From NCBI GenBank assembly GCA_037042915.1, contig CM073193.1:4650001-4714000 (forward strand): 64,000 nucleotides of DNA, read 5' to 3'. The DNA is from Auricularia sp. M13 (Eukaryota > Basidiomycota > Agaricomycetes > Auriculariales > Auriculariaceae). This document shows positions 1 through 64,000 of the stretch, piece by piece (the first letter of the stretch is position 1; every line of letters begins with the position of its first letter). Under the pieces are notes generated by a model, which had not been told where the DNA came from, did not search any database, and saw only the letters and a list, made by a program, of their open reading frames with translations. A program made the translations under genes and the position numbers.

Positions 1-562
1 TCGCCGACGCGGTAGCGGCCCTCCTCGTTGAGACACTGCACGTAATCCCACCACACGGGCCTGTCCGTCTGAGATGTCGGGCTGTATGCGATCGCGCAGA
101 GCTCGAGCGCGTTGGCCGCGCACTCGCCCTCGCCGTGCTTGCAGCTTACGCCCCACTTCGCGTCTGTTTGGTTCGGCCTTTATTTGATGTTAGTTCTAGC
201 TAGCGGAGACCGTTCTGTGAGGATGAATGCAACGGAGAGACGCACGTGCCGATGAAAGTCAAGCCAATGTCGACAATGTCGCCGACCTGTTGCAGAACGG
301 TGTCGAAGACCGTCTCGCAGTACAGCGCGTCCGGGCATTGTGACATGACGCCCAAAACGACGGGAACTCGTACGGCCGTGCATTCAGCGTCGTCCACGCT
401 CTCGTCGAAGGTGTGATCTGCTATCGGTGCATAGCGATTGGCGTTGTACATTGGCATGTCCTGCGGTGCAGGCACCGCGAACGGCCGCTGCTCTTGTAGC
501 ACGGCTGCGTGAGCAAGCGAGGCCAGAGCAAGAACGAATTGGGTGGCCCTGCGTGTTGTCAT
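1..562 (-). CDS. GILT-like thiol reductase, 3' end cut by window edge
   Basis: Start ATG at 562; exon 1 is 562-246 and exon 2 runs from 177 off the left edge, with a GTGCGT...AAG intron between. The N-terminus is a short hydrophobic signal peptide (LALASLAHAAV), so the protein is secreted or vacuolar. The core strand VPVVLGVMSQC is followed by the redox pair in a C-x5-C arrangement, usual for fungal members rather than the animal CxxC. After the splice comes the family signature CKHGEGECAANALELC. GILT proteins reduce disulphides in acidic compartments; the fungal substrate is unknown. Family assignment is firm; the missing C-terminus cannot be judged. Confidence 0.85.
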
Positions 563-1322
563 CCTGGTGCCAGAACAAGAAGCTGACTCGGCGACCCAAG
601 ATCCAAAGCAGCCGCTCTAGGATGACGAGCGGTCGGAGGCATATGGCGACACCTGGTGGCGCCGCCGCGGATTCCTGCTTCTGCTTGTTCCCGAGGCATT
701 GAAAAGCCAGTTCTCGAACTACTCTTTCAGCTGTAGACTGAAAGAGCTGCGGGCACCATGGACATTTGCGGGGTAGTCATTTCCAGCACTACAATCAACA
801 GGAAGTGCATCGCAAATCATAAAAATATAGTGCAATGGTGCCCTGGAAACCAGCTAGCTATATGTCCCCAATTTTACCTGGAGCCCATTGAAAATCCTTG
901 CGCGGAAGCGATCCAGCCATGACGAACGACCCACCGGTGAGTCCAAAGCCATGCAGTCACAGCGATCATCGCAGTCGACGTACTCGTTCCCGCCACGCAA
1001 AAACTCCCGGCTGAGCATCTCAGTGGCCTGCACGACGAAATTTTTAGGCCGCCCTGCGATGACCAAATCAGAAAGCTGGCCCGTTCAGTCAGACGGAGAG
1101 GACAGGTACGAATTGAGCAACACATCTAGAGTCTTATGCCAGCCTTCAAGCTCAACGGTTGAACGGCGAGACTCAATGGCAAGTATCCTCCGCCATAATT
1201 CCGGAATAAGTGAGGGAAATGTGAGGAGAAGCCGGAAGAGAAGTACAAATCAATCGTCTTCGGACATATATCCTGGGTTACATAACAACTTATTACCATG
1301 CATAAGAGCGCTAAAGACGACC
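563..1322. other. intergenic, no gene seen
   Basis: This gap holds the upstream region of the GILT-like gene and the 3' flank of the SUMO-like-domain gene. No coding exon, RNA gene or repeat is evident on either strand. Confidence 0.5.
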
Positions 1323-2435
1323 TTAGGTGTCACGGATGGCGACAATCTCGTCACCATTTTCTATGCCCAGATCCGCAATCGTATCATCTTCCGACCAGAA
1401 AAAGCCCTCTCCGTCGAGCTCGAAGATCCAGTCCTCCTCGCAGAGACCCTTCGCTTCGCACCATGCGTCGATTACAGTCTGAAATCTGGCGGTAGGGCTA
1501 ACTTTGATACCAAGGCTTCCAGAGTGAGCCGAGTCCGAGGGCCATTTGATGTGAACGAAGATGCCGTCCTTCGTGTCGAGCGTCTGCTCCCAGGCATAGA
1601 TCTTGTCGCCACACTTTGCGCCAAGATCTTCCATGGTCTGGTCGTCGAAAGAAGGAATCGACTTGCCCTTGAACTCCATGCGCCAGGTCTTGGAACGGTT
1701 TTCTCCCAGGTTGAACCAGCCTTTGAGCACCTTCTCGACGCTGGAAGAAGGCTTGACCAGGAACTTGGTGACCTCGTTGGAGTCCCCGCGGCAGATGGCG
1801 ATCTCGATCTTCCCATCCGTCCTAGTGAGCGGAGTGTCCTTTGCCCTGAGGCTCGCGGCTTTGAGAGCAGGCAGCGTGTTCGGAACGTCCTTCGCAGAGG
1901 CTTTCGCATTGGGCGGCGCAGCCTTCGTGGTATCTTTCAGGGAAGCCTTCACCTCCTTCGCAGTAGCACCTGCGGCTGTCGGTGGCGGCACAGACGAAGG
2001 CAGAGCCAACTCACCATTGAGTGTCGCCTCGGACTCCTTGAACTCGCGCCAGCGCAGCGCAGCGTCCTCGCCCTGAGGTTCCCCATCGTAGCCAGGGTAC
2101 TCGCAGATCTCCAATACGGGCGTGCCTTGGCAATCGCTTATGAGGTCCCAGGCCATCCGTGAGAGCTGGACGAGACCATGGGCGCTGCCAGGTTCGATGT
2201 CGGCCATGTCCACCATGAGCAGATACGGCTTGCTGGGACTGAGATGAAGCTCCAGACGCGCCAGGGTAATGGTGCTCTACACGGGATTTATAACTTAGTG
2301 CGCTGCAGAAGACACAGAGTTCTGCAGAGCTTAACGAACCTCGTAGGAGCTCAGACGGTGGATGAGCAACTTCCGCTCGCCAGACTTCAGGATGAGCTTC
2401 TTCTTCAAAGCGGGGGGCGCGGTCATGGTAGCCAT
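1323..2435 (-). CDS. tandem SUMO-like (Rad60-SLD type) domain protein
   Basis: Two exons, 2435-2340 and 2276-1323, joined across a 63 bp intron, give 349 residues. Residues 1-32 are basic (PPALKKKLILKS). An acidic-to-neutral first half is followed by an Ala/Lys-rich linker. Two ubiquitin-fold modules then follow, at about 187-263 and 270-349. Each shows the beta-grasp ending DLGxxxGDxIxA (MEDLGAKCGDKIYA and IADLGIENGDEIVA) typical of Rad60/NIP45/SUMO-like domains. There is no C-terminal Gly-Gly, so it is unlikely to be conjugated as a modifier; a scaffold role in SUMO biology is inference. The upstream exon is supported by frame and splice sites only. Confidence 0.7.
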
Positions 2436-2589
2436 TCTTCACGAACAGGCGAGCGCGAGCGAACAGGACGAGAGAGTGAGGCTCAGAGCAAGAGCGTCGC
2501 GTGGTCACGTGCTCACTGCGCTGACTTCGCACCTTATCAGAGATTAATATTGGGATCAAGTAACCATCACAAAGTGATCCAAAACCACG

Positions 2590-3871
2590 CACTGTGGGGG
2601 CAGAACCGGCTGGTCAGCATACGGCAAACCAGCCGTCGCCGTGCTGGTTCCTAATTGGCACCCGGCTTGTTTTCAGCAAAATCTACTGCATTGTAGCAGG
2701 TGGGCTGCTGGTTTCTGCCGGTGAATTATCAGACGGAAAATGAAACAAATCAGACAGTGTTGCATTTTCTAGTCCTGCTGGTTTGCCGCAGTTTGGCGGC
2801 TGGAAATGCTCATTTCAGCCAATTTACGGGCGCAGGCACATTAAGCAAATATAGTGGTGAATGTAGTATATTACTGCATGGCGGACACTATGTATGTACA
2901 ATGCCGATGTACTACCCGTGGGCCGCACACGCTCGAGCCCGGGCTGCGATCTGCGTCCAGCGCGCTCACTGGCATCCACGGCCGCGGTGCAAGTGTAACG
3001 AAGGATGAAGAAAACTGCCTCAACGTCAGCATAAGTGGGACACTCAGATAGAAGCACTGACCTTACAAGGTGGATAGCGAAGCTGGCGATACTGCGTTCT
3101 TCTCAGGGACAGACACGGTCGCCCCACGATCATCATGGGCATTGTACCGAATGCGCCATGTGGAGCTGGAAAAGCAGGGTCATGGATTGCACTTCGACGG
3201 AAGGGCTAGTGCTTACTGGGGCTGCGACGCCGGCAAGGGATGAACGGACGAGAAGACTGCGCAGAAACTGTCAGCAAGTACAAAATGCAGGCTGTAGACA
3301 GAGGCCATACAGGACAAGAGTCGGAGAGCGCTGGAGAGCCGCGGCGAGCTCTAGAGCTCTGCTGAAAGCTGGGAGGTCATTGGACTGGGCCGACAGCGCG
3401 GAGACAGCGCAGCATTGCAGTCAAGCGCACGGGGGCCAGCCGTGAGACCGACTGCAATGCTGCGCTGTATTGGCTAGGCACAACAGCGCCAGGTAAGCGT
3501 TGCGGGCAACGCACGAGTGGGCTGGGTGCCGAGCAGGGCAAAGCGGTTGGGTCGGACTCCGAAAGTAGAGTCCGTGATGTGATGCCGGCCATTCAGCCGG
3601 GTCAACATGTCTTCGCTGTTTCGCAGACCGAGCAGCATGTGTTGGTACTCAGAGGCCTATCATTTCGCTCAAAACGAGTCATAGGCCATGTCTCTTATAT
3701 ATTTCTGGAGGTTTTGTATGTGGTTTGAAAATCATGCGGCGTCCGACTCGTTTTCAGCAGCCTACAAAACCAGCCGGAAATCAGCCGGCGCCAAAAGTAG
3801 CAGGTGAACTGCTGTTTGTGCGTTTCCAGCCGTTTGACGGCTGGTCAGCAGCCGGTGCTCCCCCCACAGTG
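2590..3871. mobile_element. 1.28 kb non-autonomous inverted-repeat DNA element
   Basis: The left end CACTGTGGGGGCAGAACCGG and the right end, read on the other strand, CACTGTGGGGGGAGCACCGG form imperfect terminal inverted repeats. The element is flanked by a perfect 4 bp direct repeat CACG (2586-2589 and 3872-3875). Subterminal sequence is rich in ACCAGCCG/CGGCTGGT motifs in both orientations. No coding region is visible inside. CAC-starting termini with short duplications suggest the CMC (CACTA/Chapaev) group, but this is a guess from ends only. Confidence 0.65.
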
Positions 3872-4127
3872 CACGGGGGCCTGCAGGTCCCCTCTTAGAG
3901 CCATTTTCTCGATGCTTAGCGGCAAGTGTCGCTTTTTACGTGGCAACGGGCAGTGGTCCAGAGGCAGTTCCCACGTCGTAAATAGGTCTTTTAACTCCCC
4001 CGAGGGTAGCTGTATGCACTGTAAGTATGCTCAACAGAGAAAATTGCAGTTGACGAGAAACCCGTGGTCGCGTGCGCCGTGGGTTGGTTTATTAGCATCG
4101 TCTTTCCATCAAGACGCGCTATAAGTA

Positions 4128-4561
4128 CAGTCGAACCTGTCTTAAACCATACCTCTTGGTTCCAGTCCGGGAGTATGGGTTATCATGGAGTATGGGATGC
4201 AGCAGAGGCATCACTTGTTATGTCAGGCGGGCACTCGTCTCTGGAAGTAATGAGTTAGGGCAGTCTCAGCACATAATCGCACTGTCTGCCACCGAAACCA
4301 TTTCCTGTACCCATTTCTGCGTGTTAAAAGACATTTTGAGATGTCAAGAATGGATTTCAGAGCATCAGACTGGTTCCGGAAGTATCCTTAGCCACCTAAA
4401 ACCCATGATTCACATAGCAGAAAATGCTTCGGACACCATGGCCTATGGGATATCATGGACTTATGGGTTTTATAATGGAACCGAGGTGGTGGACAGAAAA
4501 ATCTCATGGGTTAGTAGCGAGTATGGGTTAGAACAGGTATGGGTTAGGACAGGTTCGACTG
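4128..4561. mobile_element. mariner-type MITE
   Basis: Terminal inverted repeats of about 30 bp begin CAGTCGAACCTGTC on the left and match the right end on the other strand with two or three differences. TA dinucleotides flank both ends, as for Tc1/mariner insertions. The interior carries diverged repeats of TATGGGTTATCATGGA-like motifs and no gene. It lies about 110 bp upstream of the MYND gene and may sit in its promoter. Confidence 0.7.
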
Positions 4562-4669
4562 TACTTACCCGCGCATCGGTCCGAATGAAGCTTGGAAGCT
4601 TGAACACAGAGTTGCACGTAGCACAGCCACTTCCTTCTTTGCCTTCTGCCACAAAGAAGCTCGACATCG

Positions 4670-6999
4670 ATGGCCGAGTCCAGCTATGAATCGACCTACG
4701 TATCGAACGAAGAAATTGCGAGGCTCGCGGCCAAGATGAAAATAGCTGATCCTGAGGAGGATCCTGGAGCATTCGAAGAGTTCTCAAGAATCGAGCTGCT
4801 CGTGTTGCTCAAGTCGCTCGGTGTCAATGGCTTTGACCCGCAGTCTACCACCGCATCCGACGAAGAATTGAAGCAGAAGCTACGATTGGCATTGTGGGAC
4901 TCACAAAGGTAGGCGTAGCACATCCATGTCTGTGTGCAGAGCTCATTTTCGTCGTAGACTTGACCTCCTCTTCCCCGGCAAGACGTTCGGCGGCAAGCAG
5001 AAGCTCGCAGTCGACAAGTTGCCAACTTGGCCGGGATGGCAAGACAAGAGTGACACCAGCGGCCTGACAAGCAGAGGTGCCGTTCAACTGGACGGGATTA
5101 AGGACGCCGACAAGCTCGATTCGTGAATTGTTCAGCTCTTTTGCTTGTTGACGAAGAAACGCTGAACACGACAACCGTTGCAGATTTGTATTTCGGCATT
5201 TTCAGACCTCTGCGTTCACGCAACTCGAAATCATGCAGGGTCGACACCGTAACCCACCGCCAAATATGACCGGCGCTTGGTATGGTGTCAAAAACGCCAT
5301 GAGCTCTCTCGCCAATGAGATCACATCCCAGGGTCAGCCTTTGTACTTCTACGCGCGAGTCTGATATACCAACCTGGCACCCTAGGAGGCGCCAATGTTC
5401 CCTTCCTCGCGTTCTACAACCCTAACGGCAACATGCTCATTATCGAAGTCCTCGACGTTAAGCAAGTCGCGTGGCCGGATCCCACGCAAAAGGTGCGCGC
5501 ATCCATACTATACCCTCCAAGTGCACGTCTGAATCATCCGCATATCTCTAGGAGTGGAAATTCCTCCGCTCGGTGCAGCAAACCAAGTTTAACTGGAGGT
5601 CAGACGGTGCGACAGGACTGAATTTGCACTGCAGCCCGGTCTGCTGACTCGCGCGCGCAGGTCCGATCATTCCCATGATGAAAACACCCAAGATGCCTGT
5701 GCTCGTCGTTCGTTATGCTTACTGCGAAGCGCGTCCAAAGGTACTGTTGTCAGCAGCACCCCCGTCCCGCTGCAGAAGAAGCTTATTCCTTTCCGAAGAA
5801 CGGGTTACAGTATATGCTTTATCTCGAAGAGAAGCTCAAGAAATCGTTCGGCCTGAACGACCGCAAAGCGCGCGAAAAGCTGACGTTCCACCTGCAATCC
5901 GGCCACGAGGTCCCCGTGGACCACCTGCGTACGTGGGCCCGCGTGCTCGATGCCAACCGCGCCCTGGTCGACAGCGACTACGTGGACGAGGTGCAGTCGC
6001 ACTGGAGCGGCTTGTCGCGCGAGGCTATCAAGGAGACACGCATCAGCTTCGTGGTGCCGTGCTTGCGTCTGCGTTGGAGGTATGACTGTTTCTAAGCGAA
6101 TCACCGAGCTAAGCCGTGCGGCAGGGCCTTGGAAGAACTCGAAACCGGCGTCGCGCCAAAGAGATACACAACTTGCAAGAAGTGCGGTAAGGAAGGCTGC
6201 AAGCTGTCGTGTGCCAAGTGCGTCCTGTTTCTACGCATCGTCCGCATGTTGATGCTGACCGACTGAAGGTGCAAATCTGTGGTATGCAAGCATTGCAGAA
6301 GTGAAGTATGCGCGGTACTGATGCGGACCTACTGTAGATGTACTGCGGTGCTGCATGCAACAAAGGTGACTGGGAAGACCATAAAGAAATGTGCAAGTTC
6401 TCGCAGCGGCTGCTGAGCACGGAGCGCGACCTCCCTGCCAATACGTTCTACGTCTGCACCCGGGGGTTCCACGAGACTATCCTCGACGCTGGCTTCACTG
6501 TCGAGCAGGTACGTCAAACTTCGCGATGCGCGCTGTGGAGCGAGCCCTAACACTAAAGTACAGGAGGCCGTGAAACAAAGCGGCTGTCCCAAAGATGGCG
6601 ACTGCCCGCCAAACGAATATGGCACTGCACGCTTCGTAGTACGCGTGCAGATGCCCGCTGACTACGTCTCTGGCGACCTTACACGGCTGCGCGGGACGAC
6701 AGTGTTCCTCTTCGACCGCCGCCGTAGCTTGTTCGTGCGCACAGGCCCGGCCGATGTTGCGTTTGCGAAACAGCAAGAGGGAGCTACCATCCCCTTCGAC
6801 GTCGTCGGATACACACAATTCCGGAAGGTCATTGTGCAGAAGGGGTTCCACGGTCAACTGGTCTACCTTTGGGCGAAGCGCGTCGGCGACTGCCTCGAAC
6901 TCGAGTAAGTCGTAGCTCAGTCCACTCGTAACGTTCTCGTAATGACTGTTTTATAGCTTGGCCGATATTCCTGACCAGAGCAAACACAACTGGTCGTAA
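4670..6999 (+). CDS. MYND-finger protein
   Basis: Twelve exons give 576 residues: 4670-4908, 4958-5122, 5184-5332, 5386-5492, 5552-5606, 5661-5711, 5776-6079, 6125-6217, 6269-6281, 6338-6508, 6564-6904, 6957-6999. All introns are GT-AG and phases agree. The MYND zinc finger is at about residues 374-411 (CKKCGKEGC, CAKC, YCGAAC, then W-x-x-H-K-x-x-C) and is assembled across four exons, one only 13 nt long. MYND fingers bind proline-rich partners and act in transcriptional or signalling complexes. Other parts match no domain I recognise. The donor at 5711 could instead be a few codons later (about 5731). Gene and finger are firm; function is open. Confidence 0.85.
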
Positions 7000-7238
7000 T
7001 GGGACCTCTGGCGAACGTACATCTATATTTTTGCAGGCGCGGTACGCGATACTGGCTTGCTTGTTATCCATGTATCTGTTGAATCTGCGAGTTCTTACGT
7101 CTGTACCTTTATCTGTGCGAAATGGGTGACATTTCCATCATATGCATGCAGCATTGTTCATGCCATGTACGAATAAAATACAACATGGTTCGACATATAG
7201 TGACCTCCGAGCTGCAACTTACTTGCAGTTCTAATTCT

Positions 7239-9896
7239 TCAATAAGTTGAGCGGCGTATGCGCTTTCGAGGGTCGAGCAACTGCTCAAGGGACCACGGTA
7301 AACGCTTCTTTGGGCCCACTACACCGTCGATGTCAACAACGGTTTGCTGCACACCAGTGCGACGCGAAGAAGGGATGCTCTGGCTGGCCGCAAGTACCGC
7401 TGCGCGCAGCGAGGGCCATCTGTCAGGCGCCAATTCCGGGACGGCGAGACGCAAGAGGAGCTGCAATCGTTCGTCTATTTGATTGTCGGCAGACGAGATG
7501 GGGATGAGCAACTTCGCGAGGTCGACGTCCAGAAGAACTTGCGCGAGACGCACGGCGCGTTCAGCGCGCGGGGGATCTGGGGTGTCTTTCCACGAGGCAG
7601 ACGCCTTCTCATCCCGCAAGGCCGTCGCGAGAATCAACGCAATATCGAGCGCACTGCGTGGCACTAGTTCGTGTGCAGCGCGGTACAACGTCTGCCAAGG
7701 TGTGGGCACCAATCGGGAATCTAGCAGACCGAGAGCAGCGGATGGGTTTCCTTCGAGCAGCGAGGAAAGGTGCGTAAGCGCGGTGCGCATGCCCAGTTTG
7801 TCATGCCCTTCCACACTCGCAATGGCCGACGCCAAGTACTGCAGGGCGGTGGGTGTCAAGGTGGCGGGGAGAATAGCGTCCTGAATAATAGACAGTACAC
7901 CGTTGAGCACGGGGAACACCCATTGCTGCCGTTCAAATGCCGTGGACCCGATCCAGCGCAGCATACCGGCGGGTTTGGTCTTAGTGCATCCCAAGGTCAA
8001 CGCGTGCGAGATCAACTGTGCGTGTGGACGGTGGGAAGGCATGAACTGCCAGCACCAGTGGCACACGCGCCACAAGAAGTCGTTAAGCCCGCGCTCCCGT
8101 GCCTTGAGTCCAGGTCGTGGAGGCGTCAAACCGGACAGCACATATCTAATCACTTGCAGCTCTGGGATGCCGTCCCACGGCGAGGCCCCAGTGAACAGCT
8201 GCCTGGAGGTTGGGTCGCGCAGCCGCAGGAGATACGGATACGTACCTGGAGAATGAACATGCCGAACGCGTAAATGTCGCTTTGAGGCGTCTTAGAACGC
8301 AGACGATGCTGAATGCCTGCGGTCGATGCCCGCTTGACAAACGTCTCTTCGTCCAGCACTTCGGGAGCACTGAAGCGGAGCGTGCCCTGCCAGCGGATCG
8401 CGCTGCACGTCGTGGCATCATCATCGTACTTCTCGATCAGCGTGCTCAGACCAAAGTCGGCAAGCATGACCTCGCCAGACTGTGTAACAAGCACGTTTTG
8501 CTGTAGCGGCGGTCAGCGCCAGCCACGCGTTTGCGAGGTCTTACACATTTCAGGTCGCCATGGACGATTTTGGCATCCTCATGGAGGTACACTAGACCTT
8601 CCAGAACTTGACGAACCTGCATATGTGGCGCAAAGTCAGCACCCAAGACGCTTGTCCGGATGACAACGACCTACAAACGGAAGCCTGTCGACCTCTGGGT
8701 TTCTCTCCACGTACTGCAACAGGTTGCCAATCATATAAGGCGCGATGAGAATGGGTCGGCCGTTCCATTCGGATGTGCCCAGGAAGGGCAGCAACCGGGG
8801 ATGGCGCAGTTTTTGCCACGCGAGAATTTCTCGTTTCAAGTGCTTTGGAAGCATGAGAAAGTCCTCACGCTCAAAGAATAAAACATACCGTAGCAAGAAG
8901 CGGGTTCTTGTTTGCAGCATAGTCATGTCTAAACACCTTGAGCGCGACTTTCGTGCGGGGTTCGTCGTCAAGTTCGCCGACGAATATGTCGGCACTAGCG
9001 CCGTTATCCACGGCAAAGTTAGATAGTATAATGATATCCGAGCTCGACGGGTTGCTCTCTGTAGGCTCGACTCGGAGTCTGACGTTCTGCGAGGCGGCCG
9101 GGGAATCGAAGGGCGCTGAGGGGCTGTATGAGCGGGGATCCGATGAGGCTATACTCTTCTTACATGAGGATAATGGTCTGAGGAGATGGGCAGGATTCCG
9201 AGGATCTGGAGCGGGGAGACGATGCGGGAGCGCTCGAACAGTCTCTGCACTATCACATTTCGGGGCTCCGTGCAACGCTTGTCGCTTCGCACAAGTCTGT
9301 GCGGCCCACGACGTAAGAACCGAGCAAGCATCGTTGAGCTGGTGATAGGACACGTCCAGCGAAAAACACCGCTTCTCATCCCGCGGGCTGCTATCCGGGT
9401 GTCGCAGGATGCGCTCGAGCACAGCGGGCACGTACGCCCTCGGATTGCCGCGCAGAAAGGCAGCAACAAGCAGCGCAAACGGGCGCGTGGCAGGCGCATC
9501 AAACACGTGCGGCGTGAAGATGCCTTGGAGGACGTCGCCTAGCGAGAGCTCGGTCTTGACGATAGCCTCCATGACCATGCAGAGCTTGTACTCGTACGTC
9601 CACTTCGACTCCCGCAAGTACGGGTTGAACGATCCAGCCGGGCACGACTGCCGCCAGTCTGCTCCGCTTGCCATCCAGTGGTGCGGGCGGCGCGTGAGGT
9701 GGAGGGAGCAGAGAAGGAGACCGTTGCTGTCGCCGTCAGGCTTCAGCCGGACAGCCGCCACTGAGCCGCGCTGATGGACGCACGGTACCGGACTGAAGCT
9801 GTTTCTACACCGTTTCACACTGGAACTACAGCGCATAGCGCAGAGCTCAGTGTAGCGGCAACGATAGTCCCTCCAAAGCATCGCCTTGTCGTACAT
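7239..9896 (-). CDS. TKL-type protein kinase with long flanking regions
   Basis: Five exons, 9896-8889, 8842-8675, 8616-8545, 8500-8246 and 8198-7239, give 820 residues. Residues 1-280 match no domain I know. The kinase domain follows, at about 285-570: beta-3 lysine K320 in VALKVF, catalytic loop HGDLK with Asp413 (HRD has become HGD, as is common in agaricomycete TKL kinases), DFG Asp431, and SAPEVL in place of APE. The glycine loop is weak (DNGASADIFVG). The C-terminal 250 residues are helical and Leu/Ala-rich, with no recognised domain. Such kinases are strongly expanded in agaricomycetes and mostly uncharacterised. An extra intron inside the first exon cannot be excluded. Confidence 0.82.
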
Positions 9897-10464
9897 GACA
9901 CTTAGTAAGTTACGCTAGCCCAAACCACACCACCACAGACAACAGCATCTCTCGTGTTTTCAGCATGCGCAGCCAGTGGCCACGCACACCCCGGGTATTA
10001 CAGTATGTATGTACGCCGGGGGACGACCGAAAGCCCGAAAAACTGCACGAGCAAAAGAGAGGGAGACAGAAAGAATAAGCGTCGAGTTCTGAGAGTGGTC
10101 GTCAAAGGTCGTGAGAGCGAGCGGGAGAACAGAGAACAAACGAACAGACGAACAGACGTGAGTAGAGCGTCCTCGAAAACAACAGCGTGCAGGGCGGGAT
10201 GGGAGGTGCTATGTACCGTGGCGGGGGAGACAAGGACAAGACTAAGACTAGGGGATGGATGGATGAGCAATGCGGGGGGCGGAAGTGGGAACATGGCATG
10301 AGGTATGAGGGGATTGGAGAGTGGGGAAGGGGGTTCATTCATTAGTGGCAAAGAGGCAAGGACGAGCATGTCGACGGCGTACAGATAGCGTAGGAAATAA
10401 CAAGGTAGGGGCGGGGCCGAGTCTGACCAAGAGTGAAGCAAGGAGCGGAGTGCAACGGAGCATC
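9897..10464. other. intergenic, promoter of TKL kinase plus 3' flank of Ste20 kinase
   Basis: Purine-rich on the plus strand (about 10020-10200). Open frames here are compositional and show no domain or splice logic; no gene is called. Confidence 0.5.
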
Positions 10465-13099
10465 TCACGACAAGATGCTCGGCCACTTGAGCTTGAGCCC
10501 GTCCAGCCAGCGCATGTACAGCAGCTCGCCGATGGGGCTGCGCTTCGCGGCCTCGCGCGCCTCGCGTTCCGCGCGGTTCTCCGCGCGCTCCGCCGAGCTC
10601 GCCGTGTTGGTCGACACCCGGCTCGGCGAGCGCACCTCGCGCACGTCCGGCGCCGACGTGCTCGGCCCCACGACCTCCTCCTGCTCGACGACGATGAGGC
10701 CCTTCGCCGTCATCTCGCTCTTGCGCGTTATCCGCCGGTGAGGGAACAGCCCCCGCGTCGTCGATATGTGCTGCCGTACGGCGTTGTTACTTGAAGATAG
10801 TACCAGTCAGCAATTTAGCGGTGACTGAAGACGCTAGAGAACGCACTCGTTGATGCCCGCCAAGATGTCGAGCACGACATTATACGCGAGTTCGGGATTC
10901 GCTTCGCGCAGGTCCGTAAAGCCGCGCACAAGCATGGATAACGCCTCAATCTCTCTCGCATCCATATCATCGCGTATGCTCTGCACCACCAAAAAAAAAA
11001 GAACACCACAGATCAGCAACCGAAAGGAGAGCGTTAATTCACGGGGACTGACCTGCTGCAGCGTAGGCAGCACGACCTCCTCAATCATCGCCGACCCGGC
11101 CTTGGCCACCTCGCTGGGCGACCGTCTCGGATGCGGCTTGATGAGCTTGCCGGGGCTGCCGCTCCCCGCCTCAGACGACGTGGGCGACGTCGGGCCGCCA
11201 GAGCTGCCCGAGCGGCGCGTCGAGTTGATGTACTCCGCGCTGAGCCGCAGCGAGTTGGCCGCGTCGACGCGCTTGACGGGCCGCACGGTGTCCATCCTGC
11301 CGTCCCATGACGCGTCAGCACACGTTCAAACGTTTCCACGCAGCCGCAAAACGCACCCAGAGCCGAGGTCGGCAGGCCGCATGATCGTCCCGTTCGGGTT
11401 CGTGCGCGCATTGTACGACGAGCGGCGGCCCGTCGACCCGCGCAGCGAGCCCGTGCTGTTGTTCGGGCTCGAGTACGCGGGCGGCGCGCCGAGGCCGATC
11501 GCCTCCGCGCCCGACACCGCTGCGACGAGCGCCGCGGCGGATGCAGTGGGCGGCGGCGCGTTATTGACCAACTCGTCCAATGACGACCCGGGCGAGTCTG
11601 ACAGCGGCGCCTGCTGCAGTAATTTGCGACGTCAGTCACGCCCCACATGAGCAGCGAAGCGAGGCATACGCGGATGATGACGGTCGAGTGCGCCGCGGCG
11701 GGGTTCATGCCGATGCCGCCGCCGACGTCCGAGCCCTTGACGGCGCCGCCGGTGTCGAACGGGTCGTCGTCCTCGTCGCCGATCTCGCCGAACTCGCCGT
11801 CGGGGTCGAGGTAGCTCTGGCGGTTGCCCGCGCCCTCCTGCAGCATCAGCACGTCGCGCGCCGCGCTCTTGTACGTGCCCATCGCCGCGCTCTTCACGGT
11901 GTCGAAGTTCCATTCCGAGCGCAGCGTCGCGTTGTAGTCCCACGTGCCGCCGCCCGGCATCACCGTCAGCGCGTCCTTGCCGTTGCCGCCTTTGGTGGGC
12001 GCACGTGCGCGGAAGTCCTGGTAGCGCTCGATGAGCTCCGTCAGGCTCGCCGTCTTGCGCGCGGTCTTGATGAAGCGGTGCTGCAGCAGTTCGCGCGCGC
12101 TGGGGCGCTGTAAAGGGTCCTTCGTGAGGCACAGGCCAACGAACTCCTTGAACGCCAGCGAGAACGCGCCCTCGAGCACGGGCGGCTTCGCCTTCGGGAT
12201 GAGGAAGAGCACGCGCATCGGGTGATACTCGCTCAGCGGCGGCTCGCCCTTTGCCATCTCGATGGCGGTAATGCCGAGCGACCACATGTCGGCCTTTGCG
12301 TCGTAGCCCGCCTGGCGGATGACCTCGGGTGCCATCCAGAACGGCGTGCCGACGAAGGTATGACGCAGTGTGTTGCTCAGCTGGGCGGCGACACCAAAGT
12401 CGGCGAGCTTGACCTTGCCGGAGGCGGAGAGCAGGACATTAGCGGCCTTGATGTCGCGGTGGATCTTGCCCTCGTTGTGGAGGTAATCCAGGCCGAGGAG
12501 CAGTTCTCTGCATATGGTGGCTATATGGGGCTCGGAGAACGTGCCTGCCTTGAGTAGATCGAGGCAGGACCCTCCGGCGAGATACTCCATAACTGCGTGC
12601 GAGAGTTAATCCGGATTATCACTGCTGAGCCAAGCGCTTACTGATCCATAGTTTGTAGCCCTTGACGAAGGAACCATAATATCTTGTGACATATTCCGAG
12701 TCGCACTGAGCAAGGTGTTGAATTTCCTGTTGTATCTCGGAGATGTCGTCGTCGGAATCTTCAAGATCTGGATGGAGCAGCGCGTGATGAGCGAGCGGGA
12801 GCATATGGGTCAACAAGGCGAGCGAACCTATTTGCTTAATGGCTACTATCTGCTTTGTTTCATTGTGCATCCTAGTAGACACTGTAAGTAACGGCGTGGA
12901 TGTAATCGGGGGCGGCTTACGCCTTGTAGACTGTGCCGAACGAGCCTGTCCCGAGCTTCTCGAGCAGGGTGTACTGGCTCGACGGGTCGCTACTCGGCGT
13001 CGGCGATGGCTGGGCCGAGTAGCGCTTGACGGGCGAGTGTATGGCCGTGGGCGAGGGCTGGCCGCCGCCAAAGGACGATCGCTTGCGTTGCTGTGGCAT
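10465..13099 (-). CDS. Ste20-family kinase, GCK-III (Sps1/Kic1/Nak1/MST3-4) type
   Basis: Eight exons (13099-12921, 12871-12828, 12767-12642, 12592-11670, 11613-11357, 11296-11053, 10980-10847, 10789-10465) give 743 residues. The kinase domain lies at about 44-300: glycine loop GTGSFGTVYKA, Lys72 in VAIKQI, HRDIKAAN with Asp163, DFG Asp181, and GTPFWMAPEVI. The Ste20 subclass is given by the HRDIKAAN and GTPFWMAPE motifs. The tail has a Ser/Pro/Gly-rich region, then a conserved helical stretch (EEVVLPTLQQ...YNVVLDILAGINE) resembling GCK-III tails, and an Arg/Glu-rich coil near the end. In fungi these kinases act in the RAM/NDR polarity and septation network; that role here is by homology. Confidence 0.9.
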
Positions 13100-14692
13100 T
13101 CAATTGAGTTAACACCCGCGGTAAAAAAGCAGACACGGCGCGCGCACCATGCTCGGCTGTCGTCTGGCGCAGTGAGGGCGCTGGCAGTAAATGCGAGTTT
13201 ATATAAATTATATGTGGTATGCCGCGGCCGTTGTGCGTGAAGCGCGCTTCGGCGACAATGGACAGCTGGCGGGCTGCTAGCTGGCGGGCGACGTCGCGAC
13301 GGTGGTGGCGGGCGGTCGGGGGGCCAGGAGCGATGCGAGCAGCGACGACTTGCGGGCGTCGGCAGCGGCGGCGGCGGCGTCAGGCTCCTCTGGCGGCAGG
13401 AGGCAAGAAGCTGGCAAGGCTGGAGACTCCGAACCGGCCTCGAGGCGGCTCGGCTATGATGCAACCGCGCGCTCGAACTGCCCCCAGTCGCTGTCGCTTC
13501 AAGCAAGAGCGAGCAACCGCGGACAAGGCAGTGTAAAGGGGGCCCGACGCCGGCGCTAGTGGCTAGTCGCGACACTTTACCCCTGCCCGACGTCGCTCGT
13601 ACGATGGCCTTTTTCTGATCATCCACTCAGCCCCCATGCGCTCGGTTCTGCCACTGGCTTCGTCCGAGATTCGCTCGATCTGTCTCTCAGTCTGTCTCTA
13701 TCGACCCTGCAGCTCCAATGACACTGGGCCCCCTGCCTCGATCTGCTGGCTCCCCGCGGCCATTGGAAACGTGTGCCATCCAGATTCCATGCGCGCACAT
13801 GGGCGACAGCCGGGTCGCCGCATCTTCGACTTCTCCCACCAAATCGCGCCCACCTGATCCGTTTCTGCCACCTCCAGATTCTCAATGTCTGCGGCGGCGC
13901 GCGCGGGCCTGTGCATATGCCTCCGGGACCGCTGAGAGTCACTGGCAGTGGCACACTAAACTATACACTGCCTGCGCTGCTACTCTTCCCCGCCTTTCCG
14001 CCTGCGAGTCTCAGGCACAGAGCCAGCTGGGGTCTGTCTCACTCGCTCGCACCTATGCTTTACTTAGACAGTCTTCCATGCCCGTGCAATGGCCAATCAC
14101 ACTCACGTCATTTGCCGCCGTTGTTCCACGCTCATATCACACGCGTCCCGTGCTCCGACACGCGTCGCGGGTTCTCGATATCGGTGCCTGCACGTACTCC
14201 GTGACGTACGCTCGAACGAGGAGCCTGCTATTAGCCGACTTGCTTCAAGCTCGCAGTCGGGATCGTTCAACGTGTGCGACAGTGTGCGCTGCCGACTGCG
14301 CTCTCCGACGGACTCAGTTGCAACAAACCCCTTTAACCTTCGACAGACCTTCTAAGAAGCGATGTACAGTACCGAAGTTCCCACGCCCTTGCAATCATGA
14401 AAACAACAACGGGACCCGGCCTGCTACAAGGGGCAGTTTAACAGGGAATTGCATGAATGCAGTGTTTCCGAGCGTGCTGATTCAATGAACAATCACTACC
14501 AGAGCGCGCGCCAGTGCGAGATGGGAGCTATAGAATGTGGCAAACAAGCATCGGGTAACCGAGGTGAGATAGAAATGTTGTTTGACGAGTGAAGGCATTG
14601 GCATTGGTGAGCTAAGCCACAGGAAAAACCGCACACACAACCTCAAGTTACCTACTGAGTTACAGTTTTGTTCAATTCCAAGCAACACTTTC
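13100..14692. other. intergenic region of 1.6 kb, no gene supported
   Basis: The first 500 bases (13100-13600) are the GC-rich upstream region of the Ste20 kinase. The rest is 3' to the P450. A 256-codon open frame on the plus strand (13718-14488) lacks recognisable domains and looks compositional, so it is not called. Confidence 0.45.
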
Positions 14693-16616
14693 CTACGTCT
14701 TCTTCGAAAACACGGACATCCTATAACTCGTCGTTCCCGCATACTCCTGCAAGTCCGCCAACGCCTGTTGACCTTCCCGTTCTATCGTGGCCTTGATCTC
14801 CTCACTCCGGGGTGTGATGCTGCACCTGAATGGCCGTGGCCGCCAGTTCAACCCGTTTCTGCTCCAGGTATCAGCTTCGCACGGTAGCAGCAATCTGAGA
14901 ACACAGCGTACGTGAAGTCGAATATGTCAACCGGGACCTCCGACCCATCCGCCTCTCTCGCCTTCTCAATCCGGAATCCCCACAACATCCTCGCAACGCT
15001 CAACCACGTCCCCTGCTCCGCGAGCGCCTGGCCGCTACACACACGGCGTCCCCACCCAAACGTCATATACCCCTTCTCCGCAGGGAACGGTCTCGCATAG
15101 GCACTCTCACTCCCCTCCAGCCTGAGAAAGCGCTCAGGCATAAACCGGTCGGGCTCGGGAAACTCGCGCGCGGAGTGGTGGATGGCCCAGATGTTGCCCT
15201 GCACCCACGTGCCCTTGGGGATGAGCCACCCGTTGTACCAGTCGTCCTGGACGGGCGCGTGCGGCTGCCCGCCGATGATCGCCACCGAGCGCCAGCGCAG
15301 CACCTCCTTGACGAACGCGCGCACATACGGCAGCCGCCCCGCGTCCTCCAAGCTCGGGCTGCGCCCAGCGCCGACCACCGCGTCGAGCTCCGCCCACGCG
15401 CGCGGCAGCGCCTCGGGGAACGCGCAGCACGCCAGCACGAACGTGATGAGCGTCGAGCTGCTGGTGTCCGACCCCGCGCCGAACAGGTTGCCCGTCAGCG
15501 AGGAGATCTCCTCGGCGGTGAGGTGCTGCGTCTCCGATTCGCGGAAGAGGTGCTTGACGTAGCATTCGTCGTGGCCCTCCTTCTCCAGCGCTTCCTGCGC
15601 GAGGCTGTAGAAGAAGCTGTGCGCCCCTTTCTTGCGACGCCCGCCGAGACGATATTTCCACGGGGCGATTTCGTCGGGGAATTTCGCGAGGACTGACATG
15701 TGTGAGTTTTCCTGTCTCTTTGTGAGAGAGAATATCAGCGGGCACACACATGGGAATGTTTCCATCAGCATTGGGAATCTTTTTCCTGCAGTTTCTCATG
15801 AGCATTCGTCGAGTATAGCTTGAGCAGGTTGACGCACCCGGTACATTGAGCTCAGCAGCCAACTGCATAGCAGCAATGACCTCCGTAATAATTGGGTCCT
15901 CCGGGCTCTCCACGCGCCGCCCAAACGCAATAATGCTAACAACACTCGTTGCATAGCGCTCGAAGTGCTGCGCGAAGCGCTCCGGCGAGCTGAGCATATC
16001 GAGCGCGACGACGCGGCTCTCGTCGTCCTGGAACTTGCGGTACTCGCGCACCTTCTGGACGCCGACGCCCGCGTGCGTGATGCGCCGGTGCACGCGCCAC
16101 CGGTCGCGCTGCTCCGTCGTGAAGGTGTACATGTTGACCAGGTTCGACTGCCCCGCGCCCAGCTCCGCGAAGACCACCATGCGCGGGCGCGAGCTGTAGA
16201 TTGCGGCGCGTTTGTCGAGCAGCTCGGAGGCCGACCAGGCATCGTTGAGCCAGACAGTGGGACTCCTGCAGGTGTTATCAGAATGTGAGATCATGAGAGC
16301 ACCGACGTGAACGGCAACCTTCCAATCCAAAATGTGATGACAGGGCTGTTGAACTTCTTCGCCAGAGCCTCGAAGTAAAACCAGGGTTTTTCGTCAGGTA
16401 GGGAGAACGTGTTGCCAATCAGGGGCCAGGGGAAAGGACCTGGAGGCTATACCCATCGCGAGTTCGTTAGTTGTTTGGGCGCATCAACACATGTTTACGT
16501 TTGTACTGCACCATCTTGGACCGCAGATAGAGCATGCGAGCGTAATCCGCCAGGATGGCCGCGAGTCCCGCGCCCAGCAGGGTCAAAATGGGATGCCGCA
16601 GGAATAATTCGAGCAT
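14693..16616 (-). CDS. cytochrome P450 monooxygenase
   Basis: Six exons (16616-16491, 16446-16319, 16265-15838, 15785-15750, 15692-14912, 14858-14693) give 470 residues. The N-terminus is a hydrophobic membrane anchor followed by the hinge PPGPFPWPLIGN. Further along are the I-helix oxygen-binding motif AGSDTSSST (about 228), the ExxR pair in KEVLR (Glu285, Arg288), the PERF segment, and the haem loop FGWGRRVCSG with ligand Cys374. The C-terminus PRPFRCSITPRSEE is typical of agaricomycete P450s often annotated as O-methylsterigmatocystin oxidoreductase-like. It needs a P450 reductase and acts at the ER. Exon 4 is only 36 bp. No biosynthetic cluster surrounds it, so the substrate is unknown. 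Confidence 0.92.
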
Positions 16617-17197
16617 GGCGGCTGCCTGCTGCCGTCAGTCAAGAGCAACGAACCCCAAGTTAGCATTTACGGTCTCGCTGCGTATCTCAACCTTGGGCCG
16701 CCGTTACGGTTGTCTGGTGCAGAGCAAGCAAGCTAGTGTAAGCAGGCGCAAGCAGCATCTCCGGCTCCTCACCTGCTCAAGAGCTCCCGTTCGGCACATG
16801 TCTGTCACGTTGCCAGAATGTTTATCCCGGGGCGGCGACAGTTCTATCGAGCGCAACACTGCGAGAAGCTTCAAGGACGCTATAGATTATGTCAAGGGCC
16901 CGCCGGAAATCCCAGGTGTCCCAGATGAACTCATGCGCCATAAGCTTTGCGTCTCAGAACAACGCTGCACGCTCGGACCGCACGTCAAACGGGACAACGA
17001 TGGAGACGCAAGAAAAGCCAGACATTTGCGGGAAATCTAGCAGACGTGCCTTCACAAACGCCCCGTCGTTATTGCATTTGCCGAAATCAAAAGACCATGG
17101 TCTACCGGACAACAGGCCGTAAATTTTTCTCGTGCATGCAACATGTCGCATAGGTCGGGGCATAAGGTACAGACCGGACGGCAGAGACGGAATGCAA
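16617..17197. other. intergenic, no gene seen
   Basis: P450 promoter side and 3' flank of the ribosomal gene. Open frames here have no support from composition or motifs. Confidence 0.5.
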
Positions 17198-17753
17198 TCA
17201 TGCGGCGGCCTTGACGGCGTATTTTCTGAGCGGGAAGTGGATGTCCTTCTTCCGCTGCTTCTCCGTCTTCAGCGACTTCTCGTGCTGTAAGTGGAGTAAG
17301 TGGGTGAGTGATGACTGGGATTATCGCAGTGACATACCTTGGTCAACCGCCGGCGGATGGCGCGCGTTTTCTTGTAGCGGAGGTCGAGGGGCAGGTACTT
17401 CTTGCCCTTGTAGAACTCGCGCAGGTTCTGGCGCGCCTTGGCGTTCGTGACGGTGAGCACGCGTGCGATCGACTTGCGGACGGTGTTTCTATGAAAGTAG
17501 CAGCAAATTAGTATCGATATTCGCGCTACAAGGCTGGTTCAGGCGCACATTCTGGTCAGCTTGGCCGCCGAGCCGCCCGCAATCTTCTGTACGCGGAGCT
17601 CAAGGAGCTCGCCCTTCAGCTCCTCGAGCTGCTTAACGAGGTCGGCCTTGGTCCTGGAGCCGAGTGTCAACAACGACACGCGCAACGAGCTCGAAAGGCT
17701 ACGCACTTGCCGCGCAGCTCGCCGGCCTTGACTTTTGCGGTGGCGGAGGGCAT
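17198..17753 (-). CDS. rpl35: 60S ribosomal protein L35 (uL29)
   Basis: Four exons (17753-17707, 17653-17549, 17488-17338, 17284-17198) give 129 residues, close to the 120-123 of yeast and human L35. Diagnostic stretches include [48 protein letters not shown] and the C-terminal [19 protein letters not shown]. The protein sits beside the exit tunnel of the large subunit and helps form the docking site for nascent-chain factors. The start is chosen because the conserved KAGELRGK follows at the usual distance; a further upstream exon is possible but not needed. Confidence 0.95.
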
Positions 17754-18052
17754 GCCGAGGGTGTCTGCGATAACGAGGAACGTAAGAACACGGTGCTGGA
17801 CGCGGTCGGCGGCGGCGCACCTTGAGGGGATGAGGTCGGAGTCGTGTGTTGATTTGATTTCCAAAGCCGACCAGACAAGGTTTCCGGAACCAAACGGTGC
17901 GTCTCTGACAGCTTCCGAGGAGTGATAGTTCTGTCGGAAATGCTCACTCCCAGCTTTTCGTCGCTCATACGGATACGCTCGATAATGGGTGATGTATACG
18001 CAAAATTAGATAGATAATACATTATCGATCCCTCCTCTACAGTGCGCGAAGA
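17754..18052. promoter_or_regulatory. upstream region of rpl35
   Basis: About 300 bp between the ribosomal gene start and the stop of the PPR gene. It must hold the rpl35 promoter and the PPR 3' flank. No specific site is recognised. Confidence 0.4.
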
Positions 18053-20052
18053 TCATGGCGCCTGAGGCTCAACAGCATCGCGCAAGCGTCTCGCAGCGCC
18101 CTCAAACTCATTATCATCCTCCGTCCGGGGAATGAAGCGTCCGCGGCTGGTGGATAGCTCGCCGGGCCGTGCTCTGGGACCTTCCTCAAATTTAGGCCCA
18201 CGGACAGGCGCATTCGACAGGCGCATGAAGCCCACAGCCGCATGCCGCAACGCAACCATGCCCTTGTCGAGCTTCGCATCGCCGCTAGTTTTCAGGCCAT
18301 CTATGGCCCGCACGATGAGCGTAGACAGCCTCAGCGTCGAGCGCTCCTCGCGCTCAGGTGCACCAGCCCTTGCGCTGGCAACTAAATAGGGGGTACCGAA
18401 CTGGCCCAACATACGCAGCGCTTGCCGTGTGTGCGCCGGCGCGCGAGTCGCCATGGCCGTGCGGAGCAGGTTGCTCAGCGCCTCGGGCTTGGGGACGAGC
18501 GCGCGCCCGGCGCTGCGCTGCTCGGGCGGCTCGAGTGACGGCGGCTCGGCGAACGCGGCCGCGCGCCAGCCCGTCATGCGCTCGAAGACGGCGCACGCCG
18601 TGGGCCAGTCGCCCGCATGCCAGCACGCGCGCAGCGCGAGCGTGTACGACGCCTGACGCGGCACGATGGGCTTCGTGCCCACGTCATGCTCCGCGCGCAG
18701 CATCCAATCGATCGTCATGAGCGCGTCTGCGGACGCCGATTGCGCTCCGGGCTGGAGGATTGCGGCGGGTTGTGCGATACCTGCGTACGCCGCGAGGATG
18801 TCGTCCATGTGTCCAATGTCCAGAACTTTGCGCAACCGCGGCACGTGCATCGCGAGCTTCCCGTAGTGGAGACATGCATCGTAGCGCCTGCTGGCCACAA
18901 GCGATGAGAGAATGGTGTGCAGGCCATGAGCAGAGAGCTGGAGCTGTCCCTTCTCGACCTGGTCGCCTGACAGAGGCAGACCGTAATATTTCTGCATGAG
19001 GCCCTGCGCAAAGTGAAAGTGCTCGTCCAGCGGACTGCGCAAGAGGTTCTGCAACGTGAAGTTGAGCGGCAACTCGTCCATCATGAAGTCGGGGCGCCGC
19101 GATCTGGCGTTCTGCATCATGCGGAACACGAGGAGGGCGTCGGTGCCATTGCGCTGGTAAGCCTTGAGCTCTGACGGTGACGCTGCCCTGGCCTGCGTGC
19201 CAGGCAGGTCATCATCAGAATCGGGCTCGAGCGCATTCCGATCGGCCGGGGCGCGTCGTTCGGCAATGCGGCTGAGCAGCGTCGCATATGTATACGCGTT
19301 GGCCGCGCCAGGCCCGTCCGCAGGCAGCTCGTTGAAGATCTCCCACATTCTGTCGAAGTCGCCGATGCGCGCGAGACATCTGAGATAGTTGTTGACTGGG
19401 ATGACGCTCGCCTCCTTGTCCTCCTGCCACGTGCCTTTGTGTCGGCGGGCGTGGACCTTGTACGCATCGTAAACAGCGTGCATCTGCGCCAGGTTGATCG
19501 TGCGGCCCGTCCAGTCCTCGATGCGCGCGTAGCCTGCCAACATTGTTGCATATGTGCGCATATTTGGGACGAATTTGCGACGCTTCATCTGACGAGCGCA
19601 AGGATCAGTCAGAATCAGCACGAAGGCCAGGGATAGGCAGAACCGACCTCGATATAAATGCTGTAAGCCAGCTTAAAGCGCTCCGCTTTCATAGCATGCC
19701 ATATCATAGTATTCCAGGTAACGACGTCCTGGGAGTGGATGGACATGGTGAGCAGGTCGTCGTACGCTTCGTCCAGCTTCCCGGCCTCGCACAGCTTCGT
19801 CAGCCGCTTCGCAGAGTCATAAGGTTTGGGGAAGGGTTTTCCGTTCGCGTCCCATATCGCAAATCCTGGACGCCGTTTTGGTCCTTTGTCTTCAGTGGCG
19901 GCCGAATTCGGAAACCTCGCCTGTGTCGCAAGGCAGCGCATAGAGCAGCCAGTTGAGCTCGTGCTACGCGCAGCAGAGCTTGCGGTAACACCAGGCATGC
20001 AAGTGGTGGAGGTAGAGGCACATCGTGGCAGATGCTGGAGTTGGCGGAACAT
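18053..20052 (-). CDS. pentatricopeptide-repeat protein, probably mitochondrial
   Basis: Two exons, 20052-19648 and 19588-18053, give 646 residues. The N-terminus is a classic mitochondrial presequence: no acidic residue for about 45 residues, rich in Ser, Thr, Arg and Cys. PPR-like helical pairs follow, for example VVTWNTMIWHAMKAERFKLA, MRTYATMLAGYARIEDW, VNNYLRCLARIGDFDRMWEI and AYTYATLLSRI. PPR proteins bind organellar RNA and control its processing or translation; the target is unknown. Its 5' end faces the second TKL kinase across a 680 bp shared promoter, and a decayed copy of this 5' end lies at about 23.4-23.6 kb. Confidence 0.85.
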
Positions 20053-20730
20053 GCGGGAGCAGCTCAAGACGCGAAAAATACGAAAACAAACTCCGCACCT
20101 CGCGCTCTGTCCTCTACCGCTCGCATGGCGTCCCAAATCTGCGTTTAGATCGCGCATAGGTCGAGATGCGCTCCTATTCTGATAGGATTTCACGCGGGAA
20201 GCTGCGCGAAGCTCTGGCTTAACTCTTGTTGCTCAGGTGATGCGGGATGCTTTTCGGAAAAGTTTTCGAATCGACGCTCGAGCGCTTGATGTCTCTATTG
20301 TGTCCGAAACTGTTGCGCGCCCTCGGACTATCAGGCGCGCGTATCATTTGACCTGGCCGTCGCCGGTGCTATGGCGAACCGGGCTCCATGTAGACCATCT
20401 GGATACTTGCTGTCTTCACGTCGACGGCCACAGCTACACACCAGGGTCTTGTGCAAAATTATTTGCTGCTGGCCCGGTACTACCTGCTCTGCCTGCAAGG
20501 CGCATTGTACTTGCGCCACAAATTCGAAGGCGCACATACGGTGGCCATGGAGGGGCTTTTGAATCATGCTTCAAGATTCGCCCGGTTTCCGGTTCAGTCC
20601 CGCGCCTGTAGATGTATACTTTCCGCCAGTCCTTCGGTAGTACATCGCCTCTGTGAGCTGGGCATCGGATTCAATACGAAACGGCGAGCTGCGGCGCGCT
20701 TTCATTTGGTCATGCGCCCTTTTCCTAGCC
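20053..20730. promoter_or_regulatory. bidirectional intergenic region, PPR gene / TKL kinase
   Basis: This region separates divergent starts at 20052 (-) and 20731 (+). A diverged copy lies at about 23592-24457; shared blocks include TATCAGGCGCGCGTAT (left about 20328, right about 23847) and the segment over the PPR ATG. Short open frames here are in the duplicated block, but I cannot connect them to a gene. Confidence 0.5.
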
Positions 20731-23117
20731 ATGATCGTCCTGTCCTCCAGTCTCGCAGACGGCAGCTACGCCCAGCCCGATCAGCCCGACGGCCATGAAA
20801 ACACGTTGACTGTGCTCTTTCCACCAAAATATCGCACACATAGCTTCCTCCATCTCCAGATCCCACTGTTGGATGCCACCAACACGCTGCGCCTATTGCA
20901 GGTCGTCAAAGATGCAGTGGATGAGGATGCATCTGCCATCTGGAAGGTCGCAAAAATAGAGGCGAGCACAGCGTTCTTTGTGCACTTTAAGACGATACTG
21001 ATTCCTAGAAGACCGCATTCTGGAACTTTGTCTACCAGCTTCCCCTAATCCTCGAGGACATGACGGACGACGAAGGCGCCTGGGTCAGCGACGTCGTCGA
21101 AGACATCAGGACCCGGGTCTGGACCACGTCAGCGCCAGGGAAGAGAACTGGCGCGGTGCTCGACATTTGTTTTCCTCCAGAGGTCCAGGAGCGGATTGGT
21201 CTGCTGCGAGAGGCGCTGAAGATCAATGACGTGAACGTCATCTCCGTGCGCAAAGTTCTGGCTCTGCCTCCATTTACTATTGCTTCTGAATGATGGTACA
21301 TAGGAACATGGCCCAGCTTGCCAGGCACGCTGCGAGATGCTTGACACAGAAGTCAGCTTTCTTCAAGACTGGCTGAGACGTCAGTTCGTGCTGCTCGAGT
21401 TGGAATGGGCAGATTGGGACTATGAAGGATCCTTGATAGCCCAATTCACCCATTGGACCGAAGCGCTGGACGATGTGACTTACGAATACGAGAAATGGCT
21501 GGATGATCTTAACGACCAAGACACGCACGGCGACGGTGATCCTTCGGCGGACGCAGTGGAAACCGAAGAAGACGGCGACGATGACATCTCGCAACCTGAA
21601 GAAGACGATGACGATGATACCTCGCAACCTGAAGAAGACGAAGCCGATGATGATCAAGATATTGAGACGCCTCCTTGTGAGTTTACAGCGATTGAAACTG
21701 CCATGACCCATGGGAAGAGTGTGACACTGGTCTGACATGAAACCTTTCAGATATCGGTGATGGGAATTTCCAAAAATATGTGCGCTGACCTCTCTTCTTA
21801 TTCCCGTTATTATATTCATTTTATTTCAGCCCGAATACGTCCAGATCGACGATATGACTTGTAAGCTGTCCGATCATTGCTACCCTTCGACAGTTCTGAG
21901 AGTCGTTCCAGGTTTGGACCTTTCGTCCGTTATTCACATTATCAAGCCGACAGACGAGGGCTACTTCTCCACCGTATACCAAGGTGTCCTGAGCTTCAAC
22001 GGCATGAGCGAGGTGAGCTCAAATAAGCCGCTTCAATTCTCCGCAGACCTTGGACTGATGGTGTTCCTAGCTTGTGGCAGTAAAGGTCTTACATTCTCGC
22101 GATCTAGAGCCAGAGGTGATGTACAGGGTCTGCCTTCAGCTGCGCCGTTGTCCCGCCATGTATTGAGCCTCCTTTAGCGATTCCGCCGAGAGATGCACGT
22201 CTGGGCCGCGATGGAGCACGCAAACATTCTTCCCATCTATGGAGTGCTTATCGGGCTCAACGACCTTCCTGCACTCGTTTCTCCGTGGTGCAGCGACGGG
22301 AATCTTACCGAGTATATCAATGCTCGAAGGAATTCAAGATATCCCGTGATCAGCTTGTGTCTCGATCTCGTGAGTCGCTTCTACTTGCGTTTTCCGACGA
22401 CTTGCTGACGGGCTTTAGCTCGAGCAGGTACTCAGCGCGGTAAAATATCGTACGTTCGGGCTTGGATATTATTTCGGCCAGTAACATTCGCCACAGTTCA
22501 CGAGCAAAGACTGCCTATTATACATGGCGACCTCAAAGGAGTATGTTCGCAACACTCTCGGGCTGCGAGCCTAGAAACCTGACCGTACCTTTTAGAAGAA
22601 TATTTTGATAGCATGCGATGGACGACTTCAGCTGTGCGACTTTGGTCTTTCGGTGGTACACGCGCAGCACGGCGGTCTCTCCTTGATGTCCACCGACCCC
22701 GCCGGTCGTGGAACTTTACCATTCATGAGCCCGGAGCTAGTCAACGGCGAACGTCCCACTGTCCATAGTGACATGTGGGCCCTGAGCTGCGTGTTTGTCG
22801 AGGTATGGCAACTCCTTTCGTCCAGCAAAACACTGGACATCTGGCTTACGTCCCCTCAGATGGTATCTGGCTTCCCGCCCTACCACGATAAACCGAATAT
22901 GCCCGGAATTATAATGGCCATTTATAATGGAGAGCTCCCTGCCCGCCCGGATGGGTTATCGGACGGGCTATGGAACCTCATTTCCACTAATTGGAACCAG
23001 GAACCCGTTCAACGACTGTCGGCTCACGCGATGCTGAGCCGCATTTTCAGCTTGCGGGGACGACGTCTTGCCGGAGAACCAGACTCACACAGAAACTCTG
23101 TAATCTTCGTGCTTTGA
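20731..23117 (+). CDS. TKL kinase with a novel N-terminal domain
   Basis: Eleven exons (20731-20946, 21009-21230, 21304-21676, 21751-21779, 21830-22012, 22071-22115, 22178-22369, 22419-22449, 22497-22540, 22596-22802, 22860-23117) give 599 residues. Residues 1-190 form a domain shared with the truncated paralogue at 24458-25093 (anchors AIWK, FWNF, DWLRRQF). A very acidic linker follows, at about 210-265. The kinase domain is about 300-590: YFSTVYQG loop, Lys346 in VAVKVL, HGDLKG with Asp442, DFG Asp460, FMSPEL. HRD is again HGD. I chose the ATG at 20731 because the in-frame codon further upstream (20653) is GTG and the paralogue starts at the matching place. Substrate and partner of the N-terminal domain are unknown. 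Confidence 0.8.
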
Positions 23118-23399
23118 GGCTTGGGAGGAGCCGAGTAGAACTGCGCTTGATGAACTCGTTTATTTTGTATGGTGTCTCAAAATTGTAAAACGTGCCCCTC
23201 CTGGTTGTATCTCGCCATGGAGAGCCGGGACCATGTTTAATAAGCTGTTGTATTTCTGTATACATACCGAAAAACCCATTCAGGAAGCACAAGCGTATTT
23301 CGAAAGTTAGACTCGCATACTGATTCAGTTCCGAATATGTGCCCAGGGCGGGCACCTTCCTCAGTGCGCTCGAGCATAGTGCGCATTCTCATACCCAGA

Positions 23400-23591
23400 C
23401 TTGTGTTGCTGCGCCCACACAGTTAAGGCAGCCCGTGCCGAAGCAGTGGTCAGGAGTTGCAAAGCAGCGCACAAGCAGCGCAGTGATAGAGTAGCCAGTC
23501 AAGCTCGGGCGCGCAGCCAGACTTGAGAATACATCTAGAATAAATTCGGTGGAGGTGGCGGCACATCGCGTCACTGCAGTTGGCGGAACAT
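23400..23591 (-). pseudogene. relic of PPR-gene first exon
   Basis: Read on the minus strand from 23591, the start MFRQLQ is followed by a stop. A shifted frame then continues with RCAATSTEF...FSSLAARPSLTGYS...RCFAT, clearly related to the presequence of the PPR gene (RCASTSTTC...ASSAARSTSSTGCS...RCLAT). The rest of the PPR gene is absent. This marks the left part of a duplicated block that has lost function. Confidence 0.65.
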
Positions 23592-24457
23592 GCAGGAGTA
23601 ACTCAAGGGTGACGCGAAAAAATACGAAAATGAACTCCGCTCCGGCGTTCTATCCCCGACCACCTCTCACCGCGTTTCGATTCATGTCACGTCCAGTTCT
23701 TCACAGTCGAAGAAAGCGCCTGTACCACGAGATTTAACGCTGGGAGACCTGTGCGAGACTCTTCTTACTCTGGATGTATGGGCTGCTCTTCGATTCGAGC
23801 GCCGGCTGTCTATCGACTCTGAACTCGTTCTGCATCCTGGTCTTATCAGGCGCGCGTATCTTCTCTGTTAGTATACGTGCTCTCGCTGAGCGTGCCTGGC
23901 GCTTTAACTGGTATTAGGCCAGCCGCTACAACGGGTTCTCTTCCAGGGGCAGAGCGGAAAAGAGCCCGAATACAGCGCCTCGGAGGCTTTCGTGGTCTTA
24001 TGTTGCACGCATGCTTTCTCCCTCAACGTCAATGTCCGTTCCATGGCATCATGACGGGGCAATTCTTGACTCGGGCGTACAGATTCCAACGGTTGCATAA
24101 TCTGGCTCTTTACCTGAGCTTCCATAGCCATGTTGTTCCCGGCTCGAGTTGCGCCTCAGTTCCGTCGACATGGGCCCCATGTGCGGCTGAGGTGCAAGCT
24201 CAATTCCGTGTTAGGGATTTGTCATTCAGCGCCTTTGTAACGATTCCGGCATGCAGTCCATCTCGGGTGGCAGGTCACGCACGAATACAGTCGGGCACAA
24301 GCCTTCAAGCTTCGTGTTTCACAGTCTTGAATCTTGACGCCTTTGCTACGCTGCGCTCACACCGGAGACCACCCTGCTGCAGACGCTCACGCTGTCTGGC
24401 CGATGCATCAACCTATTTAAACTCGGCTCGACACATTTGTCTAGACTACAAGCCGAC

Positions 24458-25093
24458 ATGACCCCCGCACAAAACCTCAAGGTTTTCATAACCCTACACG
24501 AGTCCGAGAGCAAGCTGACCGTCGCGCTCTCAACGCCGTACCGCACGTCCTCAGCTCTGCAAATCTCCGTGGCCGTTCTCCCGAGACGCGGCTTGGTGGA
24601 TCTCGCGAAGAAGATTGCACGGGAGGTGTACCTGCACAGCAGCGCCATCTGGACTAACGAAGATCTCGAGGTGCGCAGCTGTCTACACTGTCCGCCCCCC
24701 TCACAGCGTGCAGATTTTCTTCTGGAACTTCTGCTGGTTGTACAGGCAGAGAACTGCGTTGGAATCTGCGGAATGCGGGCAGTGGCTTCAAGCCATCAAA
24801 CAGAGCGTTTCCAAGAGCAAACCGTGCGGACATGATCCGCATTTCATGGACAAGATTTGCTTCTCTGAACTCGTCACGGCACAAATCGGTGAGCTGAACC
24901 AAGCCCTCCGTCTCAAGAATAACGACGAGATCAAGGTGAGCCTCATTTCAATTTGACGAGAAACCCTTGTACTCATTCCCGGTTGAAACTCTGCCAGAAG
25001 TTGGGTCCGGATTGCAAACGCCATCAGGAGCGAGCGGAGTGGATGCTCAAGCGCGTTCGAGCGTGGTTGCGGCGTCAGTTTGTTCCACCATAG
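24458..25093 (+). CDS. truncated paralogue: N-terminal domain of TKL kinase without kinase
   Basis: Three exons, 24458-24670, 24714-24935 and 24998-25093, give 176 residues. Exon 2 is 222 nt, the same length as exon 2 of the TKL gene at 20731, and intron phases match. Shared anchors are KLTVALSTPYRTSS (source TLTVLFPPKYRTHS), SSAIW, FWNF and AWLRRQFV, after which this copy stops (VPP, then TAG) exactly where the source continues into its acidic linker and kinase. The frame is open with good splice sites, so it may still be expressed as a stand-alone domain; otherwise it is a young pseudogene. Nothing kinase-like follows. Confidence 0.65.
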
Positions 25094-25166
25094 GTTGCCG
25101 CAAACCGGCCCAACAAGGCGCATCCCGACTCATTTGAAGTTGGACCTCGAGGGCCTTCCTGGGCGC

Positions 25167-25233
25167 AGTCGCGACTAGCCAGGACTTTTCAGCAATCCAA
25201 AGCAATCCCTGTGATGCCGAGTCAGTCGTGACT
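25167..25233. promoter_or_regulatory. two AGTCGYGACT motifs upstream of a small ORF
   Basis: AGTCGCGACT at 25167 and AGTCGTGACT at 25224, with a partial copy near 25246. They lie just upstream of the 39-codon ORF at 25313. The same 10-mer clusters at other gene starts on both sides of the giant element. Confidence 0.45.
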
Positions 25234-25312
25234 ATGCCTGCTCTAAGTCGCGCCTATTGCAGGTTGCTGTGTGGTGCATACAAGCCCCGGCCGTGCACAC
25301 TCCTTCTCCGCA

Positions 25313-25432
25313 ATGACCTCTCCCAACCAAACACCGCGAGACGTCGCCAGCCTTCCCGCATTTAACCGCGACTACGAAACCAAGACTGCATACGATCTCA
25401 TAGCGCAATTAGTCCTGCTAGTGGATTACTAG
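25313..25432 (+). CDS. small ORF, unknown
   Basis: An ATG-started 39-codon frame (MTSPNQTPRDVASLPAFNRD...) placed downstream of two AGTCGYGACT motifs, in the same arrangement as the 55-codon ORF at 62757. No homology is recognised. It could be a real small gene or the first exon of a longer one, but there is no direct support. Confidence 0.25.
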   Translation: MTSPNQTPRDVASLPAFNRDYETKTAYDLIAQLVLLVDY

Positions 25433-25702
25433 ACCACATTCACCGCCGCTCTCAGTCTCGCAATTGTTTTGTCCGAGGCCCGTCTCTTATGTGCATTTCC
25501 CTTTCGACATCATACAATATCCGCGCAAAAGCCAATATACCAGGTTGCACGCAGACACACAACGAAAGAAAACATCAATTACATTGCATCTCTCAAGCGT
25601 CCGCATTGCTTTCTGCGGCTGGATCGAGCTCGTGAGATCTTCAGCGAAGCGTCCATGAGTCCTGTGAAATACCAGCCGCAAACGCTCTAGACTCACCAAC
25701 CC

Positions 25703-26086
25703 CTAAGTCGCACTGTCGGCCTGACTCGGTCCGGCGCTGCCGCGCCTGCGCACCTCCTCGATCTCCGCGATCTCGGCGTCCGTCGCGACGTTGAGCTCGA
25801 TGCAGCGGACGATAAGCCTCGTGATCAGCTCGTCCAACTGCGCTTCCTTGGCCTCGAGCCTCTTCGTCCAGTTATTGAACGTCCGTTGCATCTTGCAGAA
25901 CTCGTTTTCGGGCTGCTGGTAGGACAGAAGATCCAGGAGTTGTTCGTCCAACTTCTTGAAGTCAGAGTCCAAGCCGGTGTGGACGGCGTAGCGTATCTGC
26001 CCGAAGAGAAGGAGATATAGAGATGCGGGCACACGGCGGATAATGCGAGGAGGGATGTCCGTCGTCTCTGAGGCGGGCTCGGGCAT
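25703..26086 (-). CDS. small coiled-coil protein, unknown
   Basis: From the ATG at 26086 the protein has 127 residues. The frame stays open further upstream, but that stretch consists of the AGTCGYGACT repeat region, so the inner start is preferred. After a short acidic start the protein is helical with heptad-like runs (FKKLDEQLLDLLSYQQPENE, RLEAKEAQLDELITRLIVRC, EIAEIEEVRRR), suggesting a coiled coil. It is divergent from the coiled-coil gene at 26336 across 250 bp holding four AGTCGYGACT motifs. Function unknown. Confidence 0.55.
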   Translation of the reverse strand: MPEPASETTDIPPRIIRRVPASLYLLLFGQIRYAVHTGLDSDFKKLDEQLLDLLSYQQPENEFCKMQRTFNNWTKRLEAKEAQLDELITRLIVRCIELNVATDAEIAEIEEVRRRGSAGPSQADSAT

Positions 26087-26163
26087 TGCGGTGTGCGGCG
26101 CGGCGAAGGAGAGTACAAGGTTTCTCAGAGTCGGTGATGCTGGCGCGCCGACCTCATTTCCAC

Positions 26164-26262
26164 AGTCACGACTTCTCTCTTGCTTCTCTCGCCGGCATAG
26201 TCGCGACTGAACAACCTCAGAAGTCGCGACTGAACAACCTGTACAGAGGCACAAGTCGCGAC
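26164..26262. promoter_or_regulatory. four AGTCGYGACT motifs in a divergent promoter
   Basis: Copies start at about 26164 (reverse orientation), 26199, 26222 and 26253, between divergent starts at 26086 (-) and 26336 (+). AGTCGCGACT is a perfect 10 bp palindrome, as expected of a dimeric DNA-binding site. Confidence 0.5.
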
Positions 26263-26335
26263 TATCGACGCCAATCATGTGCAGTTCCACCCTTTCTTAT
26301 ACAAGCACTTACGCTGTGCTCCTCAGGTTTATCCC

Positions 26336-26975
26336 ATGTCCGGTGCCGTGCCCGACCGCTGTGGCCCTCTCTACGACCCCGCTTGCGACTCCGGAGGCCC
26401 GCGGACACCTTCTCCTCCTCCCCCCGCGGGCGATACGGCTCAGCTGTTTGCTGCCCTGTCCAAGCTCGACTTAGTCCGCCAGAATTTAGACTGGACCACG
26501 CACCTCGGCCTGCTGTACGAGAAGGACCAGATTACTCAGGAGAACGCCCGCCTGAAGTCCATCTGCGATGTCCTTGAAGCGGATCTCGCCAAGGCTAAGG
26601 CATTGCAAAAGTCGCTCCGCGAGGAGTATACCCTGCTCTACGACACCTCACTCCAATTTCGCGAGCGCATGGTCTACTATCTCGTTCAGTTCTACAAGCT
26701 TTCGGACGCATCTCAGTGCTTGGAACAGGACGAGTACCATCAGCGTGCATTCGCGGCCGCACAGGAATCTCGGTGCGTAGACTACTTGCTCTGACTCGGC
26801 CGGCCTTGTCTCACCAATTTCCTGTAGTCGGCGCGACATAGAATGCGCGCGGAGACAGCTGACCAAGGGCCATTCTCGCGGCGATTTTATTCCGTTCTAC
26901 GCACGGGTGCATGCATACGATGCTACGTTTTCTGGACAAGGTCATGACGCCCAGACGACCAACGGGTCATCTTGA
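26336..26975 (+). CDS. coiled-coil protein, unknown
   Basis: Two exons, 26336-26772 and 26828-26975, give 194 residues. A Pro/Ser/Gly-rich head (about 1-35) precedes a long helical segment with heptads (NARLKSICDVLEADLAKAKA, LQKSLREEYTLLYDTSLQF), consistent with a coiled coil. The second exon is basic, then polar. It is paired head to head with the small coiled-coil gene at 25703-26086. No family is recognised. Confidence 0.6.
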
Positions 26976-27082
26976 ACTTGCCGGTCAAGTTGTCACTGCT
27001 AAGCCCGCCGCACAATGCCACTTCGGTTTTGAGTCTGTGCCGTTCGCCGTCGCGCGCGTCAGTGGCAAGTCTCATCGTCTGC

Positions 27083-27124
27083 AGTCGTGACTAGTATTGC
27101 GGACAAGCCGGGCAAGTCGTGACT
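27083..27124. promoter_or_regulatory. two AGTCGTGACT motifs in the left flank of the giant element
   Basis: Copies at 27083 and 27115 with the spacer CTAGTATTGCGGACAAGCCG. The same two-motif unit with the same spacing occurs at 62441-62482 on the other side of the element, so both are parts of one tandem array split by the insertion. Confidence 0.6.
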
Positions 27125-27126
27125 AT

Positions 27127-27134
27127 CGAGACAC
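27127..27134. repeat. target-site duplication, left copy (CGAGACAC)
   Basis: The identical octamer is at 62390-62397. Joining the left flank to the right flank through one copy regenerates a repeat unit whose sister copy is present, uninterrupted, at about 62463-62520. Confidence 0.75.
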
Positions 27135-27295
27135 AATGGTACCGGGAACTTCCGGTTAAGCGGAACCCGGACTTTCTGCAGCACACCGGTTAAGCCAAAT
27201 CCGCACTTTTGGACAAAATCGTGTGCTCACCGAGCTCAAGCGGATCGTATCTAGTAGTCTAGCAGTATTATTTGAACCGCTTGAGATCGCTTAGG
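27135..27295 (+). repeat. left terminal inverted repeat
   Basis: Aligns, with substitutions and small gaps, to the reverse complement of about 62215-62389. Shared blocks are GTACCGGG, TTAAGCGGAACCCGGACTT, CCGCACTTTTGGACAAAATC, GTATCTAGTAGTC and ATTATTTGAACCGCTTGAG. Confidence 0.75.
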
Positions 27296-27540
27296 AACGC
27301 TTCGGTTTCGCTTAGCACCGCTGACGAGGAACTCGTGTATAAACCTGAAACCGCTTGAGACCGCTCAGGGGCACTGGAAAATACTATATAATGCACTCAT
27401 GTTGCGACCGCTTGAGACCGCTTGAGACCTCTCGAGTCCTCTCGAGTAAGACCGCTTAAGTCGAGTCCGCTCGAGTCCGCTTAAGACCGCTTAAGATCGC
27501 TTAAGACCGCTTAGGATCGCTTAAGACCGCTTGAGTGATT
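27240..27540. repeat. left subterminal array of CCGCTTGAG/CCGCTTAAG motifs
   Basis: More than twenty copies of a 9-10 bp motif (ACCGCTTAAG, ACCGCTTGAG, TCGCTTAGG and variants), mostly one orientation and densest at 27400-27530. The matching array in opposite orientation is at the right end. Subterminal arrays like this usually bind the transposase. Confidence 0.7.
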
Positions 27541-27602
27541 CGGACTGCATGAGACCAGCACCTCCATACAGTCACTCTATTACGCTGCAACAGCACCATC
27601 AT

Positions 27603-30598
27603 CTACCATATACACTGCAACCATGCTGTTAGCTCCGCATGTCGGCTGATTGTGCACATACGGTCGGAATCAAAGGAGTTCCAGTCTTGACGCACACCAA
27701 ACCTCGAACAGGCAGTGGCTCGTAAAGTTCTCACCTCTTCCAGCAGTGAACCATAGAATGCAACCTTTTGTGATGCATACGCTGCTGCTCCGAGAGCATT
27801 GTACCACGCCCGCAACTCATCTGCAGGTTGGCGTTGCCATACTGGGATATCTGAACCATATGATTCAGCTGCTTGTGAAGCCTGCTGCTGCAGCTGTGCG
27901 GCCTCGCGTGTCTTCTCTTCGGAAATGCTAGACCAAATTGAGCGCATCTTCACGAAGTGCCGTTCGCATCGACCAAACTCGGCACCAACGATGGCAAGTT
28001 GTTCTGTCCAGCGCCACACATGACCTTTCAGTCGAAAATATCGAACACGATTATCTGCATGCATGCATGAGTTTGATCGTGAGCCGTAGGCATGCATAAC
28101 ATACCGTCATCGGTGAGCACGTCGAGCTTGTTTTTCTCAGCTTTTGAGATCAGGGATACATCAAGCTCGCCGCGCCAGAACCATGCAACAGCGTGTTTCT
28201 CCTTGCCAACTCCGAGAGGCTGAGGTTTATCCACGGGCGGGTGTGCTCGGAGCATTGTAGTATCAAGCGTACGGTATGTCGGATCATCCTTGGGCAGACC
28301 GAGTGCTCTGAGCGCATCGAGATGCTCCGAGTAAATCTGAACATAGGCCTTTTGTTTGGACTTCATTTTTTTCAGGTACGCCCTCGCCCTGGTCTTTCCG
28401 CTGGTAGTGTCGACCTGCTCTCGAGCTTCATCTGCGTATGAGCCAAATTGACGAATGCTAAATCGAAGGTTGGACAATGCGTTCTCTGCATGTGCCCTTC
28501 GCATCTCATTTTCCACGTGCACCAACCGGTCAGAAATGCAATTTTCCTTCCGCTCTTCTCCGCTGAACCACGAAGGCAGCATCAAGGGAACGTCCTCGGC
28601 GTGCGTAGCGTCGTCCAGGGCTTCATCGTCGTCATCCCCTGGACCACTCTCAACGTCAATGATGGCCTCAGCAATATCTGGCATATGTATCAGCTGCAAG
28701 CGGCGGAAGCTTGATATCCGTTCCATCAAGTTTCGACGCTTCAGACGGATTGTTTCCTGAGCCTCCTTGTCGTTCTTGTTCTGGCGAGCGTTCTGGGCTT
28801 TCAGACGGAGTCTCACTCTGGAATAGAAAACATGATAAGCGCGTGGATGTGTGTGGAATGCCACTTACTGATCTTCCACCAACTGCACACCTTTCGCCAT
28901 CATTCCCACAAGGCCACGCTTCCGAGCTTGGTTTGGCAGCAGAGCTCGCTCTTCCTCCTCTAGCCGGGCCACAATGTCCTTGTAGCTGGGCCCTGAATTA
29001 GCATGAGTTTAGAACCAGGAATCTCGGAGTAGATATGAAATACGATTAGCAGGATCCACACAATATCGGCCTCGGATGACGTTGTCCGTCACTACGGCTA
29101 CCTCGGTCGGGTACTGCTGCTCCCAGGCTGTCACTCGTTCTGCCGGCAGTGAACTGGCGAACTCTTCAAACTCTTCTTTTGTACGCTGAACGTGCTTATG
29201 AGCTTCCTGCGCCTGAGAGAATAAATATTTTCCTGTCAATATGTCAATTGTGCAAATACAGCAGCAGGGGAGAGCTAGGTAAAACTCACCGAGTCCCACG
29301 ACCTTGTTGAAGTTCCAGAAGTTGTGCACGTCGTTCAGTATGTCATGCCGATGGCCTGCGCCGGCGTCCCTGCATATGGCACCAGCGAGCTTGGTCTCTG
29401 CCCATGGCCTCTCTACGCCCTCACCACAAGCTCTGCCAGCGCCGGGGGTGTAAAGAAGATGATACAAATATTGACACTTCTCGCAGTGGCCTTGGATGTG
29501 CATCTTCGGAATTACCCAGACAAGCTCCTTTGCTATCTGCTCTATGTCCGCCCGGTCTGGAAACTCGGTCTTCAGGCGTCGTAGAATGTTAATGCATAAA
29601 GAGCAAGCTCGATCACTTGATAAGGCACGAGGAAGTTGGACGTCCGGCTTGGGACCTTGGGCATAGGCCCAGCCATGGTCGATCATATAGTATCTATACA
29701 AATTTTAGTTTGCTACGGAGCACCGGGCTCCAAACACCTACTTTTCCCCGAGCTTCAGGTCTACCATTCCCATACTGGGAAACATGCTATGGCGAATGCA
29801 GCAAACTGCCGATAGCCCAGATACCTCCCGGTCACTAATATCCTGAATTTTGTGCATCTTGTCGTACCCGGGGCATGATCCAGCTTCCTGTACATGTATA
29901 TGCGCTCGAACTCGGCAATTGCATCATAACTGGTTCAATCTTACCTGCGGCACGTCCTGGTTTTGTTTGATGTACTTCTCCCAGTCCTCTCGGCGAGGGA
30001 AAAATGCTCTCCCGTCCAGTAATGAGGTATCTCCAGCGTCTCGCGGCTTGACCTTCAGATACACCTTGAACGACGCGTCGGTGCCGTGCCAAAGTATGAA
30101 CTTGAACCTATTGTACAGGTCAACAGGCAATGTAAATGCACAAGGTCCTCTCATTGACCTGTGTTTCTCGTCTTCGACCGTGGCGTCCCAATCTGGCTGC
30201 AGATTAAAATCTGGCTCTGGACATGCAGGGCAGGCAACGATGACTGAGCCCGGCCAACGATTCGCAGGAAGATGCTTGTCTATCCCTAGAGCCTGGCCGC
30301 TACGAAGTTGCATCTTGAGCACTCGCCAACAACGACCTGCCCGCAGAAACCCTTCATATCCTTGCTGTCATCATCGTCAGCATACATGTCTTGGTCGAGA
30401 AGAAATGTCATACCCTCTGCCTGCCACGTTTGGTTTTCTGGCACACAGCTTGCCAGTAGTCCCAAGTCGATTTTTTACTCTGAAGCGACTCCAGATGCCA
30501 ATGCGTCATAAGCTCGAATGAATATCCAACCGTCGGGCGAGCAAATGTGCTGGGGAAAATCCGAGCCCGTACCAACTGCTGCACTAGGCTGGGTAGTT

Positions 30599-30600
<2 letters not shown>
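27603..30600 (-). pseudogene. KDZ transposase, 3' fragment downstream of the LINE insertion
   Basis: Continues in frame from the 5' fragment at 43276-44119. Clear exons: 30336-29945, 29887-29742, 29693-29290, 29232-29044, 28992-28869, 28817-28105, 28054-27603. Before these, one or two introns lie at about 30340-30480 whose borders I could not fix. Family marks in order: ACPACPEPDFNL, HGTDASFKVYLK (first catalytic Asp candidate), MVDLKLGEKY, SSDRACSLC (second Asp), PKMHIQGHCEKCQ, and CGEGVERPWAE (Glu) followed by GAGHRHDILND. The C-terminal half is long and helical. Without the LINE the frame would be open, so the break is recent. The transposase would act in the nucleus on the element's own ends. 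Confidence 0.85.
30586..30600. repeat. LINE target-site duplication, left copy
   Basis: AGGCTGGGTAGTTCC, identical to 43276-43290. It lies immediately next to the poly-T tract that is the LINE poly-A tail on the minus strand. Confidence 0.92.
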
Positions 30601-30644
<44 letters not shown>

Positions 30645-30824
30645 GGAGCGTCAGTACTGGGTACAGTCACATAGTGGTGCTCCCAGGTACTTATCTAACA
30701 ACAACAGTTGTTCGAGCTATCGCATCAACACATTGCGTTGATTGCTGGAAAGGGACGTCTCCGCCCGGGGAAATAGCCTTTAGCACGCCACGATGTTGGC
30801 AGTGTGGGGCTTGGAGGGGGCGTC
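30601..30824 (-). other. LINE 3' untranslated region and poly-A tail
   Basis: 180 bp of non-coding sequence after the ORF2 stop, ending in 41 A on the element's sense strand. No internal gene. Confidence 0.8.
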
Positions 30825-33800
30825 TCAACCGACGCCACGCGCAATCTGCTCTCCCGTACCCACTAAAACCCCGGGGCTCTTTGTACGATATTTTTCTGCT
30901 CCATGGAAGGTGTCCCGGTTTTTACGCCAGGTTTCCCATCGCAGGCCCGGATCCAGAGCTCTGTTTCCGTATTTGGATCTGTTTGTAAGACGGTCTTCCA
31001 GAGCCACGCGTCGACGCACGACCGCCATCCAGCGCTGCCTGATCTGGTCGTATGACCATCTCCAGTCTGGGACATCCCCGTGTGTCAGCCGTCGCTCGCA
31101 GCGCAGTTTCCATGCTAGGAGGGCCGATTCTGATGTGATAATGCGGAACGCTCTTGCCAGGCCGCGCGACTTTGCCCCGAACCATCCGCTAGGCCTGACG
31201 CTCGCGCATCCCCATATGGTACCGATGCTGCGCTTGATCTTGATCTGCTTGTGGTAAAAGAACCAGTCCGCCATTTTCCAGATGATCGCCTGGCCAGAGT
31301 CTGGGCATTCGAGCAGGATGTGCTCCATGGTTTCCAGGACATTGCACGTCGGACACATGGCTCGGGACTTCCAGGGCTCTGGCATTTTACTGAAGTAGCT
31401 GCCGACCTTATGTCCGTCGTGGATCCCTTTCCAGAGGAAGGCCTGCGCACCGCGCGAGAGGTCGCGGCTTGTCGATCCCTCCCAGATCTGCCGCGTGGTC
31501 GGCGTGAAGTCACACGTCGACTGGATTGCGGCCTTGATAACGCTCAAATTCCTGGTAGTAGCACGTCTGTGCGAGTGCGACAGAGCTTTGGTCTGCTTGA
31601 TCGCGCGATGAGCAGCCTGCTGGCGGACGTTGGTGGCTGAGATGCCTGGAATGTCGAAGGAGGCCCAGTGCATCGGGTCCAGCTGGCATTGCCAGCCCCA
31701 CTCTACCGCTGTCGACGCCCGCATTAGTTCTTCCTTCAGTTCTGCGTCATGGGCGAGGCTCCTGCGGCTTACGTGGGTAAAGACAGTCGGCGCCGCTCTG
31801 GAGCGCAGGGCTGCTGCTGCGGTGCGCAGTGCCCGAGCGTCTTGGCCGAATTGCAGCCAGCCGCTGGCCTCATTTTGGCGGAGCGACGTTGTCAACGCCG
31901 CTACGACCGAGCGCGCTGACAGTTTGATGGTGAGCGTGATGTCTGGGTCGGTCCTGCGGACTAGTTCACATATGGCTGTGGTGATTGCGAGAGTGTAGGA
32001 CTGCCCAAGCCCTACGCCCTTGCAGTGGAGGTCATTATATTCCCCGCCGGGGAAATGTGCCGAGAATCCGCATGCGGCCCTGTCGCTGTTCGCGTTGACG
32101 ACGCATGCGGCCAGGATTACCCGTACTTTTGCTCGTGCAGGTCCGGGGGCTTCGCGGACGCCGGCTTCGCGTCGCATTATGTCTGCGGTGCTTGCGGGGT
32201 TCAGTGCAAGCGAGGAGGCGAACATGCGACACAGGTCCTCAGGCCTTGACGCTGGGGCCGCTCGTTGGTCGAAGGCTATGTCCGAGCCCTCCTGGATAGC
32301 GTCCCGTCTCGTTGCTTCCAGGCTCGTCCACAGGCTGGTATCTGGATCGTATTCGGCCGTCGCGGTGTTCCACTTCTCCGCTATACAGCCCAGGAGATCT
32401 TCCGCGAGCTGCTGGCATTTGTGTGGGTTGCGGCAGCCCGTAGCTCGATCTGCGGTGCAGTTGTCGCAGGCGCAAGTGCGACGTTGGACATGGTCCTGCT
32501 CGTCAAGCTCAGCTATTTCCTCCAGATCTTCCACCGTGTTGACTTCGTGGATATTTCTGAGACACTTGAAGGCGCCTTTCTTATGTTCCAGCAGCTCTGG
32601 GTCCAGAGTGGCCGGGTGGGCCCATATCTGAGTTTTTTCCCGGATTGTCAGCGGTATGACTGGGGCATCTATTACCACGCCGTATTTTGCTGCCGTCTTC
32701 AGCATTTGCTTCAGGATAAAAGGGAGCTTCTGCATGTTCGGACGCCATGCTTGCGTGAAGACGTTCGCTCGTTGGTGGGGAGGGACGCGACCACTCTGGC
32801 TCTTCAGGATGGACATGCTGAATATGTGGTCAGCGAGGAAGGCCCACGCCGGGCGAGAGTCTGCTGGGGCCATATACGCGCTCAGCCAGGCCAGATACTG
32901 GGCTTCATTTCGCTCCGCTGCGTTGAAAAGGTTCATCCCGCCGTCGTGACGGATGCGATGGAGTGTTTCCATGTTAATTGGATGCCTGCGCGCGCCGGCC
33001 CAGAAGAAATCCAGTGTCATTTTGTCCAGGCGGCGTTCGATGCTCTGCGGCATTCCCTGCGCGGCTGTGAGGTATTGAGTGTGACCACCGATTATAGCTC
33101 TGGATATTATGCCTCGCCCATTGAGCGTGGGGCGAGATCGTTGCCAGAGTTGTAACTTCGCCTCTAGCTTGTCCATCACGGTCGACCATGCGTTCACGAT
33201 ACCTACGTCGTTTCCGGGCCATGCTCCAAGGATTCTCGTTGGCTCGCCGTCTCTGGCGATGCGTATCTGTGCTGGGAAGGCGATATCGTCGGCGTTCAGG
33301 CGGCGAGACTGGATGAGCTGAGCACGGTACGTCGGCGAGCCCAGCGGGATGACTTCCGTCTTTTTAACATTGAATTTCGCGCCAGATGCTAGGCACCAGT
33401 CTAGGAGCAGAGTGTTGAGGGTGGCGAAAGAGTCTGACGCTGCGAGATATACCGTCGTGTCGTCGGCGTAAAGAGAGGCTATGAGTTTTTCTTGCAGACC
33501 TTCGATTTGATATCCCCGCAGATTTGACCGTCTTAAAGCGATCGAAAGGGGCTCGATGGCCAAATTGAACAGGAGGCAAGAGAGGGGGTCGCCTTGGCGT
33601 ACTCCTCTTGTTACTCTATATTTCTCGCTGATGCAGCCATTTACGATGACCGAGGTGTGCGCGTTTTTGTAAAGCGACTCTACGGCCCGTACGAAACGCT
33701 CTGGTATGCCGAAACTTCTCAGGATGTCGTGGAGATAATCGTGTCTGATGCGGTCGTAGGCCTTCTCTTGGTCCAGGGCTATGATCGCACCGTTCTCCTC

Positions 33801-36116
33801 GCGTGCTTCTGCGTAGTCCAGGATCAGTGTCGTGAGCTTCGTTTGGTCCGTTATGCTCCTGCCTTTGACAAAGCCCGCTTGGGACTTGTGAATGAGTGTC
33901 GGGGCCACTCCGGCCAGTCTAAGGGCGAGTGCTTTAGTGTAAATCTTGTAGTCGGTATTTAAAAGGGTGATGGGGCGATAGTTTGCAATCTCGCTGCGCT
34001 CACCCTTTTTGTAGAGCGGGCACATCCATCCATCGGTGAAGCCAGTGCTGGCATCCACTCCAAATTCTTCAATGTCCAGAAAAACTTGTGTGAGGGCGTA
34101 GATGATGTCGAAGACCGGTGTGTCCCCTGCTTTCGCTGCCGAGTGCCGCCGCTGAAGATATTTCCACAGTTCGTATATTAGGCCGTCGAGGCCTGGTGCT
34201 GACCCGTTTTTCGAGACGCGCAGAGCGTTTTCTACTTCTTTGTAGGAGATCGGAGTGCCAAGTTCGGCCATTCCAGGTGTTGATGCGTGCGAATGCACGG
34301 ATGCCGTCGCTCTCGACCAACTGTCGAAGCGCGCGGCCGGGTCCACATCTAAGTCTGTCGACTGTATCCGGTCGTGATACGCTCTGGCGATGCTCGCCAT
34401 GTGCTTGGAGCATGTGGTGATCGCTTCCGGGCCCGCGTCCGGGATGCGCATGGCCGAGATGCTGTCTTTGGGAGCTAGTTCTTTGTGCCACCGGAACCAG
34501 CTTTTGCTCATACTCTCTGTGTCAATCCAGTTTCTGGTTGATCTATCACGGAATTTTGCCGCGGCCTGGTTGTCTCTAAGGGTGCCGATCTTGTCCTCCA
34601 CTGCACGTAGGGACGTGCGAATGTCGCTCGAATCGCCGTCGCCTCCGAGGTCCTTCAGTCTCGATACTAGTTGAGCACGCTCCATTTCTGCCGATTTCAG
34701 CTGTGAGCCTTGTGCGCAGATAAATTCCTTGGTACGTTTGCGAGCGAGCTCTGCAATACTCGACTTGAAGGCTTGCCACAGTCGTTGCGGGTTATGAGAT
34801 TCCGTGCGGTTCTCGTGCGATACTGCGCTCATGTCCTTCATGAGCGCCAGGCCCAGGGCCTGCACGGAGTCCTTGAAGGTCTTGTCTTTCAGGATGCTTG
34901 TCTGCATGGCCCACCGTCCCCGTCCCATTTCTGGGGCATCCAGGGAGGTGATTGAGACCTGGACACGACTGTGGTCGTCCTTCGTCAGTCCGGATATCTT
35001 CATATCCCAGTTTTTTGCCGTGGAGGCCAACCGATTTGGGAGGTAGATCCGGTCAATCCGTGACATTGCAGACCTGTCTGGTTTACGCCATGACCAGTCG
35101 ATCTCGTTCGGAAAGGTCGCTCTCCACGCGTCTGAAAGCTTGAGCCACGATCGCAGCTTGACGAGCGAGGCAGGGTTGTCAATTGCAGATAGTCTGGCCG
35201 GAAATCTATCAATGGGGTCTTCGACATTATTGAAGTCGCCCAGAATAATATCAGGCTTGGGGCATTCACAGTTTCGGGCCCGTAGCTTTTTTTGTAATTT
35301 TTTCCAGAAAGCATGGTTTTCTGCTTTATCCGTGGGTGCGTAGACTGCAAGTACAACGAGACTGTTGCCTCTATGCCATGGGAATTGTACCGCGATGGCA
35401 CGGCCCGCGATAAGCTCGAAGCTACGTGCCGTTTTGGTATTCGTGATGAGCTTATTCATAACTATTGCGACCCCTCCAGCACCCGTTGGGTTGTCGGGAA
35501 GAGCTGAGTTGAAAATTACAAGGTGCCTGTATAGGTCTTGTGCCTCCTCAACGTGAGACAATTCCATGTGTGTCTCCTGGATGGCTATGAGACCGATTTT
35601 CTGTGACCTCACGTCATCAGCGAGTTTACGCCATTTGTGGCTCCCACTGATTTTGGTGCCCCCGCGTCCGCGGATGTTCTCCGTAGCGATCACGAGATGG
35701 GCCTTTGTCCTTTTCATGCTGGGAGCCTGTGCTTGGCCGTTTGGGTGTGCGTCCGGGGTTGTGGAAACGCGGCTGGTCGTCGGGATCGACGAGGAGATGC
35801 TGCGCGAGCTCTGGGAGGAGCCGGGTCTTGATAAGACTTCAGCGGTACCGTTTGTGGGTGCGCTGTGGTGTCGAGCCGGTGTCGGCTCGGTGCCTTGTCG
35901 TGATGGCAGGGTCTGCGGTGGGCGTGGGCTGGTAGGCTCGGCGAGGAGATTCTCGCGTTGGTCGACCCTGTGACGGTGGGGCTGGTTAGCGATCCGCCGT
36001 GGAGGGGCCCGTACCTCCTGAGGGTCGTCAGCGAGTGCTGAGTTGGTCGGGTCATGCCTGCTGTCCGAGAGGCGCATGACTTCATTTCTGTTGGACGCCG
36101 CAGGCGGGGCGTGCAT
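30825..36116 (-). CDS. LINE ORF2: endonuclease, reverse transcriptase, RNase H-like region
   Basis: 1763 residues in one open frame. The apurinic-type endonuclease (about 141-392) has QETH (180), GDFNNVED (293), SRIDRIYL and the final Asp-His in TKDDHSRV (381-382). The reverse transcriptase (about 635-960) has APGLDG, NYRPITLLN, AGFVKGRS, ALDQEKAYDRI, VRQGDPLS and the catalytic YADD (about 883). An RNase H-like region (about 1430-1570) keeps the fold pattern but lacks the expected acidic residues (AAC and SARS where family members have TDG and TDS). A C-terminal zinc motif CPTC...EHILLECP follows. This is the catalytic protein for target-primed reverse transcription. Confidence 0.95.
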   Translation of the reverse strand: MHAPPAASNRNEVMRLSDSRHDPTNSALADDPQEVRAPPRRIANQPHRHRVDQRENLLAEPTSPRPPQTLPSRQGTEPTPARHHSAPTNGTAEVLSRPGSSQSSRSISSSIPTTSRVSTTPDAHPNGQAQAPSMKRTKAHLVIATENIRGRGGTKISGSHKWRKLADDVRSQKIGLIAIQETHMELSHVEEAQDLYRHLVIFNSALPDNPTGAGGVAIVMNKLITNTKTARSFELIAGRAIAVQFPWHRGNSLVVLAVYAPTDKAENHAFWKKLQKKLRARNCECPKPDIILGDFNNVEDPIDRFPARLSAIDNPASLVKLRSWLKLSDAWRATFPNEIDWSWRKPDRSAMSRIDRIYLPNRLASTAKNWDMKISGLTKDDHSRVQVSITSLDAPEMGRGRWAMQTSILKDKTFKDSVQALGLALMKDMSAVSHENRTESHNPQRLWQAFKSSIAELARKRTKEFICAQGSQLKSAEMERAQLVSRLKDLGGDGDSSDIRTSLRAVEDKIGTLRDNQAAAKFRDRSTRNWIDTESMSKSWFRWHKELAPKDSISAMRIPDAGPEAITTCSKHMASIARAYHDRIQSTDLDVDPAARFDSWSRATASVHSHASTPGMAELGTPISYKEVENALRVSKNGSAPGLDGLIYELWKYLQRRHSAAKAGDTPVFDIIYALTQVFLDIEEFGVDASTGFTDGWMCPLYKKGERSEIANYRPITLLNTDYKIYTKALALRLAGVAPTLIHKSQAGFVKGRSITDQTKLTTLILDYAEAREENGAIIALDQEKAYDRIRHDYLHDILRSFGIPERFVRAVESLYKNAHTSVIVNGCISEKYRVTRGVRQGDPLSCLLFNLAIEPLSIALRRSNLRGYQIEGLQEKLIASLYADDTTVYLAASDSFATLNTLLLDWCLASGAKFNVKKTEVIPLGSPTYRAQLIQSRRLNADDIAFPAQIRIARDGEPTRILGAWPGNDVGIVNAWSTVMDKLEAKLQLWQRSRPTLNGRGIISRAIIGGHTQYLTAAQGMPQSIERRLDKMTLDFFWAGARRHPINMETLHRIRHDGGMNLFNAAERNEAQYLAWLSAYMAPADSRPAWAFLADHIFSMSILKSQSGRVPPHQRANVFTQAWRPNMQKLPFILKQMLKTAAKYGVVIDAPVIPLTIREKTQIWAHPATLDPELLEHKKGAFKCLRNIHEVNTVEDLEEIAELDEQDHVQRRTCACDNCTADRATGCRNPHKCQQLAEDLLGCIAEKWNTATAEYDPDTSLWTSLEATRRDAIQEGSDIAFDQRAAPASRPEDLCRMFASSLALNPASTADIMRREAGVREAPGPARAKVRVILAACVVNANSDRAACGFSAHFPGGEYNDLHCKGVGLGQSYTLAITTAICELVRRTDPDITLTIKLSARSVVAALTTSLRQNEASGWLQFGQDARALRTAAAALRSRAAPTVFTHVSRRSLAHDAELKEELMRASTAVEWGWQCQLDPMHWASFDIPGISATNVRQQAAHRAIKQTKALSHSHRRATTRNLSVIKAAIQSTCDFTPTTRQIWEGSTSRDLSRGAQAFLWKGIHDGHKVGSYFSKMPEPWKSRAMCPTCNVLETMEHILLECPDSGQAIIWKMADWFFYHKQIKIKRSIGTIWGCASVRPSGWFGAKSRGLARAFRIITSESALLAWKLRCERRLTHGDVPDWRWSYDQIRQRWMAVVRRRVALEDRLTNRSKYGNRALDPGLRWETWRKNRDTFHGAEKYRTKSPGVLVGTGEQIARGVG

Positions 36117-36856
36117 CAGTCCGTCTTGCGCCAGCGTGCGGTCAGGCCGGTTCGTTGTCTCCGAGGGGGAAGTATGGTTTAGTTGTGGACTTGGTTGCGC
36201 TAAGAGGTCTCGCGGTGCCCGAGGTAGCGCCCCCGGGCCCGCTCAGCTGGCTGCCGGCCAGCACGGTGGGCGATGTCGGTTGGGATCACGTGATGGCCGG
36301 CCGTCACGTGATCCGGTGGACTTGAGCGTCTCCGCGCGGCTAGCCCATAGCCTAAATAGGCTTCCGCTCGCACCGTGGTCTTCCTGCTACACAGTATATG
36401 GGACTACGGTACGGCGCTTGCTCAGAGATTGCGCATAGCTCCAGTGTTCTAATTCCACATACGGGGTGCCGCCGGATCGGCACCTTCGTAGGGCAGCTTG
36501 GGAGGCTTATTTATGTGTGCCCCAGCGGCAGTGTCGAGCAGGCCTCGTGTGCTGCGACTGAGTCCTCGTCGGGGCACTTTTCTGCTTATGTGACCTTTAA
36601 AGACTGGATTGCTAGGTCGGGCTCATTACATCCAGACAGCGTGCACATGGGTTGCGGGGGGGGTTACAAGAAGGTGGACGTGTGCTCCAAGATGATGTAC
36701 GCGCGCGGGCATTGGGCAGGAAGCAAGAAAACGGGGTAATGTGTACTGGGGCGGGGGGGGGAGGGCGCGCGGGAAGAAGGAATATACATTCATATTGGGT
36801 GGGGGGGCGGGGGTGATGTCTTCGACGTTGCGGTCCCGCGCTCTCCGGGCCACCAT
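36117..36856 (-). other. spacer between LINE ORF1 and ORF2
   Basis: 740 bp without a convincing frame. Contains several C-runs on the sense strand (about 36655-36805). A long spacer implies internal initiation or reinitiation for ORF2, but no signal is recognised. Confidence 0.5.
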
Positions 36857-39391
36857 CTATTCTGCGCGGCCGGGACGCCCGCGGTAGCCTGGGTTTTGGC
36901 GGGGCGGTTTGCCGGCCTGTGTCTGCGTGGGGATCGCTCGGGACGGGAATGGCGAGCGGCGCGGGTTTTTTGCAGCCTGAGCTTTGAGGCGGGAGGCGCG
37001 CTGGGCCTTGGGTTTGCGCAGAGGACGATTCCACGTTGGGATTGTCAAGGCTGGGCACTTGCCTCGCGGGTGCGACTTGGCTGAGCAGATCGGGCAGTCA
37101 TATTGCACGAGGTCGAGTCTCCGGCGGACTGCTGCTCCGTGGTAAGCGTCCGGGACGGACAGTTCGAGGATTGCGTCGTGGAGTTTCTTGCGTCGTTCGC
37201 CGGACAGGCTCACGATCTCCTTGACTCCATCGTCGCGCTTGACTTCGTATGTGATCGTGCCTGTGTAGACGTTATACTCCGTGACCTCGTGGCCACGGGC
37301 GTTGCGCGGAATTATCGTGAGCGGCCGCACGTTGAGGTTCTTGTGGAGCATCTGATAGGCCTTCTTACCCTGGCCTGGCTCTTCGGCCTCGATCTCGCGG
37401 AAGACTGCGTGGACCTTGTTGGCCTTCTTGAGGCGTTGGCGGAGACCTTGCGCCATTGCGTCGCATGGCATCGTCGAGTCGGCCCAGGTGCCCACGAAAG
37501 TTGAGTCGCCGTGTATGAACTTGAAGACCAGTAGGCAGTATCTGCCGACCTGGACGAACTGGTGAGCGGTCCACGCGCGGGAGGTGGCCCTGCTGATCTT
37601 GGTGACGAGGAACAGTCCAGGGGCGGCGGCGGGCTCTCCATCTGCTGCGCGTCCTGGTGCGAGTATGGCCTGGCTGCCGGGCTCTGTGCAGCGTATGGTG
37701 TTCTGGAGGTCCAGGTTCAGGTGCGTCTGGTTCATCTCCGCAATGTTGGTGTCCCCGTCGACGCTGTGCACGCGGACTCCGAAGCTGCTGGACTGGTCCT
37801 TGTACCACTCCGCCATGATGGAGGGGTCGACGTTCTTCCACATGCAGCCGGCCGTCGAGCCGTCTATCACCTCGTCAGTGCGCGGCGTCGCGCGGATGGG
37901 GACGCGGGTGCGCGCGAAGACGGGGTTGATGGCAGCAGCTTCCGCTCTTTCATCCTCCGTAGCCTCGTAGTCGTCGTCCGCGTCTTGGTGGTCAAGGTCG
38001 TCGCCGTCGTCTGATAGGGAGGCCCCTGGGGGCGGGAGTTGAATGGAGGGGTCGTCGACGTACATGTCGTCTTCCTCGATGTCTGAGTGGCCCGGGGCAG
38101 TGTCTTGCTCCCCGCTACCACCGTCGCTGGGCCCTGGCTGGGTCCACGGGTGCGGTGTGGGAGTACGCGTGGCCCAGTTGTGTCGAGTCTGCTCGTTCGT
38201 GATCTTGTTCGAGATGGAGCGAGCGGTTGCTTCGGCGCTTTTGAACTTGTAATCTTGCACGCGATAGACGGACTGGGACGCAGCGATGAGCGGGGAGACG
38301 GGGCGTGGGAACTCCTTCGCGTGGTTGCGGGTTGGGCGCTGCAGCCAGGCTTCGTCATCGGAGGGCTCGCGCTTGACCGTCATCGACTGTGACTGTCTCG
38401 ACGGTGCGCGCGACTCGGACATGAGGCGCAGCGACGCGCTGTCATCATCTTCAACTTGCGGCATGGATTGCGTGTATGGGCGCCATTCGCCTGGCTCCGT
38501 TGGTAGAAGTTCTAGGGGCTCTGGGCTTGTGCGGATGCGCGAGCGCGGAGGGGGTTTGAAGGGCTTGGCGAAGACATCGTCGTTGGGCCTGGTCGGCGGG
38601 GCCGTCTCTTGCTGCCGGGGCTGGGCGCGGCCGGTCAGGCCTGAGGAGGAGCGGGCGCGTGTGGAAGGCGGTCTTCCGGCGATGGGACGCTGGGCGAGTT
38701 GCGTTCCGGGTTTTTTATTTTCCTGGGGCGCGGACTCGTCAGTGCATGCTAAGCGAGTACTGCCTATACCCACCTGGACGCCGGGTGCGTTCCTCATCCA
38801 GGTGCTCGGGTCCGGCGCGTGTGAGGTGTGGCTCGGAGGAGTGAGCTTTTCAGCAGGGGCAAGGGCTGGTCCCTCTGCAAGGTCGAGAGTGCTGGCGTGC
38901 TCGTCGTCGGATTCAAGGCCGGAGGGGCCAGCTGTCGTCGTCGCAACAAACGCGGTTTGCGAACTGGGACGGAGATGTTCGCTGGACGGGCGAGCTTGGT
39001 TCACCATCGAGGAAGCGCGTCTTGAGCGCATGAAGTCTGGTTGAGCCAGGGCTTGCATCGAGTCGTTGGCCCGGGACCAGCGTTCGACTCTCGCTGTACG
39101 CTCCGCTCGAGGTGTGCCGTCCGTTGCGAAGTCGCCGAGCTTGCGCACTTTTCCGCGCTGGTCCGTCATCTCGCCGGGGTCCTGGCCGGATTGTGGCTCG
39201 TCGATAGGGTCCGACGAGGCGGCCGCGGCCTGCGCGAGGATTTCCAGGTTTGGCTGAGAGGACTGGGCTGCTCGCGAAGGTAACGGTTGTTGCAGCTTGG
39301 GCGAGCTCGCTCCTGTCTCCTCGGGCGGCGGGGAACTGTCTGGGGCCATAATTTCTAGAGGCTGGAAGGAGTTCGGGTGCACGATAGACAT
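36857..39391 (-). CDS. LINE ORF1: gag-like nucleic-acid-binding protein
   Basis: 844 residues. The first 450 residues are Ser/Pro/Thr/Gln-rich and probably disordered. A structured region follows, at about 500-740. A single CCHC zinc knuckle (CPICSAKSHPRGKC, spacing C-x2-C-x4-H-x4-C) lies near the C-terminus, with Arg/Lys-rich tails. This is the usual layout of LINE ORF1 proteins, which coat the element RNA in a particle with ORF2. Family membership is inferred from position and the knuckle; the body matches no domain by eye. Confidence 0.85.
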   Translation of the reverse strand: MSIVHPNSFQPLEIMAPDSSPPPEETGASSPKLQQPLPSRAAQSSQPNLEILAQAAAASSDPIDEPQSGQDPGEMTDQRGKVRKLGDFATDGTPRAERTARVERWSRANDSMQALAQPDFMRSRRASSMVNQARPSSEHLRPSSQTAFVATTTAGPSGLESDDEHASTLDLAEGPALAPAEKLTPPSHTSHAPDPSTWMRNAPGVQVGIGSTRLACTDESAPQENKKPGTQLAQRPIAGRPPSTRARSSSGLTGRAQPRQQETAPPTRPNDDVFAKPFKPPPRSRIRTSPEPLELLPTEPGEWRPYTQSMPQVEDDDSASLRLMSESRAPSRQSQSMTVKREPSDDEAWLQRPTRNHAKEFPRPVSPLIAASQSVYRVQDYKFKSAEATARSISNKITNEQTRHNWATRTPTPHPWTQPGPSDGGSGEQDTAPGHSDIEEDDMYVDDPSIQLPPPGASLSDDGDDLDHQDADDDYEATEDERAEAAAINPVFARTRVPIRATPRTDEVIDGSTAGCMWKNVDPSIMAEWYKDQSSSFGVRVHSVDGDTNIAEMNQTHLNLDLQNTIRCTEPGSQAILAPGRAADGEPAAAPGLFLVTKISRATSRAWTAHQFVQVGRYCLLVFKFIHGDSTFVGTWADSTMPCDAMAQGLRQRLKKANKVHAVFREIEAEEPGQGKKAYQMLHKNLNVRPLTIIPRNARGHEVTEYNVYTGTITYEVKRDDGVKEIVSLSGERRKKLHDAILELSVPDAYHGAAVRRRLDLVQYDCPICSAKSHPRGKCPALTIPTWNRPLRKPKAQRASRLKAQAAKNPRRSPFPSRAIPTQTQAGKPPRQNPGYRGRPGRAE

Positions 39392-40485
39392 GGGGCGAGG
39401 CCGCGCGATTTGAGCCTGCTGCTCTGAATAAAAGGCTGGATGTGGGCGTCTAGCGTCCGCACGCAGAGCAGGTGGTCCAGGGCCTCCGCTCGCTGTCTGT
39501 TGCCCACCTGCTTGTCAGAGGGGAGCATGTAGGGGGCTGGCTTGCTGTCATTACTCACGCAGTACATTCATTGCCCTGACCTCCCCGTACATTTGCGGTG
39601 TCTTGTGCGTGCGCTCAGCGCCCTTGGCATGCTGGCCTGTCAGTGTGGGACAGGTGGGGACGATCGAGTGACAGACCAGGTCCTCCCGGATTAATGTTGG
39701 CTTTTGCTGAAGCTTAGAGAACGTGCGGTCCTGGCGACTGTGATGTACGAGGGCCTGCACTATGAGTCTGGGAGGAGGGGCGGCCGCGAGATTGCCGCTG
39801 GGCAGTGGTGGGGACTGGCAGGGGCTGCGGAGTATCAAACTAGCGCGGCCGGCTACCTTTCCCCGGGTGCCCGAGCCCATGCGGCTCCTACACGGAGCTC
39901 GACCCGTTCCCTCCGGCGGAGGCGGGGACATTCGGGACTGTTTATCGAACCGGTACCTATTGAGGTTCGTCGCCGGGCCTGCCTGCGGGTCACCGGCTGC
40001 TGGGCCCGCAGAAGGCTGCGGGCCACGTGGGCGGGCTGTGACCTTTGGTTCGGATATAGGAGGGACCGGCCGTTAAGTCCGTCACGGCTGCCGCAGAAAG
40101 CCGGGGGACGGTTGAAGAGCTCTCCTCTTCAAATTCCCGCTGCATGGCAGTGGCTGGCCCCTCTTTTTATTCCACCCGTGCTCTCATGCAGATTGTGCCC
40201 GAGCAGCTTTTATCAGCTTCTGTGTTCCTGCGCCGTGAAGGTGGAGGCTCGCGTGGTGATTACGGCCTTAAGACGCTCCCATCCGACCTTTGCGTTTCAT
40301 ACACCGCGTCCGGGGTATCTTCTGGTTCAGACCGTGACTGTGGGACCTACGCAGTGCACTCTGGTACATCTAAACTGGTCGGAGATCTGGCCTCGCTTCA
40401 ACTGCGGGCTCGTACCCGCAGATCGCTGCGCGTATTTTGTTGGCACGTAAGGAGACATGTTTTACGATCTGGCTCGATAACTCGG
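39392..40485 (-). other. LINE leader between zinc-finger ORF and ORF1
   Basis: 1.1 kb GC-rich sequence with no supported coding frame. Confidence 0.45.
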
Positions 40486-41040
40486 CTATTTTGACGACAA
40501 GGGCCGGTATTTCTTCGGCAAGCGTCCAATTCTCCGGATTCTCCGCTTGATGGATTCCTGATATTCCAGCCACTCCTCGGTTTCTCGCACGATTTCGGCG
40601 TGACGTTCCTCGCAGCCGCCGTATTGATCCCAGTGCTGGTCTCTGCTCCTGGGGCTCTTGTACGTCTTCTTGCAGCCCCCGCGGCATACGTAGACTTGTC
40701 TTTTCCCGTTGCCGCTGCTCGAATCGGCTGGCCGGGTGGTTGGGTACGCTGCAAAGCGCGTTGTGTAGTTTTTTCTCAGTTTACAGCGCGTGACTTGGCT
40801 GCCTGCGGAAATGTTTACATCTGTGTTGGGACTGATGTGTGAGGGCTGACCACCATCTACTTCCATCTGTTCTGGGCTGCGGCTGGTTTTCTGCCCTATG
40901 GTCGGCGATGGAGGTGGGGCGCAGCATCCTGGTTCTGGGCCAGCTCGTTCAACTTGCTGTTCGTGCCCGGCAGGCCGTGGTAGAATCGGGACGACTCTCT
41001 GGCGCTGCTGGCGTCCTTGATCGCCTGAGGATGCCCTCAT
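40486..41040 (-). CDS. LINE leader ORF with a zinc-finger motif
   Basis: 184 residues from the ATG at 41040. The first half is Gln/Arg/Pro-rich. The second half has a compact Cys/His cluster, VYVCRGGCKKTYKSPRSRDQ, then H-W-D-Q-Y-G-G-C and E-R-H, followed by a charged helix and a basic end (IKRRIRRIGRLPKKYRP). The arrangement resembles a C2H2-type nucleic-acid-binding finger. It precedes ORF1 on the same strand within the element. LINEs of this group are normally described with two ORFs, so this is either an extra element protein or a captured fragment. Confidence 0.5.
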   Translation of the reverse strand: MRASSGDQGRQQRQRVVPILPRPAGHEQQVERAGPEPGCCAPPPSPTIGQKTSRSPEQMEVDGGQPSHISPNTDVNISAGSQVTRCKLRKNYTTRFAAYPTTRPADSSSGNGKRQVYVCRGGCKKTYKSPRSRDQHWDQYGGCEERHAEIVRETEEWLEYQESIKRRIRRIGRLPKKYRPLSSK

Positions 41041-43275
41041 CGCCTGGGTCTTGGGGTGAGTGGCACAACAGTATCGTCGCTGACGTTTTTCTTTTATGTT
41101 ACAGCAGGGGCGCCTGTCTGGACGTGGCCGAGGGCAGGGGCGTCGGCGTGGGCGCCGATGTGGGCGTCAATGTGGACTTGGACGTCAGATCGACGCTCTT
41201 CTTATTATTCGAAGCAGTCCTCGTCTCCGAGTTTCGCGTTCTGTACTACGGTCCGCCGTGTACAGGGCGGCGCACGGGGGAGGGGTGCCTTGGATGTTAA
41301 GAGGGGTGAGCGGCGGCTCCTATGTGAGGAACTCGTCTTTAGGCACTGCGGAGCGGTGGGGACATTCTATTCTAGCCCTTGGATTTTCGTGGGCCTGCCT
41401 CTCGCTGGTCGCTGGGGAGACGCTAGGGGGCCACATCGTGCCGAGTGAGAAGACCAGCGTTGACGTCGGGATGTTCCGAGTTGTCGTGTCAACCATCGGC
41501 ACTTATATGATTTCCTGTTTTGGCTCAGAGAATGTCTGGCATTCTAACCAAAAAAAATTACTTTTATTTGACTGGACTGGTATGACTTCGATGACCATTT
41601 GGACTACGAGAGCAGAAAAGGCGTGTGTTATGCGTGCCACGCTGGAGTGGGTTCACCGGGGCATCGGACTTGCTCTTGCCCACCTGGCTCCTCAACGCTG
41701 ATAACCGGCATGGTTCTCAGTACCATGTGCCTTTCTGAGCAGCAGTACCATGTGCTTTCCTGAGCAGCTAGGCCGTGCCGTGACCTACGTGGCCGACAGA
41801 GGGAAAATGGCCGCCTAGAGGGCGTGTCTTGATATGTTGTCTTTGCCTGAGCCCTATTTTCTTGGAGCGCTCGATCCGCCGCTCGTTTTCCGCCCGCGAG
41901 AAAAGGGCTGTTTTTCGTCGAGACAAGGGGAAATCTATTCAGAGTCTGGCCCGAGCCAGGGAATAACGGGGGTCAAGTGGTGAGGTGGATCGGGGGCCAG
42001 TATTTACGAGCTGATGCACGCCTTTTGTCTTTGCACTCGTCTGCTGGGCGACGGCAACCGCGAGCGCGAGGACGGGCGACGAGTGTCTCGAGCGCGAGAG
42101 CTGGCGACGCTCCATGCCGCGTGTTTATCGGGCCGGTCCGGCCGGTCGAGGAATGTCGCGGAAACTCGTAGAATGATGCTCCGTCGGCCGAGCTCTCGGC
42201 TTTGTTTAACCCGGGCCCGGTTTGACATTTCATGATGTCATCACCTGGAACCTCGTAGAATGCCGTGGAACACCGTTCGATGACGGTGTGGCTGACGTCA
42301 CTGCCGGCCGCACGTCCCGGAGCCGGCGTGGCTGGCGTTGGCATTTGTTCTTGCTGCCCTCGCCGATCCTGCTGTAAGAGCGCGCCCGATGTCGAGCCCG
42401 ATCCGCGCTCGTCTTACGATTGGCCGCTGCGTCTGACGCATGTGCCGCCCTCGTTCTGAGGGCTCGTTTGCGTTCTTGCGACCGACGTGGACGCCTGACG
42501 CGAGCTGGACCGTCTGCCAGCCATCGACGGGTACGGTGATGTAGAACGCCGCACCTGTCCTCTCGTTTCCCATAAAGCGACGGCGGCGTGCTCAGTCCGC
42601 CCAACGCTCTCCGCATGTGTCGATTTTATACGTGCGTGGCTGGTGCATTTGATTTGGCTCGACGGCTCAGCCGTGCTCCAGGTGCCGCACACGTACCGCT
42701 TGCGACTGCCCTGCGGCTCTCGCGGTCCCCGTTATTCGACGACTTCGTTGCCCGTCCGCGCACTGTGCTGATGGAGGGGCCCCTACACTCTGTACCTGCG
42801 ATGTTTGCACTCTGGTACGCCATTGCGCTTCGTGCCTCCGCCAGCGTTGACGTTCTTGGAAGCTCGCGCCCTTCGAGGTCGAGGACACCGTCCTTACATT
42901 TTGCTGGGTTCACTCTGGCTACTGGGCCATAGTCGCCGACGCTTTCGCTGCAGCTTTCTTCGCTGCCCTTGCTGGTCACGCTTAGAGATCGGTGCGTGCT
43001 TCGTTACGTGCTCCTTATGCTCGAGCTGAGGTGGGGGAGACAGCGTACGCGTGAGAACGGAGGTTCGGCGTGTCTTAAGAACGCTGGGGGCGCTGGTGTG
43101 GCTTGTAGATTCGTTCCTGTGTCAAGTTGCGACGAGAAAATTAATCTATGTTGTCCTACGATCTGACTACAGTCGGGGGCGGGACCCCTGCTCGACGGTG
43201 CGAGCGGTGGTGGAGGTTTGATGTGTCTACCAGCTTTTTAGCGGATGGAACATGATGGTTCCGGAAAGACCCTCG
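41041..43275 (-). other. LINE 5' leader, distal part
   Basis: 2.2 kb from the element 5' end to the first leader ORF. GC-rich with short dispersed repeats, for example a direct repeat of about 25 bp at 41720-41770 (AGTACCATGTG...CTGAGCAG). It should contain the internal promoter. No gene is supported. Confidence 0.45.
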
Positions 43276-43290
43276 AGGCTGGGTAGTTCC
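43276..43290. repeat. LINE target-site duplication, right copy
   Basis: AGGCTGGGTAGTTCC, identical to 30586-30600. Both copies are in transposase coding sequence (codons for QELPSL on the minus strand). Confidence 0.92.
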
Positions 43291-44119
43291 TGTCTGGGGC
43301 CTCGACATCGACAGAGTACAAATGATAGGCTATGACTGCCATTCAGGTGGACGACCGTCATCTTGTGGTCGAACTCATGGTTACTACCCATTTCCGCCAA
43401 CGTAGTGGGGCACGGTTCTCCATGGTGCCCTAAATGCACCTTGAATTTCCCGTCATCTCCTAGAGCTGCAGGCTCGAACGCTGAACCGTTCCATTTCTCG
43501 ATGGAATGCAACGGCAGAATCCCGTGGCGTTCGTGGAAGCACGTATGACAGTGCACAGATGACCCAAAGCAGTCAAGGCAGCGGTACAGGCGGTGTCCTG
43601 CTGCCTTGCAGTCGCAGACGGTGCCGACGTGCACATTCCACTCCAAACTCATTATGCTCGCCAGCAGTTGTTCACGAACGTCCAAAAAGTCCTTGTTGTT
43701 CTCTGAGGTTGTCTACACAGCGTTAGCTAGATACATTGCTTGCAATGAACACATACCTTGCCGTGCGTCGTTCCAATACCCTTGGGGCGCCCTGCTGTTT
43801 TCCTTCTGGCTGTTCCGCCGCCGCCTGCCGATGGCACCGATGGCGTGTCCACATCCAACACCATAGGTGCTGCATCAGCGTTGTACTCTATACTACTAAA
43901 ATGGACCTCTGCTGCCTTTCGTTTCCTTGGACTAGTTACAATGGAAGGCTGAGCGCTACTTGTGCTGGACTGGGTGCGTCCAGGAGAAACTGGGCCATGT
44001 ACATCACTGGCACTACTAGAGTCATGCAAGACGGAGCCGGCCTGCTGGACCGGGTGAGCATCATATACTGTTTCTTTCAGCACAGGCACTGCACGACGCC
44101 GACGCGCGCGGGACTGCAT
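43276..44119 (-). pseudogene. KDZ transposase, 5' fragment with CxC2-type zinc cluster
   Basis: Start ATG at 44119; exon 1 is 44119-43757, and exon 2 runs from 43712 to the LINE boundary. The first 120 residues are basic and disordered, with a nuclear-type run (SPRKRKAAE). Then a Cys/His cluster, CDCKAAGHRLYRCLDC...CHTCFHERHG...HSIEKWNG, matches the CxC2 module that precedes KDZ transposase domains. The frame runs straight through the duplicated 15 bp and resumes at 30600 with LVQQLVRARIFP, proving that the two fragments were one gene. Translation now ends shortly after entering the LINE. Confidence 0.88.
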
Positions 44120-44280
44120 TCTGCTGCTGCAAAAGATCTATCTAACGAGCCAGAATGCTGTGGTGAGGGCTATGGGTCTCCAAATGGAGGCCCACAATCA
44201 GTACACCCACAAATGTGAGCACACCAGACGGTGCTGACGGCAGCGTGAGGTAGTAGCGCGAGGGGGAGAAGCACGGCACG

Positions 44281-44392
44281 GCGGACTTCTAAATTCGGTC
44301 CGAAATCGGAGCCAAGCGGAGATACCGGTGCGGGAAGCAGCGCAGCGGACTTCTAAATTCGGTCCAAAATCGGAGCCAAGCGGAGATATCGG
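44281..44392. repeat. two-copy tandem repeat upstream of the transposase
   Basis: Period 64 bp; the unit contains GCGGACTTCTAAATTCGGTC and CGGAGCCAAGCGGAGAT. It lies in the 300 bp between the transposase start and the stop of the HMG-like gene, so it may be a transposase promoter element. Confidence 0.6.
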
Positions 44393-44426
44393 ATTATTGA
44401 GCCAAAGATATATTTCCCATTAGTAT

Positions 44427-46748
44427 CTAACTATTGCTGTAGTCTATACCACGTGCACATTGTCTTGAGGGCCGCTTGCTTGACTCCGCCTCTGCTGGTT
44501 TCTTTGTTTGGCTTGTGCTCTGCAATCTGCGAGCGCCCTGCCTCGCTGGTGGCTGTGCTGTCGTAGCCGCCGGTGCCTTGACGGGAGCGCGCTGCCGCAT
44601 TGCCCGGTCTGAGCGTTCTGGTGGCTCAGGTCGCAGGCGTTTGTTTTGCCCGGCTCGGGCTGCAGTATTGGACTTTCGCCTAGAGCTTGAAGTTAAAAAC
44701 TGACCACAACAAAAACCAAGAACATACTTTTTGGATGGGCTACCATCGAGAGCAGGATCAGTGGGCCCAGGAATGGGTGTGAGGGGCGACACAGAGCCCA
44801 ACATCGGCTGCGTCGTGCGTGGTGTAACGGGCGCCGGTGTAGGCGACAAGGACGACACGGGGACTGTCACCATCAGTGGTGAGAGTGGAGGCCCTGTTGT
44901 CGGTGAGCTCTCCTGCAGTACCGGTGGCAGGGGCGGCACCGGCGCTTGCGGTGACACGAGCGCTTCTTGCGCTGCCGGCGACGCGGGCGCTGGTGTCACA
45001 CCTGGTGCCGGCGCTGGAGTGACCCCTGGTGCCGGCGACCAGGGCTCTGGTGTCATTCCTGGTGCCGGCGAGGAGATCACGCCTGGTGCCGGTGCTGGTG
45101 TCAACCCGGTTGGCGGCGAGGGTGCTGGTGCCGGCGCTGGCATCAATCCTGGTGCCGGTTCTGGTACCGACGACGCAGGTGCTTGGGGTCGCTCTTGCAC
45201 CGGCGATTGGGATGCCATGGCCATGATTGGAGCCGCCGGCATCTCTTGCTCAATGCCCGGTACCGGTGTTGGGGTTGTCTCCGGCTGCTGGCCTGGTGGA
45301 GACGGAGGTGCAGAATCTAATCAAGGATGAGATGGTCGATATGGCAGAAGGTTCCCAAATATAGACACACCGTGATTGCCCTTGCTTGTACTCGTTCCTG
45401 CATATGATGTCATAATGTCGATCTGTCGATCAAGAATTGACCGCGCACGTTTGGCACGCTCCAACACCTTCAACAGCCTAGCAGTTTCTGCCGAGTGGAC
45501 CCCTGCAGGTATTAGACCAAATATCCTTTAAATAAACTCACATACCGGGTAAAATCCGCACACAGTAATCCCGCAAAGCCTTGGAATGGATGCGATGCTC
45601 TTCGCTCTCTTGCCACTCGCCCACCTTGCCCTTCCCGCCAATAGACTCAAGGCTAGAGAAAAGCGTGAGCTCATACACGCATGTGATTTGCCGTGCCATA
45701 CGACAGTATCTTGACACTGTGCGTCTCAGGATCCAGCTTTGCCAGTTGAAAGACGGCCATATTGGTCGAGCGGTAGCCAAGCTTGGAAATGAGTTGTCCT
45801 ATTTTTTCCAGTAAATCTTTCTCAGCACTAACTGAAAGTCAGTAGTGCAGGTGTGGAATGATCGTGCTTACGAGTCCTCCATGGCGTCGGCATTGGCTGG
45901 AGAGCTCCTTGCGGCACTCATTTCCTGTGCTGCGACCTCATAGCGCGATTTTTCGGTGCTGCTAATCGATGCCCATCTTTCGGAAATGACGCGGTTACGG
46001 ATAGCCAGGCGGTGAGCATTGTGAAATGTGGCGTCGGGGAAATCGGCCTTGAGCTCCTCGTCGACTTGACGATTGATGTCGGCCTGCTGTGTCCGAGCGA
46101 ACATCTCTCGGGCACTGTCTGCACGCCCGCGATCCAATGCCGCATTTCCGCGGCTCGTCGCGATGTTGTGTGACGCCTGGGCAGATGATGTGCTGGCAAG
46201 ATCTAAGAACTGCAATGTTCCAAACATAAATAATGGGGATGCGCACTCTGCTGCGTTTGCGAGCTCTGTCTTATAAATCTTGAGCCACTGGCAGTCCGAG
46301 AGCGAATTATTGCGGACGTCCTGTCGGAATAGCTACACATCGTGGCTGAGCGATGTCCCAGTATTGAATTGCATCGTACCTCTCGTGCAGATGCGGCAGT
46401 GTACTCTGCAGGGTAAAACTCCGGGAATTTGGCGACCTGGTGCAGTCCATGCCGCTCCCAGACTGAAACGATGTTCGCCGTCGTGAAGTTCTGAACCTCA
46501 GACCTGGAAGCGCCCTTGTGCTTCAAAATGCTCAGTTCGTACAGTAACGGCTTCAGTTCCTCCATGCAGGCTGGCGTAACGACGAGATTGGGATAGCCAA
46601 CCGCCCATTCAGGGCGCTGTACTGGTCTCTTGGGCTTGGTCATCCGTTTCTTCGGGGCGTCACTTGTGCGACCTGTCGGTGGATTTGGGGCTGTCTCTGG
46701 GGTGGACGACGGTGGTGGAGTGGACGACGGTGGTGGAGGCGCCGCCAT
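44427..46748 (-). CDS. HMG-box-like protein with Pro/Ala repeat region
   Basis: Eight exons (46748-46380, 46332-46247, 46192-45872, 45827-45702, 45652-45546, 45502-45371, 45316-44728, 44679-44427) give about 660 residues. Order: Pro/Ser head; a globular part (EWAVGYPNLVVTPACMEELK); an HMG-like three-helix stretch (about 165-230: SAREMFARTQQ...RNRVISERWASISSTEKSRY); a central conserved part; about 150 residues of PAPAPGV-type repeats; and a basic tail with KKRKSNT and KNKRLRPEPPER-like runs. Layout suggests a nuclear DNA- or chromatin-binding protein. Same strand as the transposase, 300 bp upstream, so the two could be co-regulated. HMG assignment is tentative. Confidence 0.65.
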
Positions 46749-46766
46749 GGCTGAGGCGTGATGGTA

Positions 46767-47487
46767 TCCTCCTTACACTGTACAAATATCATTTTATCCA
46801 AAATCGAGCCCTCATCCAAAATTTGAAGGTACTTTCCAAAAATTTACCCCAGCATCCAAAATTTTGTAAGGGATCCAAGCTGCAACACCTGTTATCCAGA
46901 CTGATGTCACCGGATCCAGATTTGGTGCCGGCAATCCAAACTGGGCACACCCCAGATCCAAGAAATGCCTCCGGAGATCCAAGTCCAATTCAACCAAATT
47001 CCAATCATCTCTGAGCTCTGTTATGAGAAAAATCGAAGTCATATTTATTTATTCAGGGACTGGCCGAGTTGGCCAATTCTCGGGCCCGAAGGTCGGCAGC
47101 ATCGGTCGGACCCTCGGAGCAGCTCTATGGCTGAGGATCCGGACCCTCCGGACCCTGCCGACCTTCGGGCCCGAGAATTGGCCAACTCCGCCAGTCCCTG
47201 AATAAATAAATATGACTTCGATTTTTCTCATAACAGAGCTCAGAGATGATTGGAATTTGGTTGAATTGGACTTGGATCTCCGGAGGCATTTCTTGGATCT
47301 GGGGTGTGCCCAGTTTGGATTGCCGGCACCAAATCTGGATCCGGTGACATCAGTCTGGATAACAGGTGTTGCAGCTTGGATCCCTTACAAAATTTTGGAT
47401 GCTGGGGTAAATTTTTGGAAAGTACCTTCAAATTTTGGATGAGGGCTCGATTTTGGATAAAATAATATTTGTACAGTATAAGGAGGA
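46767..47487. mobile_element. fold-back (long inverted repeat) element
   Basis: Two arms of about 335 bp (46767-47101 and about 47154-47487) are almost identical inverted copies around a loop of about 50 bp, flanked by TA on both sides. Outer ends read TCCTCCTTAYACTGTACAAA. No coding capacity. It sits 18 bp upstream of the ATG of the HMG-like gene and so lies in its promoter or 5' UTR. Its transcript would fold into one long hairpin. Confidence 0.85.
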
Positions 47488-47856
47488 TATGATGGTGTGC
47501 GAGGAGAATGAGTTCCAACTGACGCTGGATCATGTCTTTCAGATGTGTGAGACCGGGTGAAAATCCCCGGGTGGAGAACGTTTCATAATTTCATCATAGT
47601 TCTGCCGACCCATGGGAACATACAGACTTCCATTACCACACGGCCTCGAAATTCAGGCCCTCGGAATTCAGCACGGAGATCACCGATATGAGTAAATCAA
47701 TATCCGTTACGCGAACACTTCCCACGAGCTGATCAGTCGAGCTATGTTTGGACTGCTGCGTCGCTTAACCTAGGTTTCAGGTTGCATATTTGGGCATGAA
47801 GCCAAGGCCAAATTTTTGTAACGCTAAGGAGGACTGCTGGATGTAGCTAGAGCACA
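47488..47856. other. intergenic, no gene seen
   Basis: About 370 bp between the fold-back element and the stop of the next gene; 3' flank sequence only. Confidence 0.5.
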
Positions 47857-49184
47857 TTACGCTGGTCTAATGTAAAGCCAAAGCTCAATATCGGTCACGT
47901 CTACACCCTTGTCGTAAAGGGCGAACTCGAGTGGAACATGGGGTCCGTCATTGATTTGATCGTTGGGGATGTTGGTGATGCCAAGGAGAGCTCGAGCAAA
48001 AGGAGAGAAGTCACCGAGGTAGAACTTGCAGTGGCTCATAATGAGGCGGCGACGGGGCAGGTCCACTGTCAACCATTCGGTGGCCCTTTCTGGAGCCTGT
48101 GCAACAGTGAGCAGCTGAATGTACAAGGCAAAATGCTACGCACGTCGCTGCTGGCCTCGAAGATACACTTAACATGGGCGATGATGTTGCCGAGTGTGTT
48201 CCAGTCCTCGTCGAGGTGGAGCTCCTCAGGATACAGGGACGAGATGTGACGACCGAGTTCGTCCACCTCAACGTAGACGAACAAGCGAAGGGTGGCCATA
48301 TGGCCAGAGATTGCATAATTGGCCTTGCCGTTTCGGAAGGCTCGTCCGTGCTGCAAATTGTTAGCATAGCGTATGCGGCGTTTGGCGATGTTGTCCAAGT
48401 GTAAGGTGTTCAATATGGCTTCGGTGTCGGCCAATGTGCGGTACGCGATTTCCTTCTGAGGGCTGACATCCGTGACCATCTGAGCTCTGTAGACCACAGA
48501 CCCTGCGGAGCGCACGGGCGAAGCCTGGTAGGGTGTTATCAGAGGGTACAAACGCTGTGACATCATTTAGCATACCGGCCAGAAGTGCGTGCAGAAGATC
48601 CTCAATTTGATACGACCGTCAACCTCGACATCAGCGACGTCGACCTCGGGCACGACGGTGGGGTGTACCCGTGGGTGGTGCAGTTCACCGAGTTCGGTGT
48701 GGCGTAGCAGGCGACACCTAATGTATAGCTATGAGCAAAGGTGGTCACCGTGTACATACAAGCACCCACCTGATACGAAGATGCGAGCAACAGCTGTCGC
48801 ATAGCATTAAGGAACACCGCGAGTTGCTGGCCTTGGAGCAGACGATGCACAGGTCGGGGTGGTTGAGTGCGTGCTGCACCTCGGCGGGACCGTGGGGGCG
48901 AGCAAAGACGTAAGGGACAACCGTGTTGACCGTCGAGAGCTGGTACACGATGCCATGACCCGGGCACTGCCGCATGGTGAGCATGAGCAAGGGGACATGC
49001 AGTAAGCACGCACCGTAGCCAGCTTGAGCACGCCGTTGCGGGAGGGGACACGCCACCAGATGGCGGACGCTGCACAATCGGCGACGGGGCACATGACCCT
49101 GGGCATGGTGTCGAGAGCTGTAGGGGCCATGGGTTCCTTGGGGGGTACGAGCGACGTCCGGGGAAGCGATAACTCGAACCCCAT
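47857..49184 (-). CDS. zinc-ribbon cargo protein A, unknown
   Basis: Five exons (49184-49014, 48966-48770, 48717-48576, 48524-48144, 48096-47857) give 376 residues. Near the N-terminus is a first Cys pair (MCPVADCAAS); after the first splice come CPGHG and then CIVCSKASNSRCSLMLCDSCC, a probable zinc ribbon. The C-terminal 220 residues are mixed alpha/beta with no recognised fold. The protein at 49478 has the same layout (C-x4-C, phase-0 intron just before a conserved Cys-Pro, then a Cys-rich ribbon), so the two are paralogues in head-to-head arrangement. Function unknown; DNA or RNA binding is a guess from the ribbon. Confidence 0.7.
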
Positions 49185-49477
49185 GGATGAGGGCGGTATT
49201 TAGCATGTACGGGCAGAGTCACACGGTCTGAGATGGGGGAAAAAATAATATGGCAGCTTCTGGCGATCCTGATCCCCAACTGGACGTCGTAGCATTCAGA
49301 TATCGCTTAAGCACCCATCGCAACGCCTTCGCGTTTCAGGCTTGCGGAATAATATTATTTCCGGGGTCCTTGCACTGTGTTCCTGAACCATTGCAACACG
49401 ATCAGAGGTTCATAATCCCCATAAGCTCGTCGCAGCACAAAGTCCGTCATCCCTCGCCACCCAGAAAATACTGTCGC
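49185..49477. promoter_or_regulatory. shared promoter of the zinc-ribbon pair
   Basis: 293 bp between divergent ATGs. Contains AAAAAATAATATGG-type AT-rich sequence near 49235-49250, otherwise nothing recognised. Confidence 0.45.
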
Positions 49478-50530
49478 ATGCCACGGATTTTTGTTCCACG
49501 CGACATCCCCCGCGGTATACCTGACGGAGCGCGATGCATCGACCCGGACTGTGGCGACTATCACGATACAGAGCTCGCCCCAAGGGAGCGCCTACCTGAG
49601 CTCAGCGAGTATGCGATTGTCAAGGTACCATTTCCATCGGACCGCTGGATTGTATGTTGCTCAACGTCTCACATGATGCAGTGCCCATCCTACGGGACAA
49701 TTTCTGGAGCTTGGAGCCTTCGTACGCACCAGCCGGTCGATATTCAACGCCTGGGCCCCGCTGCACGCCGTCTGCCCTTTATCCGCTGCGATGGCCCTCA
49801 GTGCCGCCGTCGACTGCGCGCCAAGCATGGCAATCGGCGGTGCCATCTCGAACAGTGTATTAACTGCTGCAATCTTGACGTTTGCCCTGCGACGGGCCAC
49901 GGCGCACAACATCAGCTGCCAGCAGCGGCCCCTGTGCTTATTGAGATCTTTCTCTCAGTGAGTGGGGAGGGCAGGGGAGAGGTACGTACCATCTCAGCTG
50001 TGACGATATGCAGCTCTTGAACCGTTGCATTGCAGTCGCAATCTGTCTCCTGTCAATTTCCGGTCCATGGCGGCTCCTTCAGCCTGCGCACCTTGGTCTC
50101 CGTCCATACCGTCAGTCTGCAACTGCACAATGTTGTGCTCAGCTCCATGGAGGTGTTCGACGCCCCGCGTGACGATTGGAAGCCCATCGGTCTGGACGAC
50201 GAGGTGCAGCTTCGCGGAGCCCGTACTGTCTTGCTTCGTGCACAGCGCCGCCTCCAGTTTCCGCTGGTCTACACTGTGGATATGGCTCTGGGTATGGATG
50301 CGTGCAGCAACCGCCCAGCGGGTCAGTCGCTCAAGCAGGCCTTCCTCCGTGCCTTTCCGCGCTGTGAGTGGTCGCCCCTGCTCTACACTACTGCAGCACG
50401 TACCTGGAAAGAAGCACCGGCGGCGGTGAAGCAGGTGTTTGTCGACGCTGGGCGTAGCCGGGATGGCTTGTGGATTCAGCTGGCCGGGCAGGTGGCAGCG
50501 TACATGCATGAGGTCATAGATCTTGATTAG
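49478..50530 (+). CDS. zinc-ribbon cargo protein B, unknown
   Basis: Three exons, 49478-49624, 49682-49957 and 50036-50530, give 305 residues. Layout: a C-x4-C pair (CIDPDC), a phase-0 intron, CPSYG, then CDGPQCRRRLRAKHGNRRCH with E-Q-C-I-N-C-C, a probable zinc ribbon like that of the divergent neighbour at 47857. The C-terminal half is alpha/beta (VSVHTVSLQLHNVV, RTVLLRAQRRLQFPLVYTVD). Paralogy with the neighbour is inferred from Cys spacing and intron position rather than overall identity. Not known outside such elements to me. Confidence 0.7.
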
Positions 50531-50655
50531 ATAAGATATGCTCCAATCATGTGATTGCCAATAGTACGCTGCTTCGAGTTAGCCTGCCCCTATCTCAACA
50601 GGCTATATAATCCGACCCCCAGCGCTTGGACTAGTATTTCTCCCTTGTTCCCACC

Positions 50656-51045
50656 ATGGCACTTGAGCCCGCTCCCGAGCTCGTGCATCTCGCCCCACCC
50701 CAGCACTTTGAGCCCGCTCCCGAGCTCGTGCATTCCGCGCCATCCCAGCACTTTGCGCCCGCTCCCGAGCTCGTGCATCCCGCTGCGTCCCAGCACTTTG
50801 AGCCCGCTCCCGAGCTCGTGCATTCCGCGCCATCCCAGCACTTTGAGCCCGCTCCCGAGCTCGTGCATCCCGCGCCAACCCAGCACTTTGAGCCCGCTCC
50901 CGAGCTCGTGCATCACTTTGAACCCGCACCCGGCATGCCGCACGACCCCTGCACTGCTCCCCAGCTTGTGCACTACACTAGCACTTTGAATCTGCTCCCG
51001 AACTTGTGCGCGCGGCGATATAGCATATATTTTGTTATCCGTTAG
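50656..51045 (+). CDS. ORF made of 15-residue tandem repeats
   Basis: 129 residues from ATG at 50656. About six near-identical units with the theme FEPAPELVHSAPSQH are encoded by a 45 bp minisatellite (about 50665-50925). The last units degrade and a non-repeat tail of about 40 residues follows. Repeat units are in frame and nearly free of frame damage, but no homologue is recognised and the other strand is also open. It may be a small structural protein, a piece of a neighbour, or only a minisatellite. Confidence 0.35.
   Translation: MALEPAPELVHLAPPQHFEPAPELVHSAPSQHFAPAPELVHPAASQHFEPAPELVHSAPSQHFEPAPELVHPAPTQHFEPAPELVHHFEPAPGMPHDPCTAPQLVHYTSTLNLLPNLCARRYSIYFVIR
50665..50925. repeat. 45 bp minisatellite, about six units
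   Basis: The core GAGCCCGCTCCCGAGCTCGT recurs every 45 bp with few differences, so the array is young. Confidence 0.85.
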
Positions 51046-51173
51046 CCAAAGGTCTACATAATTAAAAGTAGCTTACCTCGTAAATTTTGGTTGGACACCG
51101 AGCGTTGTAAACCAGCGGTGAATATGGAAATGAAAAAAATGAAATCTTTATGATATATCTACATGGTTGAAAA

Positions 51174-53715
51174 CTACGTGTGGACCTTGTAATATGCACG
51201 CAATTCGTCCACAGTAAGTAAATTGGCCCATGCTAACTCGTTCCAACTTTTGGCAACCTTCAGATACTCCTCCTTCTCCCGCTCGGTCACGAGACTGTTG
51301 AGACACCGTTCACCGGCCGCACGCCAGCGGAACAGACCCCCCGCGGTGTAGAATGTCCAGGAGCTGCGACTTTCGCCGGGTCGCAACGGTGCATTACCGT
51401 GGGTGATTAGCGCGGACATCACGAACAAAATATCTCCCGGGCGAAATTCAAGCACCAGATTTGGCTCCTTCATGATGAAGTGGCCGGATGTGCGTGCGTC
51501 GTAGTCGCCGAACGCCATGATAACACAAATGCCTTGCTGCAGGTTCATAGCATCGCGATGGAACACAGTCGCGACCTAGAGCAATGCAAATCTACATTAG
51601 ACACGGGACATTACAATGCGAAGCACAGTCCCGTCAAGACTGTACCATCGCGATGTGGAAGTGTAGGTACCTGCGGGCCGAGGTTGAAGGTCGTCGCCGC
51701 AAAGTAGTAATTAAAGTCGTCCGTGTCGTCGTCGTCGAGGCGAAACGCACTGTTAAGATCGAGATCTTCGTTCAACTGCCGATACACCGCCATGACCTCT
51801 GGGAATAGATCGTCCGCACAACCTGGAAGCAGCATAAGAAGATGTGCAGCGACAAACAGCGCGACGCACTCTGCATATGCTTGATGACCCGGCGAACATG
51901 CTCATTCTTGAAGAACGCTGCCAGGAGACGACGGTTGCGCGCCTCGCGTTGGGTGGGACGACGAGCCCCATTGCGACCTATGTCCGTAGAAAAAGGAGTG
52001 GGCTTCTGCAGGGGAATGAGTACAGCACCTGCCAGAAGAATAGGACGCACCGTCTGCCCCCCTCCGAATGAAGTTCCAACCTGGCACTTCGCAAACGCGC
52101 CGCGCGAGTTCGTGCCCGCCACATTCTCCTTGTGCTGGATGTCCAGCTCCTCGCGCAGCTGCACCAACAGATCGCCTGTCTTCTCCTGCGATTCGCGCAG
52201 ACCGTCCGCTTTGGACACTGTTGCCATGGCCCCAAAGAGACGTCCGAACTTGTCGGTGAGCAAAATGCCGCTGGAGAACTTCAGCACATCAAAGCCCAAC
52301 ACGACAGCACACTCACTTGTCGTTTGAAGGGACATATAGCGCACCGCCGTCGACAAGCTGTCGTACCATGGGCGCAACGTCAGGGTGCAGGACTGGGTTC
52401 TTCGGGCTGCTGGACGACGACGAGCCCAACTGTGACTCCCGGTACTTGGACGGCGCGGTGAAAACGCTCTTGCCGGTGACGTGGGTCTTCACGTTGATGT
52501 TGGCCTCGATGTGCACTGCGCGCTGAAGGACTTTTGCAGCGCGAGCAGGCTTGGCCGCAGAGTTTGCGCGCTGCTTGGCGCGGTGACGACGGGCGCGTTC
52601 GACCTGCGCTGGAGTCTTGGGTTTGGGTTCCTTGCTATTCGCAGCAGGTTGAACAGGCTGTGCGGCCTTGACGACCTTCTTCTTGCGCGAACGACTCTTC
52701 TTTGCATCGGCAGTTGGCTCAATGTCGCCCACGCGCGCCGACTTGCGTGGACGGTCTGCAATATCGGGCATAAGCACGGAGTAAGAGCATTAGAACTGGG
52801 GCATACCCTCATGAGACATAACATCCGTGGGTGCGGAGGTACGCTTTTTGCTCAACTTGCCTACGATGTACGCGTGAGCGTTAATGAACTTGAAGCTAGT
52901 AGATATTACGCACGACGCTGGGTGTAATGCAGTACGCGCTCCGGAGCCATAAGAATGTGACGACCATCTCCAAGCGCCATAGTCTGACCTGATTGGTGTG
53001 AGCATGGCGCGGCGATTGCTACACGTAGGAGAAAGAGCTCACCGTTGCGGCTCCTGGTCAACGTGGTGCGCTGAACGTGTGAAGCCGTAGTAGCGTGGAG
53101 AGGCGTATACTCGGCACGCGCCAACGCGGACAGAGCTTGTAGCTCAACGAAGGGCCGATACTTGGGCAGCTGGACGGGGACGACGGGGGCGACTGTAACC
53201 ACGTAAGTTTCAGTCCAGGAGTCAGTGAACATCGTACATGTAACTGCAGATGGCGGCGCATGGGCAAGAGCTATTGGTGATGACAAATCAGTACATGAGC
53301 ACAAGAAGCCAGAGCAACACACCGTTGTTGCGAGAAGCGACACCGCGTGGACCAGCGGTATCGCGACGACCAGCGGTAGCACGGTTGGTGGTGCCTGATG
53401 CACGTCAGTAATGTCTGGGAAGCGAGCGCTAAAATGTGGCACACCCTTGTGCTTGCGCAGCGGCGGTGACCAGCTATCGTCAGTGCCCGACTCTGAAACT
53501 TCGTACTCGGATCCGGAATCCTCGATGTCTGGTTGAACGGCATAAAAATCTACCTCGGGCATGAGGCGCGTTGCGAATGCAGGGTCGGCGTGGGGGTAGA
53601 CGTCGCGGGCGGTGAAGCCGTCAAAGTCGCTGATGGAACTCGCCCGAGACACAAGGTCGAAGTCTGCGGAGATAACGGGCATCCCGTCAACGACGCGCCC
53701 GTTGCGAAGTTCCAT
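51174..53715 (-). CDS. TET/JBP-family 2-oxoglutarate/Fe(II) dioxygenase
   Basis: Seven exons (53715-53043, 52988-52914, 52860-52807, 52755-52317, 52270-51870, 51822-51671, 51575-51174) give 731 residues. The N-terminal 240 are variable; residues about 250-400 are Lys/Arg/Ala-rich and DNA-binding in character. The catalytic double-stranded beta helix is in the last 300 residues: RGAFAKCQVGTSFGGGQ, a helical insert, NYYFAATTFNLGPQ, the iron ligands His604-x-Asp606 in FHRDAMN, distal His657 in LITHGNAP, and 2-oxoglutarate-binding Arg668 in GESRSSW, then YTAGGLFRW. These features define the fungal TET/JBP group, which oxidises 5-methylcytosine or thymine in DNA. All key residues are present, so it is probably active. 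Exon 1 may hide an intron. Confidence 0.88.
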
Positions 53716-54244
53716 GTCGTTGGTGGTAGGGGATTACTGGGTCGGGCAGGACGCAGTATCCCCTTATATATGGCTGCGATGTGCATCTCGCGCGAGGAGT
53801 CGGATTTCGTCGGCCCGCACGCTTCAGGGGATGGAGCATGATTTGCGAATGCCGTCTAAAGTGGGCCGAAAAATTAGTGCTACCACTACAGGTTGCCTGC
53901 GCCAGCTTACACGGAACTGCATACACAACAGTTTGGTCGTGACGTTTTGCCCATCAACTCGCGGACTTCGAGCGCTTCAGTGTCTCGGAATATGTGGCCA
54001 CAGAACTGATCAATGTTTGACACGGGGTTTGGGGTCTCCAGGATATGCGGCGGGCCGAGAACATCACCTGCGATCGGGCTGATGCCCACGAAACAGGATC
54101 ATGGAAGCTCGGCACTCGCCAAACAGCAGTAACGATCGCGTCGAGCGTGAGAAGGCATTTAATGGATGATCTGCAAGACAGTTCCGGGCGCGACCGCGAG
54201 ATATACCAACGCATAAGAGAGCCGTTCACCCCCAATTTCCCTTC
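53716..54244. promoter_or_regulatory. bidirectional intergenic region, TET/JBP gene / RING-like gene
   Basis: About 530 bp between divergent starts. No gene or clear motif array; presumably holds both promoters. Confidence 0.45.
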
Positions 54245-56303
54245 ATGGCTAACGCAAATTCCCCCACAATGCCCGCCCGCACTTCGTCCTCCCGCATCCC
54301 AATCACGGTAAGCAAAACCATTGAGCTGGGCGCGAGATTGGGCTAATATCGATAGGTTGGGCATGTTCGGGCTGCAACGGACGTCACGAGCCGTGTGAGT
54401 CGGTTGGTTGCAGCTGACGTGTAGCTTACCCACATACACAGCGCGCTCTGTTGGAGGGTGCGGAGGAGCCTGTTGCACACCGCTCGTCATACGCCTCGGT
54501 GTGTCGTTTGCCATCCCTGACCATTACGTTGAACTGACGGTTCACAGCGCAAGCGCACACGCACCGTAGCATCCAATCCACCCAGCAGCACAATCGATAT
54601 CTCGTCCGACTCAGGCGAGGATCAACCACCTGTACCGCTGCGCAAGAAGGCTTTGAAGACCGTTCGTGCCCGGCAGCGCACACCCGACATTGTGATCTCC
54701 GACGTTGACGAGGCACCGCGCTCGCCAGAGCATTTCGGTTTCGAGTTGATCAATGGAATACTGGTGGAGATGGACACGGTAAGTGGACGAAGAGTCATGA
54801 AGTCTTACATCGGTTGCTCACCATTATCGCAGGACGACGGTGTTCAAGTGAAGAGCCATCAAGCTTTGGCCAGCGATGAGGTTAGCTGGCCTGGTCATTC
54901 TGTATCACATGGACTTACACAGACGGCGAGTGCAGGAAATCGATCCTCAGCTGACGGCGCTCTACGAAATGGTATGTTCATTTGTACTTCCTATGAGCCG
55001 AGATGTGACGCACGTTGGGCAGGAGGTTGACGCCCCGGCTACTGAAAAATGCGAGCTCGAATTGAAGAAAGCGCGACAGGATCTGGAGAAAACACGACAG
55101 GACCTGGAGGAGGAGGTATGTACATTCACAATCGAGAGATATACATCTAATCGATAATACGACTTGCAGCGCGAAGAAATGGAAGCTGTGCGTGGGGCCC
55201 AGCTATGCTTCTGCTTTCGACGTGTCCATAAATACTATGTGTTAGTTCGCGGTTATACGTCTAACTTATGTACTGACTTGATCCACAGCTTGTCGTGCGG
55301 GCATGGACCTGTCCATCTGAGCTGTTTGCAGACGGCCATGGCGACCCACACAGCGCGCATGATGGAGGCACGTCCTCCTAACTTGCTCCCCCCCGAGTGT
55401 CCGTATTGCCGTCAAGTGATGGCCAGCGGCCCTACGCACGTGTGGTCCATGGATGCTGCATGCGCGCGCGGTAACACTGACGATGATCCGGACACCGCTG
55501 AAGGCTACGACACTACGTGGCTCACGCGCGCCGTGTGGGGCGACAAATGGGACAATTTTGCACGCCAGCCGCGCCTTCACATCCGCGATGTTCCACCGCT
55601 CGAGTTCATCCCCGCTGCAGCTGCGCCAGATGACCCCGCCGACCCAGATTATTACCCCAGCGACAACGAATACGAATACGATGACACCTTCGACGACAGC
55701 GACCACGACATGGAGCAGCAGGCAGCAGACGATGGCCCCGAGATGCATGAGCTCGTCGTCGAGATTCCCGTGCCTCTTGCGTTCTTCAACAGCTTCCCCC
55801 GTGTTCTACAACTCGAGCCGTCCGTCCCACAGGCGACCATCGATTTGCTCACTGGGGGCGAGGATGAGTTTGCGTGGGTCGACCAGTACAAGGACGTACT
55901 GGACGGGACGAGCGGCGACCCTGAGCGCACAACCCGCCAGCTCATGGACGCTTGCCGCGAGTCCCGGCTTGCAAAGCTGAGGGATTACCTCCCGGTCCTG
56001 GAGCAAGGCATACTCGTGGACGGTAACAACATGCTCGGGGTCACACGGCTGGGCCGAAATGTGCTGGACCTGCTGACGGGCGGTGAGACGGAGCTGAGGT
56101 ACACGGTCCTGCGAAATGCTTACGCCGTCGATGGTGACGTGCCGAAGCTCACGGACATGCACGACAGACTTTCGGTGCATGTTTTTGAACGGATCGATCT
56201 TTTGCAGCCCTATCTGCCGCTGCTGAACGTAGAGAACATGCGGCAGCTCCCGCCGTACATTCGTCGCGACGCACACGGGGCACTGCATATTGTCCCTGAG
56301 TAA
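54245..56303 (+). CDS. RING-like zinc-finger cargo protein
   Basis: Supported exons: 54245-54307, 54548-54778, 55023-55115 and 55170-56303. At least one more exon lies at about 54855-54972, with borders uncertain. Order: short Ser/Thr head, basic run KRTRTV, a SUMO-interaction-like motif IDISSDSGED, another DIVISDVDE, then a coiled coil (CELELKKARQDLEKTRQDLE). A RING-like cluster (CFCFRR..., LSCGHGPVHLSCLQTA..., ECPYCRQVM) and a long acidic region (about 55640-55740) complete it. This resembles a SUMO-targeted or chromatin E3 ligase; ligase activity is inference. A stretch at about 55220-55286 looks intron-like, but its removal would break the frame. Confidence 0.6.
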
Positions 56304-58645
56304 TACATTAGTATGTGTCCATGCCCTATATACACAATTACCGTGACCGGCCGTGGCGCTTGAGCACTCTCCAGAGCTTGCACAGCTGGCCCGAACCCGT
56401 ACAGCCAACACCGAGCCGCCTGAGTCGCCATGAACGGGTCGCACTGAGATGCCGGATGACAAGTTGCCGGTGTACACTTGGATGCCGGTTGACCGCCGGG
56501 CGCTTGGGACTTCGCATTTTGAGCCAGTTTCAAGAATTCAGCGATCTTGTCTGGGTCGGTGAGCTCACGTATCATGAGCACAAAATAAAGTACCTACAAG
56601 AGCTTGGGCGGGCACGTTGCCCAAGTGCCGTGCAACGTGTGTCATGGCAGTCCGCTGTTTGCCAACGGCCAGAGGAAGGAAAATGGAGATAGTAAGCGGC
56701 GGCCTCGAACAAGGATAATTGACGCATATACACCTTGATTTCTCACGACACGATACAAGTTGCACTGCACCATATGCTCTCTACTACACGCTCTCACGGG
56801 CTGCTCGTTGTCTCGCTCATCTTGCTCGTCGCCCGCTCGTCGCCCGCACTCGTCGTCGCTCGTCGCCCTCGCTCGTCGCCCGCGCTGCCCACGCTTGTCG
56901 CTCATCACCTGCACTCGTGGCCTGGCCTGCGCTCAAGATGTCCCTGCACTCGTGCCTTTAAAGACGTGAGTATCAGAGATGCGCATCGACCTGCGCCTTA
57001 CAGTGTTGCATCGTCAGATACTTGATTGCGAACGTCAGATCATAGGAGGAGCTCGTCGCGCGCACATCGCCTGCGCCTGCGTTCGCGCTCATCGCCTGCG
57101 CCTGCGTTCGCGCTCATCGCCTGCGCCTGCACTCGCACTCATCGCCTGTGCCTGCACCCGAGCTCGTCGTGTCGTCCGAGCTCGTCGTGTGTCTCGCGCT
57201 CATCGCCTGCGCTCGCGCTCATCGCCTGCGCCTGCGTTCGCGCTCATCGCCTCCGCCTGCACTCGCGCTCATCGCCTGTGCCTGCACCCGAGCTCGTCGT
57301 GTCGTCGGAGCTCGTCGTGTGTCTCGCGCTCATCGCCTGCACTCGCGCTCATCGCCTGTGCCTGCGCGCGAGCTCTTCACGCCTGCGCCCGAGCTCGTCG
57401 CGTCGCCCGAGTTCGTTGTGTGGCTCGCTTTCGTGTGGCCCGCGCTCATCGCCTGCGTGCCTGCGCTCACGCTCTTCGCATCGCCCGAGCTCTTCGCCTC
57501 GCCCGAGCTTGTCGCCTGAGCCCACGCTCGTCGTGTGGCCCTCGCTTGTCGCGTCGCCCGAGCTTGTGGTGTGCGGTCGTCGCCGGCGCCGGCGCTCGTC
57601 ATGTTCGCGCGCGTCGCTTGCGCCTGGGCTGGTTGTGTAAATTGAACTCGTCGCCTGCGCCCATGCTTGTCGTGTAGTTCGCGCTTGTTGCCTGCGCTCG
57701 TGTGGCCCGCGCTCGTCGGCCTGTGCCCGCACAAGTTGTGATCGCAACAGTTAGTAGGGCCCACACCGCGACGCATTCTGTACATACCATGGGCAGATCC
57801 AGGATCGAAGGCCATAGATGGTGAATATAATCGAAAACTTGAGTTCTGGGGGCGGCTACCAAATGGCAGCGGCCCTGGATGGCGCGATCTTGGTCGGCGG
57901 GGCGCAGACGATAGCGCCCATGAATGCGATGTGATCAGCCGCCCCCAAATGGGAGCAGCCCCGAGTGACCTGTTACGAGCGCCGGTGGTGCACTGGAAGA
58001 GGACGGCGCAGGGCTCAAATGAGCCCAACGCCCGTGGTGGGTGGTGGTGGTGCGCGGTGAGCGGACGAGGGGGAAATGGCGGAGTCCAATTGGACTCCGA
58101 CATCCAAAGTCCCGTCTCGACTCCCAAGTCCCGCCACCGCACCGACAACCACCGCGAGCCGCGCCGCGGGCCTGCTATCGCCACGCACCAGCGCACACAT
58201 TTGTGGGCGCTGGTCCCCTTTGCGTACACTCATTTGAGGGTGCGCAGTCACTGGACCCACGACGACTTGGCCAAACGAGGACGCACCGTCACCGACGACC
58301 AGTGCGTCTTATACGACCACCATACGCCACCATTCTTATTTGAGAGTGGTGGTAGCCCAGGCTGGACACCATTTGGAAACGGTAAGGGTAATAGAAACTC
58401 ACTGGCGAGGTGCTAATGCTCGTAGCGCCACGCGACTCGTTGAGCAGCCTGCGACACGTCGACCTCGCGACACCACGGCCGCCACTCTAAGACCCCAAGT
58501 ACCTGCAGGTCGTGCTGCCCGGGAACACCACAACATCTTATTTTCTACGGTATCTACCTCGCCTGCGATGTAGCACTGCACCAATGCTGACTCGTTCGCC
58601 AGCGCGCGCACTGACGCACACACATAGCATCGGCCCACATCCGTC
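56304..58645. other. 2.3 kb repeat-rich gap, no gene supported
   Basis: Contains a low-complexity block (56790-57745) and ordinary-looking sequence on both sides. Long open frames on both strands across the block arise from repeat composition (Arg/Ala/Ser-only translations). A possible short minus-strand exon at about 56300-56580 (ELTDPDKIAEFLKLAQNAKS) cannot be tied to a gene. Confidence 0.5.
56790..57745. repeat. GCTCRTCGCCTGCGC-type low-complexity/minisatellite block
   Basis: Irregular tandem copies of CTCATCGCCTGCGCCTGC and CGAGCTCGTCGTGTCG. A longer unit of about 125 bp is repeated near 57125-57250 and 57250-57380. Confidence 0.75.
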
Positions 58646-61600
58646 ATGGCCAGCGCTCAGGTAAGCTTCTCTTGGTCACCGTTGCAGCGGTGCATTAAAT
58701 ATTATCATTAGAACACGATCAACGTCGACGTCGACATGGACGACGTGAACGCGGCTGCAAGTAGTCAGGCCCCACCCGAGCGTGTGACCACCAAAGGCGC
58801 GGCGCAGGTAATGCTCAATTATGGCGGTTTTTTACTTCGCTAAGCTCATCTTTATTAGAATGCAGCTGACGAGCAGGCGCCGCACCGCGATGAGCACAGT
58901 GGTGCCGAGGACGCAGCCGACGAGCTTATCCCGGGCATGCGGCTGCGTCGGACTGAAGAACCCTGGCCTTGCCAGGTGAAAGCTGTTGCCTACGACCGGG
59001 CAGCACGTAGATATATATGGTCGTTTTCTGGTGGGGAGGACATCCCCGAACTGCCTAGCGAAGAGTTCCCGCGCATACGGACTGATTATCGACTCGGGGT
59101 CCACGACCCCATGCAGTACCCGCAGTTCTGGCAACCCACCGCCCCTCACATGGCGTGGATCGCGCACGTTCCTCGACATCGCGACCTGTACCGCCAGAAC
59201 ATCGTTGGCTACGTCCTCCAACGGGAAGATTGGAAGGCCATCGAGGAGGGGGCAGTGTACGGACGGCTACAGGGCCCCCTGCTGGCGCGTCTGCAAGATG
59301 CTTTTTTCGGAATCCATGCCGTTGTTCTTCCGCTCATGCGGGAGGCACGGACGCGCCTGCTGCTTCCCACCGCCACCATAAACGACTGTATCCGCCTGCT
59401 CTCCGATCTCCACACGCTAACGGCGACATTTCGTGAGACTGCGAAGCTGGTAACACGAGTACAGCGTGGCATCGCGGAACTGCGGGCGTTCTACCTTTTC
59501 AGGCTTGACGTCCGACACCATGTTGGCGACGAGCACTTTGTTTCGAAGTACATGTTCGACTGTGTCGGTGTCTTCACGACGGACAGAAGCATGGCCGATC
59601 TGTTGCACCGTCTCGGCATGCCAGTCTGGCTTGTTTCGAAGTCAATGCCGCAGGAGATGAAGAGGGAGGCCCTCCGGCCGCCCAGGGAGCACTGGCGATT
59701 CGTCGAGATGAAGCCTCTCGACTCTCTCGACGCCGATGGTCGCGACTGGCAGGGACGGCAGTACAGCGAGTCTAACACGCCACCGCTGTACGACTCTGAC
59801 GATGGACGTGCCGGCACACCGCAGCCTGAAGGGGTCGATACTCCGTCGAGCGATGCTCGAACTGGCCGCCGTGGAACGACAGCTCCACCACCGGCTCGAT
59901 CCTCGCGCGCGCGGTCCAAGTCACCTGCTCGCCGAGCAGCACGCGTGCGACCGCGTTCGCCCGCCCGCGGTTCATTCTGGTTGGCACCGACGATAGATTT
60001 GTCGGGAACAACATACGACGTGCCACAGTACGTGCTGCGAGAAGAAGCTCGTCTAAACGGTGTGCCATCTCTGTCTTGATGCTTTATTTACTGATTCATG
60101 TTCGCCAGAGAAAAGCCGGTCGCATCGACCTCCGGAGGCCCCGCCGGCCTGGTGTCCTAGGACCTGGGCGACAGACCCTGGACAGCAAGCGACCCAACGA
60201 GACGATTTGCCGGCATGGGTGCCTCAAGTCCCGGCTTGGCTCGAGCATGTTGCGCGCTCTGTGGACCGCTCACTCTCGCGCGAATTCCGCTTGTGCGCAC
60301 CCGATACCGTACACCCAGTGCCACAGGAACGCTTCAAGCAGACGCTTCAGTACACGCTGCCGCCGTTCCATATGCTACTGGCAAAAAATCCAGGACGCAT
60401 GCGGTATCTCTTTCGGTCGTGGGCTGCGTTGCGGGACTTCTGGCTGCGACGTATTCTTCGAGAAGGATTCTGCGGTCTTCCCGCGGGCACTTGGAGGAAG
60501 GTCTTGGACGACAAGTACAGCATGGACAGCGCGCTCAAGGCCTGGATCGATGTCAACTCGAAAAACGTGCATGCGATGGCAATGGACGTCGACGTGGGCG
60601 ACAACACCGGTTCGAGGGACATGACCACCGGCAACAACACAGCGACAAGCACACCGGAAGCGGGCGGCATGGGCTCCAAGGTCAACGCTGCACTCGCCTC
60701 CGGCGCCGCCTCCATGGCGACTCCAGCGCCGAATGACAGCAACGTCGCTGTGCCCAGTCTGCCCGCATCAACCCAGTATACCCGTGTGCCAGAGGTGGGC
60801 GAAGATCTGCTGATCCGTGCGGTGCGAAGCAATGTAGAGCCCGAAGGGTGGATGGATTGGGCGGTGCAGGGGCAGATGTTCTATGAGCGCGAGCAGTTCT
60901 CGATGTACCTTGTCGACGATGCCGATCGCGAGCGTGTTGTAGCGTCGCAGGGAGAGTGGGATGAGTTCTGGGATTACGAGAACCGCCGTATCCTCCTGTT
61001 CAAGAAGTCTTCGCATGTATTGTCTGAGCCTGGCGTCATGCCCGACGCGGAGATCTTGCTGAACGAGGCGTGCCTAAAGTGGCATAGCTCGATAGCTGAT
61101 GCAGACGGTCTCGCTCAAGCATCTCGGGCGATGTGGATGGCCACTGTGTCCCTCCATAAGGTATATATTTTATCGCTCATAGCACTCAAGGTACTCATGA
61201 TTTAAGACTTCAAACAAGGCCGCTTCCAGTTCAGTGGCTGCTGAGCCTTCACCTCCAGCTCGTGCACCGGCAGATGCTCCCGCACATGACAAGCGACCGG
61301 CGCCAGACCCTGTCTATGGGTATCATCCTGAGGTGCCCAACGGGCACCGCATCAAATCCTTCGTCATACGTCAACAAGAATTACCACTCGAACGTCTTGA
61401 CGAACCTGAAGTGCGAGCCTTCCTCATCTGGGAGCTGCAAGAAACGGCCTTTCGATTTCAGCTTCGCGACCTTGACGTGTACATTCTCAAGTCGCTGAAG
61501 TTGTGGACGCCGTCTGTCCAGAAGAGTAGGGAAACATTATGGGTGAATTGCTGGGGGGGAGAGGATGGATTTATACCGCTCGGTTTGCACTGCCCGCTGC

Positions 61601-61848
61601 ATACGGACCCTGACCCCAAGAAGCGTGCTGCGAGCATCTATAGCCTCTGGAAGGTTGTACGCGCTTGGCCGCGGTGCCGCGAGGTGCCCAATCTACGGCA
61701 ATACACTGCCACGCAGGGTTTATCAGTTGAGACCCTGTTGGTGATCGAGCGCGAGGTCTGGAGTTTCTATGCTCAATCCTACTATGATTACTTTGGCATC
61801 CTGCCTGCAATCCCCACCTGTATGCCTGCCAACCCATTTCTGTCCTGA
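58646..61848 (+). CDS. 997-residue orphan cargo protein
   Basis: Five exons (58646-58660, 58712-58807, 58859-60059, 60109-61160, 61219-61848) join in phase. Exon 1 encodes only MASAQ. Residues 1-70 are acidic. A large structured alpha/beta region (about 75-330) starts with MRLRRTEEPWPCQVKAVAYD. A Ser/Arg/Pro-rich basic linker (RSSRARSKSPARRAARVRPR) lies at about 415-440. Further structured regions include YLFRSWAALRDFWLRR, MDWAVQGQMFYEREQF and the C-terminal WNxxG-rich segment (LWVNCWGGEDGFIPLG). No known domain is recognised. Position at the right end of the element, next to the terminal repeat, suggests an element-encoded function. Confidence 0.75.
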
Positions 61849-62040
61849 TGTAGACTCGTGTCCCGATCGCCGTCTCTGTTTTGATGAAACTCGTTCAACG
61901 TTCTCTCGCCATGCTGAAGCCTTTGGCTGGTTTGTATATAGGTCTGATCTGCCGTCAATGCAATGCCACCTGACCCGCTTGTGTCCTGCAGTCCCTCAAG
62001 CTGTGACAGCTACAGGTAAGCCATCACATTGCGTGCTTAC
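61849..62040. other. 3' flank of the orphan gene
   Basis: No gene; leads into the right subterminal array. Confidence 0.4.
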
Positions 62041-62260
62041 ACTCATTGGCACCGGTGGATCTAAGCGTTCTCAAGCGATCCTAAGCGGTTTTAAGCGGTC
62101 TCCTCGATTAATAGAAAGTTCAACCACAACTTCTCAGCGGTCTTAAGCGGTTGCGAGTGTGTCTCAGCGGTTTGTACACAAGTTGGTCGTCAGCGGTTAC
62201 AAGCGGTGCTAAGCGAACTCAAGCGGTCCTAAGCGAACTCAAGCGGTTCAAATAATATTG
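62040..62260. repeat. right subterminal array of CTTAAGCGGT motifs
   Basis: About fifteen copies of CTTAAGCGGT/CTCAAGCGGT/CCTAAGCGAA, the reverse complement of the left array motif. Confidence 0.7.
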
Positions 62261-62389
62261 CTGGACTACTAGATACATTCCGCTTTCGTCCGCTTAGCCC
62301 TCGATTTTGTCCAAAAGTGCGGGTTCCGCTTAGAACGATTTTGTCGCGAAGTCCGGGTTCCGCTTAAGCTAAAAGCCCCGGTACTGCTG
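62215..62389 (-). repeat. right terminal inverted repeat
   Basis: Reverse complement aligns to 27135-27295. It carries an extra internal duplication of the GCGGAACCCG...GACAAAATCG block compared with the left end. Confidence 0.75.
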
Positions 62390-62397
62390 CGAGACAC
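62390..62397. repeat. target-site duplication, right copy (CGAGACAC)
   Basis: Identical to 27127-27134. Confidence 0.75.
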
Positions 62398-62409
62398 TGA
62401 AACAGCTCA

Positions 62410-62680
62410 AGTCGTGACTAGAGACGGGAAATCGGTCAGCAGTCGTGACTAGTATCGCGGAAAAGCCGGGCAAGTCGTGACTATCGAGACGGTGAAACAG
62501 CTCAAGTCGTGACTAGAGACGGGGAAATCGGTCAGCAGTCGTGACTAGCACTACGGGGAAAACGCTCAAGTCGTGACTTCTGAGAGCTGTCGAAGTCGCG
62601 ACTGGCGGCATGCGAAGTGCGCCAAGTCGTGACTGTAAGCTGTGCCAGTCGTAACTTGAGTCTTGTAGTCGCGACTCTAC
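62410..62680. promoter_or_regulatory. AGTCGYGACT array upstream of a small ORF
   Basis: At least eight copies, starting near 62410, 62441, 62473, 62505, 62537, 62569, 62594 and 62624, plus degenerate ones to about 62680; spacing is close to 32 bp over the first six. A unit of about 95 bp is duplicated in tandem. The array ends about 80 bp before the ATG at 62757 and includes a TTTTTAAGTAA stretch that could act as core promoter. Confidence 0.6.
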
Positions 62681-62756
62681 TGTGGACCAAGTCCGACTCC
62701 GGCCTCCTCTTTTTAAGTAACACGCCCGCCCTTCCAGATGTTCTTTCCATCTCACC

Positions 62757-62924
62757 ATGTCCTCAATGCGCTGTCTAATTGCGCAGCAAAACCAGCATCC
62801 CACACCGAACGGGGTGCCGCAGGCCTTCCTCAGTGCTCACGATGTTCGCGCACACCTCGCCTCACAGCACGTGACCATCAGAGATCTCATTGACGAGCTC
62901 AACACGCTCGCTGGCGGCCGCTGA
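62757..62924 (+). CDS. small ORF of 55 residues, unknown
   Basis: MSSMRCLIAQQNQHPTPNGV... ends in an amphipathic helix (ASQHVTIRDLIDELNTLAG). The composition is protein-like, and the AGTCGYGACT array lies directly upstream. No homologue is recognised. It could be a small complete gene or a first exon. Confidence 0.4.
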   Translation: MSSMRCLIAQQNQHPTPNGVPQAFLSAHDVRAHLASQHVTIRDLIDELNTLAGGR

Positions 62925-63381
62925 TTGCACTTTCAGGTAAAGTTTGAGACGATACTGCCAGCCGCATACTCATAGTATTTCATCGGTAGAATCACCCTCC
63001 TTTACCTCTTCGCGTTCGAACCTGTCGCCTTGGATGTACCTCATTCTCAATCCCGCATCTGCTTGTCGTTCTCCGTGTGACGCGTGCAATAAATGCTGTT
63101 GTCGCACTAGTTCTAAAGCCGCGCGAGTTTGTGCGAGACGCGCGATTTTTAGCGCCGGTCTCGCCGCTGGCACAAAGATTCAATCCGACCATTATTTTCC
63201 GCGATAGTCGCGACTAACGAGAAGCATATCTCGCGAGAGTCGTGACTATCATTAGTTGCATCTCGCGAGAGTCGTGACTATGATTATTCGCAGTCGTTAC
63301 TGTGGTCATAAGTAGTCGGGACTACCGCACTGGCGCATTCACTGCATTATATTGTCAAAGACACGACGTTGGACGCAGTCA
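62925..63381. other. intergenic with further AGTCGYGACT motifs
   Basis: Copies and variants at about 63206-63320, three of them preceded by a TCTCGCGAGA-like palindrome (about 63220 and 63260). Otherwise no gene is seen. Confidence 0.5.
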
Positions 63382-64000
63382 CTACAGCGGACGCATCCCG
63401 CTCCCATTGGCAAAGTTCTCGAACTGGAGGAACAGCTCAAATCTGCGCATGAGCTCAGGATCTACCGGCGTGGCGCCCACTGTTCCTGCAGCCATCGGCG
63501 CCCATGGTTCTTGCGCAAGGTGCGAGGCAGGCGCAGTCGGAGGGGGCAAAGGTGGGAGTGGCTGGCCTTGCCCCGCACCGGAAGTGGATGGCAACAATGC
63601 GCTCCCCGCGTCAAAATGCGTAACGGCCGGAATACGCGAGTCGGGAACTGGCAGGGATGACTGGAGATGCGGCTGCGCGCGGTCGCCGATGGGGCCAGCC
63701 ATCGGCGCCCTGTTTGCCTGCGCAGCAGGCACAGACTGAGCGGGAAACGGTGCGAGCCCTGCGGACGGCGTGGCGGCGGAGGCGGAGAACACGCTCGCGG
63801 GGTCGATAGTCCCGGGTTCCGACGGCGTCAGCAGCAGGTTCGTCGTGTCGACATATCCGCCTTGCACCGGCTGCTGCAGATCGAACGCCTGTGCCTCATG
63901 CTCATCGTAGTCCAAAAGAGTGGCCCCTTTCCAGTCCCGTCTAGCGCGCAAGCGTTGTCGCCCTTGGGAAATATCCCCGGGTTTTCCCTCTCCAGTTGGT
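63382..64000 (-). CDS. protein of unknown function, 5' part beyond window
   Basis: The frame is open from the right edge to the stop at 63382, about 205 codons. The upstream part (GKPGDISQGRQRLRARRDWK, then ATLLDYDEHEAQAFDL) looks structured. The rest is Pro/Ala/Ser-rich and ends in a short helix (PELMRRFELFLQFENFANGS). No domain is recognised. No ATG is visible within the window, so the true start and upstream exons lie to the right. Confidence 0.5.
   Translation of the reverse strand, partial: PTGEGKPGDISQGRQRLRARRDWKGATLLDYDEHEAQAFDLQQPVQGGYVDTTNLLLTPSEPGTIDPASVFSASAATPSAGLAPFPAQSVPAAQANRAPMAGPIGDRAQPHLQSSLPVPDSRIPAVTHFDAGSALLPSTSGAGQGQPLPPLPPPTAPASHLAQEPWAPMAAGTVGATPVDPELMRRFELFLQFENFANGSGMRPL

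Follow-up and report, generated by a model that had tools for sequence, protein, structure and literature searches.

In a stretch of 64,000 nucleotides from the basidiomycete Auricularia sp. M13, referred to here as the window, two related repeats enclose some 35 kb of DNA that contains a gene for a KDZ transposase and a series of further genes. The locus raises the question whether this region is a single mobile unit, where such a unit begins and ends, and whether the enclosed genes belong to it.

Ends of the element and the empty site

The region holds a complete KDZ-superfamily DNA transposon, which extends from position 27134 to position 62389 and has a total length of 35,256 bp. Once a nested LINE is subtracted, 22,582 bp remain, in agreement with the 22.6 kb first estimated. 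The element has CA..TG termini; its first letters at 27134 are CAATGGTACCGG and its right end closes with ..TGCTG. The outer ends, described in the first-pass annotation as related inverted repeats, are imperfect terminal repeats at 27139–27345 (forward strand) and 62169–62389 (reverse strand). In an alignment of about 211 bp, inverted segments 27139–27345 and 62169–62384 share 77% identity.

Both ends are flanked by the 7-bp target site duplication CGAGACA, located at 27127–27133 on the left and at 62390–62396 on the right. The first-pass annotation had proposed a duplication of 8 bp and boundaries at 27135 and 62389. CGAGACAC is indeed present at both 27127–27134 and 62390–62397, and the right edge is retained; however, sister copies elsewhere in the genome set the duplication at 7 bp and move the left edge by one base to 27134. 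Twelve copies were found, 11 of them with both ends read: the 7-bp duplication is exact in ten and matches at six of seven bases in one, while the CA..TG termini occur in all 11. The chance of a 7-base match between random position pairs in the window is 9.5e-5. In four of these, namely copies A, H and I together with the twelfth copy, an exact 7-bp duplication is combined with a different eighth base, and an 8-bp duplication was rejected on this ground. The eighth matching base at the window copy is due to chance or to target preference.

These observations also bear on the reading of the locus as a Zisupton-type element with true inverted repeats, an 8-bp duplication and a start at 27135. 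According to PMC12730594, Zisupton belongs to the KDZ superfamily, has inverted repeats and makes 8-bp duplications, so that it resembles the window element in superfamily and repeats and differs from it in the length of the duplication (8 bp versus 7 bp). Eight matching bases at the window copy and the imperfect inverted repeats would suit such an element, as would the C that follows the duplication in seven of the 11 copies, a result with a probability of 0.015 given 28% C, which leaves some slight room for a duplication of 8 bp that is sometimes not retained. Set against this are the four copies matching over seven bases only and the CA..TG termini obtained by taking 7 bp, and a Zisupton-type element is considered unlikely.

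An uninterrupted sister unit of the minisatellite, situated at 62441–62578 (forward strand), serves as an internal empty-site control. If the flanks of the element are joined and one duplication is removed, 127 of 135 aligned bases are identical to this array unit, and zero shift gives the best score among 17 shifts. The unit had been placed at 62463–62520 with a difference at two bases; these two are found, along with a one-base gap inside the interval and a few more differences outside it. The expectation that the empty site fixes both boundaries by itself did not hold, since for the left edge the sister copies are needed.

Twelve copies and the transposase gene

Including the window copy, which is a diverged member, the family comprises 12 copies in the genome. 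Searching at DNA level with the left end had been suggested as a route to further copies; run with 27135–27435, this matched only the element's own two ends, and the sister copies were detected with the interior of the element and by protein searches. Ten other copies are full and measure 22.5–24.2 kb, and in copy F one end was not found. From one end to the other, the window element is co-linear with copies B and A, and copy B displays a 76-bp inverted repeat at its ends. Copies with ends elsewhere, named at the outset as an argument against the boundaries, did not turn up: ends match wherever they were read in the 11 other copies. The KDZ, TET-like and orphan genes are present in 12 of 12 copies, and gene 5 as well as the RING-like and HMG-like genes have a match in each of them. 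Over a 1.7-kb stretch of cargo, copies C, E, F, G, H and J are 99.59–100% identical; since these six near-identical copies occupy different sites, the unit has moved recently.

It is conceivable that separate mobile elements and host genes came to lie by chance between two related repeats, and a LINE and a foldback element do sit inside the window element. However, identical gene content and order recur at eleven other loci, ten of which are bounded by both same ends with duplications of their own, and the flanking bases read at the copies differ, which argues against segmental duplication with shared flanks. A chance assembly was rejected on the basis of the co-linear copies and is regarded as highly improbable.

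The gene for the transposase is located on the reverse strand and is split in the window copy. Its 3' exons (27603–30601) include a match to the KDZ domain (PF18758) at 29312–30094; the domain scores 109.5 bits against a curated cut-off of 26.6, and the frame 29012–29704 alone reaches 88.4 bits. Between 28313 and 29230 two in-frame stops interrupt the window copy where copy B stays open; this segment, whose frame is likewise lost in copy A, is a possible intron. The 5' exons (43275–44146) encode a CxC2-like N-terminal zinc cluster at 43296–43445 (24.7 bits against a Pfam cut-off of 27, E 2.8e-5) and are less well supported beyond 43712. Inserted between the two parts is the nested LINE (30602–43275, reverse strand), which carries endonuclease and RVT_1 domains and a poly-T stretch at 30601–30641 and is flanked by the 16-bp target duplication AGGCTGGGTAGTTCCT at 30586–30601 and 43276–43291. 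The foldback element, a palindromic sequence of about 725 bp at 46765–47490, has many genomic copies.

In conclusion, the first-pass proposal is supported: the locus is a KDZ transposon, complete in its ends, that carries cargo and for which the array supplies a workable empty-site control. Because the LINE splits its transposase gene, the window copy, a diverged member of its family, is probably not autonomous and mobile only in trans.

Cargo genes

Beside the transposase eight cargo genes were counted, six better supported and two weaker, close to the 'seven or so' of the first-pass annotation. The gene models are computed predictions, for which some junctions failed. Gene 2 (44427–45320, reverse strand), one of the weaker genes, encodes a partly conserved Pro-rich protein. 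It is followed by gene 3 (45538–46772, reverse strand; 5-exon model) for an HMG-box-like protein whose HMG_box_2 match (E 0.0017) falls short of the cut-off, by gene 4 (47866–49163, reverse strand), a Cys-rich protein represented by exon blocks with no joined model, and by gene 5 (49232–51045, forward strand; last junction uncertain), a Cys-rich protein with terminal 15-aa tandem repeats. Gene 7 (52909–53733, reverse strand), the second weaker gene, corresponds to a small acidic protein with a partial alignment only. In gene 8 (54533–56303, forward strand) a RING-like frame (55158–56303) lies downstream of a frame with SUMO-interacting-like stretches (54533–55027), and the two presumably form one gene. 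KDZ alone exceeds its curated Pfam cut-off, the TET, HMG, RING and CxC2 matches all falling below theirs.

Compared with the diverged copies A and B, an excess of differences at third codon positions is found in 11 of 11 cargo and transposase blocks. The dN/dS ratios of 0.11–0.35, from blocks with unsaturated dS in the same comparison, are rough, because dS approaches or reaches saturation and tblastn was used to choose the frames compared. At 56.9–58.3 kb, repeats are present and the codon-position signal is absent (44, 46 and 44 differences by phase against copies A and B), and no gene is claimed there for these reasons.

The TET/JBP-like dioxygenase gene (51174–52789, reverse strand; 4-exon model, stop to stop) retains the HxD..H residues. 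In TET/JBP dioxygenases an Arg following this triad is a further hallmark and has a role. Among 10 TET-like sequences H6, D8, H59 and R70 are invariant. The window model scores 19.9 bits for Tet_JBP against a Pfam cut-off of 34.9; this was the top Pfam family for eight of eight scanned relatives, all below the cut-off. A family profile searched against the PDB gave CcTet and NgTet as the four best matches (E 0.54–0.76), whereas the window protein as sole query retrieved no TET from the PDB. Small frameshifts occur in the TET exon of several copies. PMC12730594 describes the HxD..H metal triad of TET/JBP, a PE-type with HxE instead of HxD, a PU-type marked by conserved residues of its own, and an AG-type with Gly/Ser at CcTET position 331 and Asp at 337. 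HxD is invariant in the 10 sequences, unlike the PE-type, and the window protein has Asn and Cys aligned to CcTET 331 and 337, counted by eye, so that the AG-type signature is absent. Assignment of the genome's 19 Pfam-scoring TET loci to the AG-type was dropped: of ten fetched, the two that were legible in the frame given (L044 and L046) lack Asp337 by eye.

Gene 9 (58859–61848, forward strand; exons 58859–60059, 60175–61132 and 61230–61848) encodes an orphan protein of 925 aa stop to stop, or 899 aa from Met. A PDB profile search and single-sequence AlphaFold (pLDDT 38) were uninformative on its fold. Loci of the orphan family show linkage to those of TET and KDZ: 26 of 69 loci lie within 12 kb of a TET locus (mean 1.2 on shifting), and outside this transposon family the figure is 14 of 57. 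Plavaka was considered as a partner and is unsupported, occurring within 25 kb in two of 69 orphan loci and none of 39 TET loci (random 4.4%); this comparison used 50 of 87 Plavaka rows, the others being further pieces of loci already included and one row at C5:4280003, a frame of 21,545 aa resembling a masked stretch. Taken by itself, the KDZ, Plavaka and TET content of the genome points to a basidiomycete host, probably one of Agaricomycotina.

The cargo might instead consist of captured genes beneficial to the host, in the manner of the giant Starship transposons of Pezizomycotina, which are marked by the DUF3435 tyrosine recombinase. Purifying selection on the cargo is compatible with either beneficiary. 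Against service to the host, the HMG-like matches are confined to the 12 family copies (16 of 16 rows of the genome search), weak matches outside the family number three for gene 5 and two for the RING-like gene, and the orphan family tracks TET. The only DUF3435 locus of the genome (C3:625 kb) lies outside the family, and a Starship was rejected. Host-serving cargo is judged to be rather unlikely.

Relation to known elements and proposed mechanism

Starships and the window element are both large cargo-carrying fungal elements, but the former use a tyrosine recombinase and not KDZ machinery. Iyer et al. reportedly described, in 2014, KDZ elements that encode TET/JBP as well as a divergent HMG domain. 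The KDZ transposase, TET/JBP, an HMG-like and further proteins are reported for them and recur in the present family, 11 copies of which have both ends and duplications resolved. The association of TET and HMG genes with KDZ elements is therefore not new as a kind. According to PMC12730594, the TET-carrying Kyakuja elements of Agaricomycotina have a 7-bp duplication, 5'-CA..TG-3' termini and an internal TET/JBP gene of the AG-type, and are reported without terminal inverted repeats. The window element has the KDZ transposase, duplication length, termini and internal TET/JBP gene in common with them, but differs in its imperfect inverted repeats and in Asn/Cys at CcTET 331/337. KDZ1, KDZ2 and KDZ3 of Cryptococcus neoformans, which were observed moving into a reporter gene, are large KDZ elements too, and have inverted repeats and target duplications (4–8 bp). 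They are smaller (about 9–11 kb) and have a CxC1 domain, and TET goes unmentioned in the passages of PMC12810828 consulted. The excerpt of PMC8889193 holds no mention of KDZ. The present family is new and well bounded, with Kyakuja-type ends yet inverted repeats, and a TET without the AG-type signature.

The ends, the duplication, the twelve co-linear copies, the near-identical copies at different sites and the conserved coding of the cargo are established by observation. Very probably, the element is a KDZ-superfamily transposon that moves by cut and paste, measures about 23 kb in its uninterrupted form and takes eight other genes along as a constant set. Its own transposase, with CxC2-like zinc cluster and KDZ domain, would cut at the CA..TG ends beside the imperfect inverted repeats, and insertion would create the 7-bp duplication; the KDZ protein presumably does the cutting. 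The TET-like enzyme may oxidise methylated bases and thereby help the element to escape silencing, and the HMG-like, RING-like and orphan proteins would serve the element and not the host. More tentatively, the orphan could be a core part, not described before, of KDZ elements that carry TET, and be retained alongside TET and the transposase in many dissimilar elements of the genome; together with a TET-like enzyme lacking the residues by which CcTET holds 5mC, it would form a distinct transposon-borne chromatin-opening kit of TET-like oxidation, HMG-like DNA binding and a SUMO-guided RING ligase, a reading judged less likely than not.

For a family of giant DNA transposons in basidiomycetes, the ends are now exact, the duplication is set at 7 bp and the conserved genes are listed, so that it can be asked directly which of the cargo genes movement requires. 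The orphan's protein family, which has no name and whose genes lie near those for TET and KDZ, provides a lead on the use of transposon-borne TET enzymes.

Termini and target-site duplication

The first-pass annotation had placed the edges of the KDZ transposon at 27135 and 62389 and had assigned it an 8-bp duplication, with a sister unit of the surrounding tandem array serving as internal empty-site control. CGAGACAC is indeed present at 27127–27134 and again at 62390–62397, and the ends of the element are related inverted repeats (77% in alignment). The control is sound as well: the flanks, joined after removal of one duplication, match the neighbouring minisatellite unit (62441–62578) at 127 of 135 aligned bases, and of 17 placements of the right flank that were compared, the unshifted one scores highest (208; runner-up 206). 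However, the empty site cannot place the left edge to the single base, because the target base following the duplication, a C, is identical to the first base of the element. Instead, this edge is fixed by the sister copies.

The window is located at C1:4650001–4714000 of the analysed genome (52.1 Mb, 14 contigs). Within this genome, both ends are readable in 11 of 12 copies, designated window copy, A to J and twelfth copy. An exact 7-bp duplication flanks ten of these 11: CGAGACA (window copy), CGACCCT (A), AGCAGGC (B), CTCGAGC (C), AGTTTGG (E), CCGCTGG (G), TCAGCAC (H), CGCAGGC (I), GCGCCAT (J) and CAATTTC (twelfth copy, contig C2:2290002–2312478, loci L104 and L105). In copy D, 6 of 7 bases match. 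The base after the duplication is C in seven of the 11 (window, B, C, D, E, G and J; probability of at least seven 0.015, taking C at 28%) and another base in A, H, I and the twelfth copy. Since four copies combine exact 7-bp duplications with an unmatched eighth base, a length of 7 bp is favoured over the 8 bp proposed earlier; the frequent C may reflect a target preference or the use of 8 bp in some events. Taking the 7-bp duplication, the termini read CA..TG. CAATGGTACCGG is found at one end of all 12 copies, and the opposite end, read inward, starts with CAGCTG in ten copies and with CAGCA in the window copy.

Copies, transposase and nested elements

The DNA of window 43200–62389 matches ten further co-linear loci in the genome, and an eleventh other copy was found by protein searches. 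Including the window copy, the family thus comprises at least 12 members, as the searches score best candidates only. Ten copies besides that of the window have both ends and measure 22,477 to 24,185 bp. Copy A (22,954 bp) and copy B (23,262 bp, read throughout) are co-linear with the window element from end to end. KDZ, TET-like and orphan loci are present once in each of the 12 copies, and matches to gene 5 and to the RING-like and HMG-like genes occur in all of them. Relative to its genes, the twelfth copy has exchanged ends, an arrangement that would result from an inversion between the repeats. The right-end match of copy F (L061, C4 near 79.5 kb) breaks off at foreign sequence, and no true right end could be located. 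About 211 bases into its locus, copy H (L064, C6 near 812.5 kb) ceases to follow the family sequence, pointing to the insertion of something in its left part.

Across a 1.7-kb cargo stretch, copies C, E, F, G, H and J are 99.59–100% identical, and B and D resemble them at about 95.5% and 93.6%, respectively (A and I lie outside this comparison). As flanks and duplications differ, these copies represent separate insertions, some of them recent. Far more diverged is the window copy, with about 65–81% DNA identity to A and B where alignable. Within gene 8, A and B are 88% identical, the surrounding sequence about 67–75%; the left end of copy B is 99.6–99.9% like E, F and J, yet its cargo only about 95.5%. 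This uneven identity suggests exchange between lineages.

Oriented leftward and extending from about 44.1 kb to 27.6 kb, the transposase gene encodes a cluster resembling CxC2 (24.7 bits, under the cut-off of 27; E 2.8e-5) and a KDZ domain (88.4 bits versus a cut-off of 26.6). Between the two sits a nested LINE (30602–43275), flanked by a 16-bp duplication, with endonuclease and reverse transcriptase domains in a frame of 1805 aa; a second frame of 885 aa has no Pfam match. With 12.7 kb, this LINE is seemingly long for its kind. Two stops interrupt the window transposase in 28313–29230, where copy B is open; since copy A is likewise out of frame there, an intron is possible. The window copy is probably movable only in trans.

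A near-perfect foldback element of about 725 bp (46765–47490), flanked by TGATGG on both sides, lies where the HMG-like gene begins; copies at roughly 72–91% identity occur on several contigs. Genome-wide, KDZ gave 149 matches and 91 merged loci above cut-off, so that KDZ elements are very abundant in this genome; one of them (C1:4721454–4722141) lies about 7.5 kb past the right edge of the window. The single DUF3435 (Starship-type recombinase-like) locus is found at C3:624825–625661.

Cargo genes

Gene models were computed from the sequence, with junctions failing at the last junction of gene 5 and in the transposase. The cargo comprises gene 2 (Pro-rich, weak), the HMG-box-like gene 3 (E 0.0017; 19.4 bits versus a cut-off of 22.4), the Cys-rich genes 4 and 5, a TET/JBP-like gene (51174–52789), the small, acidic gene 7 (weak), gene 8, which includes a RING-like frame (zf-RING_2 at E 0.013, under cut-off), and the orphan gene 9 (58859–61848; 925 aa from stop to stop, 899 aa from Met). 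A frame upstream of the RING-like frame contains stretches resembling SUMO-interacting motifs, and both frames presumably constitute one gene.

When codons of the window copy are compared with A and with B, third-position differences exceed those at first and second positions in all 11 blocks. At positions 1, 2 and 3, TET codons differ from A at 119, 88 and 216 sites; the counts are 98, 99 and 227 for gene 9a and 122, 98 and 193 for RING. Where dS is unsaturated, dN/dS amounts to 0.11 to 0.35, rough ratios from frames picked by tblastn; dS is saturated for the transposase, gene 9b and gene 2 versus A. Evolution is fastest in genes 2 and 7 (pN 0.34–0.48), with gene 7 covered for just 136 and 222 of its 464 codons.

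The TET model matches Tet_JBP with an E-value of 4.7e-4 (19.9 bits, under the cut-off of 34.9). Tet_JBP is also the best family in all eight relatives scanned (A, the twelfth copy and six from other loci, leaving out L101 and copy D; E 4.8e-5 to 0.018, all under cut-off). A profile of 10 of the 11 aligned sequences, without L101, yielded seven hits among 177,635 PDB sequences, the four best being CcTet (8jkk, 7vpn; E 0.54, 0.56) and NgTet (5cg8, 4lt5; E 0.62, 0.76); as single query, the window protein matched neither CcTet nor NgTet in the PDB. H6, D8, H59 and R70 are invariant in the alignment. Gly331 and Asp337 (CcTET numbering), which mark AG-type TET in PMC12730594, correspond to Asn and Cys in the window protein; PE-type TET as defined there is excluded by the HxD motif. 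The TET exon is open in the window copy, A, D and the twelfth copy. Copies B, C, E, H and J display length differences of one or two bases, often within short runs; such shifts of frame between almost identical copies could stem from mutation or from faulty assembly.

The orphan family and relation to known elements

With 899 aa from Met as query, gene 9 gave no hit to any Pfam family up to an E-value of 1, and the window protein and seven relatives gave zero Pfam matches above cut-off. When 15 of the 23 sequences collected were aligned, 14 columns proved invariant, and a search of the PDB with the alignment retrieved nothing at E below 0.5. In the genome, the last exon (206 aa) has 72 matches at 69 loci, 26 of them within 12 kb of TET and 30 within 25 kb of KDZ; in 1000 shifts of the whole locus set along the genome, the means were 1.24 (maximum 7) and 5.9 (maximum 21), respectively. 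Among the 57 loci outside the 12 family copies, 14 lie near TET (control mean 1.1, maximum 4) and 18 near KDZ (mean 4.9, maximum 18), the latter link, taken alone, being at the edge of the control. An orphan is located within 25 kb at 28 of 39 TET loci (random 6.5%); Plavaka transposases, the comparison control, occur near 2 of 69 orphan loci (random 4.4%). The link to TET and KDZ is strong but not universal, as 26 of the 69 loci have neither inside 25 kb.

KDZ elements carrying TET and a divergent HMG domain were reportedly described by Iyer et al. in 2014, and the kind of element represented by the window family is thus already known. According to PMC12730594, TET-carrying Kyakuja elements have 7-bp duplications and CA..TG ends and lack inverted repeats, and Zisupton has an 8-bp duplication. 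The window family shares the first two Kyakuja features but possesses inverted repeats; it is therefore assigned to the KDZ superfamily as a transposon having Kyakuja-type termini rather than to Kyakuja itself. The titles and abstract openings surveyed in the literature described neither a KDZ element of 23 kb with such a set of genes nor the orphan family.

With ends, duplication, copies, gene order and coding conservation established, a mode of action can be proposed. By analogy to KDZ elements already described, including the three shown to move in Cryptococcus (PMC12810828), the KDZ protein would excise and reinsert the whole unit. The TET-like enzyme would oxidise methylated bases and thereby counter silencing, a role proposed in PMC12730594 for TET-carrying transposons; possible tasks of the HMG-like and RING-like proteins are DNA binding and action on SUMO-marked chromatin proteins.
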